From contig NZ_CP107811.1 of NCBI RefSeq assembly GCF_036346105.1, positions 3,476,501 to 3,540,500 of the forward strand: 64,000 nt of DNA, read 5' to 3'. A program made the position numbers and the translations under genes. The number at the start of each line of letters is the position of its first letter. The stretch's first letter is position 1. The notes under the pieces were generated by a model. It was not told the DNA's origin, did not search any database, and saw only the letters and a list, made by a program, of their open reading frames with translations. The DNA comes from Streptomyces sp. NBC_00539 (GTDB taxonomy: Bacteria; Actinomycetota; Actinomycetes; Streptomycetales; Streptomycetaceae). This document shows, one piece after another, positions 1-64,000 of this stretch.

Positions 1-669
1 TCCGGTGCCGGTGCCGCCTTCGCCGTCTCCGGCCGAGGCCTCGATGGTGACCACGCTGGGGAGCGCGCCCGCCGCCAGGCCCGCGACCGAGCCGGGCTCG
101 CGCTTGAGGTCCTTGGGGGTGCTGGCGGTGATCGTGGTCGAGCCGACGCCGTCGTTGCCGCGCTCCGCCGCCCAGTAGCCGACGCCACCGCCGACGCCGC
201 CGGCCAGGAGGGCCGCGACGAGTACGCCCGCGATCATGCCGCCCCTGCCCTTGGGCTTGGGGGCCGGGGCACCGTGGGCGGTCAGCGGGGCTCCCCAGGC
301 GCCACCGCCGTGTCCGCCGTCAGCGCCGTAGGCCGGGACGGTGGGGGGCGGCGGGGGCCAGCCCTCCGCGCCGTGCGCCGCCGGGGCCTGACCGTAGGGT
401 GCCTGGCCCTGCGGGGCCTGCCCGTACGCGTCCTGCACCGCCGTCTGGCCGTAGGCCGGAGCGGAGGGCGGCGCGGCCGGGGCCTGCTGGGTCGGCTCGG
501 TGCCGGCCGCATGCGCCGGAGGGTGCACCGGGGGCGCACCGACAGGTGCGGCACCGGGCTCGGCGGCCGACGCGGGCTCGGGGGTGGTGGAAGGGGCCAC
601 GGGCACAGGGGGTGCGGACGGGGCCGCGGGGGGCGTCGGGGCCGCGGTGCCCTCGTTCTCGGTGCTCAC
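1..669 (-). CDS. HtrA/DegP-like trypsin-type serine protease, N-terminal part (cut by window edge)
   Basis: Read leftwards from GTG at 669-667, with GAGGAGAG just upstream. The 223 visible residues begin with about 140 residues rich in Ala, Pro and Gly with several YGQ-type repeats, a flexible cytoplasmic tail. One membrane helix follows (about residues 144-166, starting MIAGVLVAALL), then a short linker into LPSVVTIEA, the usual first strand of the S1C protease domain. This layout (disordered tail, single TM, trypsin-like domain, PDZ) is the membrane-anchored HtrA type common in actinomycetes, acting on misfolded proteins outside the membrane. The catalytic triad and PDZ domain lie beyond position 1, so activity cannot be judged. 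Divergent from the phosphodiesterase gene at 903. Confidence 0.82.
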   Translation of the reverse strand, partial: MSTENEGTAAPTPPAAPSAPPVPVAPSTTPEPASAAEPGAAPVGAPPVHPPAHAAGTEPTQQAPAAPPSAPAYGQTAVQDAYGQAPQGQAPYGQAPAAHGAEGWPPPPPTVPAYGADGGHGGGAWGAPLTAHGAPAPKPKGRGGMIAGVLVAALLAGGVGGGVGYWAAERGNDGVGSTTITASTPKDLKREPGSVAGLAAGALPSVVTIEASAGDGEGGTGTG

Positions 670-902
670 AGCGCTCTCTCCTCGTTCACACACACGGCTA
701 CTGGTGCTGGATATCTGGTGATACCGGTCCGACTGAACGTTCGGCGTGCCGCACAAGTTCCAGTACAGAGCCTTTCCCATGACCCGTCAGAGCACTGTAA
801 GCCGGACCTGTGCATCTCCCACCATTCTTTATATCCGACATTTCACACCCATCGATAGGACTCACCCCGACGCGTGGGCCCCCGCGGTGGCACCATGACC
901 CG

Positions 903-1703
903 GTGACCCACGCAATGCCGCGCCCCATCCAGGTCGTCGCCCACCGCGGCGCCTCGGAGGATGCTCCCGAGCACACCCTGGCCGCCTACCGGAAAGCCAT
1001 CGAAGACGGCGCCGACGGCCTCGAATGCGATGTCCGGCTCACCGCCGACGGCCACCTCGTGCTCGTCCACGACCGCCGGGTCAACCGCACCTCCAACGGC
1101 CGTGGCGCCGTCTCCGCCCTGGAACTGGCCGACCTCGCCGCCCTCGACTTCGGATCCTGGAAGGACCGCGAGGAGGCGCCCGACTGGGACGCCGACCCCG
1201 AGCGCACCTCCGTGCTCACCCTGGAGCGGCTGCTGGAGCTGGTTTCCGATGCCGGCCGGCCGGTGCAGCTGGCGATCGAGACGAAACACCCCACCCGCTG
1301 GGCCGGACAGGTGGAAGAGCGGCTCCTCTTCCTCCTCAAGCGCTTCGGACTGGACGCCCCGGCCGCGGAGGGCCCCCACCCCGTCCGTGTCATGAGCTTT
1401 TCGCCCCGCTCCCTGCACCGGGTGCGGGCGGCCGCTCCGACCATTCCGACCGTCTACCTGATGCAGTTCATCTCGCCGCGCATGCGGGACGGGCGGCTGC
1501 CGGCCGGTGTGAGCATCGCCGGGCCGGGGCTGCGGATCGTGCGCAACCATCCCGGCTACATCCGCCGGCTCCAGGCCGCGGGACACCCCGTTCACGTATG
1601 GACCGTAAACGAACCCGAGGACGTTCAGCTCTGCGCTGATTTGGGCGTAGAGGCGATCATCACGAACAGACCACGCCAGGTTCTGTCACAGCTGAGCCGC
1701 TGA
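903..1703 (+). CDS. glycerophosphodiester phosphodiesterase family protein
   Basis: A 266-residue single-domain TIM-barrel protein that should hydrolyse glycerophosphodiesters to glycerol 3-phosphate and an alcohol, recycling phospholipid head groups. Family motifs are clear: AHRG at the N-terminus (His14, Arg15), ECDV (Glu41, Asp43, metal ligands) and LVHDR (His56), with a C-terminal WTVN strand. No signal peptide is visible, so it is probably cytoplasmic. I chose GTG at 903; ATG at 915 is in frame and also possible, while the frame upstream of 903 lacks a ribosome site. It stands alone, divergent from the protease and followed by an RsbW-like gene 172 bases on. Confidence 0.9.
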   Translation: MTHAMPRPIQVVAHRGASEDAPEHTLAAYRKAIEDGADGLECDVRLTADGHLVLVHDRRVNRTSNGRGAVSALELADLAALDFGSWKDREEAPDWDADPERTSVLTLERLLELVSDAGRPVQLAIETKHPTRWAGQVEERLLFLLKRFGLDAPAAEGPHPVRVMSFSPRSLHRVRAAAPTIPTVYLMQFISPRMRDGRLPAGVSIAGPGLRIVRNHPGYIRRLQAAGHPVHVWTVNEPEDVQLCADLGVEAIITNRPRQVLSQLSR

Positions 1704-1875
1704 CGTCCCGTTTTGCACACCCGCTCCGCCGGACCCTTCCGTAACAGGGTGTGCACCGGCGCATCCGCTCCGCATCTGTCCGTCCTGAGTGCGTCAGAGG
1801 GCTCGGCCAGGGCGGTTTCCGGTCCAGGCCATTGGGGCATCCAGACCATGGCGTGGGGCTAAGGAGGTTCCGGGG

Positions 1876-2391
1876 GTGGCGTTGGTGATGGCACAGGAAG
1901 TGCCCACGTCGTCGTGCATGGGCGTACGCCATGGTCCTGCGGGCGTGGGCGAGGCGAGGCACCGGATGCGCCGGGAGCTGCGCATCAGCGGGGTGTCCGA
2001 ATCGGTCGTGGACGATGCCGTACTGATCCTTTCCGAACTGCTCAGCAATGCCTGCCGACACGGCCGGCCACTGGGCGCGCGGGAGATCGGCGATGGGGAG
2101 ATCCGCGCCGCATGGCGCGTCGACAAGGCGGGACGGCTGACGGTCGAGGTCACGGACGGCGGCGGTCCCACCCGCCCCATCCCGGCAACGCCCTCGGTCA
2201 CCGCTCGGGGCGGCCGGGGGCTGAACATCATCAGCGCCCTGGCCCAGGACTGGGGTGTCCGGGACGGTGCGGCGGGTGAGGTCACCGTATGGGTGATCGT
2301 CGCCTGCGGGACCCGGCACGAGGATTTCGCTACGCGCGTTGCGTCCCCGGCGATCGATTTCGGGACGGCCTTCGAGGACCTGGACACCTGA
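1876..2391 (+). CDS. RsbW-like ATP-binding protein (anti-sigma-factor serine kinase family)
   Basis: 171 residues with a GHKL/HATPase_c_2 fold, the family of SpoIIAB/RsbW anti-sigma kinases abundant in Streptomyces. The N box is ELLSNACRHG (Glu54, Asn58), the G1 box is TDGGGP, and a GRGLNIISAL segment forms the ATP lid. Such proteins bind a sigma factor or phosphorylate a STAS anti-anti-sigma partner. The start is fixed by AAGGAGG at 1861-1867, eight bases before GTG 1876. No sigma factor or STAS protein is adjacent, so the partner is unknown. A second RsbW-like gene (8678-9160) and a PP2C-type gene (5592-7040) lie within 7 kb, so partner switching among them is possible but unproven. Confidence 0.85.
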   Translation: MALVMAQEVPTSSCMGVRHGPAGVGEARHRMRRELRISGVSESVVDDAVLILSELLSNACRHGRPLGAREIGDGEIRAAWRVDKAGRLTVEVTDGGGPTRPIPATPSVTARGGRGLNIISALAQDWGVRDGAAGEVTVWVIVACGTRHEDFATRVASPAIDFGTAFEDLDT

Positions 2392-2523
2392 GAGGGCGGC
2401 AGGCGGCCGTCCGGGAGCGCACGCCGACCGTGCTCCCGGCCGCACCCCACCGGTTCCGGCGGTACCAACGGCTAGGCTCGCGCCCAGAACCCGCCGTACC
2501 GCCGCAACCGGGAGACACCCACG

Positions 2524-3498
2524 ATGGCAAAGAAGCGCCCCGCCGCGAAGACCGCGAAGCCGCAGCTCCACAACGGGGAGATCCCGGTGGTGGGTGCACG
2601 CGAACCCTGTCCCTGCGGATCCGGGCGCCGCTACAAGGCCTGCCACGGCGCCGCCGCCGCGCACGCCGTCACCGAGCACGTGCAGCGCCCGTTCGAGGGT
2701 CTGCCGGGCGAGTGCGACTGGGTGGCGCTGCGCGAGCTCGTCCCGGCGGCCACCGTGCCCCTGACCCTTAAGGGCGGCCTGCCTGAAGGCGTCCCTTCCG
2801 TCACGCTGGTCACCGTGCTGCCGATGGCCTGGCCGGCCCTGCGCCGCGAGGACGGTTCCGTACTCCTCGCCCTCCAGAACGACTCGACCACGGGGGACCT
2901 CGCCCGTGACATGGCGGACACCCTGGAGCGCGCGCTGACGGCGGAGCCGGGGTCTCCGGTTCCGGCCCGCCGGGTCCCGGCCGAAGGCCCGCGACTCCAG
3001 GATCTCCTGGACGTCGACGGCGTTTTCGAGCCGGTTGTGCACAGTGGCTTCGAATTCTGGATTCCGGATGCGGAGAGCGCTCAGAACGCCTCCCCGGAGG
3101 TCGCCGCCTCGCTGGAACGCGCCAACGCCGCCGCCATCCCGACGGTCAAGCTGACCGGCGTGGACGCCGCCTACTGGTGCGAGACCCCCGAGAAGAACCA
3201 CCTGCGCTGGGTCATGCCGCACCCCGAGGAGAAGCTGCTCGACGCCCTGGCGCGGCTGCACGCGGCCGGCACCTCCTCGCTCGGCGAGGGCACCAAGCTC
3301 GTCGGGTCGTTCCGCGCCCACGGTCTGATGGTTCCCGTCTGGGACCTGCCCACCGGAGTCTCGGCCGACGACGTGGAGAAGCCCGCCGCGGAGCTCGCGG
3401 AGCGCCTGGCCGCGGCCCTGGCGACGGACGCCCCGCTCACCCACGACGAGCGCCGCGCGCGCGGTGGGCTCACCAACCGTCAGGTGACGCTCAGCTGA
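2524..3498 (+). CDS. DUF5926-type protein with N-terminal SEC-C zinc motif
   Basis: 324 residues. Near the N-terminus a SEC-C motif ([15 protein letters not shown], residues 28-42; Cys29, Cys31, Cys40, His41) should bind one zinc as in the tail of SecA. The remaining 280 residues match a conserved actinobacterial family without assigned function (DUF5926, by recollection). The protein is soluble with no signal peptide. A Lys-rich start (MAKKRPAAK) and the SEC-C motif suggest contact with ribosomes, RNA or SecA-like partners; this is inference. A strong hairpin begins at the stop codon (3498-3524), so it is probably monocistronic. A structured RNA candidate follows immediately. Confidence 0.85.
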
Positions 3499-3524
3499 CC
3501 GCTCCGGTCCCCGGCGGGAGCGGT
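3498..3524 (+). terminator. rho-independent-type hairpin after the DUF5926 gene
   Basis: ACCGCTCC (3498-3505) pairs with GGAGCGGT (3517-3524) around an 11-base loop. It overlaps the last base of the stop codon. No U tract follows, as is usual in Streptomyces. Confidence 0.65.
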
Positions 3525-3540
3525 GACTGGGGTCACAACT

Positions 3541-3665
3541 CCCGCTAATCGCCTGCAAATCGCTGTCTGAATATCAGAGATCGAATTTGCGAACAGGCGA
3601 TCTCTTGTTACCGTTCTTGTAGCCCGGTCGCTGGTGCATCCCCCGTCGCCAGCGACCGGGCCCTT
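3541..3665 (+). ncRNA. candidate structured small RNA ending in a strong terminator
   Basis: Between two convergent genes. A long stem forms from 3548-3562 (ATCGCCTGCAAATCG) with 3582-3601, interrupted by a one-base bulge and a CGAA bulge. Its apex holds a small hairpin TCTGA-ATA-TCAGA (3566-3578). A single-stranded U/C-rich stretch (3602-3621) leads to a perfect 13-bp hairpin at 3622-3661. The whole unit is unusually A/T-rich for this genome and has no convincing reading frame. Stem, linker and terminator together look like an independent small RNA, though the same structure could be the processed 3' end of the DUF5926 transcript. I have a weak memory of a S. coelicolor small RNA at this locus and could not check it. 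Confidence 0.5.
3622..3661 (+). terminator. perfect 13-bp terminator hairpin
   Basis: GCCCGGTCGCTGG (3622-3634) is the exact reverse complement of CCAGCGACCGGGC (3649-3661), with a 14-base loop. It closes the candidate small RNA. Lying between convergent genes, it could also stop the leftward gene at 3682-4242. Confidence 0.8.
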
Positions 3666-3681
3666 CCATTTACGGTGGTGC

Positions 3682-4242
3682 TCAACCACCGCTCGGTGCC
3701 GGTGCGTTGCTCCCGGACCGCAGTAGCAGTGCACCTTCATCATCCGGAACTGCAAACTCCGCTACGGCCGAGTATCCGTTCACGGCGCCCGCCGAAGCAT
3801 CCTTCGGCGTCTCGCAGAGTCCCGGCTCGTCCCCGGCGCCCACCGCGCATCTGATCTGCACCGTGCGCCCCGCCGGCCCCATCACGGTCAGCACGGCATC
3901 CAGTGGACGGCCGCTGGTGTTGCGGTAGTAGCTGCGGCCCCAGGTGCTGCCCTCGCTCGTCAGGACGCAGGTCTGGGCTTCGAGACCGTGTGGCGAGGTG
4001 AGTTCGGGGCCGCACCGCGAGTCCGTGCGGGGCTGCTCCGGCGGACCGGGCTTGGCCGGGCGGGCGGCGGCCCGCGCCTTGTCCGACGTACGCGAAGAGT
4101 CGGAAAGGCCGAGCGAGGAGAGCAACCCGCCCCCCTTTCCATCGCCCTGACCGGCGAAATCCGGCCCGGCGATCGCTCCGGCAAGCGGAAGCGACAAGAT
4201 GATCAGCACACCGGCGCCGATACCGATCAGGCGGAGATTCAT
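3682..4242 (-). CDS. membrane-anchored or secreted protein of unknown function
   Basis: 186 residues starting MNLRLIGIGAG; the first ~27 residues are a hydrophobic helix (signal anchor or uncleaved signal peptide). A Gly/Ser/Lys/Pro-rich linker follows (residues 30-75), then an extracellular domain of about 110 residues with three spaced cysteines (SRCGPEL, QTCVLT, IRCAVG) and a fourth near LCETP, suggesting two disulphides. The pattern YYRNTSG...LTVMGPAGR looks like a beta-sandwich, but I do not recognise the family. An upstream in-frame ATG at 4320 would add 26 charged residues with no ribosome site, so I prefer 4242. It reads away from the prim-pol-like gene upstream (108-base gap), probably in one operon. 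Confidence 0.72.
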   Translation of the reverse strand: MNLRLIGIGAGVLIILSLPLAGAIAGPDFAGQGDGKGGGLLSSLGLSDSSRTSDKARAAARPAKPGPPEQPRTDSRCGPELTSPHGLEAQTCVLTSEGSTWGRSYYRNTSGRPLDAVLTVMGPAGRTVQIRCAVGAGDEPGLCETPKDASAGAVNGYSAVAEFAVPDDEGALLLRSGSNAPAPSGG

Positions 4243-4350
4243 TCGCCGAAGATAGCGATACGGGAATGGGGCACGGATCTCCCCGCGCCCAATTCCCCTG
4301 CAAACCGGCCCCGCCGACACCCGTAAGAGTGATCCGGCGGGCGCGCGGCA

Positions 4351-5067
4351 TCAGTATGCGAGCCGGCTCCCGCCGCCCGGCGCCCCGCTGCTCGCCTCCA
4401 CCAACGCGTGTACGAGTTCCTCGACCTCGGGCAGCCGGATGCCCTCCGGCCCGACGGACGGCTCGCGCTCCCAGTGGACGTGCCCACCACCGGACGCGAG
4501 CGAGGGCGGCAACAGGAGGTAGCCGCCCTCACCGTGGAAGCGCAGGGAGGAGGGCACGTGGTCCTTCGCGTAAAGGAGTTCGCCGAGCCGCTCCAGCGAA
4601 TACGGCGCCACCAGCAGCGACCAACGGGTGGGCGTCGCGACGATCGGGCCCAGCCGCATGCCCTGCGCGTCCAGCCGTACGACGGCACGCGCGGCCGCGA
4701 CGGCGGGGAGGCTGACCGCGCACGGCGCCGCGCCACCGGTGGCCACCAGCACCGGGGCGCCCGGCCGCCTGGCCCACCACCAGGCCACCATCCGGGGGTC
4801 GCAGGTCGCCGCGAGCAGCCCGGGGTCGAAGGGGTGCGCGCCGGGCACCACGCAGTCGGGGTCGGGGCAGGCGCACCGGGCGCCGTCGGCGCCGGCCCGG
4901 CCCACGCCGGGCAGTACGGGCCATCGCCATACGGTCGCGCAGGTCAGGGCCGCATCGAGCAGGGACGCGGCGTCGCCGTCCGGGTCATGGGCGGCGTGAG
5001 GAGTCGAGAACCGGGATTTCAAGCGATCGCGGAGCCGCTGGAGACGCCTTCCGAGGATCTCGCGCAT
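4351..5067 (-). CDS. prim-pol-like (bifunctional DNA primase/polymerase N-terminal domain) protein with altered active site
   Basis: 238 residues resembling the archaeo-eukaryotic prim-pol domain found in actinobacterial plasmid and phage replication proteins. The Cys/His zinc-like segment CACPDPDC...GAHPFDPG (about residues 66-84) and the following AWWWARRP helix are typical, as is the late GGGHVHWE segment. Where active prim-pols carry a D-x-D metal pair (VVDLD-like), this protein reads CAVSLPAV, so the catalytic acids seem lost. There is no helicase domain. A nucleotide-binding or regulatory role is more likely than synthesis. AAGGAA lies 10-12 bases before ATG 5067. In-frame upstream starts (to 5175) lack ribosome sites. 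Confidence 0.7.
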   Translation of the reverse strand: MREILGRRLQRLRDRLKSRFSTPHAAHDPDGDAASLLDAALTCATVWRWPVLPGVGRAGADGARCACPDPDCVVPGAHPFDPGLLAATCDPRMVAWWWARRPGAPVLVATGGAAPCAVSLPAVAAARAVVRLDAQGMRLGPIVATPTRWSLLVAPYSLERLGELLYAKDHVPSSLRFHGEGGYLLLPPSLASGGGHVHWEREPSVGPEGIRLPEVEELVHALVEASSGAPGGGSRLAY

Positions 5068-5591
5068 GAGCGCTCGTTCCTTTCCGTTGAACGCCGAGGG
5101 CCACATCACACCACGTAAGCGGTGTTTCACCACACGTACACGTTTCGCGTCACTGTCCACTGGAAGCAGGTTCACACGGTTCGTGCAGTTTTCTTACGGG
5201 TCCATCCCACGTACGGCGGGGCCGAGCGCGTCCCCCACCGGATGCCGAGACCGGCTGCCGCCGCTTAGGACGACGGCACGCGCCGCGCGGTTCCCGGCGG
5301 ATGCCGGGAGGCGTCAAGTGACCCCGGGCATCACCGTTTACGTACCCGGGCCCGCTGGGACGCCCGCTCAGTCGATCGCAAAAACCGTCCGCTTCCGGCT
5401 TTTTCCAGCCAAGTTATGCCCTTGACCGGACAGCGAGTTGTGGATCTGCGGACACCAGGATTCCCACCAGGGCAATGCTGGACATCGCTCCTCGTGTGCG
5501 TGTAGATGTGGATCCATTGATGGCGGCGCAGCACGATCTGGGGGTTTGCGATGCTATATGGCGAATCGCACCAGGTGGAAAGGCGGACGCC
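5068..5591. other. 524-base divergent intergenic region
   Basis: Separates the leftward prim-pol-like gene from the rightward PP2C-type gene and must hold both promoters. It is less G+C-rich than its surroundings on the right side. TTGACC occurs near 5424, and GCTATAT near 5549-5557 is a plausible -10 for the rightward gene, but neither has a good partner at 17-18 bases. Two GTGGATC fragments resemble weak half DnaA boxes. I found no convincing small gene, RNA or strong hairpin. Confidence 0.4.
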
Positions 5592-7040
5592 ATGAGCGCC
5601 TCGCATCTGCCGAAAGTGGCTGGAATCGATTCAGCAGTTACCGCGTCACCGCACACTGCCGCGCCCACTGCGGCCGCTCCCGCACGCACCGCCGCCCCCG
5701 TACAGACCGTGCCGCCTGCCGCGAGCACCGTCATCCAGGACCGGCTGGCGGGCATGGTCTCCGATCTGACCACCCTCCACGAGCTGACCGAACGCCTCGC
5801 CCGGGCCGTCGATCTCGACGCCTCCCTGCGTGAGTTCGTGCGCGCCGGCGCGGCACTCGTGGGCGCCCGGCGCGGCCTGGTCGTCCTGGAGCCGTCCGAC
5901 GGACTCGGTCCGAGCACCACCATCGGCCTCGGGCTCGGTCACGCGGACCTCGGCCACATCGAGACGGTGCCCCGCAGCGCCACCTCGTACGGCCGCATCC
6001 TCGACGGGCTCCCGGACGCGCAGGGCGGCTCCGAACTCCTCCCGGAGGCCGGCGCCGCACCGGGTACGGGCGGGTTCGCCGCCCCCGTCGACCCCCGCCA
6101 CCGCGAGGTCGCCGCCCGGCTCGGCTACGCCGCCAGCTACGCGCTCCCGCTGGCCGCAGAGGCCACCGGCCGGCTCGGAGCGGCCGTCTGGCTCTACGAC
6201 GAGCAGGCGGAACCGAGCGAACGCCAGCGCGACCTGGCCGGGCTCTACGTACGGCACGCCGCCGAGCACCTCGCGCGGATGATGGAGGTCGAGCGCTCGC
6301 GCTCCCGGCTGGCCACCGTCGCCGAGGAACTGCTGCCCAGCCGGCTGCCCCGCATCGCCGGGGTGCAGCTCGCGGCCCGGCACCACACCGGACCGCGCGG
6401 CGGCGGCGACTGGTACGACGCGCTACCGCTGCCCGAGGGGGCCATGGGGCTGGCCGTGGGCTCCGTCAGCGGCTCGGGGCCGAGCGCGGTCGCGGCAATG
6501 GGGCGGATGCGCGCCTCGCTGCGCGCGTACGCGGTCATGGAGGGCGAGGACCCCGTCGCCGTGCTGTCCGACCTCGAGCTGCTGCTGCGGCTGACCGAGC
6601 CCGCGCGCTCGGCGACCGCCCTGTTCGCCTACTGCGAGCCGGCCTCCCGCAAGATGATCCTGGCCGGGGCCGGCCACGCCCCGCCGCTGCTCATCGGCGA
6701 GCGGCGCACCGAGTACGTGGAGACCTCACTGTCCGCGCCGCTGGGGATGCTGGCCTGCTGGGAGGCGCCGAGCGTGGAGATCGAACCCGCGCCCGGAGAA
6801 ACGGTGCTGCTGTACACCGACGGGCTGCTGCGGCGCACCGGCGACCCCATGGACCGGGCCTACGCGCGGCTGCACGCCGCGGCCGCGGGAGTTCCGCGCA
6901 GCGCCCGCGACGACCCGGCGGCCGTCTGCGACCACGTCCTGCGCACGATGTTTCCCCCGGCGGACGGCGACGCGCCGGCCGACGCCGCCGGCGCGGACCC
7001 GGCCGAGGACATCGTGCTGCTCGCAGTCCGGTTTGACTGA
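5592..7040 (+). CDS. GAF plus PP2C/SpoIIE-type phosphatase domain protein, one metal ligand replaced
   Basis: 482 residues: an Ala/Thr/Pro-rich N-terminus (1-50), a GAF-like sensory domain (about 55-235) and a SpoIIE/RsbU-type PP2C domain (about 250-480). Such proteins dephosphorylate STAS anti-anti-sigma factors, countering RsbW kinases. The signature GGGDWYD and the later LLYTDGLLRR and EDIVLLAVR are intact, but the central motif, normally G-D-V-S-G-H-G, reads VGSVSGSG: the metal-binding Asp is Ser and the following His is Ser. Activity may be reduced or lost, leaving a pseudophosphatase. The start at ATG 5592 follows GGAAAGGCGG. The gene ends 91 bases before the aminopeptidase gene. Confidence 0.87.
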   Translation: MSASHLPKVAGIDSAVTASPHTAAPTAAAPARTAAPVQTVPPAASTVIQDRLAGMVSDLTTLHELTERLARAVDLDASLREFVRAGAALVGARRGLVVLEPSDGLGPSTTIGLGLGHADLGHIETVPRSATSYGRILDGLPDAQGGSELLPEAGAAPGTGGFAAPVDPRHREVAARLGYAASYALPLAAEATGRLGAAVWLYDEQAEPSERQRDLAGLYVRHAAEHLARMMEVERSRSRLATVAEELLPSRLPRIAGVQLAARHHTGPRGGGDWYDALPLPEGAMGLAVGSVSGSGPSAVAAMGRMRASLRAYAVMEGEDPVAVLSDLELLLRLTEPARSATALFAYCEPASRKMILAGAGHAPPLLIGERRTEYVETSLSAPLGMLACWEAPSVEIEPAPGETVLLYTDGLLRRTGDPMDRAYARLHAAAAGVPRSARDDPAAVCDHVLRTMFPPADGDAPADAAGADPAEDIVLLAVRFD

Positions 7041-7131
7041 TTTGTCACATGACCCTCCACGGGTCTTCCGCTCACCCATACGATGGACGAGGTCCACACC
7101 CGGTCCGTTCTGTCGTAGCTGAGGAGAAGAC

Positions 7132-8598
7132 GTGGCTGACGAGCTCATCCCGGAGACCCCGGAAGAAGAGCAGCCCCAGAAGAAGCACAAGCAGCGCAAG
7201 AACGCGCTGTACCCGGGCGTCAGCGAGGAACTCGCGGAGAACATGCGCACCGGCTGGGCCGACACGGAGCTGCGCGGGCTGGAGCCGATCGCCCAGGCCG
7301 CGCACACCGCCGCCCGCCGCGCCGCGCTGTCCGCGCGCTTCCCCGGCGAGCGCCTGGTCGTCCCCGCGGGCCGGCTCAAGACCCGCTCGAACGACACCGA
7401 GTACCCCTTCCGGGCGTCGACCGAGTACGCGTACCTCACGGGCGACCAGGCCGAGAACGGCGTCCTGGTGCTGGAGCCCGCGGGCGAGAACGGCCACACC
7501 GCCACCGTCTACCTGCTGCCCCGCTCCGACCGCGAGAACGGCGAGTTCTGGCTGTCCGGCCAGGGCGAGCTGTGGGTCGGCCGCCGCCACTCCCTCGCCG
7601 AGGCCGAGCAGCTGCTGGGCATCCCCGCCAAGGACGTCCGCGAGCTGCCCGAGGCGCTCGCCGAGGCCACCGGCCCGGTCCGCGTCCTGCGGGGCCACGA
7701 CGCCGTCATCGAGAAGGCGCTGACCGACAAGGTCACGGCCGAGCGCGATGAAGAGCTGCGCGTCTACCTCTCCGAGGCCCGCGCCGTGAAGGACGAGTTC
7801 GAGATCGGCGAGCTGCAGAAGGCCGTCGACTCCACCGTCCGCGGCTTCGAGGACGTGGTGAAGGTCCTCGACAAGGCGGAGGCGACGTCCGAGCGCTACA
7901 TCGAGGGCACCTTCTTCCTGCGTGCCCGTGTCGAGGGCAATGACGTCGGCTACGGCTCCATCTGCGCCGCCGGTCCGCACGCCTGCACCCTGCACTGGGT
8001 CCGCAACGACGGCGACGTCCGCTCCGGTGACCTGCTGCTGCTCGACGCCGGTGTGGAGACCCACTCCCTCTACACCGCCGACGTGACGCGCACCCTGCCG
8101 ATCAACGGCACGTACACCGACATCCAGCGCAAGATCTACGACGCGGTCTACGAGTCCCAGGAAGCCGGCATCGCCGCCGTGAAGCCGGGCGCCAAGTTCC
8201 GCGACTTCCACGACGCCTCGCAGCGCGTGCTGGCGGAGAAGCTCGTCGAATGGGGTCTGGTGGAAGGCCCGGTCGAGCGGGTGCTGGAACTCGGCCTCCA
8301 GCGCCGCTGGACCCTTCACGGCACCGGTCACATGCTCGGCATGGACGTCCACGACTGCGCCGCCGCCCGCACCGAGGCGTACGTCGACGGCACGCTTGAG
8401 CCGGGCATGTGCCTGACCGTGGAGCCCGGTCTGTACTTCCAGGCCGACGACCTGACCGTGCCGGAGGAGTACCGCGGCATCGGCGTCCGGATCGAGGACG
8501 ACATCCTCGTCACCGAGGACGGCAACCGGAACCTGTCGGCCGGCCTGCCCCGCGCCTCTGACGAGGTCGAGGCGTGGATGGCGCGCCTCAAGGGCTGA
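7132..8598 (+). CDS. pepP: Xaa-Pro aminopeptidase (M24B family)
   Basis: 488 residues: a charged N-terminal tail, a creatinase-type N-domain (to about residue 220) and a pita-bread M24 catalytic domain. It removes N-terminal residues preceding proline, using two metal ions. All five ligands are visible in order: Asp in LLLLDAGVE, Asp in YTADVTR, His in LHGTGHMLG, Glu in TVEPGLY and Glu in RIEDDI. It appears cytoplasmic. GTG 7132 is preceded by GAGGAGAAG at optimal distance. A strong bidirectional hairpin follows (8613-8654). A second, shorter M24 protein is encoded at 23842. Confidence 0.95.
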   Translation: MADELIPETPEEEQPQKKHKQRKNALYPGVSEELAENMRTGWADTELRGLEPIAQAAHTAARRAALSARFPGERLVVPAGRLKTRSNDTEYPFRASTEYAYLTGDQAENGVLVLEPAGENGHTATVYLLPRSDRENGEFWLSGQGELWVGRRHSLAEAEQLLGIPAKDVRELPEALAEATGPVRVLRGHDAVIEKALTDKVTAERDEELRVYLSEARAVKDEFEIGELQKAVDSTVRGFEDVVKVLDKAEATSERYIEGTFFLRARVEGNDVGYGSICAAGPHACTLHWVRNDGDVRSGDLLLLDAGVETHSLYTADVTRTLPINGTYTDIQRKIYDAVYESQEAGIAAVKPGAKFRDFHDASQRVLAEKLVEWGLVEGPVERVLELGLQRRWTLHGTGHMLGMDVHDCAAARTEAYVDGTLEPGMCLTVEPGLYFQADDLTVPEEYRGIGVRIEDDILVTEDGNRNLSAGLPRASDEVEAWMARLKG

Positions 8599-8612
8599 TC
8601 AGCCGCTGCACA

Positions 8613-8654
8613 CGCCGGTGGGCGGGTTCCCGTACGGGGACCCGCCCACCGGCG
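8613..8654. terminator. bidirectional terminator between pepP and the RsbW-like gene
   Basis: CGCCGGTGGGCGGGT (8613-8627) is perfectly complementary to 8640-8654, with a 12-base loop, between two convergent genes. Confidence 0.85.
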
Positions 8655-8677
8655 TATGAGCGAGGAACCGGTCAGGT

Positions 8678-9160
8678 CTAGGAAACCTTGAGCAGCGCGC
8701 CCTCGCGCCACTTGAGGACCTTGTCGAAACTGACCACCGCACCCCGGCCCGGGCGGTTGCGAAAGCGGACCTGGTCGGAAAGCTCCGCGATCAGTCCCAG
8801 GCCCCGGCCGTGCTCCTTCTCCGACGGCCCGGCGGGCCGGGGTCTGTGCCCGGCGACCGTCGAGGGCGGGAAGCCCGGACCCGAGTCGGTCACCTCGATG
8901 CGGCAGCGGTCCCCGTCCAAATAAGCCGTCACGCGGTATTCGGCGCAGACCGTGGGGTCCGGCTTTCCGGCGCGGGACGGCCCGGCCACCGGCCCGCCGT
9001 GCTCGACCGCGTTCGCACAGGCCTCGCTCAACGCCACCGACAGGTCGAAACAGATGTCCGGGTCCACTCCCGCGGTCTCCATCGTCCCGAGCAGCAGTCG
9101 CCTGGCGAGCGGCACGCTCGCGGCTTCGCGCCTCAAGTGGAGAGACCACCAGATGCTCAT
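8678..9160 (-). CDS. RsbW-like ATP-binding protein (anti-sigma-factor serine kinase family)
   Basis: 160 residues forming a compact GHKL domain: N box ALSEACANAVEHGG (about residues 43-56), G1 box DSGPGFPP and HGRGLGLI lid. Compared with the protein at 1876 it is closer to classical RsbW because the DxGxG motif is intact. It would bind ATP and either sequester a sigma factor or phosphorylate a STAS protein. ATG 9160 is preceded by AGGTAACC. Convergent with pepP, and alone on its strand. Its cognate partner is not in the window; the PP2C-type gene 1.6 kb away is a possible antagonist. Confidence 0.87.
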   Translation of the reverse strand: MSIWWSLHLRREAASVPLARRLLLGTMETAGVDPDICFDLSVALSEACANAVEHGGPVAGPSRAGKPDPTVCAEYRVTAYLDGDRCRIEVTDSGPGFPPSTVAGHRPRPAGPSEKEHGRGLGLIAELSDQVRFRNRPGRGAVVSFDKVLKWREGALLKVS

Positions 9161-9402
9161 ACGGTTACCTATTGCCGCCCCCGGTCACCCGTAAGCCCCT
9201 TGCGGCGGTCGGAGCCCTCATTCGGCCGCCGGAGCCCCCGTTCGGCCGATGCGGCCCTTACGGCCGGAGGTGTAGGCGGCCGGGCCCCGGGCACCGCTCC
9301 GGGTCGACCGCTCGAACACCGCTCGGGACCCCATGGGGACGCATGGGACGTTCCGGACCTGCCGTACGGCCGTCGCCGGGGCAGTGCGATGATGGCCCGG
9401 CC

Positions 9403-10194
9403 ATGACTGCCCCCCACGCGACGCATGCCGGAGCGGGCCTCCGGACGATTCGGGCCGCGGTGTTCACCGCGGTCTGCGTCGTGTTGTCCGCGGTCGGGCA
9501 TGCCGTGGCGTCCTGCGCCACCGTGCCGTGGTGGGCCCTCGGCCTCGGCTTCCTCGCCCTCTTCACGGTCACCGCGCCGTTGGCGGGGCGTCGGCGTTCG
9601 CTGCCCGGCATCGCCGGCGGGCTCGCCGTCGGTCAGGTGGCTCTGCACGCGATGTTCGGCCTCGGCCAGCACGGCGCCGCGGCGCCGGTGGACGCCGCGT
9701 CCTCGGACTCCTCGCTCGCCGCGCTCGCCGCTCAGCTGATCTGCGGGGGCAACTCCATACCGCCGAGCCCGGAAGACGCCCGGCTGATCCTGGAGACCGC
9801 CGGGCTGGACCCGGCCGCGATGGTCGCGCAAGAGCACATGGCCCACGCGCACATGGCCCACGCCCCGCAGACCGCTCTGCTCAGCCCCGCCATGCTGCTC
9901 GGCCACCTGTTGGCCGCGCTCGCCGCCGGCTGGCTGCTCGGGCGCGGCGACGCCGCCCTGTTCCGGCTCGTCGAGTTGTCACGGCTGTCCACGGAGGCGG
10001 ATCCGGTACGTCCGTTGCGTACCGCCCTTGCGCTGGTACGGGCCCTCGTCTCCGGGCTGCCGGGCGCCCCGGAGCGTCTTGTGCGCTTCCCCCGGAGCAC
10101 GGCTTCCCCGGAGGTCTCCACCGGTCGTGGAGCGCTCCAGCACACAGTGATCAGGCGCGGGCCGCCGAGGGTGGCACTCACCCTCGCAGCCTGA
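9403..10194 (+). CDS. polytopic membrane protein, probably part of the copper gene cluster
   Basis: 263 residues starting MTAPHATHAG. Hydrophobic helices lie at about residues 15-35, 42-58, 66-82 and 160-180. Between them is a loop with a His/Met-rich stretch (EHMAHAHMAHAP, near residue 145) of the kind that binds Cu(I) or other soft metals. The C-terminal ~70 residues are cytoplasmic and Arg-rich. I do not recognise the family. The motif and its position directly before the YcnI, Sco, ECuC and CopCD genes suggest a copper role; this is inference. In-frame sequence upstream (from TTG 9172) looks non-coding. A 112-base gap separates it from the YcnI gene. Confidence 0.7.
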   Translation: MTAPHATHAGAGLRTIRAAVFTAVCVVLSAVGHAVASCATVPWWALGLGFLALFTVTAPLAGRRRSLPGIAGGLAVGQVALHAMFGLGQHGAAAPVDAASSDSSLAALAAQLICGGNSIPPSPEDARLILETAGLDPAAMVAQEHMAHAHMAHAPQTALLSPAMLLGHLLAALAAGWLLGRGDAALFRLVELSRLSTEADPVRPLRTALALVRALVSGLPGAPERLVRFPRSTASPEVSTGRGALQHTVIRRGPPRVALTLAA

Positions 10195-10306
10195 CGCGGC
10201 ACCTCCACTCCCAGCGCATCACGGGAGCACCGGTGCCGTGCCGTCCCGCGCGCTCGCGCACGCGGAGCCATGTCACTGTTTCCTGCTTCCCTGGAGCGTT
10301 CCTGCC

Positions 10307-11020
10307 ATGAAGTCCTCTCGTGTCTCCTTCGCCGCCGCCCTCGCCGCCGGCGCCGTCCTCGTCCTCTCCGGTCCCGCCTTCGCCCACGTCGGCGTACAGC
10401 CGGGCGAGGCCGCCAAGGGCGGTTACGCAGTGATCAACTTCAAGGTCCCGAACGAGCGCGACAACGCGTCGACCACCCAGCTCGAGGTCAACTTCCCGAT
10501 CGACCAGCCGCTCACCTCCGTCATGCCGCAGGACGTTCCCGGATGGACCGTGAACGTCGAGAAGAGCAAGCTCGACAAGCCGCTCACCGTGCACGGCAAG
10601 CAGGTCAACGAGGCTGTCACCAAGGTGACGTGGACCGGCGGCAAGATCGAGCCCGGCAAGTTCCAGCAGTTCCCGGTCTCCGTCGGCAAGCTGCCCGACA
10701 ACGCGGACCAGATGGTCTTCAAGGCGATCCAGACCTACGACAACAACGAGGTCGTGCGCTGGATCGAAGAGACCAAGGCAGGCGCCCCCGAGCCGCAGAA
10801 CCCGGCGCCCGTCCTCAAGCTGACCGCCGCGGCGGCCTCCGCCGATCACCACGACGCCGGCGCCACGAAGACCGACGACCCCAAGGGCCACGAGGACAGC
10901 CACGACGAGGCCGCCGCGAGCGGCTCGGACACGACCGCACGTGCCCTCGGCATCGCCGGCATCGTGCTCGGCCTCGGTGGCGTCGCGTTCGGCTTCGCCT
11001 CGCGTCGCCGCGCCTCCTGA
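10307..11020 (+). CDS. YcnI-type copper-binding protein (DUF1775)
   Basis: 237 residues: a signal peptide (1-26, ending GPAFA), the extracytoplasmic YcnI domain (about 27-175), an acidic His/Asp-rich linker (ADHHDAG, GHEDSHDE) and a C-terminal membrane anchor (about 206-230) with a basic tail. Cleavage after AFA leaves His as the first mature residue (HVGVQPGEA). In studied YcnI proteins this His and a nearby Glu form a Cu(II)-binding brace. It should accept or buffer copper outside the membrane for the downstream Sco, ECuC and CopCD proteins. GGAG lies 12 bases before ATG 10307. Confidence 0.9.
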   Translation: MKSSRVSFAAALAAGAVLVLSGPAFAHVGVQPGEAAKGGYAVINFKVPNERDNASTTQLEVNFPIDQPLTSVMPQDVPGWTVNVEKSKLDKPLTVHGKQVNEAVTKVTWTGGKIEPGKFQQFPVSVGKLPDNADQMVFKAIQTYDNNEVVRWIEETKAGAPEPQNPAPVLKLTAAAASADHHDAGATKTDDPKGHEDSHDEAAASGSDTTARALGIAGIVLGLGGVAFGFASRRRAS

Positions 11021-11086
11021 CCGACGGGCCCCACGAGCCCTGTCATTGAGATCATCTTCCAACCCCGATCCCAGGGATTCCTCCCC

Positions 11087-11740
11087 ATGCGCACCACACG
11101 TGTGACGGTCGCCGCCTTCGTGGCGGCGGCCGCGCTCGCCCTCACCGCTTGCGGCGGTGAGCCGGCCAAGTCCAGCGGTTCGGTCACCCAGATCACCGGC
11201 ACCGACAAGGCCGGGTCGGCGACCGTCCTCGACCGCCCCTTCGACAAGCCGGACCTCGTCCTCACGGACACCACCGGCAAGCCGTGGAACCTGCGCGAGC
11301 AGACCAAGGGCCGGCCGACGCTGATCTACTTCGGCTACACCAACTGCCCCGACGTGTGCCCCCTGACCATGAGCAACATCGCGGTCGCGAGGAAGGCACT
11401 GCCCAAGGCCGACCAGGACAAGCTCCAGGTCGTCTTCGTCACCACCGACCCCGAACGGGACACCCCCGAATCGCTCGGCACGTGGCTCAAGGCCCAGGAC
11501 CCGTCCTTCGTCGGACTGACCGGGGACTTCGCCACCATCCAAGCCGCAGCCCGGTCACTCGGCATCGGTATCGAGGCCCCCAAGAAGGAGGCCGACGGCA
11601 GCGTCGTCTCCATGCACGGCGCGCAGGTCATCGCGTTCTCTCCCAAGACCGACGAGGGCTACCTCCTCTACGGCGAGAGCACCACCGTCGACGACTACAC
11701 CAAGGACCTGCCGAAGATCGTCAAGGGAGAGAACCCGTGA
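11087..11740 (+). CDS. sco: Sco1/SenC-type copper chaperone lipoprotein
   Basis: 217 residues: lipoprotein signal with lipobox LTAC (Cys about residue 22), then a thioredoxin-fold Sco domain. The copper ligands are present: CPDVC (in YTNCPDVCPLT) and the distal His in VSMHGAQV. Sco proteins deliver copper to the CuA site of cytochrome c oxidase; in S. lividans the equivalent Sco also feeds copper to the radical oxidase GlxA. The stop codon overlaps the start of the next gene (GTGA), so the two are translationally coupled. 66 bases separate it from the YcnI gene. Confidence 0.93.
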   Translation: MRTTRVTVAAFVAAAALALTACGGEPAKSSGSVTQITGTDKAGSATVLDRPFDKPDLVLTDTTGKPWNLREQTKGRPTLIYFGYTNCPDVCPLTMSNIAVARKALPKADQDKLQVVFVTTDPERDTPESLGTWLKAQDPSFVGLTGDFATIQAAARSLGIGIEAPKKEADGSVVSMHGAQVIAFSPKTDEGYLLYGESTTVDDYTKDLPKIVKGENP

Positions 11741-12222
11741 ACGCCCGCACCACCCGCACCCTCGCCGCCGCACTCTCCTTGACGGCAGCGCTCGCGATAT
11801 CCGGCTGCTCCTCCGAATCGGAGGGCAAGACCGGGGACGCCACTCCCAAGCTGACGGTCAGCGGGGCCTTCATGCCCGAGCCCGTCGACGAGAAGATGGC
11901 CGGCGCCTTCATGGTCATTACCAACGACTCCAAGACGCCCGACAAGCTCACCGGCCTGACCAGCCCGCTCTCCGACGACCTCCAGATCCACGAGACCAAA
12001 GACCAGAAGATGCGGCAGGTCGCCTCCCTGGACGTGCCCGCGAACGGCCGGCTCAGCCTGGAGCGCGGCGGCAGCCACGTCATGCTCATGGGGCTGAAGA
12101 ACAAGCCGAAGGTCGGCGACAAGGTCAAGGTCGAGCTCAAGTTCGCGAAGGCCGACCCGATCACGGTCGAGCTGGACGTGAAGGACCGTACGTACACCGG
12201 GCAGAGCTCCAACGCCCACTGA
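11737..12222 (+). CDS. ecuC: PCuAC-family extracytoplasmic copper chaperone (ECuC-like lipoprotein)
   Basis: 161 residues with lipobox ISGC (Cys about 24) and a PCuAC beta-barrel domain. Likely Cu(I) ligands follow the family pattern: Met residues in FMPEPVDEKM, His in QIHETK, Met in KMRQ, and HVMLM. In S. lividans the homologue at this locus passes copper to Sco. GTG 11737 overlaps the sco stop by four bases and has GGGAGAG upstream. The gene is followed 22 bases on by copCD in the same direction. Confidence 0.92.
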   Translation: MNARTTRTLAAALSLTAALAISGCSSESEGKTGDATPKLTVSGAFMPEPVDEKMAGAFMVITNDSKTPDKLTGLTSPLSDDLQIHETKDQKMRQVASLDVPANGRLSLERGGSHVMLMGLKNKPKVGDKVKVELKFAKADPITVELDVKDRTYTGQSSNAH

Positions 12223-12244
12223 CGGACCGAGGAACTGACACGCC

Positions 12245-14299
12245 ATGACGGCCACCGCCCCCACCCCGGCCCGCGCCCGCGCCACGGCATTCCTGCCACG
12301 GCTCGCGCTGGTCCTCGCAGCCCTGCTGGCATCCCTGTTCACCGCGGCCGGCCCGGCCACGGCACACGCCGCACTCACCGCGAGCGACCCGAAGGACGGG
12401 GCGGTGGTCGCCACGGCACCCGCCCAGGTCACCCTCTCCTTCTCGGAGCAGGTCGCCATGGGCGACGACTCGATCCGCGTGATGGACCCCCAGGGCAAGC
12501 GGGTCGACACCGGCGAACTCCGCGACATGTGCAGCGGGTCCACCATCCGCTACGGCACCGCCCTGCATTCCGGGCTGCCCAACGGCACGTACACGGTCGC
12601 CTGGCAGGCCGTTTCCGCCGACAGCCACCCTGTTTCCGGTGCCTTCACCTTCTCCGTCGGCGCTCCGTCGGCCACTCAGGTCGCCCTTCCCACGCAGAAG
12701 GCGGGCGGCGGACCCGTGGGCATCGCCTACGGCATCGCCCGGTACGCCGCCTACATCGGCTTCACCCTCCTCGTCGGGGGCGCCGCCTTCATCCTGCTGT
12801 GCTGGCGGCGGGGCTCGGCCGAGCGACCGTTGCAGAAGCTGGTGATGCGCGGCTGGGTACTGCTCACCGCGGCCACCCTGGCGATGCTGATGCTCCGCAA
12901 CCCGTACACCGGGTCGGGCAGGTTCGCCGACGCCTTCGACCTCGTCGGACTCAAGGCTGTCCTCGACACCAAGGCCGGCGCCTCGCTCGTGTCGAGGCTG
13001 CTGCTGCTCGGGGCAGCGGCGCTCTTCGTGGCGGTGCTCTTTGGTGCTTACGCGCGCCGGCAGCAGGTCGCCGCACAGGACGGGAACGTCGAGCCGGTTG
13101 AAGGTGACGGGGCAGGCGGGGCCGAGGGGGCGGTGGACGAACGCAAGGACACGAGCGACCTCGCCTTCGGACTCGGTGTCGGAGGGGCCGTCGTGGCCGG
13201 TGGTATCGCCGCCACTTGGGCCCTGTCGGAGCACGCCTCCACCGGTATCCAGCCCGGGATCGCGATGCCGGTCGACATCCTGCACCTGCTCGCTGTCGCC
13301 ACCTGGCTCGGAGGTCTCGCCGCGCTGCTGGTCGCCCTGTACAAGATCCCCGGCATCGAGCGCGAGGCCGTCCGGCGTTTCTCGCAGGTCGCGTTCCTCA
13401 GCGTCCTGGTGCTGGTCGTCACCGGCGTCTACCAGTCCTGGCGGCAGCTGGGCAGCTGGTCCGCCCTGACCGGCACCAGCTACGGGCGGCTTCTACTGAT
13501 CAAGATCGCGCTCGTCGGCGTCCTCGTCGGCATCGCCTACCTCTCCCGGTCCTGGACCGCTCGGCTCTCGGATGGCCGGACGGAGGCGGCGCAGGGGGAT
13601 GTTTCACGTGAAACACAGCTGAATGTTTCACGTGAAACATCGAAGCGTGAAGCAGCACCTGCCGAAGCGGAGGTAGCGGAAGCGGAGGTAGCGGAAGCGG
13701 CGCTGGTGACGGTCCCCGCCGACCCGAGGCGTGTCGCCCAGTTGGCACGGCAGCGCACCGCCCGTGAGAACGCCCGATCCAGGCAGGTGCGGGACGCCGA
13801 CCCCGGGCGCGCCGGTCTTCGCCGCTCCGTCCTGGCAGAGGCCGCCGTCGCGATCGCGTTGCTGGCCGTCACCACCGTCCTGACCAACACCGAGCCGGGG
13901 CGCACCGCGGAACTGGAGACGGGACGGGGCTCGACGGCGGCCACTGCCGTCCCCAACCGGCCCATCAAGATCACGCTGCCCTTCGACACGGGTGGCCCCC
14001 AGGGCAAGGGCACCATCCGGCTGGAGCTCGCTCCGGGCCGGGTCGGCGCCAACGGCCTCCACCTGTGGGCGGAGAATCCCGACGGACAGCCCCTCGACCT
14101 CCCCGAGGTGAAGGTCTCCTTCACCCTCCCCTCCAAGGAGATCGGTCCGCTGCCGGCCCTTCCCGACCGCGCGGCTCCGGGACACTGGAGCGCGGACGGC
14201 GTACAGCTGCCGCTCGCGGGCGAGTGGCGCATCGACATCACCGTCCGGACCTCCGACATCGACCAGACGACCGTCCAGAAGAACGTGAAGATCGGCTGA
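12245..14299 (+). CDS. CopC-CopD fusion copper protein, with two parS sites inside its coding sequence
   Basis: 684 residues. Signal peptide (1-41), a CopC domain (42-137) with the mature N-terminal His (HAALTASDP) and the SADSHPVSG loop that bind Cu(II), then an eight- or nine-helix CopD membrane domain (about 155-445). A hydrophilic linker (about 450-520) holds two VSRET pentapeptides, each encoded by a parS site, and a tandem EAEVA repeat. A further helix (about 528-545) precedes an extracytoplasmic beta-rich YtkA/CopC-like C-terminal domain. It should move copper between the outside and the membrane or cytoplasm. It lies between ecuC and dtpA in one operon (22-base and 5-base gaps). Confidence 0.92.
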   Translation: MTATAPTPARARATAFLPRLALVLAALLASLFTAAGPATAHAALTASDPKDGAVVATAPAQVTLSFSEQVAMGDDSIRVMDPQGKRVDTGELRDMCSGSTIRYGTALHSGLPNGTYTVAWQAVSADSHPVSGAFTFSVGAPSATQVALPTQKAGGGPVGIAYGIARYAAYIGFTLLVGGAAFILLCWRRGSAERPLQKLVMRGWVLLTAATLAMLMLRNPYTGSGRFADAFDLVGLKAVLDTKAGASLVSRLLLLGAAALFVAVLFGAYARRQQVAAQDGNVEPVEGDGAGGAEGAVDERKDTSDLAFGLGVGGAVVAGGIAATWALSEHASTGIQPGIAMPVDILHLLAVATWLGGLAALLVALYKIPGIEREAVRRFSQVAFLSVLVLVVTGVYQSWRQLGSWSALTGTSYGRLLLIKIALVGVLVGIAYLSRSWTARLSDGRTEAAQGDVSRETQLNVSRETSKREAAPAEAEVAEAEVAEAALVTVPADPRRVAQLARQRTARENARSRQVRDADPGRAGLRRSVLAEAAVAIALLAVTTVLTNTEPGRTAELETGRGSTAATAVPNRPIKITLPFDTGGPQGKGTIRLELAPGRVGANGLHLWAENPDGQPLDLPEVKVSFTLPSKEIGPLPALPDRAAPGHWSADGVQLPLAGEWRIDITVRTSDIDQTTVQKNVKIG
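13601..13638. other. parS: two parS sites inside the copCD coding sequence
   Basis: GTTTCACGTGAAAC occurs at 13601-13614 and 13625-13638, 24 bases apart. It is the Streptomyces ParB-binding palindrome used for chromosome segregation. Both copies are read in the same frame of copCD, each giving Val-Ser-Arg-Glu-Thr in the protein's linker. Confidence 0.93.
13664..13693 (+). repeat. 15-bp tandem repeat in the copCD linker
   Basis: GAAGCGGAGGTAGCG occurs twice head-to-tail (13664-13678, 13679-13693) with a decayed third start at 13694. It encodes EAEVA units and keeps the reading frame. It follows the parS pair within 26 bases. Confidence 0.85.
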
Positions 14300-14304
14300 C
14301 CAGC

Positions 14305-15591
14305 GTGACCCACAGCACCGAGAGCAACCCCGACATCGAGATCTCGCGGCGCCGCCTGCTGGGCACGGTGGGCGCCGCGGGCGCCGCCGGTCTGGCACTC
14401 GGCGCCACCGGCGGCGCCCTGGTGCACTCCGCACTGGCCGACTCCCCGGAGGCCGGGTCGAAGGGCGGCGTGGGGACCGCCGCCTCGCTCGGCGCGACCC
14501 GGATCGCCTTTCACGGGGACCACCAGGCCGGCATCACCACCCCGCTCCAGGCCAAGGGGCACGTCCTCGCCTTCGACCTCGCGCCCGGCGCCGGGCGTAC
14601 GGAAGCCGCCGCCCTGATGCGCCGCTGGTCGGACACCGCCCGGCGGCTGATGGCCGGCGAGACCGCCCCCACGGCCGACACCGGGATCGCCCTCGACGCC
14701 GGGCCCTCGTCCCTGACCGTCACCTTCGGGTTCGGCCATTCCTTCTTCGAGCGCACCGGACTGGCCTCCCGCCGGCCGACCGCCCTCGACCCGCTGCCGG
14801 ACTTCTCCTCCGACCGGCTCGACCCCCAGCGCAGCAATGGCGACCTCTGGATCCAGATCGGCGCCGACGACGGGCTCGTCGCCTTCCACGCCCTGCGGGC
14901 CCTGCAGAGAGACGCCGGGGAAGCCGCTCGGGTCCGCTGGCAGATGAATGGCTTCAACCGGTCCCCCGGTGCCACGAGCACCCCGATGACCGCCCGGAAC
15001 CTGATGGGCCAGGTGGACGGCACCGCGAACCCGAAGCCGGCCGACCCCGACTTCGACAAGCGGATCTTCGTGCCGGCCGCGGGCCCCGGCCCGGCCGAGC
15101 ACTCCTGGATGGCGGGGGGCTCCTACGCCGTCGTGCGCCGGATCCGGATGCTGCTCGACGAGTGGGACAAGCAGTCCACCCTCCAGCAGGAGCAGGTCAT
15201 CGGCCGTACCAAGGCCACGGGTGCCCCTCTGACCGGCGGAAGCGAGACCTCGAAGATGGACCTCGCGAAGCTGGGCGCCGACGGCAAGCCGGTGATCCCG
15301 GCGAACGCGCACGCACGGATCTCAGCCCCCGAACAGAACGGCGGGGCCGCCATGCTCCGCCGACCGTTCTCCTTCCACGACGGCATCGCCCCCGACGGCT
15401 CCCCCGACGCCGGTCTGCTGTTCATCTGCTGGCAGGCCGACCCGCTGCGCGGCTTCGTGCCCGTCCAGCGCAAGCTCGACCGGGGTGACGCGCTGTCGGA
15501 GTTCATCAGGCACGAGTCCAGCGGCTTGTACGCCGTCCCGCCCGGCCCGCGGCCCGGGGAGTACGTCGGGCAACGGCTGCTCGAAGGGTGA
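14305..15591 (+). CDS. dtpA: DyP-type haem peroxidase, Tat-exported (DtpA)
   Basis: 428 residues. Twin-arginine signal (ISRRRLLGTVG, residues 11-21, then a hydrophobic run ending near ALA). The DyP signature GQVDGTAN supplies the catalytic Asp, and HARISAPEQ holds the proximal haem-binding His; FSFHDGI and the GLLFICWQ strand are also typical. In S. lividans, DtpA is a Tat substrate needed with Sco and ECuC to mature the copper radical oxidase GlxA and for normal morphogenesis; the same neighbourhood here supports this role. EfeB/YwbN-type iron release is the alternative, but no efeUO genes are adjacent. GTG 14305 lies five bases after the copCD stop. Confidence 0.92.
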   Translation: MTHSTESNPDIEISRRRLLGTVGAAGAAGLALGATGGALVHSALADSPEAGSKGGVGTAASLGATRIAFHGDHQAGITTPLQAKGHVLAFDLAPGAGRTEAAALMRRWSDTARRLMAGETAPTADTGIALDAGPSSLTVTFGFGHSFFERTGLASRRPTALDPLPDFSSDRLDPQRSNGDLWIQIGADDGLVAFHALRALQRDAGEAARVRWQMNGFNRSPGATSTPMTARNLMGQVDGTANPKPADPDFDKRIFVPAAGPGPAEHSWMAGGSYAVVRRIRMLLDEWDKQSTLQQEQVIGRTKATGAPLTGGSETSKMDLAKLGADGKPVIPANAHARISAPEQNGGAAMLRRPFSFHDGIAPDGSPDAGLLFICWQADPLRGFVPVQRKLDRGDALSEFIRHESSGLYAVPPGPRPGEYVGQRLLEG

Positions 15592-15633
15592 ACATCCCGC
15601 CGGGCGAGACCGCCCCGGCATTAGGCTGATCGC

Positions 15634-16569
15634 ATGTCGGCCACCCGCTTCACCTATCTCGGTCCCGAGGGCACCTTCACCGAAGCCGCCCTGCGTACGC
15701 TGCCGGAAGCCGCCACCAGGGAGCTCGTCCCGATGGTGTCGGTGCCGGCCGCCCTGGACGCCGTCCGCAACGGTGAGGCAGCCGCTGCGCTGGTGCCGAT
15801 CGAGAACTCGGTGGAGGGCGGGGTGACCTCCACCCTGGACGAGCTGGCTTCCGGCGAGCCGTTGATGATCTACCGCGAGGTCCTGCTGCCCATTGCGTTC
15901 GCGCTGCTCGTGCGGCCCGGGACCAAGCTGTCGGACGTCAAGACCGTCACCGGGCACCCGGTGGCGCAGCCGCAGGTCCGCAACTGGCTGCGTGCGCACC
16001 TGCCCGACGCGGTGTGGGAGTCGGCCGCCTCGAACGCCGACGGTGCCCGGCTGGTACAGGAGGGCCGCTTCGACGCTGCCTTCGCCGGAGAGTTCGCCGC
16101 CGCCACGTACGGGCTGGAGCCGCTGGTCACCGAGATCCACGACGCGGAGAACGCCGAGACCCGCTTCGTGCTCGTCGGCCGCCCCGCGCGGCCGGCCGCT
16201 CCCACCGGTGCCGACAAGACCTCGGTCGTACTGTGGCTCGGGGACGACCACCCGGGCGCGCTGCTGGAGCTCCTGCAGGAGTTCGCCGTCCGAGGGGTCA
16301 ACTTGATGCTGATCCAGTCCCGGCCGACAGGTGCGGGCATCGGCAACTACTGCTTCGCGGTCGACGCCGAGGGCCACATCTCCGACCGTCGGGTCAGTGA
16401 GGCGCTGATGGGTCTCAAGCGCACCTGCCCCCAGGTCCGCTTCCTGGGCTCCTACCCCCGCGCCGGGGTTGCTGTGAGTGACGTACGCGCCGCGCGGCCG
16501 GGCACCTCGGACAGCGACTTCACCGATGCCTCCGACTGGCTGGGGCGCTGTCTGGACGGGCGGCCGTAG
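15634..16569 (+). CDS. pheA: prephenate dehydratase
   Basis: 311 residues. The PDT catalytic domain (about 4-185, from TYLGPEGTFTEAAL through IENSVEGGV to the conserved TRFVLVGR motif) converts prephenate to phenylpyruvate for phenylalanine synthesis. An ACT domain (about 203-280, HPGALLELLQEF and QSRPTGAGIGNYCF, the ESRP-like phenylalanine-binding segment) gives feedback inhibition. A 30-residue acidic tail extends beyond the ACT domain. There is no chorismate mutase domain, as is usual in actinomycetes. ATG 15634 follows dtpA by 42 bases. A DnaA-box-rich 536-base gap follows. Confidence 0.95.
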   Translation: MSATRFTYLGPEGTFTEAALRTLPEAATRELVPMVSVPAALDAVRNGEAAAALVPIENSVEGGVTSTLDELASGEPLMIYREVLLPIAFALLVRPGTKLSDVKTVTGHPVAQPQVRNWLRAHLPDAVWESAASNADGARLVQEGRFDAAFAGEFAAATYGLEPLVTEIHDAENAETRFVLVGRPARPAAPTGADKTSVVLWLGDDHPGALLELLQEFAVRGVNLMLIQSRPTGAGIGNYCFAVDAEGHISDRRVSEALMGLKRTCPQVRFLGSYPRAGVAVSDVRAARPGTSDSDFTDASDWLGRCLDGRP

Positions 16570-16579
16570 CACTCGTCCA

Positions 16580-16600
16580 CTGTCCACAGAGTTATCCACA
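16580..16600 (+). other. DnaA box pair, forward
   Basis: CTGTCCACA at 16580-16588 is one base from the Streptomyces consensus TTGTCCACA. TTATCCACA at 16592-16600 is the perfect E. coli-type box. They are three bases apart in the same orientation. Confidence 0.7.
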
Positions 16601-16825
16601 GGCCGAGACGCGCGCCTGGGGACAAGTCGACAGTGCAGCGCGACAAGGTCGACAAATCGGCCGGGGACCTCAGGTTTCACGCAAGAGAGCGCTGGGTGAA
16701 CGGCGTCACCCCGGTATCGCCGATCAACTCTTTGGGGCGAGTCATTCCCACCCGAATGAGTGTGTGAGGGTGGTTTGAACCTTGATTCCCGGCGAGCGCC
16801 CACCGGTCGGGAATGATCTATTTCC

Positions 16826-16889
16826 GTGTCCACAGATCCGGCGCACAGCCTGTGGATAAGACGGCTCCGGAGGGAATTCCTGTGGACAA
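16826..16889. other. three DnaA boxes, mixed orientation
   Basis: GTGTCCACA at 16826-16834 (forward, one mismatch), TGTGGATAA at 16851-16859 (reverse, perfect TTATCCACA) and TGTGGACAA at 16881-16889 (reverse, perfect TTGTCCACA). The two perfect boxes are 30 bases apart, close to three helical turns. Confidence 0.75.
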
Positions 16890-17105
16890 GGAACGCCCTC
16901 CGCCCTGTTCAGGGACTGCCCTTCGCCAGCGGTGTGACCGCTTTCCGGGCAAAGAATCCGCTTTTTACGAGCCGCCCCGGAAGCGCTGAGGCGAACCCGC
17001 CCAGCGAGAGGGACGGCAGTTATGCATTCACCTCAATCGGGACATAGTGACCCGCAACGTGATATCGATGTGATCCCCGGAACCCCGGCCCGGTAGCCTG
17101 GAGGG

Positions 17106-18383
17106 GTGATTGACCTCCGGCTGCTCCGTGAAGACCCTGACCGTGTCCGCGCCTCGCAGCGCGCCCGTGGAGAGGACGTCGACCTTGTCGACGCACTGCT
17201 CTCCGCCGACGAGCGCCGCAGGTCCTCCGGCATGCGCTTCGACGAACTGCGCAATGAGCAGAAGTCGCTCGGCAAGCTGATCCCCAAGGCCTCGCCGGAG
17301 GAGCGGGCCGAGCTGCTGACGAAGGCCGAACAGCTCAAGGCGGACGTCAAGGCTGCGGAGGCCGAGCAGAACGAGGCGGACGAGGCGGCCAAGCAGCTTC
17401 TCCTCCAGCTCGGCAACATCGTCCACAGCGACGTACCGGTCGGCGGCGAAGAGGACTTCACCGTACTGGAGACGCACGGCACGATCCGCGACTTCGGAGC
17501 CGAGGGCTTCGAACCCAAGGACCACCTCGAACTCGGCGAGTCCCTCGGCGCCATCGACGTCGAGCGCGGCGCCAAGGTGTCGGGCTCCCGCTTCTACTAC
17601 CTCACCGGCGTCGGCGCCCTGCTGGAACTGGCCCTGGTCAACGCTGCGATCGCCCAGGCCACCGAGGCCGGCTTCATCCCGATGCTGACCCCCGCGCTGG
17701 TCCGCCCGCGCGCCATGGAGGGCACCGGCTTCCTCGGCCAGGCCGCGGAGAACGTCTACCACCTGGAGAAGGACGACTACTACCTGGTCGGCACCTCCGA
17801 GGTACCGCTCGCCGCGTACCACATGGACGAGATCATCGACGCGGACAAGCTGCCGCTGCGTTACGCCGGCTTCTCGCCGTGCTTCCGCCGCGAGGCCGGC
17901 ACGTACGGCAAGGACACCCGCGGCATCTTCCGCGTCCACCAGTTCGACAAGGTCGAGATGTTCTCGTACGTCGCACCGGAAGAGGCCGAGGCCGAGCACA
18001 AGCGGCTCCTGGAGTGGGAGAAGCAGTGGCTGACCAGCCTGGAACTCCCCTTCCAGGTCATCGACGTCGCCACCGGTGACCTGGGCGCTTCGGCCTCCCG
18101 CAAGTTCGACTGCGAGGCCTGGATCCCGACCCAGGGCAAGTACCGCGAGCTGACCTCCGCCTCGAACTGTGACGGCTTCCAGGCCCGCCGCCTGTCGATC
18201 CGCTACCGCGACGGCAAGAAGACCCAGCCCCTGTCCACGCTCAACGGCACCCTGTGCGCGGTTCCGCGCACGATCGTGGCCATCTTGGAGAACCACCAGC
18301 AGGCTGACGGTTCCGTCCGGGTGCCCCCGGTGCTCCGGCCCTACCTGGGCGGCCGTGAAGTCCTGGAGCCGATCACCAAGTGA
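17106..18383 (+). CDS. serS: seryl-tRNA synthetase
   Basis: 425 residues, normal length. The N-terminal coiled-coil arm (about 25-100, rich in Glu/Lys/Ala) binds the tRNA-Ser long arm. The class II catalytic core follows with motif 2 ([22 protein letters not shown]) and motif 3 ([20 protein letters not shown]). It charges tRNA-Ser with serine. GTG 17106 follows GGAGG. The stop overlaps the start of the HAD phosphatase gene (GTGA), so the two are translationally coupled. Confidence 0.97.
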
Positions 18384-19192
18384 GTCCCGCCCCGTTCCCG
18401 TACAAGCTCGTCGCGACGGACCTCGACGGCACTCTGCTCCGCAGCGACGACACCGTCTCGGAACGCACCCGTGAAGCGCTCGCCGCGGTCACCGCGGCGG
18501 GCGCGGCGCACATCATCGTCACCGGCCGGGCCGTGCCCTGGACCCGGGGCGTACTGGACGACCTCGGATACGACGGGATCGCCGTGTGCGGGCAGGGCGC
18601 CCAGGTCTATGACGCGGGCGCGCACCGCCTGCTGACCTCGGTCACGCTGGACCGGCAGCTGGCAGGGCTGGCACTGTCCAAGATCGAGGCCGAGGTGGGT
18701 CCGCTGGCCCTCGCCGCCAGCCGGGACGGGGTGGACGGCGAGGTGCTGTTCGGGCCCGGGTACCAGGTGCAGGAGGGCCTGCCGGCGCTCTACCTGGAGG
18801 ACACCTCCGCCGTGTGGAGCGCCCCGCTGAACAAGCTGTACGTACAGCACCCCGGCATGGACGACGACACGCTCGTCAAGGTGGCCCGGGAGATCGTGGG
18901 CAACCTGGTGGACGTCGTGATGGCCGGCCCGGGGATAGTCGAAATACTGCCGCTCGGGCTGACGAAGGCCACCGGCCTGTCGCTGGCCGCACGGCGCCTG
19001 GGAGTGAAGGCGGCGGAGACCATCGCCTTCGGCGACATGCCCAACGACATCCCCATGTTCGCCTGGGCGGCGCACGGCGTCGCGATGGCCAACGCCCATC
19101 CGGAACTGAAGGCCGTGGCCGACGAGGTCACGACGTCTCACCAGGAGGATGGCATCGCCGTGGTGCTGGAACGCCTGTTGGATGCTGCCTGA
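18380..19192 (+). CDS. Cof-type HAD-IIB phosphatase
   Basis: 270 residues. HAD motif I TDLDGTLL (catalytic Asp about 15 and 17), motif II Thr in IIVTGRA, a C2B cap (about 85-190) and motifs III/IV at GLTKATGL and [10 protein letters not shown]. This family dephosphorylates sugar phosphates, pyridoxal phosphate or FMN; the substrate cannot be read from sequence. Its start overlaps the serS stop, an arrangement I remember as conserved in Streptomyces. A related HAD-IIB protein is encoded at 35417, with the same GDMPND motif. A long terminator follows. Confidence 0.9.
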
Positions 19193-19212
19193 CGGCGGTG
19201 GCCCAAGCAGGG

Positions 19213-19271
19213 AAGGTCCGGAACGGCCCGCGTCCTGGGACGCGCTCGAAGTGGCTGTTCCGGACCTTTTG
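19213..19271. terminator. bidirectional terminator after the HAD phosphatase gene
   Basis: AAGGTCCGGAAC (19213-19224) pairs perfectly with GTTCCGGACCTT (19257-19268), followed by TTG. An inner GCGTCC-TGG-GACGC hairpin sits in the loop. The site lies between convergent genes. Confidence 0.8.
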
Positions 19272-19341
19272 TTACTCCCCGCACGCCTCACTCTGCCCCG
19301 CCCGCAAGCCGCGTACCAGTGAATTTCCGCAGGTCCCGAGA

Positions 19342-20007
19342 TCATGTTTCACGTGAAACATGCATGGTCGGCCGCGACGCGATCCCGTGCGGGTGACGGG
19401 TCAACGGCCAGGCGAGGAGACCGACGGCGAGCGAGATCGCGTGCCCCAGATCGGTGAAGGTGCCGCCCGTGAAGAGCGGGATCCCGAAGAAGGCGACGAT
19501 CCCGGCGAGATAGAGCCATCTCCACGGGCCGGGCAGCCGGTACGTGAGGACCCCGGCGGCGGCCGCGAGTCCGTAACTCACACCGATGTCGACGACATGG
19601 ACCATGCTGCGCGGGGCCCGGTGGTCCTGGATGGCCAGGAGGACCACCCTCTGGCTGATCAAGGTGGCGGTGATGTGGGCGGCCGCCACGATCACCAGCC
19701 AGCGCAGCGTGCCGAGCCAGCGCTCGACCGGGGCGTGGAAGACCTCGAAGAGAACGGCGTACTGGGCGAGCGAGGCCGGGTTCTCGATCCAGAAGGCGCT
19801 GGATACCAGGGCCCGTACCGGGTGCCGGGTGAGTTCGTGGATATTGCTGCTGTTGCGGTGGAGCAGGACGTGCTCCAGGCGGTCGGGCGCGACCACGACG
19901 ATGACGCTGGTGACGGCGATGATCAGCAGCCAGATGTGCGTACCGGGCGAGGAACGTATCCAGGACCACAAGGGCCTGGACGGCTCGGCCTCTGGGTGAG
20001 GCGTCAT
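19342..20007 (-). CDS. rhomboid-like integral membrane protein ending in a parS-encoded tail
   Basis: 221 residues with six predicted helices. A His-Glu pair follows the first loop (NIHELTRHPVRALVSSAFW), as in rhomboid-fold proteins, but the Ser (GxSG) and His residues of active rhomboid proteases are not evident; it is probably a non-peptidase member of the fold. The last seven residues, MHVSRET, are encoded by a parS site (19346-19359), so the C-terminus exists because the frame runs through it. ATG 20007 is chosen because it begins the conserved part. It is 84 bases downstream of the ABC operon in the same direction and may be cotranscribed. Confidence 0.75.
   Translation of the reverse strand: MTPHPEAEPSRPLWSWIRSSPGTHIWLLIIAVTSVIVVVAPDRLEHVLLHRNSSNIHELTRHPVRALVSSAFWIENPASLAQYAVLFEVFHAPVERWLGTLRWLVIVAAAHITATLISQRVVLLAIQDHRAPRSMVHVVDIGVSYGLAAAAGVLTYRLPGPWRWLYLAGIVAFFGIPLFTGGTFTDLGHAISLAVGLLAWPLTRHPHGIASRPTMHVSRET
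19346..19359. other. parS: parS site at the 3' end of the rhomboid-like gene
   Basis: GTTTCACGTGAAAC, perfect, within an 18-base palindrome when flanking CAT/ATG is included. It lies inside the last codons of the leftward gene. Confidence 0.93.
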
Positions 20008-20091
20008 GCCCCGATGATGCCCGGCGTGCCTGTGCCCCGCCTGGCCGGTGGGCCGGGCGGGGCACAAGGGGGGCGGGATGCGGGGAGAGGG

Positions 20092-20811
20092 CTACTCCTC
20101 GCCGGCCAAGGTCAACCTGCGGAGCTTCTGGCCGGCGTAGACCGTGGCCCCTACGGTGACCACGACGAGCAGGACGGCGGCGGTCGGCAGCGCCACGGTG
20201 GCGTCGACGTACCCTTCTCCGGCGATCTTCTCCGCCAGGGACAGGGACCACTGCTGCACGCTCAGCGTCTTCGCGCCGGAGACCAGGCTGCCGAAGAGCG
20301 ACTCCCAGATCAGGGCGTAGACCAGGCCGAAGACGACCGCATGCCGGCTGACCGTGCCCAGGAGCAGGAACAGCGCGCTGTACGCGATCGAGGCGACCAG
20401 GGCGGCGACGGTGTAGGCGACGGCGATCTGCTGGCCGTTGCCGTTGAGGATGAACCCGGCGATCAGCGTGGGGATGGCGGAGAACGCCATGGTGACGGCG
20501 ATCGCCACGATCAGCTTGGTCATGATGATCGTCGGTCGCTTCACCGGCTTGGAGAGCAAGTAGACGATCGAGCCGTCATCGATCTCGGGGCCGATGGCAC
20601 CGGTGCCGGCGATGACGCCGATCAGCGGGACCATCGTCGCGAGGGCGAAGCCGCCGAGCAGGTCCGCTGCGACCTTGTCGTCCACGCCGGTGAGGGCGCG
20701 GACGGCAACGGAGATGAGGATCAGCAGTGCGGGCAGGGCGAAGAGGATCAGCGCACGCCTTCGGCCGAGCAGGGCACGGTAGGTGAGCCGGGCAACGGTG
20801 GGGTTGTACAT
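20092..20811 (-). CDS. ABC-2 type transporter permease
   Basis: 239 residues with six hydrophobic helices (about 22-40, 55-75, 98-122, 132-152, 160-178, 208-228). The GAIGPEIDDGSIVYLLSKPVKR segment after the second helix is characteristic of ABC-2 permeases of the bacitracin/copper-exporter type. It pairs with the ATPase encoded at 20825-21736, 13 bases upstream. Substrate unknown. Confidence 0.85.
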   Translation of the reverse strand: MYNPTVARLTYRALLGRRRALILFALPALLILISVAVRALTGVDDKVAADLLGGFALATMVPLIGVIAGTGAIGPEIDDGSIVYLLSKPVKRPTIIMTKLIVAIAVTMAFSAIPTLIAGFILNGNGQQIAVAYTVAALVASIAYSALFLLLGTVSRHAVVFGLVYALIWESLFGSLVSGAKTLSVQQWSLSLAEKIAGEGYVDATVALPTAAVLLVVVTVGATVYAGQKLRRLTLAGEE

Positions 20812-20824
20812 GAAAGCCAGCTCC

Positions 20825-21736
20825 TCAGGCCGTGACGAGGTAGGAGAAGACCGACTCGAGGGACTCGTCGGAGGGGGAGACCGTCAGCAGCCGGATGCCG
20901 GACGCACGGGCGACCCGCGGCAGCAGTTCGGTGAAGCGGCCGAAGTCGACGGCCTGGATGCGCAGGGCACCTTCCTTGAGGTCTACCTCGATACCGGCCG
21001 TGGAGGGGTCGGCGATGAGGGCCGCTGCGAGCGCCCGGTCGTCGGAGGAACGGATGAGGTAGCGGTGGGGGCGGTCCGTCATCAGGCGGCGGATCTTGCG
21101 GAAGTCACCGGAGGCGGCGTGCCGGCCGGCGACGACCACCTCGATGTGCGAGGCGAGCTGCTCGACCTCCTCCAGGATGTGGGAGGAGAACAGCACCGTG
21201 CGGCCCTCGTCTCCCATCCGCCGCAGCAGTTCCATCAACTGCATGCGCTGGCGGGGGTCCATACCGTTGAACGGCTCGTCGAGGAGCAGCACGGACGGCT
21301 CGTGGACGAGGGCGGAGGCCATCTTCACGCGCTGGCGCATGCCCTTGGAGTACGTGGAGATCTTGCGGTCCTGGGCGTACTCCATCTCGACGGTGGCGAG
21401 CGCCCGCTGCGCGGCCGCATCGTCAAGCCCGTGGAGTTCGGCGTTGGCGACGACGAACTCGCGACCGGTGAGGAAGTCGTACATCGCTTCGCGTTCGGGC
21501 ACGACACCGACCTGCTTGTAGACCTGTTCGTTGCGCCAGATCGGCGTGCCGTCGAGGGTGACGGTGCCCGTGGAGGGCGCCAGGAAGCCGCCCATCATGT
21601 TGATGAGGGTGGACTTCCCGGCGCCGTTGGGACCGAGCAGTCCGGTGACGCCGGGACCGATGCGCATGGTCACGTCGTTGACGGCGACGACGTTCCCGAA
21701 CCAGCGGGAGGTGTGGTCGATGTCGATGGTGGTCAC
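20825..21736 (-). CDS. ABC transporter ATP-binding protein
   Basis: 303 residues. Walker A GPNGAGKST (about 35-43), a YSKGMRQR signature in place of LSGGQ, Walker B VLLLDEPFNGMDP, switch His in LFSSHIL, and a 90-residue C-terminal extension as in CcmA-type drug/antibiotic exporters. Its start codon overlaps the stop of the upstream permease gene by four bases (ATGA), indicating translational coupling. Likely partner: the permease at 20092-20811. Confidence 0.92.
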   Translation of the reverse strand: MTTIDIDHTSRWFGNVVAVNDVTMRIGPGVTGLLGPNGAGKSTLINMMGGFLAPSTGTVTLDGTPIWRNEQVYKQVGVVPEREAMYDFLTGREFVVANAELHGLDDAAAQRALATVEMEYAQDRKISTYSKGMRQRVKMASALVHEPSVLLLDEPFNGMDPRQRMQLMELLRRMGDEGRTVLFSSHILEEVEQLASHIEVVVAGRHAASGDFRKIRRLMTDRPHRYLIRSSDDRALAAALIADPSTAGIEVDLKEGALRIQAVDFGRFTELLPRVARASGIRLLTVSPSDESLESVFSYLVTA

Positions 21737-22620
21737 AGCCCGGCCTTCCGGTAGCGGGCCATCAGGGCGGCGTAGGAGCCGGCGATGAGGGCGAGGATGA
21801 CGAGCAGGTAGACGGTGCCGGCGTCGGCGCCGGGGCCCTCACCGCCGGGGAATCCGGAGGTCGCACCGAGGAAGGCCGTCTGGAAGCCGTCGATCAGGGT
21901 GATCGGGGAGAACAGGCCCATCCACTCGATGGCGCCGGCGGAGCCGGTGTTCCAGGCGATGCCCTGTACGGCGGTCACCGCACCGTAGGGGATCAGGAGC
22001 ACGGCGATGATGGCGGCGACGCCGAACCCGCGGCGCGGCGTCAGAGCGGCCATGACCAGGCCCACACCGGCGAACAGCAACGACAGCAGCAGTACGGACA
22101 CCAGTCCCTGCCCGAATCCCTTGGTCTGGTACCCGAAGTCGAACTTCGCCAGCAGCGAGCCCACGTACATGATCAACAACGGGGTTGCGGTGAGGATGAA
22201 CAGCGCCGACGCCATGGCCGCGTACTTCGCCACGACGTAGTCGACGCGCTCGATGGGCCGCGAGAAGTAGAGCGGCACCGTCTTGAAACGCAGGTCCCGG
22301 GAGACCGACTGCGGCGCCTGGGAGGCGAGGTACAGACCGATCACCACCTGGGTGGTCAGGGCGTACGTCGTGTACTTGACCGGAAGGTCGGTGGAGCCCG
22401 GTACCGCGATGGCGACGGCGACGAGGATCAGCGCGGGAACGCACATCACCGCGAAAAGGATCATCGGCAGCACTTTGGACTTGGCGGAACGGCCGAGCCC
22501 GTAGGCGCCGCGCAAGGACTGCGAGAACAGCGACTTGCGCCCGTAGGCGCGGCCGAGCCGGGCGCCGTCGTAGGACCGGTAACCGATGTTGTGGATCTGG
22601 GTCGAGGTGTCAGGCGCCAT
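21733..22620 (-). CDS. ABC-2 type transporter permease
   Basis: 295 residues. A 50-residue cytoplasmic N-terminus (with GYRSYDGARLGR, typical of this family), then about six helices. SVSRDLRFKTVPLYFSRPIER is the cytoplasmic segment equivalent to the PEI..G..L motif of ABC-2 permeases. It overlaps the upstream ATPase gene by 11 bases and the downstream ATPase gene by four. It is likely one of two ATPase/permease pairs forming a four-gene exporter operon. Confidence 0.87.
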   Translation of the reverse strand: MAPDTSTQIHNIGYRSYDGARLGRAYGRKSLFSQSLRGAYGLGRSAKSKVLPMILFAVMCVPALILVAVAIAVPGSTDLPVKYTTYALTTQVVIGLYLASQAPQSVSRDLRFKTVPLYFSRPIERVDYVVAKYAAMASALFILTATPLLIMYVGSLLAKFDFGYQTKGFGQGLVSVLLLSLLFAGVGLVMAALTPRRGFGVAAIIAVLLIPYGAVTAVQGIAWNTGSAGAIEWMGLFSPITLIDGFQTAFLGATSGFPGGEGPGADAGTVYLLVILALIAGSYAALMARYRKAGL

Positions 22621-23596
22621 CGGAACCGGCTCCCTTCTGCTGGTGGATGTCACTGTGGCCGTTGTCGCGGAAGACCTCCGCGATGTGGTGGCGGCGCTGC
22701 TCCATGCGGACCAGGCCGATACCGAGGTCGGCGACGGTGTCGCGGACCTGGTCGTACGTCTGCTCGCCCGTCGCCTCCACGAGGAGGATGTGGCCCGCTC
22801 CCGGCAAGCCCTGTTCGTCGGCCGCGTGCAGGGTGAGGCCCGCCTCGGTGAGCGCCTTGCGCAGGGCGGCACTGCCGTCCGGGTGTGCGTCGGAGTCGGT
22901 GACCTCCACCGCCAACGTCGCGGTGTTCTGCGTGAAGTCGCTGGTGGAGCTGGAGCGCAGCAGCTTGCCGCCGTCGACCACGACGACGTGGTCGCAGGTC
23001 CGCTCCAGTTCCCCGAGGAGGTGCGAGGTGACGAGGACCGAGATGCCGAAGTCGGTGTGGACACGGCGGATGAGGCCGAGCATCTCGTCGCGGCCGACCG
23101 GGTCCAGGCCGTTGGTGGGCTCGTCCAGGAGGACCAGCTGGGGGTCGTGGACGAGGGCCTGGGCCAGCTTGACCCGCTGCTTCATGCCCGTGGAGTACCC
23201 GCCGATGGGGCGGTAGCGCTCTTCGTAGAGCCCCACGTGGCGCAGCGTGTCAGCGGTCCGCTCCCGCGCCGCGGTCGGCGGCAGCCCGGACATGCGTGCC
23301 ATGTGCACGACGAACTCGGTGGCCGAGACGTCGGGGGGAAGGCAGTCGTGTTCGGGCATGTAGCCGACGCGTTCGCGGATGGCGCTGCCATGCGTGGCGA
23401 CGTCGAGTCCGAGTACGGCGGCACGGCCCTCGGTGGCGGGGGACAGTCCCAGCAGAATCTTGATCAGCGTGGACTTGCCGGCTCCGTTGGCGCCCACCAG
23501 GCCGGTAACGCCGGGCCCGATGTCCAGGGAGAGCCGGTCGAGAGCGGTCACTCGGGGGTACCGCTTGCTCAGGCTTTCGGTCGCGATGACAGTCAC
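22610..23596 (-). CDS. ABC transporter ATP-binding protein
   Basis: 328 residues. Walker A GANGAGKST (near residue 36), signature YSTGMKQR, Walker B LVLLDEPTNGLDP, and His in LVTSHLL. It is similar in build to the ATPase at 20825, so the operon holds two parallel ATPase/permease sets. I chose GTG 23596 (VTVIATESLSKRYP), since the frame upstream is not conserved-looking. It is the first gene of the leftward operon; the 245-base gap upstream is shared with the M24 gene and contains a DnaA box. Function not known; self-resistance or lipid export are possible. Confidence 0.9.
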   Translation of the reverse strand: MTVIATESLSKRYPRVTALDRLSLDIGPGVTGLVGANGAGKSTLIKILLGLSPATEGRAAVLGLDVATHGSAIRERVGYMPEHDCLPPDVSATEFVVHMARMSGLPPTAARERTADTLRHVGLYEERYRPIGGYSTGMKQRVKLAQALVHDPQLVLLDEPTNGLDPVGRDEMLGLIRRVHTDFGISVLVTSHLLGELERTCDHVVVVDGGKLLRSSSTSDFTQNTATLAVEVTDSDAHPDGSAALRKALTEAGLTLHAADEQGLPGAGHILLVEATGEQTYDQVRDTVADLGIGLVRMEQRRHHIAEVFRDNGHSDIHQQKGAGSDGA

Positions 23597-23737
23597 GGCT
23601 TCGACGTTAGTGGTGCGGAGCACCGCGATCGTCAGACCTGGAGCGGGACCCCGTCTCCGCCTTGAGGACTACGGACCCTGACAGAAGTCTTACGCGGACG
23701 GGGGAGCCCCCGCGCGGTGGCTGCGGGCCCAGGAACT

Positions 23738-23746
23738 TTATCCACA
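23738..23746 (+). other. single perfect DnaA box
   Basis: TTATCCACA in the divergent intergenic region between the ABC operon and the M24 peptidase gene, followed by GG and about 20 bases upstream of TTGACG (23763-23768), a possible -35 for the M24 gene. Confidence 0.6.
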
Positions 23747-23841
23747 GGTCTGTGCACGGCCCTTGACGTGACCTCTGGTCATTGTCACATTCATCAGTGT
23801 CAAGTTACGGACGCGTACGGCTATACGGACGGGCGGCTGAC

Positions 23842-24732
23842 ATGGCTGGGGACACCACGCAACGCACGAGGCACGGCACCACGCTGACACGCTCGTCGCT
23901 CACCGCACGTTCCACCGAGCTGCGCGGGTTCCGGGAGGTGCAGCGCCTCGCCTACGAGTGCGCCGAGACCGTCGCGGCGCAGCTGCGTGCCGGGGTGACC
24001 GAGCGGGAAGCGGCGCGCATGCAACGGGAATGGCTGCGTGAGCGCGGGGTGCGGGACTGGTTCCACATGCCGTTCGCCTGGTTCGGGGACCGCACCGCCT
24101 TCGTGAACTTCAAGATCCCTCTTCAGTTCTTCCCGACGAACCGGAGGCTGGAGCCGGGGATGCCGTTCATCCTCGACATGGCCCCGGTCTACAAGGGGCA
24201 CGCCGCCGACATCGGCTACTCGGGCAGCCTCGGGCTCAACCCCGTCCAGGACCGCCTGATGTCCGACCTGCGGCCTCATCGAGAGCTGATCTTGAAACAG
24301 GTCCGGGAGCGGCGCCCGCTGCGCGAGATATACGAGAACGTCGAGCGGCTCATGACCCGCCAGGGCTACGCCAACCGGCATCGCGCCTACCCCTTCGGCG
24401 TGATCGCGCACAAGATCGACCGGGTCAAGGAGCGGCGCTGGTCACCCACCGCCTTCGGATTCGGCACCCAGTCCCTCAAAGGCCTGGCGAGCGACGCCCT
24501 GCACGGGCATCGTGAGGGCTGGTCCCCGCTGTGGAGCCCGTACCACTTCTCCGACCACCCGCCGCAGCCCGGACTGTGGGCGGTGGAGCCGCACCTGGGC
24601 TTTCGGGGGACCGGCGCGAAGTTCGAGGAGATCCTGGTCGTCACCGACTCCCGGGATCCCGAGGAGAGCGCCTTCTGGCTGGATGACGATCTGCCGCACG
24701 TGCGGCGCTGGGCTGAGGAGAACGCGGCATGA
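23842..24732 (+). CDS. M24 family metallopeptidase, single-domain
   Basis: 296 residues without the creatinase N-domain of pepP. The fold's ligands can be traced: Asp in FILDMAP, Asp in HAADIGY, His in LHGHREGW, Glu in AVEPHLG and Glu in FEEIL, so a di-metal site is possible although motif spacing differs from aminopeptidase P. The N-terminal 30 residues are Thr/Arg-rich. ATG 23842 is preferred to the TTG at 23782, which has no ribosome site. The stop overlaps the next start (ATGA), so it is coupled to the hydrolase-SDR fusion, and both may act on one small-molecule pathway. Confidence 0.82.
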   Translation: MAGDTTQRTRHGTTLTRSSLTARSTELRGFREVQRLAYECAETVAAQLRAGVTEREAARMQREWLRERGVRDWFHMPFAWFGDRTAFVNFKIPLQFFPTNRRLEPGMPFILDMAPVYKGHAADIGYSGSLGLNPVQDRLMSDLRPHRELILKQVRERRPLREIYENVERLMTRQGYANRHRAYPFGVIAHKIDRVKERRWSPTAFGFGTQSLKGLASDALHGHREGWSPLWSPYHFSDHPPQPGLWAVEPHLGFRGTGAKFEEILVVTDSRDPEESAFWLDDDLPHVRRWAEENAA

Positions 24733-26510
24733 GCGGCATGAACGGGGCAGGGCTCACGGGGGCGCGCGAGCGCCGGGTGCGCACCGGCGGCGTCGACCTG
24801 TGTGTCGTCGAACTCGGTGAGGCCGGCCGGCCGACCGTGGTGCTCGTGCACGGCTACCCGGACAGCAAGGAGGTCTGGTCGGAGGTCGCCGAAAGGCTGG
24901 CCGCGCGCTTCCACGTCGTGCTGTACGACGTACGGGGCCACGGGCACTCCTCGGCACCGGTTCCGCTGCGCGGCGGCTTCACCCTGGAGAAGCTGACGGA
25001 CGACTTCCTGGCTGTCGCCGACGCGGTCAGTCCGGACCGGCCGGTGCACCTGGTCGGGCACGACTGGGGCTCCGTCCAGGGCTGGGAGTTCGCCACGGTC
25101 GCCCGTACCCAGGGCCGGATCGCCTCCTTCACCTCCATGTCGGGACCCTCCCTCGACCACTTCGGGCACTGGGTCAAGGAGCGGATGGCGCGGCCCACCC
25201 CGCGGCGGGTCGCCCAGGTCCTGAACCAGGGCCGCAAATCCTGGTACGTGTACGCACTGCACACTCCCCTGCTGCCGGAGCTCGCCTGGCGCGGGCCCCT
25301 CGGCAAGCGGTGGCCCGGGATGCTCCAGCGCGTCGAGAAGGTCCCGGCCAGCGACTACCCCACCGCCTCTCTGCCCTCGGACGCCGCGCACGGTGCCTGG
25401 CTCTACCGCGACAACGTACGGCCCCGCATGCGCCGGCCGCGCGCCGATGCGTACGCGCACGTACCGGTCCAGCTGATCGTCCCGACCGGGGACGTGTTCC
25501 TTTCGGAGAGGCTCTACGACGGGCTCGAACGGTGGGCCCCGGATCTCGTGCGGCGGACACTGGCCGCCCAGCACTGGGTGCCCCGGACCCGTCCGGACCA
25601 GGTGACCGCCTGGATCACGGAGTTCGTCACCGCCACGGAGGAGCCCGCGACGCGCGCGCCGGAGCGGAAGGCGCCGGGCAAGTACACCGACCGGTTCGGT
25701 GGGCAGTTGGTGCTGGTCACCGGCGCTGCCAGCGGCATCGGACGGGCCACCGCCTTCGCGTTCGCGGAGGCCGGGGCGCGGGTGGTGTGCGTGGACCGGG
25801 ACGGCGAGGGCGCGGCACGCACCGCCGAGATGGCCCGCCTGGTGGGCGCTCCGCAGGCCTGGGGGGAGTGCGTCGACGTCAGCGACGAGCAGGCGATGGA
25901 GAAGTTGGCGGCGCGGACCGCCGCCGAGTACGGGATCGTGGACGTCCTGGTCAACAACGCCGGGATCGGGCTCTCCGGCCCCTTCCTGGAAACCACTTCG
26001 GAGGACTGGAAGAAGGTCCTCGACGTCAACCTGTGGGGCGTCATCCACGGCTGCCGGATTTTCGGGAAGCAGATGGCCGAGCGCGGCCAGGGCGGGCACA
26101 TCGTCAACACCGCTTCCGCCGCCGCCTACCTGCCGTCCAGGACGCTGCCCGCCTACAGCACCTCGAAGGCGGCGGTCCTGATGCTGAGCGAGTGCCTGCG
26201 CGCCGAGCTGGCGTCGCAGTCGATCGGCGTCTCGGCGATCTGTCCCGGCATCGTGAACACCAACATCACCGCCACCTCCCGGTTCGCCGGAGTGGACGCG
26301 GACGAGGAGAAGCGCCGCCAGGAGCGTTCCTCCCGGCTGTACGGGCTGCGCAACTTCCCGCCGGAGAAGGTCGCCGACGCGATCATGCTCGCCGTGGTGC
26401 GGAACGAGGCCGTCGTACCGGTGACCCCGGAGTCCAAGGGTGCCCTGTGGATGTCCCGCTTCGCACCGCGCACCCTGCGGCGGATCGCGAAGCTGGAGCC
26501 CCGGCTGTGA
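24729..26510 (+). CDS. alpha/beta-hydrolase - short-chain dehydrogenase fusion enzyme
   Basis: 593 residues, two enzymes in one chain. Residues about 15-300: alpha/beta hydrolase with VHGYPDSKEVW oxyanion loop, nucleophile elbow GHDWGS (Asp nucleophile, as in epoxide hydrolases and haloalkane dehalogenases) and catalytic His in AAQHWVP. Residues about 318-593: classical SDR with TGAASGIGRA, NNAGIG, catalytic Ser in NTASAAA and YSTSK, and a PGIVNT segment. A hydrolase releasing an alcohol that the SDR oxidises is a reasonable model. It overlaps the M24 gene by four bases, and a 58-codon frame starts at its stop. Similar fusions occur in actinomycetes and mycobacteria; substrates unknown. Confidence 0.88.
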   Translation: MSGMNGAGLTGARERRVRTGGVDLCVVELGEAGRPTVVLVHGYPDSKEVWSEVAERLAARFHVVLYDVRGHGHSSAPVPLRGGFTLEKLTDDFLAVADAVSPDRPVHLVGHDWGSVQGWEFATVARTQGRIASFTSMSGPSLDHFGHWVKERMARPTPRRVAQVLNQGRKSWYVYALHTPLLPELAWRGPLGKRWPGMLQRVEKVPASDYPTASLPSDAAHGAWLYRDNVRPRMRRPRADAYAHVPVQLIVPTGDVFLSERLYDGLERWAPDLVRRTLAAQHWVPRTRPDQVTAWITEFVTATEEPATRAPERKAPGKYTDRFGGQLVLVTGAASGIGRATAFAFAEAGARVVCVDRDGEGAARTAEMARLVGAPQAWGECVDVSDEQAMEKLAARTAAEYGIVDVLVNNAGIGLSGPFLETTSEDWKKVLDVNLWGVIHGCRIFGKQMAERGQGGHIVNTASAAAYLPSRTLPAYSTSKAAVLMLSECLRAELASQSIGVSAICPGIVNTNITATSRFAGVDADEEKRRQERSSRLYGLRNFPPEKVADAIMLAVVRNEAVVPVTPESKGALWMSRFAPRTLRRIAKLEPRL

Positions 26511-26683
26511 GCCCGGCCGGCTTCCCCGCCCGCACGGAGCCCGGCACGGCCGTATCCGGCTACCTGCGGCGGTCGTACCATCCCTCGCAGGAGGGCTCGC
26601 TGCGCACGGCGGTCGAGCACCTGGCGGCGTCACCTGCCGCCCGGGCCGCGGCGGGCGCGGCCGGCCGAGCAGCCATGTCGTAG
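26507..26683 (+). pseudogene. 58-codon frame, possible remnant of a hydrolase gene
   Basis: GTG 26507 overlaps the stop of the fusion gene (GTGA). The product reads VSPAGFPARTEP then GYLRRSYHPSQEGSL and an Ala-rich tail. The YLRRSYHPSQ part resembles the C-terminal end of predicted metal-dependent hydrolases that I recall beside such SDR genes, so this may be what is left after an internal deletion. It could equally be a small coupled gene or not expressed. The MerR-type gene starts ten bases after its stop, and AGGGAG inside this frame's end serves as that gene's ribosome site. Confidence 0.35.
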
Positions 26684-26693
26684 GGAGCCGGGA

Positions 26694-27611
26694 TTGTCCG
26701 ATCAGGCGCTGGCCGAGTACCGGATCGAGGATCTGGCGCATCACAGCGGGGCGACGGTCCGCACGATCCGCGCCTACCAGGACCGCGGGCTGTTGCCGAA
26801 GCCGGAGCGGCGCGGCCGCTCCAACGTCTACCGGGACACCCATCTGGCGCGGCTGCGCCAGATCGCGGACCTGCTGGACCGTGGCTACACCCTCGCGTCC
26901 ATCAAGGAGTTGCTGGAGGCCTGGGACGCCGGGCGCGGACTGGGCGGCGTACTGGGTCTGGTCGCCGAGGTACACGGGCCCTGGACCGACGAGGAGGCGG
27001 CACGGATCAGCCGGGCCGAACTCGACGAGCGGTTCGGGGGCAGGCCCGACGACGACGCGGTGGGGGAGGCGTGCGAGCTGGGGGTGCTGGAACGGATCCC
27101 CGGGCGGCCCGATGAGTTCCTCGTCCCTTCCCCACAGGAGCTGGCGGTGGCCGCCGAACTGCACGCGGCCGGGGTGCCCCTGTCAGCGATCACCGGGCAT
27201 CTGCGGGAGCTCCGCGGCCAGGTGGAGCACATCGCCTCGCGGTTCCTGGAGTTCACCACCGAGCACGTCTTCGCACGCTACCTGGGGCACGTCCCGCCCA
27301 CGGACGCGGACGCCGCGGAGGCGGCGACGATGGTACGGAGGCTGCGCCCGTTGGCACAGCAGACGGTGGACGCCGAGCTCGCGCGGGCGATGCGGCTGTT
27401 CGCCACCCGGCACCTGCAGCGGCACCTGGGCACCGTCGGAACGGCACAGGCACCGGGACCGTCGACGGTGCCGCTGCCCGCCGAGACGGTGCGGGCGGTG
27501 CAGGACCTGGTCGGTCCCGAACACGTGGGGGAGTTCGTCCGGGCCGCCACCGAGCGGGAACTCCAGGCGCGGACCATGAACGAGCTGGCCAGCCGGGGCA
27601 GCGGCCGGTAG
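26694..27611 (+). CDS. MerR family transcriptional regulator
   Basis: 305 residues. N-terminal MerR winged helix (about 8-75: YRIEDLAHHSGATVRTIRAY, DRGLLP, DTHLARLRQIADLLDRGYTL), then an unusually long all-helical C-terminal region of about 220 residues with no cysteine pair, so not a metal sensor of the CueR type. TTG start at 26694 with AGGGAG upstream. Cotranscribed position suggests it regulates the hydrolase-SDR/M24 genes. DnaA-like boxes lie just after its stop (27623-27681). Confidence 0.88.
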   Translation: MSDQALAEYRIEDLAHHSGATVRTIRAYQDRGLLPKPERRGRSNVYRDTHLARLRQIADLLDRGYTLASIKELLEAWDAGRGLGGVLGLVAEVHGPWTDEEAARISRAELDERFGGRPDDDAVGEACELGVLERIPGRPDEFLVPSPQELAVAAELHAAGVPLSAITGHLRELRGQVEHIASRFLEFTTEHVFARYLGHVPPTDADAAEAATMVRRLRPLAQQTVDAELARAMRLFATRHLQRHLGTVGTAQAPGPSTVPLPAETVRAVQDLVGPEHVGEFVRAATERELQARTMNELASRGSGR

Positions 27612-27622
27612 CGCTCGATCAG

Positions 27623-27681
27623 TAGTCCACAGGGCGAATCGCGCTCTTGCCGCCAAAACCCGCCGAACCGGCTGTGGACAA
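27623..27681. other. two DnaA-like boxes between the merR-type gene and the aquaporin gene
   Basis: TAGTCCACA at 27623-27631 (forward, two mismatches to TTGTCCACA) and TGTGGACAA at 27673-27681 (reverse, perfect). They lie between convergent genes where no promoter is expected. Confidence 0.6.
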
Positions 27682-27715
27682 CTCGGCCGTCCCTGTGGGC
27701 AACCAGGGCGGCATC

Positions 27716-28528
27716 TCATATCGCGAGCGACTCCGAGGCATTCGTGCGGGGGAAATCAGCCACCGGCGTGGCCGGTTCGGTCGCATCCGACGCACCGGGG
27801 GCGACATCCGGGAGCGCCGTCCCGGCACCACCGCGCCCGGTTCCGCGCCGGGCGCCGTAGAGCAGCGCGGCGAGCGCGAGGCCGAGGGCTCCGCCGAACA
27901 GTTGGGCGGCGACGAACCCGGGCAGCGACCGGGGCGCGATCCCGGTGAACGAGTCGCTGAAGGCACGTCCGACGGTGCCGGCCGGATTGGCGAAGGATCC
28001 CGAGGAGGTGAACCAGATGGCTGCCGCGATGTACGCGGCGACCGCCGCCGGAATCAGCCGCGGGCGACCGACGTGGCCGAGGCCCTGGATGACCAGCACC
28101 AGTCCGGCGGTCGCGACGACCTCACCGACCAGCAGGTGGCCGCCGTCGCGGACCTGGGTGGCGAAGGTTCCCGGGACGCGGCCGAACATGACCTCGGCGA
28201 GGACGGCCCCGCCGATCGCGCCGGTGGTCTGGGCCGCGGTGTACACGAGGACCTCCCGGCCGCCCACGCCCTCGCCACCGGACCGCCGCGCCCACCAGGA
28301 AGTGAGGGTGACGACCGGGTTGAGATGGGCGCCGGACAGCGGGCCGAGCAGAGTGATGATCAGACCGAGGCCGATGGCGGAGGCGAGCGAGTTGGCGACG
28401 AGTGCGACGCCGGCGTCACGACTGAGGGCCTTGGCCTGGATCCCGGAGCCGATCACCACCACCAGCAGTCCGGCGGTGCCGATGAGCTCGGCCGCGGCGC
28501 GGCGCGGCAGTGAAGCATCGATTGGCAT
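27716..28528 (-). CDS. aquaporin / MIP family channel
   Basis: 270 residues, six membrane helices and the two half-helix loops of the MIP fold: SGAHLNPVV in loop B (NPV rather than NPA) and SFANPAGT in loop E (canonical NPA). A 40-residue cytoplasmic tail follows. It should pass water, glycerol or another small neutral solute; the NPV variant makes selectivity uncertain. ATG 28528 is preceded by GGGAGGGAA. The frame continues open upstream, antisense to kptA, but that part is an artefact of G+C bias. Convergent with the MerR gene and divergent from kptA. Confidence 0.9.
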   Translation of the reverse strand: MPIDASLPRRAAAELIGTAGLLVVVIGSGIQAKALSRDAGVALVANSLASAIGLGLIITLLGPLSGAHLNPVVTLTSWWARRSGGEGVGGREVLVYTAAQTTGAIGGAVLAEVMFGRVPGTFATQVRDGGHLLVGEVVATAGLVLVIQGLGHVGRPRLIPAAVAAYIAAAIWFTSSGSFANPAGTVGRAFSDSFTGIAPRSLPGFVAAQLFGGALGLALAALLYGARRGTGRGGAGTALPDVAPGASDATEPATPVADFPRTNASESLAI

Positions 28529-28660
28529 GGTTCCCTCCCCCTGAGATGCGACTAATCGGAAAATGTATTCCGTATCTTGGAATCGCGGTAGGGGCGTCCG
28601 GCTCACGGGACCGGCGAAAACCCGCTGCACACTCCCGCTCGCAAGCGGCACCCTGGGACG

Positions 28661-29200
28661 ATGGACGACAGACGCACCGTGAAGGTGTCCAAATACGTCT
28701 CGAAACACCTGCGGCACCGGCCGGAACGGATCGGACTGGTGCTCGATCCACAGGGCTGGGTGGAGATCGACGACCTGCTCCGCGCCGCCACGACCCACGG
28801 GTTCCCGTTCAGCCGGGCCGAGCTCGACCACGTCGTCGCAACCAACGACAAGCAACGCTTCGCCGTCGAGGGCACGAGAATCCGGGCCAACCAGGGCCAC
28901 ACCGTCACGGTGGACCTCGGCCTGCCCGAGGCCGAACCGCCCGCGTACCTGTACCACGGCACCGTGGCCACCGCTCTGGACGCGATCCGCTCCGAGGGCC
29001 TGCGGCCGATGGCCCGCCACCACGTACACCTCTCGGCCGACCGGGAGACCGCGACCCGGGTGGGCGCCCGGCGCGGTCGGCCGGTCGTCCTCGCCGTGGA
29101 CGCCGCCGCGATGCGCGCGGCCGGACACGCCTTCCGGATCAGCGCCAACGGCGTATGGCTGGTCGATGCGGTACCGCCGCCGTTCCTGCGCTTCCGGTAG
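28661..29200 (+). CDS. kptA: RNA 2'-phosphotransferase, Tpt1/KptA family
   Basis: 179 residues, two-domain Tpt1 fold. Family motifs: KYVSKHLRHRPE (residues about 10-21, RNA-binding), HGT (YLYHGTVATAL), RHHVHLSAD and the C-terminal GVWLVDAVPP. KptA removes an internal RNA 2'-phosphate using NAD+, making ADP-ribose 1''-2''-cyclic phosphate. Bacteria do not splice tRNA in the way that needs it, so its role is thought to be RNA repair or NAD-dependent modification. It lies 144 bases before the HSP90-family gene in the same direction. Confidence 0.93.
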   Translation: MDDRRTVKVSKYVSKHLRHRPERIGLVLDPQGWVEIDDLLRAATTHGFPFSRAELDHVVATNDKQRFAVEGTRIRANQGHTVTVDLGLPEAEPPAYLYHGTVATALDAIRSEGLRPMARHHVHLSADRETATRVGARRGRPVVLAVDAAAMRAAGHAFRISANGVWLVDAVPPPFLRFR

Positions 29201-29344
29201 CCGCGGTTCGTGGCGTCCGGTAACCGCGGAATTCGCGCGGAGATTGTCAGATCATCCCCCTACCCTGTTCCTCAATTCCGGGATCGGTGAGGGGGGCACC
29301 TCGCGATCGCCGAACCACTCACGCGACACACGAGGTGATGCTGC

Positions 29345-31213
29345 ATGACGTCCACGACCCCGGCGCAATCGTCGGCCCCGCCCGACCCGGCGGCCAACAG
29401 CTTCCAGGTAGACCTGCGCGGCCTGGTCGACCTGCTCTCCCACCACCTCTACTCCAGCCCTCGCGTCTACGTGCGCGAGCTCATGCAGAACGCCGTGGAC
29501 GCCATCACCGCACGTCAGGCCATCGAGCCGGACGCGCAGCCCCGGATCCGGCTGTGGGCCGCGGACGGAGCGGTGGGCATTTCGGACAGCGGCATCGGAC
29601 TGACCGCCGACGAGGCGCACTCCCTGCTCGCCACCATCGGCAGGAGCTCCAAGCGCGGCGGCGAACACGGCCTGGAGACGGCGCGCAAGGACTTCCTCGG
29701 GCAGTTCGGCATCGGTCTGCTCGCCTGCTTCGTCGTGGCCACCGAAATCCGCGTCATCACGCGGTCCGCGCGCGACCTCACCGCGCCGCCCGTCGAGTGG
29801 CTGGCAAAGGACGACGGCTCGTACACCGTCCGCGAGCTGGACCACGACGCCGGACACGAACCCGGTACCACCGTCTTGCTGCGTGCCCGCCACGGCGCCG
29901 AGGAGTGGATGGTCCCCGCCAAGGTCGAGCAACTCGCCCGGGACTACGGCTCGCTGCTTCCCTACGACATCACCTTCCAGGCGGGACCCGACGCCGAACC
30001 GCGCTCCGTCACCGACCGCCCGGCCGTGTGGGACCGCCCCTATCCCACCCCGGCTGCCCGCCGCGTCGCGCTGGCGGCCCACTGCGCACAGGCCTTCGGA
30101 TTCACCCCGCTCGACAGCATCGACCTCGACCTGCCCGTGGCCGGTGTGCGTGGCGTCGCCTACGTCCTGCCCGAACCGACCAGTCCCGCACACCGGTCCG
30201 GCCACCGCGTCCACCTCAAGGGCATGCTCCTCACCGACCAGGCGAGCAACCTGCTGCCGGACTGGGCGTTCTTCGTCCGCGTCGTCCTGGACACCGACAC
30301 ACTGCGTCCCACCGCCTCCCGCGAAAACCTGTACGACGACGAGACCCTGGCCGCCGTACGGGAAGCGCTCGGCTCCCGCATCCGGACCTGGCTCGCCGAG
30401 CTGGCCGCGAGCGAACCCGAGCGGCTCGCAACCTTCCTGGGTGTCCACCACCTCGGCGTGAAGTCCCTGGCCCGGCACGACGCCGAACTGCTGGGCCTGA
30501 TGCTGCCGTGGCTGCCGTTCGAAACCAGCGACGGCTCTATGAGCCTGGAGGAGTTCGCGGCCGCGCACAGCGACATCCACTTCACGCGCACCGTCGAGGA
30601 GTTCCGCCAGATCGCTCCGATCGCGGCGGCCCACGGGCTCGGCGTCATCAACGCCGGCTACACCTACGACGCCGACCTGCTGGCCTTGTTGCCCGCCGTA
30701 CGCCCCGACCTCAAGGTGACGGAACTGGACGCCGGAGCCGTCACCGAGCGCCTCGACCCCGTCCCCACCGACGTCGAACTCGCCCTCGCCGGATTCCTCT
30801 CCAGCGCACGCACCCGACTCGAAGCACAGGGCTGTGACGTGGTGTTGCGCGCCTTCCAGCCCGTCGCCGTCCCCGCGCTCTACCTCGACGACCGCCAGGC
30901 CCGGCAGGAGCGCGACCGCACCGCGGCCCTGGACAGCGCCGATTCGCTCTGGACCGGGATCCTCGGCGCCCTGCGCGGTTCCGCACCGCGCGCCCGCTTG
31001 GTCCTGAACCACAACAACCCGCTGATCCGACGCATCGCCGGCCTCCCCGACGAGGCCCTCACCGGAACCGCCGTCGAGTCGCTGTACGGGCAGGCACTGC
31101 TGATGTCCCAGCGACCGCTGCGCCCCGCCGACTCGGCCCTGCTCAACCGGGCGTTCCTGGGGCTTCTGGAATGGGCGACCCACTCCCACGACGCCCAGGA
31201 GGGCCACAAGTGA
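29345..31213 (+). CDS. HSP90-family (GHKL ATPase) chaperone-like protein
   Basis: 622 residues. The N-terminal GHKL ATP-binding domain holds ELMQNAVDAI (Glu/Asn), DSGIGL and the lid GQFGIGLLACF, all matching HtpG/Hsp90. A middle domain follows with RPTASREN, the Hsp90 loop carrying the catalytic Arg. The C-terminal third is diverged from HtpG. It is not the housekeeping HtpG but a separate actinobacterial HSP90-family group. A Pro/Ser-rich first 20 residues precede the fold. The stop overlaps the start of the next gene (GTGA): the ATPase and the giant helical-repeat protein are made together and probably act together. Confidence 0.92.
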   Translation: MTSTTPAQSSAPPDPAANSFQVDLRGLVDLLSHHLYSSPRVYVRELMQNAVDAITARQAIEPDAQPRIRLWAADGAVGISDSGIGLTADEAHSLLATIGRSSKRGGEHGLETARKDFLGQFGIGLLACFVVATEIRVITRSARDLTAPPVEWLAKDDGSYTVRELDHDAGHEPGTTVLLRARHGAEEWMVPAKVEQLARDYGSLLPYDITFQAGPDAEPRSVTDRPAVWDRPYPTPAARRVALAAHCAQAFGFTPLDSIDLDLPVAGVRGVAYVLPEPTSPAHRSGHRVHLKGMLLTDQASNLLPDWAFFVRVVLDTDTLRPTASRENLYDDETLAAVREALGSRIRTWLAELAASEPERLATFLGVHHLGVKSLARHDAELLGLMLPWLPFETSDGSMSLEEFAAAHSDIHFTRTVEEFRQIAPIAAAHGLGVINAGYTYDADLLALLPAVRPDLKVTELDAGAVTERLDPVPTDVELALAGFLSSARTRLEAQGCDVVLRAFQPVAVPALYLDDRQARQERDRTAALDSADSLWTGILGALRGSAPRARLVLNHNNPLIRRIAGLPDEALTGTAVESLYGQALLMSQRPLRPADSALLNRAFLGLLEWATHSHDAQEGHK

Positions 31214-34200
31214 CGACCCTGACACGCGAGGAGATCGAGCGCGGCCTGGCGGAGAACCGTCACGCGCCCGGGGGCGCGGCCCGCAATGCCCACGCCGAGG
31301 TGCTGGCAGGCGCGGCCGAGGCGAGCGGCGACGCCGCCCTTTTCCGTGAGGCGCTGGACAACCTCATCAACGCCTACCTCTACAGCGCCGAGTCCCCGAA
31401 GCTGCTGGTGCCCTTCGCCCGGCTGCTCCAGGAGTACGACAAGGACCCCGGTGCCTTTTCCGAAGGCGCCACGCACTCGCTGTTCTGGCAGTTCAAGTGG
31501 GTGGCCACGGCCATCGGCAACTCTCCCGACATTCCTCTCGAGTCCGCCGCCGGCTGGCTGGAGGACATGGAGCGCCGCTACCGGATCGCCGGTTACAGCG
31601 AACGCCCCGTACGCGAGGCCGAGATGTGGCTCGCCGACGCGACCGGTGACGACGAGCGGGCCGAACGCGCCTTCCGCGCCTGGCGCGGCACCGATCGCGA
31701 CCAGATGAGCGACTGCCACGCCTGCGAGGACAACAGCCAGGGTCAGTACGCCGTTCTGCGCGGCGACGACGCCCAGGCCCTGGACGTCTGGAAGTACGTG
31801 CTGGAAGGGCAGCGCGTGTGCGCCGAGGAGCCCCACCGGGTCCTGGCCACCTCGTTGCTGCCCTTGCTGCGAGTCGGGCGCTTCGATGAGGCCCGCTCCC
31901 ACCACCTGCGCGGCTACCGTCTGGTCCGGGGCAACGAGAGCCTGCTGCCCTCGGTCGGGAAGCACATCGAGTTCTGCGCGCTCACCGGCAACGAGTCGCG
32001 CGGCCTGGAGATCCTCGCCGAACACGCCCCCCACATGAGCCCGCTCGGCAACGACCGCGACCAGCTGGTCTTCCACGGCGGTGTCCTCGTACTGCTGCGT
32101 CGGCTGCGGGAGCTGGGGCACGGACAGAGCCCGGCCGTCGCCTACGACGGCAGACTGCACAGCGTCTCCGAGCTGTACGAGATCCTCCTCGCCGGCTCGC
32201 TGCACACTGCCCGGCGCTTCGACGCGCGCAACGGCACGACCCGGGTCTCCGACCGGTTCCTCGCACGGATCGCGCAGGAGCCGCTGGTCGGGATGCTTGC
32301 GCTGGGCGTGCGCAGCCCTTCCCTGCCGTCCACGACGGCGGCCGCTCCAGCGCCCGCACCTGCCGGCGCGCGGACCGAGACCGTGACGGGCGACCTCAGC
32401 GAGCTCGTCGGCCGGGCCAGGGCGGCACGCGAGCAGGGGCGTCCGGCCGCTAACGGGCTCTGGAGCCAGGTGGCGGTACTGCTGGACGCGGGCCCACAGG
32501 ATGCAGTCGACCCGCTGGTCTCGGCCGATGTCGCAGACCACCGGGCGCTGACCGCCGCGCGCGCCGGATCGGTCGACGCCGCGGAGCAGCTGACAGCCGT
32601 GCGCGATACCTACCGGGCGCTCGGGCAGGCGGAGCGGGCCGCGCTCGCGGAGCTCCGTCTGGCGACCGTGGCCGCGCAGTCGGGCGCCGAGCCCGACAAG
32701 ATCCGCGCTCTGCTGGGCGTGGCCCTGAGGGCCGCCGAGGCGCTGGACCCGGCGGACCCCGTACGGACCCGCCGGATCGCGCTCGCGGAACTGGCGTCGA
32801 TCCGCGTGGGCTCGTACCTGCGCTCGGTCGAGGAACCCCGTCAGGGCGCGGGGCACGGCCACGCGCCCGGGGAGGATCACGGGCACGGTGAACTGTCGGC
32901 CGAGCTGAACGCCTTCGTCGCCGCCTACGCGCAGGCGGTTCCCGATGTGGTGGCGGAGGCGGAGGAGGTGCTGGGCCGCGTGGCGCTCGCCCAGGACGAC
33001 CCTGAGCGTGCCCTGCCCCTGCTGGCCTCAGCCGCGGCTCGGGCGATCGGCGCGGGCCGTCCCTGGATCGCCGTTGATCCGCTGGTGCTGCGGGCCGGCG
33101 TGCTGTCGTCACTCGGCCGGCCCGGGGAAGCCGAGGAAGCGGCCCGTTCCGCATGGGAGAACGCCGCGGAGGTGACCGACGCCGAGACACAGGGCGTCGT
33201 ACGGCTCACGCTCGCCGACATCCTTTTGCGCCGCGCCAACGCACAAGAGGGAGCCGCCGAAGACGCACGAAAAGGTGCCGCGGAGCAGGCGGCCGAGCAC
33301 GCGCTCACGGCGGCCCACTGGTTCGACCAGGCCGGTCTCAGCGCCGATGGCGGCGCCCAGGCCCGGCTGCTGCTTGCCCGCGCCTATGCCCGCACCGGCC
33401 GGACCGCCGAAGCGGCGGAGGTACTGCAGTCGGCGATGCCGGATCTGCTGGAGCACGGAGACGGTCAGGCCGTCGCCGCCCACGAGTTCCTCGGTGATCT
33501 ACTGCGCGAGCTACGGGAATGGCGTGCCTCGGCGGAGCAGTACGTGCAGGCGGCGGAGATCAGCAAGGAGTGGGAGGACCCTCGTCCGCAGGCGCGCTTC
33601 GCCCAGTCGGCCGCCGATCAGCTCTCCAGCGCGGAACTGGTGCCCGAAGCGGTCGCCGCCTATGAGCAGGCCCTCCAGCTCCACCGGCAGGCGGGCGGCG
33701 CACCGATCGCCGAAGTACGCATCCTGCGTTCGCTGGCCTGGCTGGGACTGCGTCCGGACGTGACCGGGGCGGCCGTGGCCTCTGCCCGGAACCGGATGGA
33801 CGAGGCGGCCGACGTACTGGTGTCCGCGCTCGCCCTCGACCCCCAGTCTCGGGAACTGCGGGCCGAGCTCGCCCAGACCTGGCATCAGCTGGCGCAGGTG
33901 CTGGACCGTTGGGTGACTTCGAGGGAAGCAGCCGCCAGGGAAGCGGCCGGTGCCGACGCCGGCCCGGATGCGGAAGCGCAGGGCGCGGCCGAGGCCGAGA
34001 CGCTGCGACTGGAGGAGATCCGGCTGTGGGAGCAGGCGGCCGGTCTCTACGCCGAGCTCGGCCCCGACCTCGTCCAGGACCGCCTCCAGTGCCTGAACAA
34101 CGCCGCTTGGACCGAGCACGAGCGGGGCCGCCCCAAGGCGGGCGCCGAGCGGATTTCGGCCCTGATCGAGGAGATCCGGGCGCTGCCCGAGGGGACCGTG

Positions 34201-34254
34201 CCGGAGTGGGTGCTGCCGCAGGCTGAACGGATCGTCACAAGCCTGCTCTCCTGA
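31210..34254 (+). CDS. 1014-residue TPR-like helical-repeat protein coupled to the HSP90-family protein
   Basis: Almost entirely alpha-helical, Ala/Glu/Leu-rich, with many 34-residue-like units (for example [55 protein letters not shown]) typical of tetratricopeptide repeats, strongest from about residue 560 to the end. Residues 1-380 form another helical block containing SDCHACEDN. No catalytic motif or membrane segment. GTG 31210 overlaps the upstream stop by four bases. Eukaryotic Hsp90 uses TPR co-chaperones; this pair could be a bacterial parallel, or a signalling scaffold. That function is inference. A terminator follows at 34271. Confidence 0.85.
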
Positions 34255-34270
34255 CGCGAGCCCCGATGGG

Positions 34271-34304
34271 TCTGCCCCCGTCACTCATCGGTGGCGGGGG
34301 CAGA
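34271..34304. terminator. bidirectional terminator
   Basis: TCTGCCCCCG (34271-34280) pairs with CGGGGGCAGA (34295-34304) between the convergent TPR-like and LLM genes. Confidence 0.82.
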
Positions 34305-34339
34305 CTGCGGTGTGCGAGCCGGAGGCGCCGTTTGCCGGC

Positions 34340-35245
34340 TCAGCCGTTCAGCTGGGCCGGTGCCTCGGTGGCGATCCGCTCGAAGACGGCCTCATCGGCC
34401 GCGAAGTCGGAGTCCGGAATCGGCGCGTGAATGACCAGCTCGGTGAAGCCCATCTCCTGGTGGCGGCCCGCGAAGTCCACGAACGCGTCGAGGGAATCCA
34501 GTACGGCGCTGCCCTCCGGGGTGAACCCGGTGAGGAGGATCTTCTCCATCGAGGCGGGGTCCCGCCCGACCTCGGCGAATGCCTTGTCCAGCTTCTCCAG
34601 CTGCCCGCGCAGGGCTTCCCGTGACTGCTCCGGCGTACCGTTCTCCGCCAGCTTCGGGTCGCCGGTGGTCACCCAGGCCTGGCCATGCTGGGCGGCGAGC
34701 TTCATACCCCGCGGGCCGGTCGCCGCGACCGCGAAGGGCAGGCGCGGTCCCTGGATGCAGCCCGGGATGTTGCGGGCCTCTTCGGCGGAGTAGAAAGTGC
34801 CGTGGTGCGTGACGGCTCCCTCGGTGAGCAGCCGGTCCAGAAGCGGCACGAACTCGGCCAGACGGTCGGCCCGCTCTCGCGGCGTCCAAGGCTCCTGGCC
34901 CAGCGCGGTCGCGTCGAAGCCGTTTCCGCCGGCGCCGATACCGAGGGTGATGCGGCCTCCGGAGATGTCGTCCAGCGACATGAGGTCCTTGGCAAGCGTC
35001 ACCGGGTGCCGGAAATTCGGGGAGGTGACCAGCGTGCCCAGGCGCAGCCGGTCGGTGACGGCGGCCGCCGCGGTCAACGTGGGGACCGCGCCGAACCACG
35101 GGCCGTCACGGAAGGTCCGCCAGGACAGGTGGTCGTAGGTGTAGGCGGTGTGGAATCCAAGCCGCTCGGCCCGTACCCACTGGTCACGGCCTCCGGCGTG
35201 CCAAGGCCGTACCGGGAGGATCACAGTGCTCAAACGCAGACTCAT
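34340..35245 (-). CDS. LLM class (F420/FMN-dependent) oxidoreductase
   Basis: 301 residues, luciferase-like TIM barrel. Family marks: [11 protein letters not shown] near residue 35, [38 protein letters not shown] and the [18 protein letters not shown] segment. In actinomycetes this family usually uses coenzyme F420 or reduced FMN; the substrate cannot be told. It stands alone, convergent with the TPR-like gene. ATG 35245 fits the conserved N-terminus. Two parS sites lie upstream (35308, 35337). Confidence 0.9.
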
Positions 35246-35307
35246 GCGTTCGAGCGTACGGTGCCCACGCAACAACTACGCATCCCCGCATCAGGGGCCC
35301 CATCGAT

Positions 35308-35350
35308 GTTTCACGTGAAACATCGGCTCCGGCGGTGTTTCACGTGAAAC
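35308..35350. other. parS: two parS sites between the LLM and HAD genes
   Basis: GTTTCACGTGAAAC at 35308-35321 and 35337-35350, both perfect, 29 bases apart in a 171-base divergent intergenic region. They lie where promoters for both genes are expected, so ParB loading could affect transcription. Confidence 0.95.
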
Positions 35351-35416
35351 ATCGCTACAGGCCTCGCCTGGCTGATCTTGGTCTGACCGCCTGCACCCAT
35401 GGGCGAAGATGGAGCG

Positions 35417-36289
35417 GTGACCTCGGCTCCCCAGCGCCCGGACGGGCCTCTCTCCGCTCCCCGGCTCATCGCCACAGACCTCGACGGCACCCTGCTGCGC
35501 GACGACAAGACCGTCTCTCCCCGCACGGTCGCCGCGCTCGCCGCCGCCGAGCAGGCCGGTATCGAGGTCTTCTTCGTCACGGGCCGCCCGGCCCGCTGGA
35601 TGGGCGTGGTCAGCGATCACGTCCACGGCCATGGCCTGGCTATCTGCGCCAATGGCGCAGCCGTGGTCGACCTCCACGCCGGCGGTGAATTCGTGCAGGT
35701 CCGGTCCCTGCCCAGGGCCACCGCGCTGACGGTCGTGGACGCACTGCGGGCCGCCGCACCCGGTACGTCGTTCGCGGTCGAACTGACCACCGGCATCAAT
35801 TACGAGCCGTCGTATCCGCCGTTCTTCCAGGACCCCGGAGCCGCCGTCGCCATCGCGGAGAAGCTGCTGAGCGAGGAGCTGGACGACACTGCCGCTCCGG
35901 TGCTCAAGCTCCTCGCACACCACTCCGAGCTGGCGCCGGACGATTTCCTGGCTCTGGCCCGCTCCGCGGCCGGCGCTTATGCCTCCATCACCCGCTCCAG
36001 CCCTACGTCCTTGCTGGAGATCAGCGGGCTCGGTGTGTCCAAGGCGAGCACGCTGGCCCTGTGCTGCGCCGAGCGTGGCATTTCCCCCGCGGAGGTCGTC
36101 GCCTTCGGGGACATGCCGAACGATCTGGAGATGCTGACCTGGGCAGGCACCTCGTACGCGATGGGCAATGCCCACCCCGATGTGCTCGCGAGTGCCTCGG
36201 ACCGTACCGTCGCCAACAACGAGGACGGGGTCGCCCTCGTCATCGAACGCATCCTGGCCGAAGGCACCGACCCTCAGCCGGGGCTCTGA
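35417..36289 (+). CDS. Cof-type HAD-IIB phosphatase
   Basis: 290 residues. Motif [13 protein letters not shown], Thr in FFVTGRP, C2B cap with HHSELAPDDF, and GVSKASTLAL plus FGDMPNDLEM for motifs III and IV. It is a paralogue of the protein at 18380 (about the same length, identical core motifs). GTG 35417 has GAAGATGGAG upstream; an in-frame ATG at 35399 would add six residues but lacks a ribosome site. Substrate unknown (sugar phosphate or cofactor phosphate). Convergent with the sensor kinase gene; the 54-base gap holds a short duplicated segment. Confidence 0.88.
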   Translation: MTSAPQRPDGPLSAPRLIATDLDGTLLRDDKTVSPRTVAALAAAEQAGIEVFFVTGRPARWMGVVSDHVHGHGLAICANGAAVVDLHAGGEFVQVRSLPRATALTVVDALRAAAPGTSFAVELTTGINYEPSYPPFFQDPGAAVAIAEKLLSEELDDTAAPVLKLLAHHSELAPDDFLALARSAAGAYASITRSSPTSLLEISGLGVSKASTLALCCAERGISPAEVVAFGDMPNDLEMLTWAGTSYAMGNAHPDVLASASDRTVANNEDGVALVIERILAEGTDPQPGL

Positions 36290-36304
36290 CCAGCGCGACG
36301 GGGG

Positions 36305-36353
36305 CCTGGACGGCCTAGTGCGGGAGACGGGGCCCTGGACGGCCTAGTGCGGG
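36305..36353. repeat. 20-bp direct repeat spanning the kinase stop codon
   Basis: CCTGGACGGCCTAGTGCGGG occurs at 36305-36324 and again at 36334-36353. The second copy contains the stop codon of the leftward kinase gene (CTA at 36344-36346); the first lies just downstream of it. It looks like a recent 29-base tandem duplication. Confidence 0.85.
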
Positions 36354-38080
36354 GCCTCCCACACGACCGTGGTTCCGCCTCCGTTCTCGGCGAGGCCAGG
36401 GCCGTACCAGCTGGCGCCGCCCAGCGACTCGGCCCGTCGGCGTAGATTGCGCAGACCGCTGCGCCGGCCGCCCTCCGCGATGCCCACTCCATCGTCGGCG
36501 ACCTCAAGCCGGACGCCCGGTCGCCCGTCGGCCAGATGGATCGTGGAGTCCACCAGGACTTCGATCCGGGATGCCTGCGCGTGCCGGAACGCGTTCGACA
36601 GGGCCTCACGCAGGGCCGCGATCAGGTTCTTGCCGACCAGCTCGCCGACGGTCGCGTCGATCGGGCCGATGAACCGGTGCGCGGGCTTGAAGCCCAGCGG
36701 TACAGCGGCCATGTTGATCTCGCGCAGGACCCTGGTGCGCAGCCCGGACGGCGCCTCCGCCGGCCCCTGCTGCAGCGCGAAGATCGCGGTGCGGATCTCC
36801 TGGATCGTCACGTCCAATTCATCCACCGCCTTGCCGACGCCGTCACGGACCTCGGGGACGATGGACCGGCGCTGAGCGCCCTCCAGCATCATTCCCGTCG
36901 CGAACAGCCGCTGGATCACCAGATCGTGCAGGTCGCGGGCGATCCGGTCCCGGTCCTCGAAGACCGCGAGCCGTTCCCTGTCGCGCTGGGCTTCCGCCAT
37001 CATCAGCGCGAGCGCCGCTTGTGAGGCGAACTGGGTGGCGAGGGTGCGCTCTGCCTCGCTGAAGGGCCGGCCGCCCCTAGCCCTCGGGGTCACCAACGCA
37101 CCGAGCACCCGCCCGCCGCTCTGTAGCGGCAGCATCATGCAGGGGCCGTACTGACTGGTGAGCCGGCTGATCATGCGGGAGTCCGCGGCGGCGTCCTCGA
37201 CGAAGACGGGTTCGCCTCGCAGCAACTCGTTCACGACGGGGCTCTCGGGCGGGATCACCAGGCCGAGGGAGGTGGCCGGGTTGTCGGAGGAGACGGCGAC
37301 GATCTCCATTCCGCCCTCCTCGGCGGGCAGCATCACGATTCCGGCGGCGGAGTCGGCCAGTCGGCGAGCCTGCTCGGCCACCACGGCGAGGGCGTCGTCC
37401 GCGTCCCCTCCGGACAGCAAGGCCGTGGTGACGGCCACCGAACCGTCGATCCAGCGCTCGCGCTGTGTGGCGGCCTCGTACAGCCGGGCATTGCCGATGG
37501 CGATGCCCGCTTCGGTGGCCAGGACGCGGACCATGTGGACGTCGTAGTCGTTGAACTCGCCGCCACCGTTCTTCTCGGCCAGGTACAGGTTGCCGAAGAC
37601 CTCTCCCTGCACCCGGATGGGAACGCCGAGGAAGCTCTTCATGGGCGGGTGATGGGCCGGGAAGCCCGCCGAGCGCGGATCCTTCGTGAGGTCCGGGAGC
37701 CGCACCGTGTCAGCGTGTGAGATCAGCGCTCCGAGCAGGCCCCGCTTCCCGTCCGGGCGGTGTCCGATCTTCCGGGCCAGCGCCTCGCTGAGGCCGAAAG
37801 TGACGAAGTCGGACAGGCCCCGGCGGTCGGTGTCGACGACCCCGATCGCCGCGTAGCGGGCGTGGGCGAGTTCGGCGGCCGTCTCACAGATGCGGTCGAG
37901 CGTGGAGTGGAGTTCCAGCCCGGTACCGACCGAGCGCATCGCCTCCAGCAGTTGCGGAACCCGAGCGGTGAGTTCGGTGGACAGCTCCTGCAGACTTCGG
38001 GTGGCGTGAGCAGCGGCCTCCAGCGGGTCCGGTGATACCCGTGATGGTTCCGGCGATTCCTGAGACTGCTCCGCTGACAT
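36344..38080 (-). CDS. GAF-GAF sensor histidine kinase, DevS/DosS-like, no adjacent response regulator
   Basis: 578 residues: disordered N-terminus (1-25), GAF-A (about 60-200), GAF-B (about 220-365), HisKA_3 dimerisation domain with the phospho-acceptor His in RIARDLHDLVIQRLF (about 390), and HATPase_c with ALREALSNAFRHA and DDGVGI. The layout and segments such as GFPAHHPPMKSFLGVPIR closely follow mycobacterial DevS/DosT, where the His in that HPPM stretch holds haem and senses O2, NO or CO. Haem binding is therefore likely but unproven. The gene reads in the same direction as cydABCD, 24 bases downstream of cydDC, suggesting a redox or oxygen link. Confidence 0.9.
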   Translation of the reverse strand: MSAEQSQESPEPSRVSPDPLEAAAHATRSLQELSTELTARVPQLLEAMRSVGTGLELHSTLDRICETAAELAHARYAAIGVVDTDRRGLSDFVTFGLSEALARKIGHRPDGKRGLLGALISHADTVRLPDLTKDPRSAGFPAHHPPMKSFLGVPIRVQGEVFGNLYLAEKNGGGEFNDYDVHMVRVLATEAGIAIGNARLYEAATQRERWIDGSVAVTTALLSGGDADDALAVVAEQARRLADSAAGIVMLPAEEGGMEIVAVSSDNPATSLGLVIPPESPVVNELLRGEPVFVEDAAADSRMISRLTSQYGPCMMLPLQSGGRVLGALVTPRARGGRPFSEAERTLATQFASQAALALMMAEAQRDRERLAVFEDRDRIARDLHDLVIQRLFATGMMLEGAQRRSIVPEVRDGVGKAVDELDVTIQEIRTAIFALQQGPAEAPSGLRTRVLREINMAAVPLGFKPAHRFIGPIDATVGELVGKNLIAALREALSNAFRHAQASRIEVLVDSTIHLADGRPGVRLEVADDGVGIAEGGRRSGLRNLRRRAESLGGASWYGPGLAENGGGTTVVWEAPH

Positions 38081-38104
38081 GCCCTTGAGCCTAGTTAGTC
38101 CCAA

Positions 38105-41100
38105 TTAGCTGTGAAAGTCGGCCAACGTCCCATCAGTCTCCCGCTCGCGCTCCAGGAGCCGCCGTAGCGGCCCTTCGGCCGTGGCCAGCTCCCCGTACGC
38201 ACCGCGCTGCACGACACGCCCCCTGTCCAGCACGAGCACCTCGTCCACCGCCTCCAGTCCCGCCAGCCGGTGCGTGATCAAAACTGTGGTGCGGCCCTCG
38301 GTGGCGGCCAGCAGGTCCGTCGTCAACGCGTCCGCGGTACGCAGGTCCACATGCTCGGCCGGCTCGTCCAGAACGAGTACCGGGAAGTCCGCGAGCAGTG
38401 CCCGGGCCAGGGCCAGCCGTTGGCGCTGACCACCGGACATCCGCTCACCGTGTTCACCGACCAGGGTGTCGAGACCGTCCGGGAGGCTGTCGACCCACTC
38501 CAGCAGCCGGGCCGCGGACAACGCGTCCCGCAGCCGGGCATCGCTCGCGTCGGTCCGTGCCAGTCTCAGGTTCTCCCTCAGGGAGCTGTCGAAGAGGTGT
38601 GCGTCCTGGGCGCACAGGCCGACGAGGCGGCGTACGTCGTCACTGTCGAGGGAGCGCGCTTGCGTGCCGCCGAGGGTGTACGAGCCTTCGCGCTGGTCCA
38701 GGAACCGCAGCAGAACCTGCGCCAGTGTCGTCTTGCCCGATCCGGACGGGCCTACGACGGCGATGCGGCGGCCCGGTTCGAGGGTCAGGTCCAGCCCGTG
38801 CAACGCGTCCGTCTCCTGCCCGGGGTGCCGGGCCGCGACGCCCGTGAGTCTCAGGGGGAACGGTGAGGCGGGGCGCGCAGCAGCCTGCTCCGGCTCACCG
38901 ACCGGCATGGGCGCGTCGATGACCTCGTAGATCCGCTCGGCACTGCGGCGGACCCGCTGCCGGTACTGAACGGCTTGCGGGAGTCCGACCACGGCCTCGA
39001 AGGCGGCGAGCGGGGTCAGTACGATCACCGCCATCGCCACTCCCGCCAGTCGGCCCCCGGCCACCGCGTTCGCGCCCAGAGCGGCAGCGCACACCACGGT
39101 CAGCCCGCCCACCAGAGCGGACAAGCCGCTGCCCAGCCCGGTCGCGTCCGCGCCCCGCGAGGCGATCATGGTCAGGGTCCGGTCGCCCTGCTTCGCGGCG
39201 GCCTTCCGCCCGTCGAGTGCACCGGCCACCGTCAGCTCGGCAGTGCCGGTGAGCAGGTCGGCCACCCGGGTGGCCAGCTCACCCCGCGCGGGCGCGAGCC
39301 GGCGCTCCGCCCGGCGGGCGACGGCCCCGCTCACCAGCGGCACTCCCACCCCCGTCGCGAGCAGTCCGAAGGCGAGGGCGGCCCCCGCTTCGGGGAGGAG
39401 CCACGCGGTGAAGGCGACCGACCCGGAACCGACGAGCACAGCGGTTCCGACCGGCAGGAGCCAGCGCAGCCAGTAGTCCTGGAGGGCGTCGGCGTCGGCC
39501 ACCAGCCGGGACAGCAGATCACCTCGCCGCTGCTCCCGCAGTCCGGCAGGCGCGATCCGTTCCAGTCGGCGGTAAACGGAGACTCGCAGGTCCGCAAGCA
39601 TCCGCAGCACCGCGTCGTGCGACACGAGCCGCTCCGCATAGCGGAAGACAGCCCGGCCGATACCGAAGGTGCGGGTGGCGGTGACGGCCACCATCAGATA
39701 GAGCACGGGCGGCTGTTCGGAGGCACGGGAGATGAGCCAGCCCGACACGGCCATGAGCCCGACGCTGCAACCGACAGCCAGCGCCCCGAGCAGCAGTCCG
39801 AGCCGGAACCGCCCCTGCCAGGCTTTGGCCACCGCCCTGACGCGGGTGAGGGGATGCGTCCCAGCGCCGCCGGACCCTTGCCCCTTCGCAGTCCGTTCGG
39901 GCGCCCTGCCGAGAATCCATTCGCCGGGGCCGGACGGTTCGTCACCGGACCCCACCGCCTCCTGGCCGATCACCACGGCGGAGGCCCGGGCCGGAGCCCT
40001 GCCGAACCCTGCCGCCGGGCCGGCTGTCGGGTCGGCCGCCGGGCCGGCTGTCGGGTCGACAGCCGGGTCAGCCGCCGGGAGCTCCACCACCCGGTCCGCG
40101 ACCGCGAGCAGGGCCGGCCGGTGCACGACCAGCAGCACGGTCCGCCCCACCGCGAGGCGCCGGACGGCCTCCACGACGCCCGCTTCTGTCTCCCCGTCCA
40201 GTGCTGCGGTCGGCTCGTCCAGCAGCAGCACCGGCCGGTCCGCGAGGAAAGCCCGCGCCAGCGCCAGCCGCTGGCGCTGGCCCGCGGAAAGCCCCGTACC
40301 GCCCTCGCCCAGCGGGGTGTCCAGACCTTGGGGAAGCCCGGTCACGAACTCCAACGCCCCGGCGTCCCGCAACGCCCGGGACACCGCGTCGTCGGAGGCG
40401 GCGGGCCTGGCCAGTCGTACGTTCTCGGCGATCGTGCCCGCGAACAGGTGCGGGCGCTGCGGCACCCACGCGATCCGCTCCCGCCACTCCTCCATCGCCA
40501 GTTCGGTGAGATCGCTGCCGGCGACCCGTACCCGCCCGGAAGTGGGAGTCACGAAGCCCAGCAGCACCTGGAGCAGAGTGGACTTTCCCGCCCCGCTCGG
40601 CCCGGTGAGAGCGACGCATTCCCCCGGCTCGACAGCCAGCGATACGGGCCCGGGCGAATCCGCGCCCCGTCCGGGGTATCGGACAGCCACCTCGTCCAGT
40701 TCGATCCTCAGCCCCCGGGCGGGCACTTCACCGGTCCCGCCCGAAGCAGTCACCGGCGTCTCCAGGACCTTGAAGATCTCCTCAGCGGCCGACAGTCCCT
40801 CGGCTGCCGCGTGGTACTGCGCTCCCACCTGGCGCAGCGGGAGATAGGCCTCGGGAGCCAGGATCAGGATGACCAGCCCCGTATACAGGTCGAGGTCACC
40901 GTGGACGAGCCGCATGCCGATGGTCACCGCCACCAGGGCGACCGAAAGCGTGGCGAGCAGCTCCAGGGCGAACGAGGACAGGAAGGCGATGCGTAGTGTC
41001 CGCATCGTGGCTTGGCGGTAGTCGTCGGTGATCTTGCGGATCGATTCGGCCTGGGCCTTGGCCCTGCCGAAGACCTTGAGCGTCGGGAGCCCCGCCACCA

Positions 41101-41716
41101 CGTCCAGGAAGTGCCCCGACAGCCGGGACAGCAGCCGCCACTGGCGGTCCATCCGGGACTGAGTGGCCATACCGATCAGAGTCATGAACAGCGGAATCAG
41201 CGGCAGGGTGGCCATGATGATGGCTGCCGAGACCCAGTCCTCGGTGACGATGCGGGCGAGAACCGCCACCGGCACGACCACCGCGAGCCCCAGTTGGGGC
41301 AAGTAGCGGGAGAAGTAGTCGTCGAGTGCGTCGACGCCTCGGGTGGCCAGCGCCACCAGCGAGCCGGTCCGCTGCCCGCTCAGCCAACCCGGTCCGAGAT
41401 CCGCGGCCCGGTCCAGCAGCCGGTCCCGTAGCTCCGACTTGACGGCCGCGCCGGCCCGGTGGGCGGCACGTTCCGTGAGCCAGGCGATCAGAGCGCGCCC
41501 CAGCGCCACCGCTGCGAGCAGCAGCAGTGGCGTCCGGAGCGTTTCTGCATCCAGCCCCTTTTCGAAGGCACCGACCACGATCTCGGCGAGGAGCATCGCC
41601 TGTCCGACGATCAGCCCCGCACCGGCGAGCCCGAGGGCCACCACCGCAGCCAGGAAGAGGCGGGTGGATCGGGCGTAGCGCAGCAGGCGCGGGTCGATCG
41701 GTTTCACGTGAAACAT
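38105..41716 (-). CDS. cydDC: CydD-CydC fused thiol-exporting ABC transporter
   Basis: 1203 residues, two complete ABC exporter halves in one chain. First half (CydD-like): six helices, Walker A GPSGAGKST, signature LSAGQRQRLALARA, Walker B VLLLDEPTAAL. A repetitive Asp/Pro/Ala linker near residue 560-575 joins it to the second half (CydC-like): Walker A GPSGSGKTT, signature MSGGQRQRLALARA, Walker B VLVLDEPAEHVD. CydDC exports glutathione/cysteine-type thiols and is required for cytochrome bd assembly. The start codon lies on a parS site: MFHVKP is encoded by it (41701-41716). It is 43 bases from cydB in the same operon. Confidence 0.93.
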   Translation of the reverse strand: MFHVKPIDPRLLRYARSTRLFLAAVVALGLAGAGLIVGQAMLLAEIVVGAFEKGLDAETLRTPLLLLAAVALGRALIAWLTERAAHRAGAAVKSELRDRLLDRAADLGPGWLSGQRTGSLVALATRGVDALDDYFSRYLPQLGLAVVVPVAVLARIVTEDWVSAAIIMATLPLIPLFMTLIGMATQSRMDRQWRLLSRLSGHFLDVVAGLPTLKVFGRAKAQAESIRKITDDYRQATMRTLRIAFLSSFALELLATLSVALVAVTIGMRLVHGDLDLYTGLVILILAPEAYLPLRQVGAQYHAAAEGLSAAEEIFKVLETPVTASGGTGEVPARGLRIELDEVAVRYPGRGADSPGPVSLAVEPGECVALTGPSGAGKSTLLQVLLGFVTPTSGRVRVAGSDLTELAMEEWRERIAWVPQRPHLFAGTIAENVRLARPAASDDAVSRALRDAGALEFVTGLPQGLDTPLGEGGTGLSAGQRQRLALARAFLADRPVLLLDEPTAALDGETEAGVVEAVRRLAVGRTVLLVVHRPALLAVADRVVELPAADPAVDPTAGPAADPTAGPAAGFGRAPARASAVVIGQEAVGSGDEPSGPGEWILGRAPERTAKGQGSGGAGTHPLTRVRAVAKAWQGRFRLGLLLGALAVGCSVGLMAVSGWLISRASEQPPVLYLMVAVTATRTFGIGRAVFRYAERLVSHDAVLRMLADLRVSVYRRLERIAPAGLREQRRGDLLSRLVADADALQDYWLRWLLPVGTAVLVGSGSVAFTAWLLPEAGAALAFGLLATGVGVPLVSGAVARRAERRLAPARGELATRVADLLTGTAELTVAGALDGRKAAAKQGDRTLTMIASRGADATGLGSGLSALVGGLTVVCAAALGANAVAGGRLAGVAMAVIVLTPLAAFEAVVGLPQAVQYRQRVRRSAERIYEVIDAPMPVGEPEQAAARPASPFPLRLTGVAARHPGQETDALHGLDLTLEPGRRIAVVGPSGSGKTTLAQVLLRFLDQREGSYTLGGTQARSLDSDDVRRLVGLCAQDAHLFDSSLRENLRLARTDASDARLRDALSAARLLEWVDSLPDGLDTLVGEHGERMSGGQRQRLALARALLADFPVLVLDEPAEHVDLRTADALTTDLLAATEGRTTVLITHRLAGLEAVDEVLVLDRGRVVQRGAYGELATAEGPLRRLLERERETDGTLADFHS
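41701..41714. other. parS: parS site covering the first codons of cydDC
   Basis: GTTTCACGTGAAAC, perfect. Read on the minus strand with the preceding AT it gives ATGTTTCACGTGAAACC, codons 1-6 of cydDC. Confidence 0.93.
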
Positions 41717-41759
41717 CCCCTCGGCAGGGTCAAGCGGCAGAGTCGGTCAGCGCGCCGGA

Positions 41760-42761
41760 TCAGTGCGCGTCGACGATGTGCTGGGTGCCGATCCGCTTGC
41801 GGAACACCCAATAGGTCCAGCCCTGGTAAAGAACGACCACCGGCGTGGCCACTGCGGCGCACCAGGTCATGATCTTCAACGTGTACGGGCTGGATGACGC
41901 GTTGGTGACCGTGAGGTTCCAGGAGTCGTTCAGCGAGGAGGGCATGACGTTCGGGAAGAGCGTCAGGAAGAGCATCGCGACGGCTGCCGCGATGGTGACC
42001 CCGGACAGTGCGAACGACCAGCCTTCTCGGCCCGCCATATTGCAGCCCAGGGCGGCGAGCAGCGCCGCGACCGCGACGGCCATGGCGATCAGGCTCTCGC
42101 CGTCACCGCGCGAGGACTGCGTCCAGAGCAGGAAGACCGCCGCCAGGATGGCGGTGACGACACCCAGCCGGGTCGCGAGCCGGCGCGACCGGTCCCGGAT
42201 GTCACCGACCGTCTTGAGCGAGGCGAACACGGCGCCGTGGAAGGTGAACAGGGTGAGTGTGACCAGACCGCCGAGGAGCGAGTACACGTTGAGCAGGTCG
42301 AGCAAGGTGCCGACGTACTCCTTGTGCTGATCGATCTTGACGCCGCGGACGATGTTGGCGAACGCCACACCCCACAGGAACGCGGGGATCAGTGAGGCCC
42401 AGAAGATCGCGTGTTCCCAGTTGGTCTGCCACTTGTCCTCGGGACGCTTGTGCCGGTATTCGAAGGCGACACCGCGGACGATGAGACAGACCAGGATCAC
42501 CAGCAGCGGCAGGTAGAAGCCGGAGAAGAGGGTGGCGTACCACTCGGGGAAGGCGGCGAAGGTGGCACCGCCGGCTGTGAGCAGCCAGACCTCGTTCCCG
42601 TCCCAGACGGGTCCGATCGTATTGATCAGCACCCGCTTCTCCTGACGGTCGCGGGCAAGCAGTTTCGTCAGTACGCCGATACCGAAGTCGAAGCCCTCCA
42701 GGAAGAAGTAGCCGATCCACAGGACGGCGATGAGCACGAACCAGACGTCGTGGAGTTGCAT
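41760..42761 (-). CDS. cydB: cytochrome bd quinol oxidase subunit II
   Basis: 333 residues with eight or nine membrane helices. Family motifs: FFLEGFDFGIG, GPVWDGNEVWLL, FPEWYATLFSGFYLPL and the FHGAVFASLKT segment. CydB pairs with CydA to form the high-affinity oxidase that reduces O2 to water with electrons from menaquinol or ubiquinol-type carriers. It starts 18 bases after cydA and is followed by cydDC. Expression should follow the Rex-controlled cydA promoter. Confidence 0.97.
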   Translation of the reverse strand: MQLHDVWFVLIAVLWIGYFFLEGFDFGIGVLTKLLARDRQEKRVLINTIGPVWDGNEVWLLTAGGATFAAFPEWYATLFSGFYLPLLVILVCLIVRGVAFEYRHKRPEDKWQTNWEHAIFWASLIPAFLWGVAFANIVRGVKIDQHKEYVGTLLDLLNVYSLLGGLVTLTLFTFHGAVFASLKTVGDIRDRSRRLATRLGVVTAILAAVFLLWTQSSRGDGESLIAMAVAVAALLAALGCNMAGREGWSFALSGVTIAAAVAMLFLTLFPNVMPSSLNDSWNLTVTNASSSPYTLKIMTWCAAVATPVVVLYQGWTYWVFRKRIGTQHIVDAH

Positions 42762-42779
42762 GGTGTGGTCTCCTCAGCC

Positions 42780-44285
42780 TCAGTACGAGAAGGCCATCGG
42801 CCGGTCGGAATTCCTGTCGTCCCCGCCGATCTTGGTGGGCGGGTTGAGGTCGGCTTCGGTGAGCTCCGGAGGGCCGGCCTTGACGTACTTCACGAGCAGC
42901 CGGACCTCGATCACGGCGAGCACGGCGTAGAGGGCGGTGAAGACGAGCATGGACGTGAGCACCTCGCCCTGCGTGACGCTGGGGGAGACCGCGTCACGGG
43001 TGCGCAGGACTCCGTAGACGACCCACGGCTGGCGGCCCATCTCGGTGAAGATCCAGCCCCAGGAGTTGGCGATCAGCGGGAAGCCGAGCGTCCCGATGGC
43101 GGTGAGCCAGTACAGGCGGGTCAGGCGCGGGTTCAGGGCCGTCTTGAACAGGACCAGGTGCGGCCGTTCGTCGTCACCGGTGCGCAGGGCGGCCGGAAGC
43201 AGGAACTTGCGCCGGGTCAGCCACAACCCCAGGGCGCCGATACCGAAGGACGCCATGCCGAAGCCGATCATCCATCGGAAGCCCCAGTAGGCGACCGGGA
43301 TCGCGGGCCTGTAGTCGCCGGGGCCGAACTTCTCCTGCTCGGACTTGTTCACGTCGTTGATGCCGGGCACGAAGGAGTCGAAGTCGCTGTCGGCCAGGAA
43401 GGACAGCAGGCCGGGCAGCTCCACGGCCACCTTGTTGTGGCCCTTGTCGACGTCGCCGACGGCGAAGACCGAGAAGGGCGCGCTCTTCTCTCCGTCCCAG
43501 AGCGCTTCGGCCGCGGCCATCTTCATCGGCTGCTGCTTGAACATGACCTTGGCGAGCGTGTCGCCGCTGATCGCTGTCAGCAGGCCGCCGATGACGACGG
43601 CGATCAGACCGAGCCGCAGCGAGGTGCGCATCACGGGGATGTGCTTCTTGCGCAGCAGGTGATAGGAGGCGATGCCGACCATGAAGGCACCGCCGGTCAG
43701 CGCGGCCGCCGTGAGGGTGTGGAAGACCTGTGCGACGGCCGTGTTCTGGGTGAGGACCTGGAGGAAGTCGGTCAGCTCGGCGCGCCCGGTCTCCTTGTTC
43801 ATCCGGTATCCGACCGGGTGCTGCATCCAGGAATTGGCGGCGAGGATGAAGTAGGCGGAGAGGATGGTGCCGATCGAGACCATCCATATGCAGGCCAGAT
43901 GGATCTTCTTGGGGAGCTTGTCCCAACCGAAGATCCACAGCCCGATGAAGGTGGACTCGAAGAAGAAGGCGATCAGCGCCTCGAAGGCCAGCGGAGCTCC
44001 GAAGACGTCACCGACGAACCGCGAGTAGTCGGACCAGTTCATGCCGAACTGGAATTCCTGGACGATGCCGGTGACGACACCCATCGCGATGTTGATCAGG
44101 AACAGCTTGCCCCAGAACTTGGTCGCCCTGAGGTACTTCTCCTTCTCGGTGCGCACCCAGGCGGTCTGCAGGATCGCGACGAGCGCGGCGAGCGAGATCG
44201 TCAGGGGGACGAAGAGGAAGTGGTAGACGGTGGTGATACCGAACTGCCATCGCGCCAGAGTCTCCGGCGCCAGAGCCAGGTCCAC
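42780..44285 (-). CDS. cydA: cytochrome bd quinol oxidase subunit I
   Basis: 501 residues, nine helices. The N-terminal haem ligand His lies in TTVYHFLFVPL. The Q-loop contains KQQPMKMAAAEALW, which includes the Lys and Glu of the quinol site; the loop is short, as in Gram-positives. It forms the haem b558/b595/d core of the bd oxidase used under low oxygen. GTG 44285 is preceded by AAGGAG; longer in-frame starts would run into the Rex operator. Regulation is by Rex through the operator at 44373-44388. Confidence 0.97.
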   Translation of the reverse strand: MDLALAPETLARWQFGITTVYHFLFVPLTISLAALVAILQTAWVRTEKEKYLRATKFWGKLFLINIAMGVVTGIVQEFQFGMNWSDYSRFVGDVFGAPLAFEALIAFFFESTFIGLWIFGWDKLPKKIHLACIWMVSIGTILSAYFILAANSWMQHPVGYRMNKETGRAELTDFLQVLTQNTAVAQVFHTLTAAALTGGAFMVGIASYHLLRKKHIPVMRTSLRLGLIAVVIGGLLTAISGDTLAKVMFKQQPMKMAAAEALWDGEKSAPFSVFAVGDVDKGHNKVAVELPGLLSFLADSDFDSFVPGINDVNKSEQEKFGPGDYRPAIPVAYWGFRWMIGFGMASFGIGALGLWLTRRKFLLPAALRTGDDERPHLVLFKTALNPRLTRLYWLTAIGTLGFPLIANSWGWIFTEMGRQPWVVYGVLRTRDAVSPSVTQGEVLTSMLVFTALYAVLAVIEVRLLVKYVKAGPPELTEADLNPPTKIGGDDRNSDRPMAFSY

Positions 44286-44372
44286 GTCGCATCTCCTTCG
44301 GGTCGCCGTGGGTCGACAAAGCCTCACCCCGTCTGTCACATCCCACGCGATACGGGATGAAACAGACGAGCT

Positions 44373-44388
44373 TGTGAACGCGTTCACA
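44373..44388. promoter_or_regulatory. Rex operator upstream of cydABCD
   Basis: TGTGAACGCGTTCACA is an exact 16-bp palindrome and matches the S. coelicolor Rex operator consensus TGTGAACNNNTTCACA type. It lies about 90 bases before the cydA start. Rex represses while NADH/NAD+ is low and releases DNA when NADH rises, turning on bd oxidase. Confidence 0.92.
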
Positions 44389-44453
44389 TTCACAAGCATT
44401 ATGGCGCACACCCTTTTCGATCTTTTCGGCGGGGGTCCCCTCTAGCCAGCTAG

Positions 44454-44470
44454 TTCAACAAATTGTTGAA
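44454..44470. promoter_or_regulatory. inverted repeat, possible operator before the cyclophilin-like gene
   Basis: TTCAACAA-A-TTGTTGAA is a perfect 8+1+8 inverted repeat ending eight bases before ATG 44479, so it would cover the leader and ribosome site. It is much more A/T-rich than its surroundings. The cognate regulator is unknown; size and symmetry fit MarR, TetR or GntR types. Confidence 0.5.
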
Positions 44471-44478
44471 TGTGACCC

Positions 44479-44847
44479 ATGAAGATTCGAATCTCGTGGC
44501 CCGCGGGCCAGCTCATCGCCACCCTGGAAGAGACCCCGAGCAGCAAGGCCCTGGCCGAGGCGCTCCCGATCTCCGCCTCTGCCCACACCTGGGGCGAGGA
44601 GGTCTACTTCGACACCGGCGTGTCCGTCACGCTGGAGCACGACGCCCGCCAGGTCGTCGAGCCGGGGACCGTCGCCTTCTGGACCGAAGGCGACGCACTC
44701 GCGCTGCCGTACGGCCCGACGCCCATTTCCCGTTCGGGCGAGAGCCGCCTCGCGAGCCCCTGCAACGTGCTCGGCTCGTTCGACGGCGACCCCCGCCTGC
44801 TGGCCACCGTCCGCGACGGCGACCCGGTCCGCGTCGAACTCGCGTAA
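44479..44847 (+). CDS. cyclophilin-like fold protein
   Basis: 122 residues matching the small 'cyclophilin-like' family (TM1367 type): MKIRISWPAGQLIATLEETPSS, HTWGEEVYFDTG and the ending CNVLGSFDGDPRLL. It has the cyclophilin beta-barrel but not a proven prolyl isomerase site; its biological role is unknown. Divergent from cydA and convergent with hisC. A perfect inverted repeat sits just upstream of its start, so it is probably regulated by a repressor. Confidence 0.85.
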   Translation: MKIRISWPAGQLIATLEETPSSKALAEALPISASAHTWGEEVYFDTGVSVTLEHDARQVVEPGTVAFWTEGDALALPYGPTPISRSGESRLASPCNVLGSFDGDPRLLATVRDGDPVRVELA

Positions 44848-44873
44848 CCGGGTCGCGCCCTACGGCGGTACGG

Positions 44874-45956
44874 CTACATCTCCTTGAAGAACGCTTCCGC
44901 CGTCTGCAGGAAGATGTCATTCGCCTCGGACTCACCGATCGTGACCCGCAGGCCCTCACCCGGGAACGGCCGGACCACCACACCGGCCTTCTCGCAAGCC
45001 GCCGCGAACTCGACGGTCCGCTCCCCCAGCCGCATCCAGACGAAGTTCGCCTGCGTGTCGGGGACCACGGTCCAGCCCTGCGCGAGAAGGGTGTCGTAGA
45101 CCCGCTTGCGTTCGCATACCAGCGAGCCGACCCGACCGAGCAGCTCGTCCTCGGCCTGCAGCGAGGCGACCGCCGCGTCCTGAGCGAGCTGGCTGACGCC
45201 GAAAGGCACCGCGGTCTTGCGCAGCGCCGCTGCCACCGGCTCGTGCGCCACCGCGAAACCGACCCGCAGGCCGGCCAGACCGTACGCCTTGGAGAACGTA
45301 CGCAGCACGCACACGTTCGGACGGCTCCGGTACAGCTCGATGCCGTCAGGAACGTCCGTGTCGCGGACGAATTCCCGGTACGCCTCGTCCAGCACCACCA
45401 GTACGTCCGACGGCACGCGGTCCAGGAACCGCTCCAGCTCGGCCCGGCGCACCGCGGTACCGGTGGGGTTGTTGGGGTTGCATACGAAAATCAGCCGGGT
45501 CCGCTCGGTGATCGCGGCCGCCATCGCGTCCAGGTCGTGCACGTCCCCGTCGGTGAGCGGAACCTGCACGGACGTCGCGCCGGAGATCTGGGTGATGATC
45601 GGGTACGCCTCGAAGGAGCGCCAGGCGTAGATCACCTCGTCGCCCGGACCGGCCGTCGACTGGATCAGCGACTGCGCCACGCCCACCGAGCCGGTGCCCG
45701 TGGCGATGTGCTCGACCGGAACCCCGAAGCGCTCGGCGAGCTCGTTCACCAAGCCCGTGCAGGCCATGTCGGGGTAGCGGTTGAAGTGGCCGGCCGCCGC
45801 GACCGCCGTCTCCAGGACCCCCGGCAGCGGCGGGTACGGGTTCTCGTTGGAGGACAGCTTGAAGGCGACGCGCCCGTCCGCCGCCGCGGGCTTGCCGGGC
45901 TTGTACGTGGGGATGCCGTCCAGCTCGGCGCGCAGCTTCGGGCTCTTCTCGCTCAC
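44874..45956 (-). CDS. hisC: histidinol-phosphate aminotransferase-type enzyme
   Basis: 360 residues, fold-type I PLP enzyme. The PLP Lys is in [14 protein letters not shown], the cofactor Asp/Tyr in LDEAYREF, and NPNNPTG is the family turn. It transaminates histidinol phosphate or an aromatic 2-oxo acid; it stands outside any his operon, so an aromatic aminotransferase role is also possible. The start is GTG 45956 (VSEKSPKLR) after GAGGAGG; an upstream Arg-rich extension is unlikely. Convergent with the cyclophilin-like gene, divergent from the LacI-type gene. Confidence 0.9.
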
Positions 45957-46064
45957 CGCAGGTCCTCCTCGACCGTCCCGTCGACGTCGCCGACGACTCA
46001 ATACTGCTCACCTTATGAGGATTCCGCCGATCAGAGAATGGCGGGCGCCAGGATCACAGGGGGA

Positions 46065-46086
46065 GCGCGCGCATATATGCGCGCGC
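46065..46086. repeat. 22-bp perfect palindrome of alternating purine and pyrimidine
   Basis: Built of GCGCGCGC, ATATAT and GCGCGCGC sharing ends: GCGCGC (46065-46070), GCATATATGC (46071-46080), GCGCGC (46081-46086). Every step alternates purine and pyrimidine, so it can form Z-DNA or a cruciform. It is about 110 bases before the hisC start. Confidence 0.8.
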
Positions 46087-46209
46087 CGGTGGCCTGCGCC
46101 GTGGCGCGCGTCCCCCGTGCAGGTGAGTTGAGAACTGCGCAGGACGGCACCGTTTTGGCGGGCCCGTCGTCAACGACTAGCGCCTTGGCCGCCCCACACC
46201 TCCAAATTG

Positions 46210-46224
46210 CCTTGTATTGCAAGG
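46210..46224. promoter_or_regulatory. inverted repeat upstream of the LacI-type gene
   Basis: CCTTG (46210-46214) and CAAGG (46220-46224) flank TATTG; TTGC on the left and GTCA on the right extend it only partly. LacI-type operators are often of this length, so autoregulation is plausible. Confidence 0.35.
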
Positions 46225-46319
46225 TCATTGGGGGTGGCGAACCAAGGAGAATCGTGCCTGTCAACGGGTGCATATGCAGCCGGACCAGCCACCCCTTCGA
46301 GCCCTACTATCGGCTCGCC

Positions 46320-47435
46320 ATGACAGCAGCAGGGAAGCATCAGGTGAGCCGGACCGAGACCACCCGGCGCGTCGGCGGCCGACAGGGCCGGGCCGGCATC
46401 AGGGACGTGGCCGCCGCGGCGGGCGTCTCGATCACGACCGTCTCCGACGCGCTCAATGGCAAGGGACGGCTGCCCGACGCCACCCGCCGCCACGTTCGCG
46501 AAGTCGCCGACCGGCTGGGCTACCGGCCCTCAGCCGCCGCACGCACCCTCCGTACCGGCAAGTCCGGCCTCATCGGCCTGACCGTGACGACGTACGGGGA
46601 TGAACCTTTCACCTTCACGGAATTCGCGTACTTCGCGGAAATGGCCCGGGCCGCGACGTCCGCCGCGCTCGCCCGCGGCTACGCCCTGGTCATCCTCCCC
46701 GCCACCTCACGCCACGACGTGTGGTCCAACGTCGCCCTCGACGGCACCGTCGTCATCGACCCCTCCGACCACGACCCCGTGGTCAGCGAGCTGGTCCGCC
46801 AGGGCCTGCCGGTGGTGTCCGACGGCCGGCCCGCCGGATCCCTCCCGGTGACCGCCTGGGTCGACAACGACCACGAGGCCGCCGTCCTCAACCTCCTCGA
46901 CCACCTCGCCGCCGCGGGAGCCCGCAGGATCGGGCTCCTCACAGGAACCACGACCGACACCTACACCCGGCTCTCGACCACCGCGTACCTCAGCTGGTGC
47001 GAGCGCGTCGGCCAGGACCCCGTCTACGAGTCCTACCCCGCCCACGACCCGTGCGCCGGCGCCGTCGCCGCCGATCGGCTGCTCGCCCGGCCCGACCGGC
47101 CCGACGCCGTCTACGGGCTCTTCGACCCCAACGGCACGGACCTGCTCGCCGCCGCCCGGCGGTACGGTCTGCGCGTGCCCGAGGACCTGCTGCTCGTCTG
47201 CTGCAGCGAATCGACCGTCTACGCCAACACGGAACCCCCCATCACCACGCTCTCCCTCAAGCCCCGCCGTATCGGCACGGCCGTGGTCCAGCTGCTGATC
47301 GACGCCATCGAAGGGGTCGACACCGGCCGTCCCGTCGAGCAGGTGGTCCCGACCGAGCTCATCATCCGCACCTCCTCGCAGCGCAGGCAGCCCCGCACGA
47401 CCGTCAGCCCGCCCCGCTCGCCCGCCCAGGACTGA
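46320..47435 (+). CDS. LacI family transcriptional regulator
   Basis: 371 residues. A 25-residue basic tail, then the LacI HTH (GIRDVAAAAGVSITTVSDALNG) and hinge helix (AARTLRTGKS), then a periplasmic-binding-protein-like effector domain to about residue 350. The effector is probably a sugar or other small metabolite; not deducible. No transporter or catabolic gene is adjacent, so it may be a global or remote regulator. ATG 46320 is used; GTG 46344 is an alternative. Divergent from hisC over 363 bases. Confidence 0.9.
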   Translation: MTAAGKHQVSRTETTRRVGGRQGRAGIRDVAAAAGVSITTVSDALNGKGRLPDATRRHVREVADRLGYRPSAAARTLRTGKSGLIGLTVTTYGDEPFTFTEFAYFAEMARAATSAALARGYALVILPATSRHDVWSNVALDGTVVIDPSDHDPVVSELVRQGLPVVSDGRPAGSLPVTAWVDNDHEAAVLNLLDHLAAAGARRIGLLTGTTTDTYTRLSTTAYLSWCERVGQDPVYESYPAHDPCAGAVAADRLLARPDRPDAVYGLFDPNGTDLLAAARRYGLRVPEDLLLVCCSESTVYANTEPPITTLSLKPRRIGTAVVQLLIDAIEGVDTGRPVEQVVPTELIIRTSSQRRQPRTTVSPPRSPAQD

Positions 47436-47594
47436 TCACACCGCCTACGCCCGGTACTTGGCGCCACACCGGCGGGGCCGACCGCCCTGCCGGATATTTC
47501 AACAACCACCCATACGGGGAGAAAGCGGCAGGAAGGAACGGCTCCGGCCAGGATTCACCACCCCTGGTGCGTCACAGAGCGCGAGCTGCATTCC

Positions 47595-47651
47595 TATGAT
47601 GGGCGCACGACATCACGGACCCTCCGCCACGGAGGCCAGGAGGGTCCGCAG
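47595..47651 (+). promoter_or_regulatory. promoter -10 and leader hairpin masking the ribosome site of the metallophosphoesterase gene
   Basis: TATGAT at 47595-47600 is a good -10, with transcription expected near 47607. GGACCCTCC (47617-47625) is exactly complementary to GGAGGGTCC (47639-47647), a 9-bp stem with a 13-base loop. The 3' arm contains the AGGAGGG ribosome site for GTG 47652, so the stem would hide it. Confidence 0.6.
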
Positions 47652-48893
47652 GTGTACGGCAGTGCGACGGTGGTGGAGGGGTCGATGACTCAGGGGGCCG
47701 GTCAGGGACCCGCGATGCGGACGGACACGCTGCGGGACTTCCGGGTTCCCGTCACCGAACCCGCCCCGTACACCGCGTCCGTCGGCGTGCCCGGTGAGGC
47801 TCCCGTGTACGGCGAGTACCCGGCGTACTACGAGGAAGGCGCTCCCGTGCCTCCGCGCCCCGCCTACGCGCCCGAGGCCGCCCCGCCTCCCGCACCCGGG
47901 TCGGACGCACCGCCCGCGGCCGCACCTCCCGCAGCCGCACCGGCCGAGGATCCCGATGGCTACACACCCACGCAGCGCGACCTGCCCGTGATCGGCCGCG
48001 GTGCGGCCGAAGGTCCCGGGGACACCGTCCAGGTCCACTACGTGCCGCAGGAGCCGGCAGCCACCGGCCCGGGTCCCCTGTACGTCGTCGGCGACGTACA
48101 CGGGTACCTCGACGAGCTCCTCACCGAACTCCGGGCGCAGGGGCTGATCGACGCCGACGGCCATTGGTCCGCCGGAAACGCCCGGCTGTGGTTCCTCGGC
48201 GACTTCACCGACCGCGGTCCGGACGGGATCGGCGTCATCGACCTCGTGATGCGGCTCTCCGCCGAGGCCGCCGCCGCAGGCGGCTACTGCAAGGCCCTGA
48301 TGGGCAACCACGAGCTGCTGCTCATCGGTGCCAAGCGGTTCGGCGACACCCCCGTCGTCTCCGGCGCCGGGACCGCCACCTTCCAGGCCGCCTGGCTGCT
48401 CAACGGCGGTCAGCGAAGCGATATGGAGCGTCTCCAGGACGTCCACCTCCAGTGGATGTCGCGGCTCGACGCCGCCACGCTGGAAGACGGACACCTGCTG
48501 CTGCACTCCGACACCACCGCGTACCTGGACTACGGCGACTCCATCGAGGACGTCAACGACACCATCCACGAGCTGCTCACCCGCAACGACGCCGACATCA
48601 CTTGGGACCTGTTCCGCAAGTTCACCAAGCGGTTCGCCTTCCGTGACGAGGAAACGGGCCCACAGGCCGTACGGGAGCTGCTCGGCACGTACGGCGGCGA
48701 CCGCGTCGTGCACGGCCACAGCCCCATCCCCTACCTACTCGGCGAGGTGGGCACGGAGGACGGTGACGACGCCCACGGGCCGGAGGCGGTGGACGGCCCG
48801 CACGTGTACGCGGACGGTCTGGCGATCGCGATGGACGGCGGCGTGACCATGGCCGGCAAGCTGCTCGTGGTCCAACTACCGCTGAACGACTGA
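47652..48893 (+). CDS. calcineurin-type metallophosphoesterase with disordered N-terminus
   Basis: 413 residues. Residues 1-130 are Pro/Ala/Tyr-rich and disordered. Residues about 140-400 hold the PPP-type phosphatase motifs GDVHGYLDEL, GDFTDRGPDG, GNHELL and VHGHSPIP, which bind two metal ions. Substrate could be a phosphoprotein or nucleotide; the motif set is closest to PrpE/serine-threonine phosphatases. Two starts are possible: GTG 47652, with AGGAGG buried in a hairpin, and ATG 47685, with a free GGAGGGG five bases upstream. I give the longer form. An isoform switch is conceivable. Confidence 0.87.
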   Translation: MYGSATVVEGSMTQGAGQGPAMRTDTLRDFRVPVTEPAPYTASVGVPGEAPVYGEYPAYYEEGAPVPPRPAYAPEAAPPPAPGSDAPPAAAPPAAAPAEDPDGYTPTQRDLPVIGRGAAEGPGDTVQVHYVPQEPAATGPGPLYVVGDVHGYLDELLTELRAQGLIDADGHWSAGNARLWFLGDFTDRGPDGIGVIDLVMRLSAEAAAAGGYCKALMGNHELLLIGAKRFGDTPVVSGAGTATFQAAWLLNGGQRSDMERLQDVHLQWMSRLDAATLEDGHLLLHSDTTAYLDYGDSIEDVNDTIHELLTRNDADITWDLFRKFTKRFAFRDEETGPQAVRELLGTYGGDRVVHGHSPIPYLLGEVGTEDGDDAHGPEAVDGPHVYADGLAIAMDGGVTMAGKLLVVQLPLND

Positions 48894-49040
48894 GTCTTCC
48901 CCGAGCGGGTATTTCCGGAAAGCCCCTGTCACCTCGTGGCATGGGCGCTCTACCATCGCTCTATCCGTAGCAGGCTCTCCTCCGTTTGTGCCGGCGCCCG
49001 AATCTACGCGGGCATACCGGCTTGTACGGAGCATCGGGGG

Positions 49041-49856
49041 ATGCACATGACCAGCGCTCCGCACCTGCTCACCGAAGACCGACCGGAGTTCGATCGGCTC
49101 CTCGACGAGGCGCTGCGCACCGCGAACGAACGGCCAGAGCTCGCTTCCATGGGCGAACGGCTGAACGCCGAACAATTGCGCACCATGGCCATGAGTGCCA
49201 GCGCCTTGCTGACGGCAGCGGCCGCAGCCGAGTACGACCACTACGTCAAGGTCCGCGCGGAACTCCGCGACGAACACCTCTCCGCCCCCGGTACGACGGA
49301 CGAGGGCGAGGGCGACGGGCAGAACGACGGCGTGGGCGTGAGCGCCGTGGTCGCAGTCCTCGCGCCGGTCCTGGCCGGCACGGCCATGCTGATCTTCCTG
49401 TTGGTCGGCTACAGCCTCAAGATGATCGACCCCGAGCCGGCCTTCGCCCGCACGATGCTGACGGCGGGGTGGCTCTTCGGCGGGCTCACCGTGGCCGCAC
49501 TGCTCTTCGCCGTGATCGGCCTGCTCGTGACCGCCGTCCGCAACAGCTCCACCGAGGTGGCGGCCGAGGAGGCGGTGGCGGTACCCGACGAGCTCTCGCG
49601 CGCGCGGGAGGCCTGGCGCAACGCCCTACTGGAACGAGGCATCATGCCGTTCCTGCGGGACGCACTGGCCGATCCGAGCGCGGGCCCCGGGTATCCGATC
49701 CCCCGAACGCCCCACGCCGGCCGCATACCCAGCCTGGGATACACCCGGCCGGACTTCACCAGTCCCGCAGCCACGTCCAAGGGACCCCGCCCGGACTACA
49801 CCCCGCCCGACTTCACCAGCCCCGACTTCGGAGGCTCCGAAGCCGACCGGGAGTGA
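49041..49856 (+). CDS. two-helix membrane protein of unknown function
   Basis: 271 residues. A helical N-terminal cytoplasmic part (1-85), two membrane helices (about 98-122 and 136-165) and a C-terminal cytoplasmic tail with a Pro/Asp/Phe-rich motif repeated as YTRPDFTSP, DYTPPDFTSP, FTSPDFGG (last 45 residues). I do not recognise the family. The (P)DFTSP repeats may bind a partner domain. ATG 49041 has GGAG nine bases upstream; ATG 49047 is also possible. The gene ends two bases before a parS site and a terminator. Confidence 0.75.
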   Translation: MHMTSAPHLLTEDRPEFDRLLDEALRTANERPELASMGERLNAEQLRTMAMSASALLTAAAAAEYDHYVKVRAELRDEHLSAPGTTDEGEGDGQNDGVGVSAVVAVLAPVLAGTAMLIFLLVGYSLKMIDPEPAFARTMLTAGWLFGGLTVAALLFAVIGLLVTAVRNSSTEVAAEEAVAVPDELSRAREAWRNALLERGIMPFLRDALADPSAGPGYPIPRTPHAGRIPSLGYTRPDFTSPAATSKGPRPDYTPPDFTSPDFGGSEADRE

Positions 49857-49857
49857 T

Positions 49858-49871
49858 GTTTCACGTGAAAC
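49858..49871. other. parS: parS site between the two-helix membrane protein gene and thiC
   Basis: GTTTCACGTGAAAC, perfect, beginning one base after the stop codon of the rightward gene. Confidence 0.95.
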
Positions 49872-49887
49872 ACCCAGCGCGGCCGGG

Positions 49888-49915
49888 CCCGCGACTCCCC
49901 CCAATGGGTCGCGGG
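49888..49915. terminator. bidirectional terminator between convergent genes
   Basis: CCCGCGAC (49888-49895) pairs with GTCGCGGG (49908-49915), 12-base loop, extended by imperfect GG/CC pairs on the outside. It lies before the thiC stop (49979). Confidence 0.75.
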
Positions 49916-49978
49916 TCCGTTCCGTGCGGTGCTGTCCTCTCAGGCGGGTGCTGTCTCCTGAGCCGGGTGCCGCCTTCT

Positions 49979-51898
<1,920 letters not shown>

Positions 51899-51978
51899 TG
51901 TGCAAAGTAGCCCCCACGCTAGCGTCATCTGTGGCGTGCTGAACAGTGGGCCCCCGCAACTCTTGCGATGATCGGCCG

Positions 51979-53430
51979 GTGACGTCTTCGCCGCAGTCTC
52001 CCAGCCGCCTCCCCGAGCCCAGTGGTCCCAGCGACCACGAGCACGCACACCACGGGCACGACCACGGGCATGACCACGCGCCTTCCCACGGCTCCACGCA
52101 CGGATCGGCGCACGGGTCCACGCACAAGTCCGCGCACGGTCATTCCCACAGTCACGGTCACGGCCCGGCGGCGCCCGTCTCCCTGCACCTGCGCAAGGTC
52201 ATCGCCGCCGTGCTGATCCCCTTCGCGGCTGCCGTCTTCGTCGGGATGGTGGTGCTCTGGCCGGGCGGAGCCCCCGCTCACGAGCGGACCGGCGTCGGAT
52301 TCGACCGACAGACCCAGCAGGGCCAGGTCGTCGCATTGGCGAGCGTCGACTGCAAGTCGGTCAACGCCGCTCAGGTCCCACCCACCGGCGACACTTCGAC
52401 CCCGTCGGGGCGCGAGGCCACGGCGGAGCAGACCGGCGCGTGCAAGAAGGCGACCGTCGAGGTCGGTACCGGCCCGGACAAGGGCCGCACCTTCGTGGAG
52501 ATCGTCCAGCCGGGCGCCCCCCGGCAGCTGGCGAAAGGCCAGGAGGTGGTGGTGGCCTACGCGCCGGATGCCCCTCGGGACCTCCAGTACTCGGTCATCG
52601 ACCTGAACCGGAAACTTCCGTTGGCTCTGCTGGCGCTCATCTTCGCCGTCGCCGTGGTCGTGGTCGGACGGATGCGCGGACTGTTCGCCCTGATCGCGCT
52701 GGTCGTCAGCTTCGGCGTGCTGACGCTCTTCATCCTCCCGGCGATCTTGCAGGGCTCCAACCCGCTGATCGTGGCGGTGGTCGGGGCCAGCGCCATCATG
52801 CTGATCGCGCTCTACATGTGTCACGGCCTGACCGCACGCACCTCGGTCGCCGTTCTGGGCACGCTGGTGTCGCTGCTGCTGATCGGCCTGCTGGGCTCGC
52901 TCTTCATCGGCTGGGCATTCCTCAGCGGCAACACCGACGACAACACCGGGCTGATCCACGGCCTTTACCCGGACATCGACATGAGCGGTTTGCTGCTCGC
53001 CGGCGTGATCATCGGATCGCTCGGTGTACTCGACGACGTGACCGTCACCCAGACGTCCGCCGTCTGGGAGCTCCACCAAGCCGATCCCACGATGGGCTCC
53101 CGGGCCCTGTACCGGGCCGCCATCAGGATCGGACGCGACCACATCGCCTCGGTGGTCAACACCCTGGTACTCGCCTACGCGGGCGCCGCGCTCCCCCTGT
53201 TGCTGCTCTTCTCCATCGCGAACAGCAGCATGGGTGCGGTCGCCAACAGCGAGTTGGTGGCCGAGGAGATCGTCAGGACGCTGGTGGGTTCCATCGGGCT
53301 CGTGGCCTCCGTACCGGTGACCACCGCCCTGGCCGCACTGGTGGTTTCCGCCGACCGTCCGGGGACCACGGGGACCGCCCCGCCGGCCGCGCCGGTACGT
53401 AGTGGCCGAGGACGTCGGCGCAAGCGCTGA
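51979..53430 (+). CDS. YibE/F-type multi-helix membrane protein with His-rich N-terminus
   Basis: 483 residues. A 65-residue cytoplasmic start contains about twenty histidines in HGHDHGHDH-like runs, likely metal-binding. One helix (about 75-97) leads to an extracytoplasmic region (about 98-205, two Cys), then seven helices of the YibE/F family with LDDVTVTQTSAVWEL near residue 360. Family function is not established; export of a metal or small ion is a reasonable guess from the histidines. GTG 51979 is taken as start. Divergent from thiC, convergent with ssgA. Confidence 0.88.
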   Translation: MTSSPQSPSRLPEPSGPSDHEHAHHGHDHGHDHAPSHGSTHGSAHGSTHKSAHGHSHSHGHGPAAPVSLHLRKVIAAVLIPFAAAVFVGMVVLWPGGAPAHERTGVGFDRQTQQGQVVALASVDCKSVNAAQVPPTGDTSTPSGREATAEQTGACKKATVEVGTGPDKGRTFVEIVQPGAPRQLAKGQEVVVAYAPDAPRDLQYSVIDLNRKLPLALLALIFAVAVVVVGRMRGLFALIALVVSFGVLTLFILPAILQGSNPLIVAVVGASAIMLIALYMCHGLTARTSVAVLGTLVSLLLIGLLGSLFIGWAFLSGNTDDNTGLIHGLYPDIDMSGLLLAGVIIGSLGVLDDVTVTQTSAVWELHQADPTMGSRALYRAAIRIGRDHIASVVNTLVLAYAGAALPLLLLFSIANSSMGAVANSELVAEEIVRTLVGSIGLVASVPVTTALAALVVSADRPGTTGTAPPAAPVRSGRGRRRKR

Positions 53431-53469
53431 GCCGCGGCGTCCCCGGGTAGGGCCGCGCAGGAGACCCGC

Positions 53470-53919
53470 TCAGCCGGCGTTCTGCTCGTTGTGCCGGGCT
53501 TCGGCGAGGATCTTGTCAAGCGCCTCGTCGAGCGTCCCCTCGAAGTCTCCGAGGTTGCGTTCCTGACCGAGCGGAACCAGCCGGTCGGTGCGGTCGAGAA
53601 AGGCGACCAGCGGCGCCGCTCCCGCGCGGAACAGGGCCCGTTCGCCGCCGACCTGCAGGCGGATGTGGACGTCCGACAGTTCATCGGGGTGGGACGGGGC
53701 GATGTGCACATCGCCGTCGCCACAGGGCTTGTTGATGCCATCGAGGAGCAGCTCCCGACCGAACGCCCAGGTCACGGGCGCGTCTCCGGGAAGGTGGAAG
53801 GTCAGTCGCACTGCGTAGGGGTCGTGAGCGTCGTACCGGAGTTCCACCGGGATCCGGAAGGAGAGCTCCTCGGAGACGAGAAAGCTCATCATGACCTCTG
53901 CCTGTACCGACTCGCGCAT
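53470..53919 (-). CDS. ssgA: sporulation protein SsgA (SsgA-like protein family)
   Basis: 149 residues. The opening MRESVQAEVMMSFLVSEELSF, the core LRYDAHDPYAVRLTFHLPGD and FLDRTDRLVPLGQER are nearly as I remember SsgA itself. SsgA is confined to sporulating actinomycetes; it marks sites of germ-tube emergence and septation and positions SsgB/FtsZ. The C-terminal 20 residues are slightly longer and more acidic than in typical SALPs. It follows ssgR on the same strand (99-base gap), its known activator. Confidence 0.95.
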   Translation of the reverse strand: MRESVQAEVMMSFLVSEELSFRIPVELRYDAHDPYAVRLTFHLPGDAPVTWAFGRELLLDGINKPCGDGDVHIAPSHPDELSDVHIRLQVGGERALFRAGAAPLVAFLDRTDRLVPLGQERNLGDFEGTLDEALDKILAEARHNEQNAG

Positions 53920-54018
53920 TGCCTACCCCGATGTTGTGGAAGTGGCCAGGAATGGTCCCCCCAAGGGCCCTCTTGACAAGAGTGGTGTAAGTGCTAGCAG
54001 ATCACAAGGAGTGAGATT

Positions 54019-54789
54019 TCAGATACTGATAGAGAACGAGAGGGTGCTCAACAGCGCGCCTACTTCTCTACGCAGCCGGTCAACTGCATAGCGCAAACGG
54101 TCCTCTTGGTGCAAAGGGAACGAAATCGCCATGGTTGCAGCAGTATCTCCCGCCGTAATCGGGATCGCGGCGCACACTGTGCCCAATACATATTCCTGAC
54201 GCTCCGTAACCGGTTCCATTCGCTGGACAGAGGCGAGGCGTTGTTCGAGAGCGCGCTCGTCCCGCACGGTGTAAGGGGTGACCGCACCGACCGGATGCCG
54301 GGCGTAGTGGTCCTTGCGCGTCTTCTCATCGAGCTGGCCGAGAAGGCACTGCCCGATGGCGTGCGCGTGGCCGGTCGCGCGGAAATCGGCCCACTCCTCG
54401 CAGGCGGGAGCGGCCGGCGTGTCCGATACGCCCACCACCTCGATCTCACCCTCGCGGTAGACCGCGAAGTAGACGGGGGCCCCGACCGCGTCGCGGAAGT
54501 GTGCGAGGGAGTCCACGATCATGCTGCGACGTTTCTGCTGCAGTCCACCGCTCGCCAGACGCCAGGCAGCGTCACCGAGCACGAAGACCCCGCCTTGGCG
54601 GCGCAGGTAGCCCTCGTGGGTCAGGGTGCGCAGCAGGTGGTACGCGGTCGGCAGCGGGAGGCCGGCCTCACGTGCCAGTTGTTTCGCCGGGGCTCCGTCG
54701 CCGTGGGCACTTACCGCTTCGAGCAGCCTCAGCGCCCTCTGCACCGAACCGATCAGCGTCGGCACACCGGCGTTGTGCACTGCGGACAA
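54019..54789 (-). CDS. ssgR: IclR-family regulator SsgR
   Basis: 256 residues. N-terminal IclR winged helix (about 10-70: VQRALRLLEAV, AKQLAREAGLPLPTAYHLLRTL) and the effector GAF-like domain (about 85-250). The position directly upstream of ssgA and the protein family fit SsgR, the activator of ssgA in S. coelicolor. The frame opens with TTG at 54789 and GTG at 54780 is an alternative; GGGGGTGAGC lies upstream. The leader contains overlapping hairpins (54810-54847). Confidence 0.9.
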   Translation of the reverse strand: MSAVHNAGVPTLIGSVQRALRLLEAVSAHGDGAPAKQLAREAGLPLPTAYHLLRTLTHEGYLRRQGGVFVLGDAAWRLASGGLQQKRRSMIVDSLAHFRDAVGAPVYFAVYREGEIEVVGVSDTPAAPACEEWADFRATGHAHAIGQCLLGQLDEKTRKDHYARHPVGAVTPYTVRDERALEQRLASVQRMEPVTERQEYVLGTVCAAIPITAGDTAATMAISFPLHQEDRLRYAVDRLRREVGALLSTLSFSISI

Positions 54790-54809
54790 AGCTCACCCCC
54801 AGGCGTGAA

Positions 54810-54847
54810 GGCGGGCTCAAGGGTGGCCCGCCTTGCGGGGGCCACCC
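54810..54847 (-). promoter_or_regulatory. overlapping hairpins in the ssgR leader
   Basis: GGGTGGCC (54821-54828) pairs with GGCCACCC (54840-54847); alternatively GGCGGGC (54810-54816) pairs with GCCCGCC (54826-54832). The two stems share bases and cannot coexist. The site is 20-60 bases upstream of the ssgR start. It could be an attenuator, or the terminator of the gene at 55043-55270. Confidence 0.4.
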
Positions 54848-55042
54848 CCGCGTATGCCGTGGATCCTGGGGGTCGCGCTCGACAGCTGATGAAGATGACC
54901 GCAGGTCAGAACGGTGATACCGCGAGGGGTACCCAGGGACGGCCCAGATTGGCACTCTATCCGCCGGTTCTGGTCGAGCGAGAGGTTTCCCCCCTCACGT
55001 TCCCCCACCTGGGTCAATCCCGGTCGCGCCCGGCCGGGCGTC

Positions 55043-55270
55043 CTACCACTCACCGGCGGAGGACTTGGATCCGCCGCGGGTGAACTTCTTCACCACGAAG
55101 ACCAGACCGCCGACGAGGGCCGCGAAGAGCAGCAGCTTGAAGACGAAGGCGATCAGTGTCCCGAGGATGGTAGTGATGACTCCTCCGAAGACGAACAGCG
55201 CCAGAAGCGGAACGGCGACCCACTTGACCCACCAGGGCATGCCCTCGAACATCGCTCGGATCCCGTTCAT
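55043..55270 (-). CDS. small membrane protein, DUF5326 type
   Basis: 75 residues, MNGIRAMFEGMPWWVKWVA..., with two hydrophobic stretches (about 15-35 and 38-62) and a Lys/Gly-rich tail GGSKSSAGEW. It matches the conserved streptomycete family DUF5326 from memory; function unknown. ATG 55270 is preferred over GTG 55276 since AAAAGG is nine bases upstream of it. Same strand as the cupin gene upstream (126-base gap). Confidence 0.8.
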   Translation of the reverse strand: MNGIRAMFEGMPWWVKWVAVPLLALFVFGGVITTILGTLIAFVFKLLLFAALVGGLVFVVKKFTRGGSKSSAGEW

Positions 55271-55396
55271 GTCCACAACCTTTTCCTCGTCGGTGACTTC
55301 CTGCTTTCGATGCTAGGAGGCGACGGTCTCCACCGGGTGCCCGCGAGCCCTCGGAACCCCCTGATCCGACCCTTAGGGGGATCAGGGCTCCTACCC

Positions 55397-55714
55397 TCAG
55401 CCCTCCGGCGGGGAGAAGACCACCAGCACTTTCAGCGGTTCCGTGATGTGGTGGAACCTGTGCGGCACACCGGCCGGGACATAGACGACGCTCCCGTTCG
55501 CCACCGTCGTCGTCTCCTCCCCGACCGTGATCGAGGCCCGGCCGCTCACGACGAAGTACACCTCGTCCTGTCGGTGCGGCTGCTGGGGGTCGGTCTGTCC
55601 TGCATCGAGCGCGTACAGCCCGACCGACATGTTCCGCTCCTTCAGGAACTGCAGGTACGCGCCGTCATTGGCAGCCCGTTCCGCTTCGAGCTCGTCCAGC
55701 CGGAAGGCTTTCAT
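55397..55714 (-). CDS. cupin domain protein
   Basis: 105 residues, single beta-barrel cupin. Motif 1: PHRQDEVYFVVSGRASI supplies His and Glu ligands; motif 2: YVPAGVPHRFHHI supplies the second His. It would bind one divalent metal; enzyme or sensor role unknown. ATG 55714 follows AGGACAAGG. Divergent from the holin-like gene at 55802. Confidence 0.88.
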   Translation of the reverse strand: MKAFRLDELEAERAANDGAYLQFLKERNMSVGLYALDAGQTDPQQPHRQDEVYFVVSGRASITVGEETTTVANGSVVYVPAGVPHRFHHITEPLKVLVVFSPPEG

Positions 55715-55801
55715 CCTTGTCCTACCCCTTGTTCCGCGGTGCCGTGGAATCCGCTGATCTGACGATGTCCCACCAGGATCTTCTCTGCAACGATCGGACC
55801 C

Positions 55802-56185
55802 ATGACGAACTTCGTAGTCAAGACGCTCGCCAACGCGGCGGCCCTGGCCGTGGCCATATGGCTGGTCGCCGGCATCACGCTCGACGAGGGCGTGGACAGC
55901 ACCGGCAACCGGGTCCTCACCCTGATCCTGGTCGCTCTGGTCTTCGGCCTGGTCAACTTCATCGTCAAGCCCGTGGTGAAGCTGCTCTCCCTGCCGCTCT
56001 TCATCCTCACCCTCGGCCTGTTCACCCTCGTGGTGAACGCCCTCATGCTGCTGCTGACTTCCTGGCTGGCCAAGCAGTTCGACCTCAGCTTCCATGTCGA
56101 GGGGTTCTGGACCGCGGTCATCGGCGCTCTGATCATCTCCGTCGTCTCCTGGGCCGTGAACCTCGCCCTGCCCGACAAGAGCTGA
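55802..56185 (+). CDS. phage-holin-like (holin 4 superfamily) membrane protein
   Basis: 127 residues with four hydrophobic helices (about 8-26, 36-56, 62-88, 100-120). The spacing and segments (LIVALVFGLVNFIVKPVVKLL, LPLFILTLGLF) fit the phage_holin_4_2 / YvlD family found in many non-phage genomes. No lysis genes nearby, so it is a membrane protein of unknown role, possibly envelope stress. 39 bases upstream of the PLP lyase gene. Confidence 0.87.
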   Translation: MTNFVVKTLANAAALAVAIWLVAGITLDEGVDSTGNRVLTLILVALVFGLVNFIVKPVVKLLSLPLFILTLGLFTLVVNALMLLLTSWLAKQFDLSFHVEGFWTAVIGALIISVVSWAVNLALPDKS

Positions 56186-56224
56186 CCGGCCACCCGTACC
56201 GCGCGTGTTGAAGGAGCCCATCCC

Positions 56225-57382
56225 GTGAACGATCACTCCGAGGCATCGGCCGACCGGTACGGCGACGGGACCCGGGCCGTCCGCGCCGGGCTGCCCGAGC
56301 CCGTGAAGAACGAGCCGCCGTTGCCGGGGCCCGTCTTCGCTGCCCACTTCCACCTCCCCGGCGAGGTCGAGGGACCGTACGCCTACGCCCGGGACAGCAA
56401 CCCGACCTGGACACTGCTGGAACGGGCCATCAGCGAGCTGGAGGCACCCGGCCAGGACGGCGCGGAAACCGTCGTCTTCGCTTCCGGGATGGCCGCCATC
56501 TCCGCCGTCCTCCTGTCACAGACCCGGTCGGGGGACACCGTCACCCTTCCCTCCGACGGCTACCAGGCACTGCCGCTGCTCCAGGAGCAGCTCAAGGCCT
56601 ACGGAATCCGCGTGCGCACGGCCCCGACCGCCGGCGATGCCCAGCTCTCGGAGCTCGACGGCGCCCGGTTGCTGTGGATCGAAACGCCGTCCAACCCGGG
56701 CCTCGACGTGTGCGACGTACGCCGCCTCGTCGCCGCCGCGCACGCCGGCTCCACCCTCGTCGCGGTCGACAACACGCTCGCGACGCCGCTCGGGCAGCGT
56801 CCACTGCAACTCGGCGCGGACTTCTCCGTCGCCAGCGGCACCAAGGGACTCACCGGTCACGGCGACCTCCTGATCGGCTACGTCACCTGCCGCGACCCCG
56901 AGCTGGCCGCCGCGATCCGCCGCTGGCGCAAGATCGTCGGAGCCATCCCGGGCCCGATGGAAACCTGGCTGGCCCACCGCTCCCTGGCAACGATCCAGCT
57001 CCGGGCACAGCGCCAGTGGGCCAATGCGCTTGCCGTCGCCGAAGCACTGCGCGAGCGCGCCGACGTGAGCGGACTGCGGTATCCGGGACTGCCGTCGGAC
57101 CCGTCGCACAAAACGGCCACCTTGCAAATGAGCGGCTATGGGTCGGTGGTCTCGTTCACCCTGTCCGACCGCGCGCACGCGGAACGCTTCATGAACGCCC
57201 TGCGCCTGGTGGAGGACGCCACGAGTTTCGGTGGGGTGCGGTCCACCGCGGAGCGGCGCGGACGGTGGGGCGGGGACGCGGTGCCGGAAGGCTTCATCCG
57301 CTTCTCGGCCGGCGCCGAGGACACCGACGACCTGGTCGCAGACGTCCTGCGGGCTCTAGATTCCGCGGGCCAATTCAACTGA
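56225..57382 (+). CDS. cystathionine gamma-lyase / trans-sulfuration PLP enzyme
   Basis: 385 residues, Cys/Met metabolism PLP family. Gly-rich FASGMAAISAVL, cofactor Asp in VAVDNTLATPLG, and the PLP Lys in SVASGTKGLTGHGD. C-terminal TSFGGVRSTAERRG is a substrate-binding segment. It likely cleaves cystathionine or a related thioether, giving cysteine; gamma-synthase activity cannot be excluded. GTG 56225 follows GGAG (GAAGGAGCCC). A strong terminator ends the unit. Confidence 0.9.
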   Translation: MNDHSEASADRYGDGTRAVRAGLPEPVKNEPPLPGPVFAAHFHLPGEVEGPYAYARDSNPTWTLLERAISELEAPGQDGAETVVFASGMAAISAVLLSQTRSGDTVTLPSDGYQALPLLQEQLKAYGIRVRTAPTAGDAQLSELDGARLLWIETPSNPGLDVCDVRRLVAAAHAGSTLVAVDNTLATPLGQRPLQLGADFSVASGTKGLTGHGDLLIGYVTCRDPELAAAIRRWRKIVGAIPGPMETWLAHRSLATIQLRAQRQWANALAVAEALRERADVSGLRYPGLPSDPSHKTATLQMSGYGSVVSFTLSDRAHAERFMNALRLVEDATSFGGVRSTAERRGRWGGDAVPEGFIRFSAGAEDTDDLVADVLRALDSAGQFN

Positions 57383-57398
57383 GTGGATGAGCGGGAGT

Positions 57399-57429
57399 GG
57401 TCCGAGCCTCCCCCCTCTTGGCTCGGACC
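57399..57429 (+). terminator. perfect 10-bp terminator after the PLP lyase gene
   Basis: GGTCCGAGCC (57399-57408) and GGCTCGGACC (57420-57429) with an 11-base C/T-rich loop. Confidence 0.88.
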
Positions 57430-57558
57430 CCCCGCTGGTTCCCTCGGTGAAGAACCACATCCACAAGGCTAGTTGACTTAGCGTCAGAGTCCAATCACGG
57501 TAGCGACAGGGGCCTATCGGCATATTTATAGTTGAAGGCCCCAACGAGAGGGGCCGCC

Positions 57559-58464
57559 ATGGACCTGGCCCTGTTGCGTACCTTCGTCGCGGTGCACCGG
57601 GCCGGCTCGTTCACCCGTGCCGCCGCACTGCTCGGGCTGTCCCAGCCCGCCGTCACCTCGCAGATCCGCACCCTCGAACGGCAACTGGGCCGGCCGCTCT
57701 TCCACCGCCGGGCTCGTGGGGTAACGCCCACCGCGATCGGTGACGAGCTCGCCCACAAAGCCGCTCCCCACCTCGACGCATTGCTGCGCATCGCCGAGAC
57801 GGAACGCGAGGCGGCCGGCGGGTTACGCACGCTGCACATCGCCGGTCCCCCCGAGTTCGTGTGCCAGCGCGTGCTCCCGGCCCTGGCGCCTCTCGTGGGA
57901 CAAGGCCAGACCCTGCGCACCGCCCTCAAGGCCGACGCCGAGGAGGCCCTCGACGGACTGTCCGCCGGGCAGCACGACCTCGTCGTCACCACCGGTCGTC
58001 CCCGTGGCGGCCCGGTCACTGCCACCGCCCTGTGCGACGAGGAACAGGTACTCGTCGCCGCGCCCTACTGGGCCGCGCTCGTCGATCCGGTCCTTCTGCG
58101 GGCCAAGGGCGGCGGCAGCCCGGCCGCCCTCGAAGGGATCCCGGTCGTGGAGGTCCACGAGAGCCTCCCCCTCATCACGCGCTACTGGGCCGCCGTCTTC
58201 GATGCGCTGCCGGAAGCCGCCGCCACCGTCGTCGTGCCCGACCTGAGGGCGGTACGAGAGTGTGTCCGGGCCGGCGCCGGGCTCGCCGTGCTGCCCCGTT
58301 ACCTCTGCCAGGACGCCATCGACCGCGGCCAGATCGTCTCTCTGCTGGAGCCCGCGGTACCACCCCTGCGTACCTGGTTCGTCGTCGTACGGACTGGCAG
58401 TCTGGCGCTCGCCCACCTCGCCCGGGCCCATGACCGGCTGCTGCGCGCCGCCGTGGACTGGTGA
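57559..58464 (+). CDS. LysR family transcriptional regulator
   Basis: 301 residues. LysR HTH at the N-terminus (LRTFVAVHRAGSFTRAAALLGLSQPAVTSQIR, residues about 6-37) and a PBP-like effector domain (about 88-300). Helix alpha-4 and domain length are standard. The ATG at 57559 follows GAGAGGGG; the longer TTG form lacks a ribosome site. The regulated gene is not obvious: the next genes are unrelated, and no gene diverges immediately upstream. Confidence 0.92.
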   Translation: MDLALLRTFVAVHRAGSFTRAAALLGLSQPAVTSQIRTLERQLGRPLFHRRARGVTPTAIGDELAHKAAPHLDALLRIAETEREAAGGLRTLHIAGPPEFVCQRVLPALAPLVGQGQTLRTALKADAEEALDGLSAGQHDLVVTTGRPRGGPVTATALCDEEQVLVAAPYWAALVDPVLLRAKGGGSPAALEGIPVVEVHESLPLITRYWAAVFDALPEAAATVVVPDLRAVRECVRAGAGLAVLPRYLCQDAIDRGQIVSLLEPAVPPLRTWFVVVRTGSLALAHLARAHDRLLRAAVDW

Positions 58465-58550
58465 TCCGCCGCCGCGGAGTACAGACCGCGGAAACCGCGT
58501 GTTTCGCGACCACGCGTTTCAGAAGCGGAAGAGTGGGCCACTCTTCTCCC

Positions 58551-59030
58551 ATGACCGAACGTCCCGTCGTCAAACGCACCGCCCGCGCGATCCTGCTCGA
58601 CGGTGACGACCTGATCCTCATCAAACGCACCAAGCCCGGCCTCGACCCGTACTGGCTCACTCCCGGCGGGGGGGTGGAGCCCACGGACGCCACCGTGGTC
58701 GACGCCCTGCACCGGGAAGTCCACGAGGAACTCGGCGCCAAGATCGTCGACGTGGTGCCCTGCTTCGTGGACACCGTCGAGCACATCGCCGACGGCGGAG
58801 TGACCGGCGTCAAGGTGCAGCACTTCTTCGTCTGCCGTCTGGAGTCCATGGATCCCGCACAACGGCACGGCCCCGAGATCGACGAGCCCGAGGGCGAATA
58901 CGAGATCGTCCGTGTGCCGTTCAGCCGGGTCGGCATCGCGGCCGTCCACCTCGTCCCGCTGTCCCTGCGCCACTACCTCGACGGCAACATCGAAGGCGTA
59001 CGGGCGATGCACGCCCCCGACCTGCGCTGA
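58551..59030 (+). CDS. Nudix hydrolase
   Basis: 159 residues. Nudix box GGGVEPTDATVVDALHREVHEELGA fits GX5EX7REUXEEXGU with a two-residue expansion. It should cleave a nucleoside diphosphate linked to another moiety; substrate unknown. ATG 58551 (MTERPVVKRTARAILL) is chosen. A GTG at 58461 overlaps the LysR stop, so a 30-residue longer coupled form is possible. Convergent with the flavohemoglobin gene 34 bases on. Confidence 0.88.
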   Translation: MTERPVVKRTARAILLDGDDLILIKRTKPGLDPYWLTPGGGVEPTDATVVDALHREVHEELGAKIVDVVPCFVDTVEHIADGGVTGVKVQHFFVCRLESMDPAQRHGPEIDEPEGEYEIVRVPFSRVGIAAVHLVPLSLRHYLDGNIEGVRAMHAPDLR

Positions 59031-59064
59031 CGATCTGCCGAGGGGCCGAGGGGCAGTCGCCGGG

Positions 59065-60252
59065 TCAGCCGGCGGCTCCCACCAACTCCTCGACCGAGTC
59101 GTAGCGGATCCGCTCCCACGGGATCCCGATCCGCTTGAGGGCGTCCACACCATTGCGGACCATCGCCGGCGGACCCGAGATGAAGGCGTCGTACGAGCTC
59201 CAGGGCCCGTTCGCACCGACGGCCTGGGGCAGCTGCCCCGCCAACCCCTCCCCGACGACCGGACGTACCGACAGCCAAGGATGTGACCGCTGCAGCCCGA
59301 GCAGCGTGTCCTTGTCGTACAGGTCGGTGTCGCTGCGCGCTCCGAAGAAGACTTCCATGCGGCGTCGTTCACCGTGCTCCGCCACATCCTCGATCAACGC
59401 CTTGATCGGGGCGATGCCCGTCCCGCCGCCGAGGCAGAGCATCCCGTTGTCCGTGCTGTGGTCCACCACCATCGATCCGGCCGGAGGGCCCAGGCGCAGG
59501 ACATCACCCGGCCGGGCGTGACGCACCAGGGCGTTGGAGACCCAACCCGCCGGAACGGCCTTGACGTGGAAAGACAGCAACCCGTCGGCGCGCGGGGCGG
59601 AGGCGAAGGAATAGTGCCGCCAGACCCGAGGCCACCACGGGGTCTCCAGGCTCGTGTACTGGCCTGCGAGGAATGCGTACGGCCGGTCCGGGCGCACCGT
59701 CAGCACCGCGATGTCCGGTGTCCGCAGATCGTGGGCGACCACCTCCGCGTGCCACCAGGCCGGCGCTTTGAACTCGTCCTCGGCCGCCGCGTCGATCATG
59801 ATCTGGGAAATCAAGGTGTACGCCCGCACCCATGCGGCCTCGGCTTCCGGCCCCCAGGTCAGCTCCGCGTACCGGGACAGCGCCCCCATCAGCGCCTCGC
59901 CCACCAGGGGGTAGTGGCCTGCCATGGTTCCGTACTTGCGGTGGCCGGTGCCGAGCCGACGCAGATAGGGGGTGAGCACCTCGGGATCGTCGATGTGTTC
60001 GGCGGCCGTGAGGAGCGCCTTCAGCAGCCGGTCGCGCTGGGTGTCCATGGCCACGGGGAACATCTCCCGCACCTCGGGTTGCCGCGTGAACAGCAGGGCG
60101 TAGAAGTACGAAGTGACCTTGTCGGCGATGGGCGCGATCTCCGCGAGCGTGCTGCGGATGAGTACGGCATCGGGGGAGGGCTCGGTCGCCCCGGCACCGG
60201 AAGGTATCCGGTCCGTCCCCCGTCTTGCCGGTCTGGTGGACGGAGCGTCCAT
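59065..60252 (-). CDS. flavohemoglobin-like globin with FAD/NAD(P)H reductase domain
   Basis: 395 residues. Globin domain (about 30-165) with the TSYFYALLF helix and the proximal His in LGTGHRKYG; then a ferredoxin-NADP reductase-like module: FAD site RHYSFAS (about 210-220), and NAD(P)H site GGGTGIAPI and FISGPPAMV. Such enzymes convert NO to nitrate with O2, or act as haem reductases. The first 30 residues are Pro/Arg/Ser-rich and not part of the fold. The upstream 139-base gap holds its promoter, with no Rex or NsrR site seen. Confidence 0.88.
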   Translation of the reverse strand: MDAPSTRPARRGTDRIPSGAGATEPSPDAVLIRSTLAEIAPIADKVTSYFYALLFTRQPEVREMFPVAMDTQRDRLLKALLTAAEHIDDPEVLTPYLRRLGTGHRKYGTMAGHYPLVGEALMGALSRYAELTWGPEAEAAWVRAYTLISQIMIDAAAEDEFKAPAWWHAEVVAHDLRTPDIAVLTVRPDRPYAFLAGQYTSLETPWWPRVWRHYSFASAPRADGLLSFHVKAVPAGWVSNALVRHARPGDVLRLGPPAGSMVVDHSTDNGMLCLGGGTGIAPIKALIEDVAEHGERRRMEVFFGARSDTDLYDKDTLLGLQRSHPWLSVRPVVGEGLAGQLPQAVGANGPWSSYDAFISGPPAMVRNGVDALKRIGIPWERIRYDSVEELVGAAG

Positions 60253-60391
60253 GCGGTGCCTCGCTTAGAGCATCTCGGTCGGTCTGCACACACCACGGTC
60301 GAATCCGTGGTTCCGGGCTTTATAGCGTGCCAGCGGACCGTGTGCCCCGCGGGGGAATGAGGAAACTCGGCGCTCGCATTCCCCTTTCCCC

Positions 60392-61048
60392 CTAAGATAC
60401 GGCGACTTCCTGACGTGTCGTCCCGAGGAGCCGGTACGCCTCGCGGAGGTCCCGTCCCTGGTAGATGTATGTGGCCCGCTCCGCCAGGTACTGCTGCGCG
60501 TTGACTGCAATCGACGTCGGTACCACCTCGAAGAGCACTGAATCGGTCAGAGAGTCCCCGTAGGCGACACAGTCGTTCCGGCTCACTCCGAACCGGGCGC
60601 ACAGCCGGTCGGCGACCTCCACCTTCCCCTCCGGGGTGAGGATCCCCGTGACGTCCATGGGCCCGGTGAAGGGGACCGCTGGGTAGACCGACCCGTGCGC
60701 GGCATCCGCTCCCCACTCCAGGAGCAACTCCACGAAGAAGGAGGGAGACAGTGAGATCACCGCGCAAAGATCACCACGTTCCTTGATCTCCCGCCACACC
60801 TCGCGGATCCCCTCCAGCCACGGGGCACCGTCGAACGCAGCCCGGACATGGGCGGCCGTCAGGTCCGACCACAATGCGTGCGCCGCCAGGGAGAACTCGT
60901 GCGGGCCGATCTCCCGGGCAGCGAAGGCCCGTTCCAGCTCGGCGATCTCCTGGCTGACGCCGAGCTGCCGGGAGATCTCTACCGGCGCCGCCGACCCGTA
61001 CATCAGGGTGCCATCGAGGTCGAAGAGGTGCAGACGCGTCATAGTCAT
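60392..61048 (-). CDS. HAD-superfamily phosphatase (SerB-like)
   Basis: 218 residues. Motif I LFDLDGTLM (Asp nucleophile), motif II Ser in AVISLSPSF, Lys in GKVEVADRL and the acidic motif YGDSLTDS. Size and cap resemble HAD-IB phosphatases near SerB, but the substrate is unknown. ATG 61048 (MTMTRLH) has GGAAG nine bases upstream. The frame stays open through two parS sites to GTG 61099, which would add MFHVKQAVSRET from parS codons; not favoured. Confidence 0.85.
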   Translation of the reverse strand: MTMTRLHLFDLDGTLMYGSAAPVEISRQLGVSQEIAELERAFAAREIGPHEFSLAAHALWSDLTAAHVRAAFDGAPWLEGIREVWREIKERGDLCAVISLSPSFFVELLLEWGADAAHGSVYPAVPFTGPMDVTGILTPEGKVEVADRLCARFGVSRNDCVAYGDSLTDSVLFEVVPTSIAVNAQQYLAERATYIYQGRDLREAYRLLGTTRQEVAVS

Positions 61049-61064
61049 CGAGGCTAGCTTCCAT

Positions 61065-61097
61065 GTTTCACGTGAAACAGCCTGTTTCACGTGAAAC
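61065..61097. other. parS: two parS sites upstream of the HAD phosphatase gene
   Basis: GTTTCACGTGAAAC at 61065-61078 and 61084-61097, both perfect, 19 bases apart, the closest pair in the window. Confidence 0.95.
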
Positions 61098-61150
61098 ACA
61101 GACCGGCCTCGACCCGGTGAGGCAGCAGCAGCCGGGCAGGCCGGACGGAT

Positions 61151-61164
61151 GTTTCACGTGAAAC
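61151..61164. other. parS: third parS site of the divergent region at 61.1 kb
   Basis: GTTTCACGTGAAAC, perfect, 67 bases after the pair at 61065/61084 and 55 bases before the GNAT gene start. The region 61049-61218 is thus the densest parS cluster seen. Confidence 0.95.
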
Positions 61165-61218
61165 GTTCGCCGCGTCGAGCGCCTCGGTCTGCCAAATCCT
61201 CTGGACGGCCTCCGCGTC

Positions 61219-62124
61219 ATGATCCAGGCTGAGCCGGTGACACCATCAGAGCTCACCGACCTGCCGATCCGCTCACTGGCCCTGAACGATCTCCGCCACT
61301 GCGCCGACCTCTCCGAGGACCGTGGCTGGCTCCGCGAGGACCACAAATGGGGACTCCTCCTTGTGGCCGGGGACGGTTACGGAATCGACGCCCCCGACGG
61401 CAACGGACTCGCCGCGGTGTGCGTCGTCACCCGATACGGCCGGCCACATGCCGATCCGGAGCTTGCCGCCATCGGCATGGTCCTCGTCGCCGACCGGTAC
61501 GCGCGGCAGGGCATGGGGCGCCGCCTCATGACGTACATCTGCAACGACGTCCTCAAGGGCATCCCGCTCACTCTCCACGCCACGCCCTTCGGACGCCCGC
61601 TCTATGAGGAACTCGGCTTCGACGCCATTGGCAGCGCCGAGATGTTGCAGGGAAGCTTCCAACCGGATCCCGCACCGCCAGGGTCCGAAGCCGCACTCGT
61701 CAGGCCGGCCACCGCCGATGACATCGCCCGGATCGTCGGCTTGGACACGGAGGTGTTCGGTACGGACCGCACCCACCTGTTGACGCGACTGCCGGCCTTC
61801 GCAGACAGGTTGTTCGTCGCCGAGGAAAGCACCGGTGAGCTGATCGGTTACGCCGCCATCTGGCCCAACATGGAAACTCATGTGATCGGGCCGCTTGTCG
61901 CCCAGGACACAGCCACTGCACGAGCTCTGGTCAACGCACTGGCGGCCACCACCGATCGACCGCTGCGCACCGATGTCGACGTACGCCACGAAGGGCTCAT
62001 TGCGTGGCTCAAAGCCCGCGGTCTCGGTTCTCTGGCCGTCAACGCCGTGATGACCCGGGACATTTCCCGTCTCCCCGGCGACTGGAAACGGCGCTGGGCC
62101 CCGATCACCGTCGCCGCAAGCTGA
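61219..62124 (+). CDS. GNAT family acetyltransferase, two-domain
   Basis: 301 residues. First GNAT domain (about 18-150) with the acetyl-CoA loop RYARQGMGRRLM (Q/RxxGxG/A); a second, more diverged GNAT-like half (about 155-290). It should move an acetyl group from acetyl-CoA to an amine; substrate unknown. ATG 61219 lacks a strong ribosome site, and GTG 61237 is an alternative. It is followed 13 bases on by a single-domain GNAT gene. Confidence 0.85.
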   Translation: MIQAEPVTPSELTDLPIRSLALNDLRHCADLSEDRGWLREDHKWGLLLVAGDGYGIDAPDGNGLAAVCVVTRYGRPHADPELAAIGMVLVADRYARQGMGRRLMTYICNDVLKGIPLTLHATPFGRPLYEELGFDAIGSAEMLQGSFQPDPAPPGSEAALVRPATADDIARIVGLDTEVFGTDRTHLLTRLPAFADRLFVAEESTGELIGYAAIWPNMETHVIGPLVAQDTATARALVNALAATTDRPLRTDVDVRHEGLIAWLKARGLGSLAVNAVMTRDISRLPGDWKRRWAPITVAAS

Positions 62125-62137
62125 GGAAGGAACCACC

Positions 62138-62599
62138 ATGGCCGACGACACCGAGCTCACCATCCGCCCCGCGACCGAGGCCGATCTACCCGCCATCGTC
62201 TCCCTGCTCGCCGACGACCCGCTCGGGGCGGCCCGCGAATCTCCGGACGATCTCGCCCCCTATGTCGAGGCTCTCAAGCATCTGACGGACGACCCCCACC
62301 AACACGTGATGGTGGCCGTCCGCGGTGAGCGTGTCGTGGGTACCCTCCAGCTCACCGTCGTCGCAGGCCTTTCCCGCCGGGGAGCCACCCGCTCCATCAT
62401 CGAAGGGGTTCGCGTTCACGCCGATGAACGGGGCAGCGGCCTGGGCACCCGATTCATCGAGTGGGCGATCGAGAGGTCCCGCCAAGAGAACTGTGCGCTG
62501 GTCCAGCTCACCTCCGACGTCACACGGACCGACGCGCACCGTTTCTATGAACGGCTCGGCTTCACCGCCTCCCACGTCGGATTCAAACTCGCGCTCTGA
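62138..62599 (+). CDS. GNAT family N-acetyltransferase
   Basis: 153 residues, single GNAT fold: VHADERGSGLGTRFIEWA (acetyl-CoA binding, Q/RxxGxG) and RFYERLGFTASHVGFKL at the end. ATG 62138 follows AGGAAGG at good distance. It likely acetylates a small amine or a protein N-terminus; substrate unknown. It is probably cotranscribed with the two-domain GNAT gene upstream. Confidence 0.9.
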   Translation: MADDTELTIRPATEADLPAIVSLLADDPLGAARESPDDLAPYVEALKHLTDDPHQHVMVAVRGERVVGTLQLTVVAGLSRRGATRSIIEGVRVHADERGSGLGTRFIEWAIERSRQENCALVQLTSDVTRTDAHRFYERLGFTASHVGFKLAL

Positions 62600-62652
62600 C
62601 GGATCGCCCCACGGCCGGGCCGCTGTCCGTAGCCCGGCCTACGATCAGGAGG

Positions 62653-63828
62653 GTGAATGCCGCCCTCCCTCTGATCACACAGGCCGAGCGTCGCCACCGG
62701 CTGGGCCGCCGTCACCGGCTGGCGCCTTCGGCGCGCGCGGCCCTCGTGCCCCAGGCGGCGGACGCCGTCGTCGCCCTGCACGCCACCGACGCCGCGACGG
62801 TATTCCTCTCCGCCCGCGCACGGCTCACCGAAAGCGACCCCGCCACGATCGAACAGGCCCTGTACGGGGACGTGAGCCTGGTCCGGCTGCTGAGCATGCG
62901 CAACACGCTGTTCGCCGTCTCCACCGAACTCGCGCCCTACGTCGACTCGTCCACGGCCCGGGCCATCGCGGTCAAGGAACGCAGGAGCATCCTCAAGCAC
63001 CTCGAAGAAGACGGCCAAGGGCTCGATGCCGCCTGGCTGGCCGAGGCGGAGAAGGCCACACTCGACGCACTCGACACCCGTGGTGCTTCCACCGGCGGCC
63101 AACTGTCGGCCGCCGTACCCGCTCTGCGCCGGAAGATCACCGTGGGCCGGGGCAAGAATTACGAGGCACAGACCGGCGTCGCGACCCGCGTCATCCGTCT
63201 CCTGGCGGCCGACGGGCGGATCCGGCGCGACCGTCCCCGCGGGGCGTGGACCTCCAGCCAGTACCGCTGGGTCCACACCGAGCCCTGGCCGGCCGTCCCG
63301 GTTGCCGAGGCCCGCGCCGAGATCGCCCGCCGATGGCTGCGCGCGTACGGGCCGGCCACCGAGGCCGACTTCAAGTGGTGGACCGGCTGGACGCTGACCG
63401 ACGCGCGCAGGGCCCTGGCCGCCGCCGGTGTGGAACACGTCCGCCTCGAAGGCGGCGCCACCGCCCTCGTCAGCCCTGGCGACACCGTCCCCGAGCCCGC
63501 TCCGGAGCCTTGGGCCGCGTTGCTTCCGGCTCTGGACCCCAGTGCAATGGGCTGGGCCGACCGCGGGTTCCACCTGGATCCTGCCTACCGGGCCGCCCTG
63601 TTCGACTACGCGGGGAACATCGGCCCGACCGTGTGGTGGAACGGCGAGATCGTCGGTGGCTGGGCTCAGCGCGGCGACGGCCGGATCGTCTGGCGTCTGC
63701 TGGGGAGCCCCGGCCGGGCCGCCGAGCGGGCCGTGACCGCCGAGGCCGGCCGCCTCGCGGAGTGGATCGGGGAGGCCCGGATCACCCCTCGTTTCCGGAC
63801 GCCGCTGGAGCGCGAGCTGGTCTCCTGA
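62653..63828 (+). CDS. winged-helix DNA-binding protein of the AlkZ/YcaQ (HTH_42) superfamily
   Basis: 391 residues. Three winged-helix-like modules with the late segments DPSAMGWADR, FDYAGNIGPTVWWNGEIVGGWAQR and a C-terminal helix, matching the HTH_42 family that includes AlkZ, the azinomycin-crosslink DNA glycosylase. The catalytic QxQ of AlkZ, expected in the LHATDAATVFL segment (about residues 42-52), is missing here, so a glycosylase role is doubtful. GTG 62653 is the start. A 17-base copy of its 3' end follows the stop. Confidence 0.82.
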   Translation: MNAALPLITQAERRHRLGRRHRLAPSARAALVPQAADAVVALHATDAATVFLSARARLTESDPATIEQALYGDVSLVRLLSMRNTLFAVSTELAPYVDSSTARAIAVKERRSILKHLEEDGQGLDAAWLAEAEKATLDALDTRGASTGGQLSAAVPALRRKITVGRGKNYEAQTGVATRVIRLLAADGRIRRDRPRGAWTSSQYRWVHTEPWPAVPVAEARAEIARRWLRAYGPATEADFKWWTGWTLTDARRALAAAGVEHVRLEGGATALVSPGDTVPEPAPEPWAALLPALDPSAMGWADRGFHLDPAYRAALFDYAGNIGPTVWWNGEIVGGWAQRGDGRIVWRLLGSPGRAAERAVTAEAGRLAEWIGEARITPRFRTPLERELVS

Positions 63829-63860
63829 CGAGTTGGTGTCCGAGCGAGCTGGTCTCCTGA
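63812..63860. repeat. 17-bp direct repeat spanning the stop codon of the AlkZ-superfamily gene
   Basis: GCGAGCTGGTCTCCTGA occurs at 63812-63828 (including the stop) and again at 63844-63860, 32 bases apart. A partial copy (AGTTGGTGTCC) lies between. It looks like a small duplication at the gene end. Confidence 0.8.
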
Positions 63861-63890
63861 GGGGGCCGGCCGCCCGATCCCCACCCCCTG

Positions 63891-64000
63891 CTAACCGATG
63901 CCGCGCCAGCCCTGCGGGTCCACTCCGCCCGGGACCGGGGCACCGGCGTCGTACGGCTCCCGCGTGAACACGAACGAACCAAGGTCGAGGTGACTCACTG
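63891..64000 (-). CDS. unrecognised gene, C-terminal 35 residues only (cut by window edge)
   Basis: On the minus strand a frame enters at the window end and stops with TAG at 63893-63891. The residues end HLDLGSFVFTREPYDAG...PQGWRGIG. Codon use (G/C at third positions) fits a real gene. The family is not recognisable from so short a piece. Convergent with the AlkZ-superfamily gene. Confidence 0.5.
   Translation of the reverse strand, partial: VSHLDLGSFVFTREPYDAGAPVPGGVDPQGWRGIG

Follow-up and report, generated by a model that had tools for sequence, protein, structure and literature searches.

The ten palindromes of the parS type found in the window (the whole stretch of 64,000 nucleotides that was analysed, C1:3476501-3540500) are almost certainly chromosomal parS sites, with a probability of about 0.96. 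Under this reading, they form the outer, parAB-side part of a 29-site ParB-loading array around a Streptomyces-type replication origin.

The 14-mer and its distribution in the genome

A pattern search for GTTTCACGTGAAAC in the window recovered ten exact matches, at 13601, 13625, 19346, 35308, 35337, 41701, 49858, 61065, 61084 and 61151, all of them positions reported in an earlier note on this DNA. The spacings given there for the sites within groups (24, 29, 19 and 67 bases from start to start) and the placement of seven of the ten sites in close groups were likewise correct. The earlier judgement that chance occurrence is unlikely was borne out by 100 dinucleotide-preserving shuffles of the window, none of which contained an exact match. 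With up to two mismatches allowed, no additional site was found in the window (shuffle mean of 0.05). The reversed pattern gave no match in the whole genome, as opposed to 29 for GTTTCACGTGAAAC, and 200 scrambled palindromes of equal composition gave none over 17 regions of 100 kb, as opposed to 211 for parS.

The 14-mer lies inside the 16-mer tGTTTCACGTGAAACa. In 17 genomes, the base after each half-site was A in 289, G in 86, C in 45 and T in 2 of the 422 half-flanks, with a regional T content of ~15%. This bias agrees with PMC7022226, in which parS of several bacteria is written as a 16-mer. The stricter statement that T never follows a half-site was rejected, as T was present in 2 of the 422 flanks, and avoidance of T is no general rule because the parS sequence printed for S. 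pneumoniae has T at this place (PMC7022226). AT was present on at least one side, making ATGTTTCACGTGAAA, in 93 of the 211 parS sites of the 17 genomes.

The earlier note had named the 14-mer as the known Streptomyces ParB site. The exact sequence is indeed in print as parS for M. smegmatis (PMC7022226) and for the chromosome of Embleya, which belongs to the same family (PMC13152386). M. smegmatis, unlike this genome, is given only three sites (PMC7022226). S. coelicolor has a similar number of sites near oriC (21 according to PMC7022226 or 24 according to PMC12207404), and in gel shifts its ParB tells parS apart from a scrambled version (PMC12207404). The consensus printed for this species, tGTTTCACCTGAAACa, is one letter off GTTTCACGTGAAAC (PMC7022226), and, as this form is no palindrome, we regarded it as a misprint.

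The genome comprises 7,505,305 bases in two contigs, C1 (7,068,336 bp) and C2 (436,969 bp). All 29 exact copies of the 14-mer were located on C1, between 3433459 and 3891126, a span of 457,654 bp or 6.5% of this contig; one-mismatch copies numbered only two genome-wide, at 3173826 and 3638620. The dnaA domain (C1:3576364-3576849) lies near the middle of C1, ~36 kb past the window. The sites ranged from -143 to +315 kb from it, with all 29 within 315 kb and 21 within 100 kb. A Kolmogorov-Smirnov test against a uniform distribution gave p values of 8e-7 for the sites and 7e-5 for the 20 clusters, and this test understates the central clustering. The genome-wide count and the distances from dnaA, both suggested as checks in the earlier note, thus revealed a distribution that is far from even.

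A ParB HTH domain was found at C1:3569709-3569999. In the corresponding locus (L105), the ParB frame (8957-10057, minus strand) contains ParB_N, HTH_ParB and ParB_C domains, and the frame of a ParA-type ATPase, parA, occupies 10054-11457 on the same strand. The two genes lie 29-31 kb past the window, and the longest parA frame contains, in its 5' part, the parS site at 3571810. DnaA-box-like matches (at most one mismatch to the consensus) numbered 23 in 40 kb, and eight of them shared one 500-bp bin from 3577500, directly after the dnaA domain, where oriC would be expected. The description of the sites as an origin-proximal centromere therefore stands, as they cluster around dnaA and the genome encodes ParA and ParB nearby. 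On the parAB side of dnaA there are 21 of the 29 sites, and on the opposite side there are 8. The window holds ten of them, 38.7-86.3 kb from the dnaA domain on the parAB side.

Two genes for ParB-domain proteins are present on C2, probably a large plasmid, yet the 14-mer was absent from this contig even at one mismatch; presumably, other centromere sites are therefore used on C2.

The sites and genes of the window

Genes were called with a codon-composition script. Six of the ten sites are intergenic, and four overlap proposed coding frames. The pair at 13601-13614 and 13625-13638 (24 bp from start to start) lies in the frame of a CopC/CopD protein, in which it encodes VSRETQLNVSRET and reads VSRET twice. 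The single site at 19346-19359 provides the last five codons (VSRET) of gene 19342-20007 (minus strand), and with them the C-terminus of its rhomboid-like product. The site at 41701-41714 overlaps the proposed start, and hence the N-terminus, of a cydDC ABC-exporter gene on the minus strand (ATGTTTCACGTGAAAC, MFHVK...); the script places this start nine bases later. With its flank (41701-41716), this parS makes up the ATG and the initial codons (MFHVK) of the gene. A second pair (35308-35321 and 35337-35350, 29 bp) lies between the divergent genes 34340-35224 (minus strand) and 35417-36289 (plus strand). The site at 49858-49871 is located between the convergent ends of gene 49041-49856 (plus strand) and thiC (49979-51766, minus strand). 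The triple at 61065, 61084 and 61151 (19 and 67 bp), which extends to 61164, is just upstream of an HAD-family gene (60392-61042, minus strand).

These locations bear on a rival explanation, in which the palindrome, with its CACGTG core, is the operator of a transcription factor whose many target genes happen to adjoin the origin. The sites at 35308/35337 and 61065-61151, upstream of or between divergent genes, and the one overlapping a start codon would suit an operator. However, two sites lie in the middle of a coding frame, one at a gene end and one between convergent gene ends. Furthermore, all 29 sites are confined to 6.5% of the chromosome, and the 14-mer is in print as parS in related actinobacteria (PMC7022226 and PMC13152386). 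We consider the operator explanation extremely improbable and retain the assignment of the sites as parS.

Some other features of the window were recorded. Gene 49979-51766 was also considered as a PEP carboxykinase gene, and this assignment was rejected in favour of thiC; its best named relatives among the matches listed are from S. cirratus (99%) and Streptomyces sp. CG 926 (98%), which, together with the congeners, points to a Streptomyces genome. A TPP riboswitch match upstream of thiC (51760-51906) scored 40.3 bits, under the gathering score of 54.3. An unusual gene pair occupies 29345-34254. Its first member has a weak HSP90 match (24.2 bits, slightly short of the Pfam cut-off), the second encodes a 1014-aa protein with weak TPR matches, and homologues of both were found in only 2 of 16 congeners (100-kb regions), G012 and G065. 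The small RNA Scr3920 (Rfam RF02828) was matched above its gathering score at 57392-57518 on the minus strand. An SsgA-family sporulation and cell division protein (PF04686) is encoded at 53470-53889, with an NCBIfam SsgD match under the cut-off of that model.

Conservation of the array and of its single sites

Exact sites numbered 8-36 in each of 18 congeners, as opposed to 0-3 in 12 genomes of other genera of the same order. From 60 congeners located by dnaA, we chose 16 with dnaA on a long contig and took 100 kb of the parAB side from each. Together with this genome, these 17 regions contained 211 exact, 20 one-mismatch and 4 two-mismatch sites. The sites were clustered around dnaA in 15 of the 16 congeners, the exception being G012, in which the array is apparently split. 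Complete site lists of the 15 congeners and this genome, with G012 left out for its incomplete list and split array, placed 213 of 265 sites (80%) on the parAB side. The most distant site of these 16 genomes was 348 kb from dnaA. Adjacent sites no more than 120 bp apart from start to start had spacings of 17 to 100 without a clear phase, the commonest being 22 and 34 with four cases each, and a preferred pair spacing was dropped as a candidate feature.

Single sites were compared in up to 16 congeners by asking for a parS no more than 500 bp from the projected place, with unmapped cells excluded. The site at 41701 had a syntenic parS in 12 of 14 mappable congeners, and those at 61065, 61084 and 61151 had one in 8, 8 and 9 of 15, respectively. 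The sites at 35308, 35337 and 49858 were each matched in one of 15 congeners and those at 13601 and 13625 each in one of 10, in every case G065. This is the closest fully comparable congener, with 84.6% DNA identity over 97 kb, and for 16 of the 17 sites that this genome carries in 100 kb, it has a parS no more than 400 bp from the syntenic place. The site at 19346 was matched in none of 11 mappable congeners. An inverted or moved region leaves G012 unmapped for the window sites; a counterpart of the 19346 site nevertheless occurs in this congener at 2068778, at the very start of the matching block. Of the ten window sites, four thus recur in roughly half of the mappable congeners or more, and six are nearly private to close relatives. 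Overall, 42 of 135 combinations of window site and congener had a syntenic parS, compared to 843 of 15,351 (5.5%) at random window positions, although grouped sites and related congeners are not independent in this comparison.

Outside the window, three sites at -19 kb and one at -4.6 kb mapped in all 16 congeners, the site at -7.7 kb in 14 of 16 and two sites at -31 kb in 12 of 15. Because the four sites found in all 16 congeners are nearer to dnaA and outside the window, the window represents the periphery of the arm on the parAB side and not the core of the array. Six window sites recur in only 0-1 of 10-15 mappable congeners and may therefore be individually dispensable.

A stronger form of this idea is that only the inner, genus-conserved sites matter, and that most outer sites of the window are recent passengers with little or no role. 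The difference between the -4.6 and -19 kb sites (16 of 16 congeners) and the six rarely shared window sites is in line with it. However, all ten window sites are perfect and the window contains no decaying copies, the 41701 site and the triple at 61 kb are widely shared, and ChIP-seq in S. venezuelae found ParB at 17 parS sites (PMC12511625). We consider the passenger explanation unlikely. An additional role can be imagined for the 41701 site. Since it coincides with the start of cydDC and maps in most mappable congeners, ParB loading could also tune the expression of this cytochrome-bd assembly exporter and so couple origin segregation to respiration, a dual use that we regard as very doubtful.

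The order of sites was also compared in other loci. An S. cirratus locus (L132) has the parS triple, the thiC site and the cydDC site in an order that matches the window, and another locus (L133) has the triple and the cydDC site without the thiC site. A parS was located just past the cydB homologue in 11 of the 24 loci examined (of 80), some of which end before that place. Near the origin, every one of the 16 congeners carries one or more parS sites at 9.7-10.8 kb from dnaA on the parAB side; in this genome, the place at -10 kb (~C1:3566000, by distance only) lacks a site. All 16 also have a parS pair at about -5 kb, and this genome has a single site at -4.6 kb (~C1:3571500, by distance only).

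Alignments of places with and without a site revealed no clean insertion of parS size in the 13 more similar of the 136 pairs of the 17 genomes. Five of 33 absent cases passed the filter, comprising four one-base motif variants and one replaced stretch, at three places in two genomes. An insertion origin of the parS sites is thus unsupported in this small sample of five usable cases.

In G012, dnaA is at 1.98 Mb, and blocks that correspond to +25 to +76 kb and to -146 to -124 kb in this genome are located at 705-812 kb. A further block, at 2.38-2.40 Mb, corresponds to the window from 56 kb to ~11 kb beyond its end. Exact parS sites are kept in the displaced blocks. Of the 27 sites of G012, 24 were located (20 from its site list and 4 in extracted segments), and sites extend from 716 kb to 2.41 Mb. 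G012 is possibly a natural experiment on centromere clustering, or a misassembly. If the split is real, tight clustering of parS is not absolute.

Predicted ParB loading and comparison with known arrays

A parS array of the S. coelicolor chromosome was reportedly described by Jakimowicz et al. in 2002. The arrays of 20 closed streptomycetes in PMC8743542 likewise comprise tens of sites near oriC, mostly on one side, with a one-sided bias of 79.86% as compared to the 213 of 265 found here. We infer that the "right" side of that paper is the parAB side here. The 29 exact matches of this genome exceed the mean of 22.8 sites and fall inside the range of 11-65 given there, where a matrix search was used (PMC8743542). 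In S. venezuelae, of the same genus, 16-17 parS sites near oriC are reported, with ParB bound at 17 by ChIP-seq (PMC12511625), whereas the sites described here are known from sequence.

Judging from these relatives, a ParB dimer would bind each palindrome. S. coelicolor ParB binds parS without needing CTP, which is required for further accumulation on DNA (PMC12207404). CTP would then allow ParB to form a closed clamp that slides for a few kilobases in either direction. SMC would be recruited and would stabilise the ParB complex; in S. venezuelae, SMC promotes the spreading of ParB, which reaches up to 2.5-3 kb on each side (PMC12511625). ParA would position the ParB-coated origin region at hyphal tips and space the chromosomes before spore septation.

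The distances between the six places in the window that carry sites are 5.7, 15.9, 6.4, 8.1 and 11.2 kb, all but one of them above 6 kb. With spreading of 2.5-3 kb on each side, six mostly separate patches would therefore be expected, not one continuous domain. ParB loading in the window is thus probably patchy. Its role is probably also not confined to sporulation, because ParB complexes are reported to anchor oriC at hyphal tips in vegetative growth as well (PMC12511625). The earlier note had described the window as part of a ParB-loaded region for chromosome segregation at sporulation. The presence of a parS array by parAB and dnaA agrees with that description; however, the region is better seen as six predicted loading places, and sporulation would be only one of their jobs.

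Arrays of parS around the origin are well described and ordinary for the genus, and there is little surprise in finding one here. The results confirm that a reading of the raw sequence was able to recognise a chromosomal centromere. The perfect parS copies within coding frames and the G012 array, apparently in distant blocks, are oddities worth keeping. With this analysis, an architecture already known from the genus is documented in one further genome.
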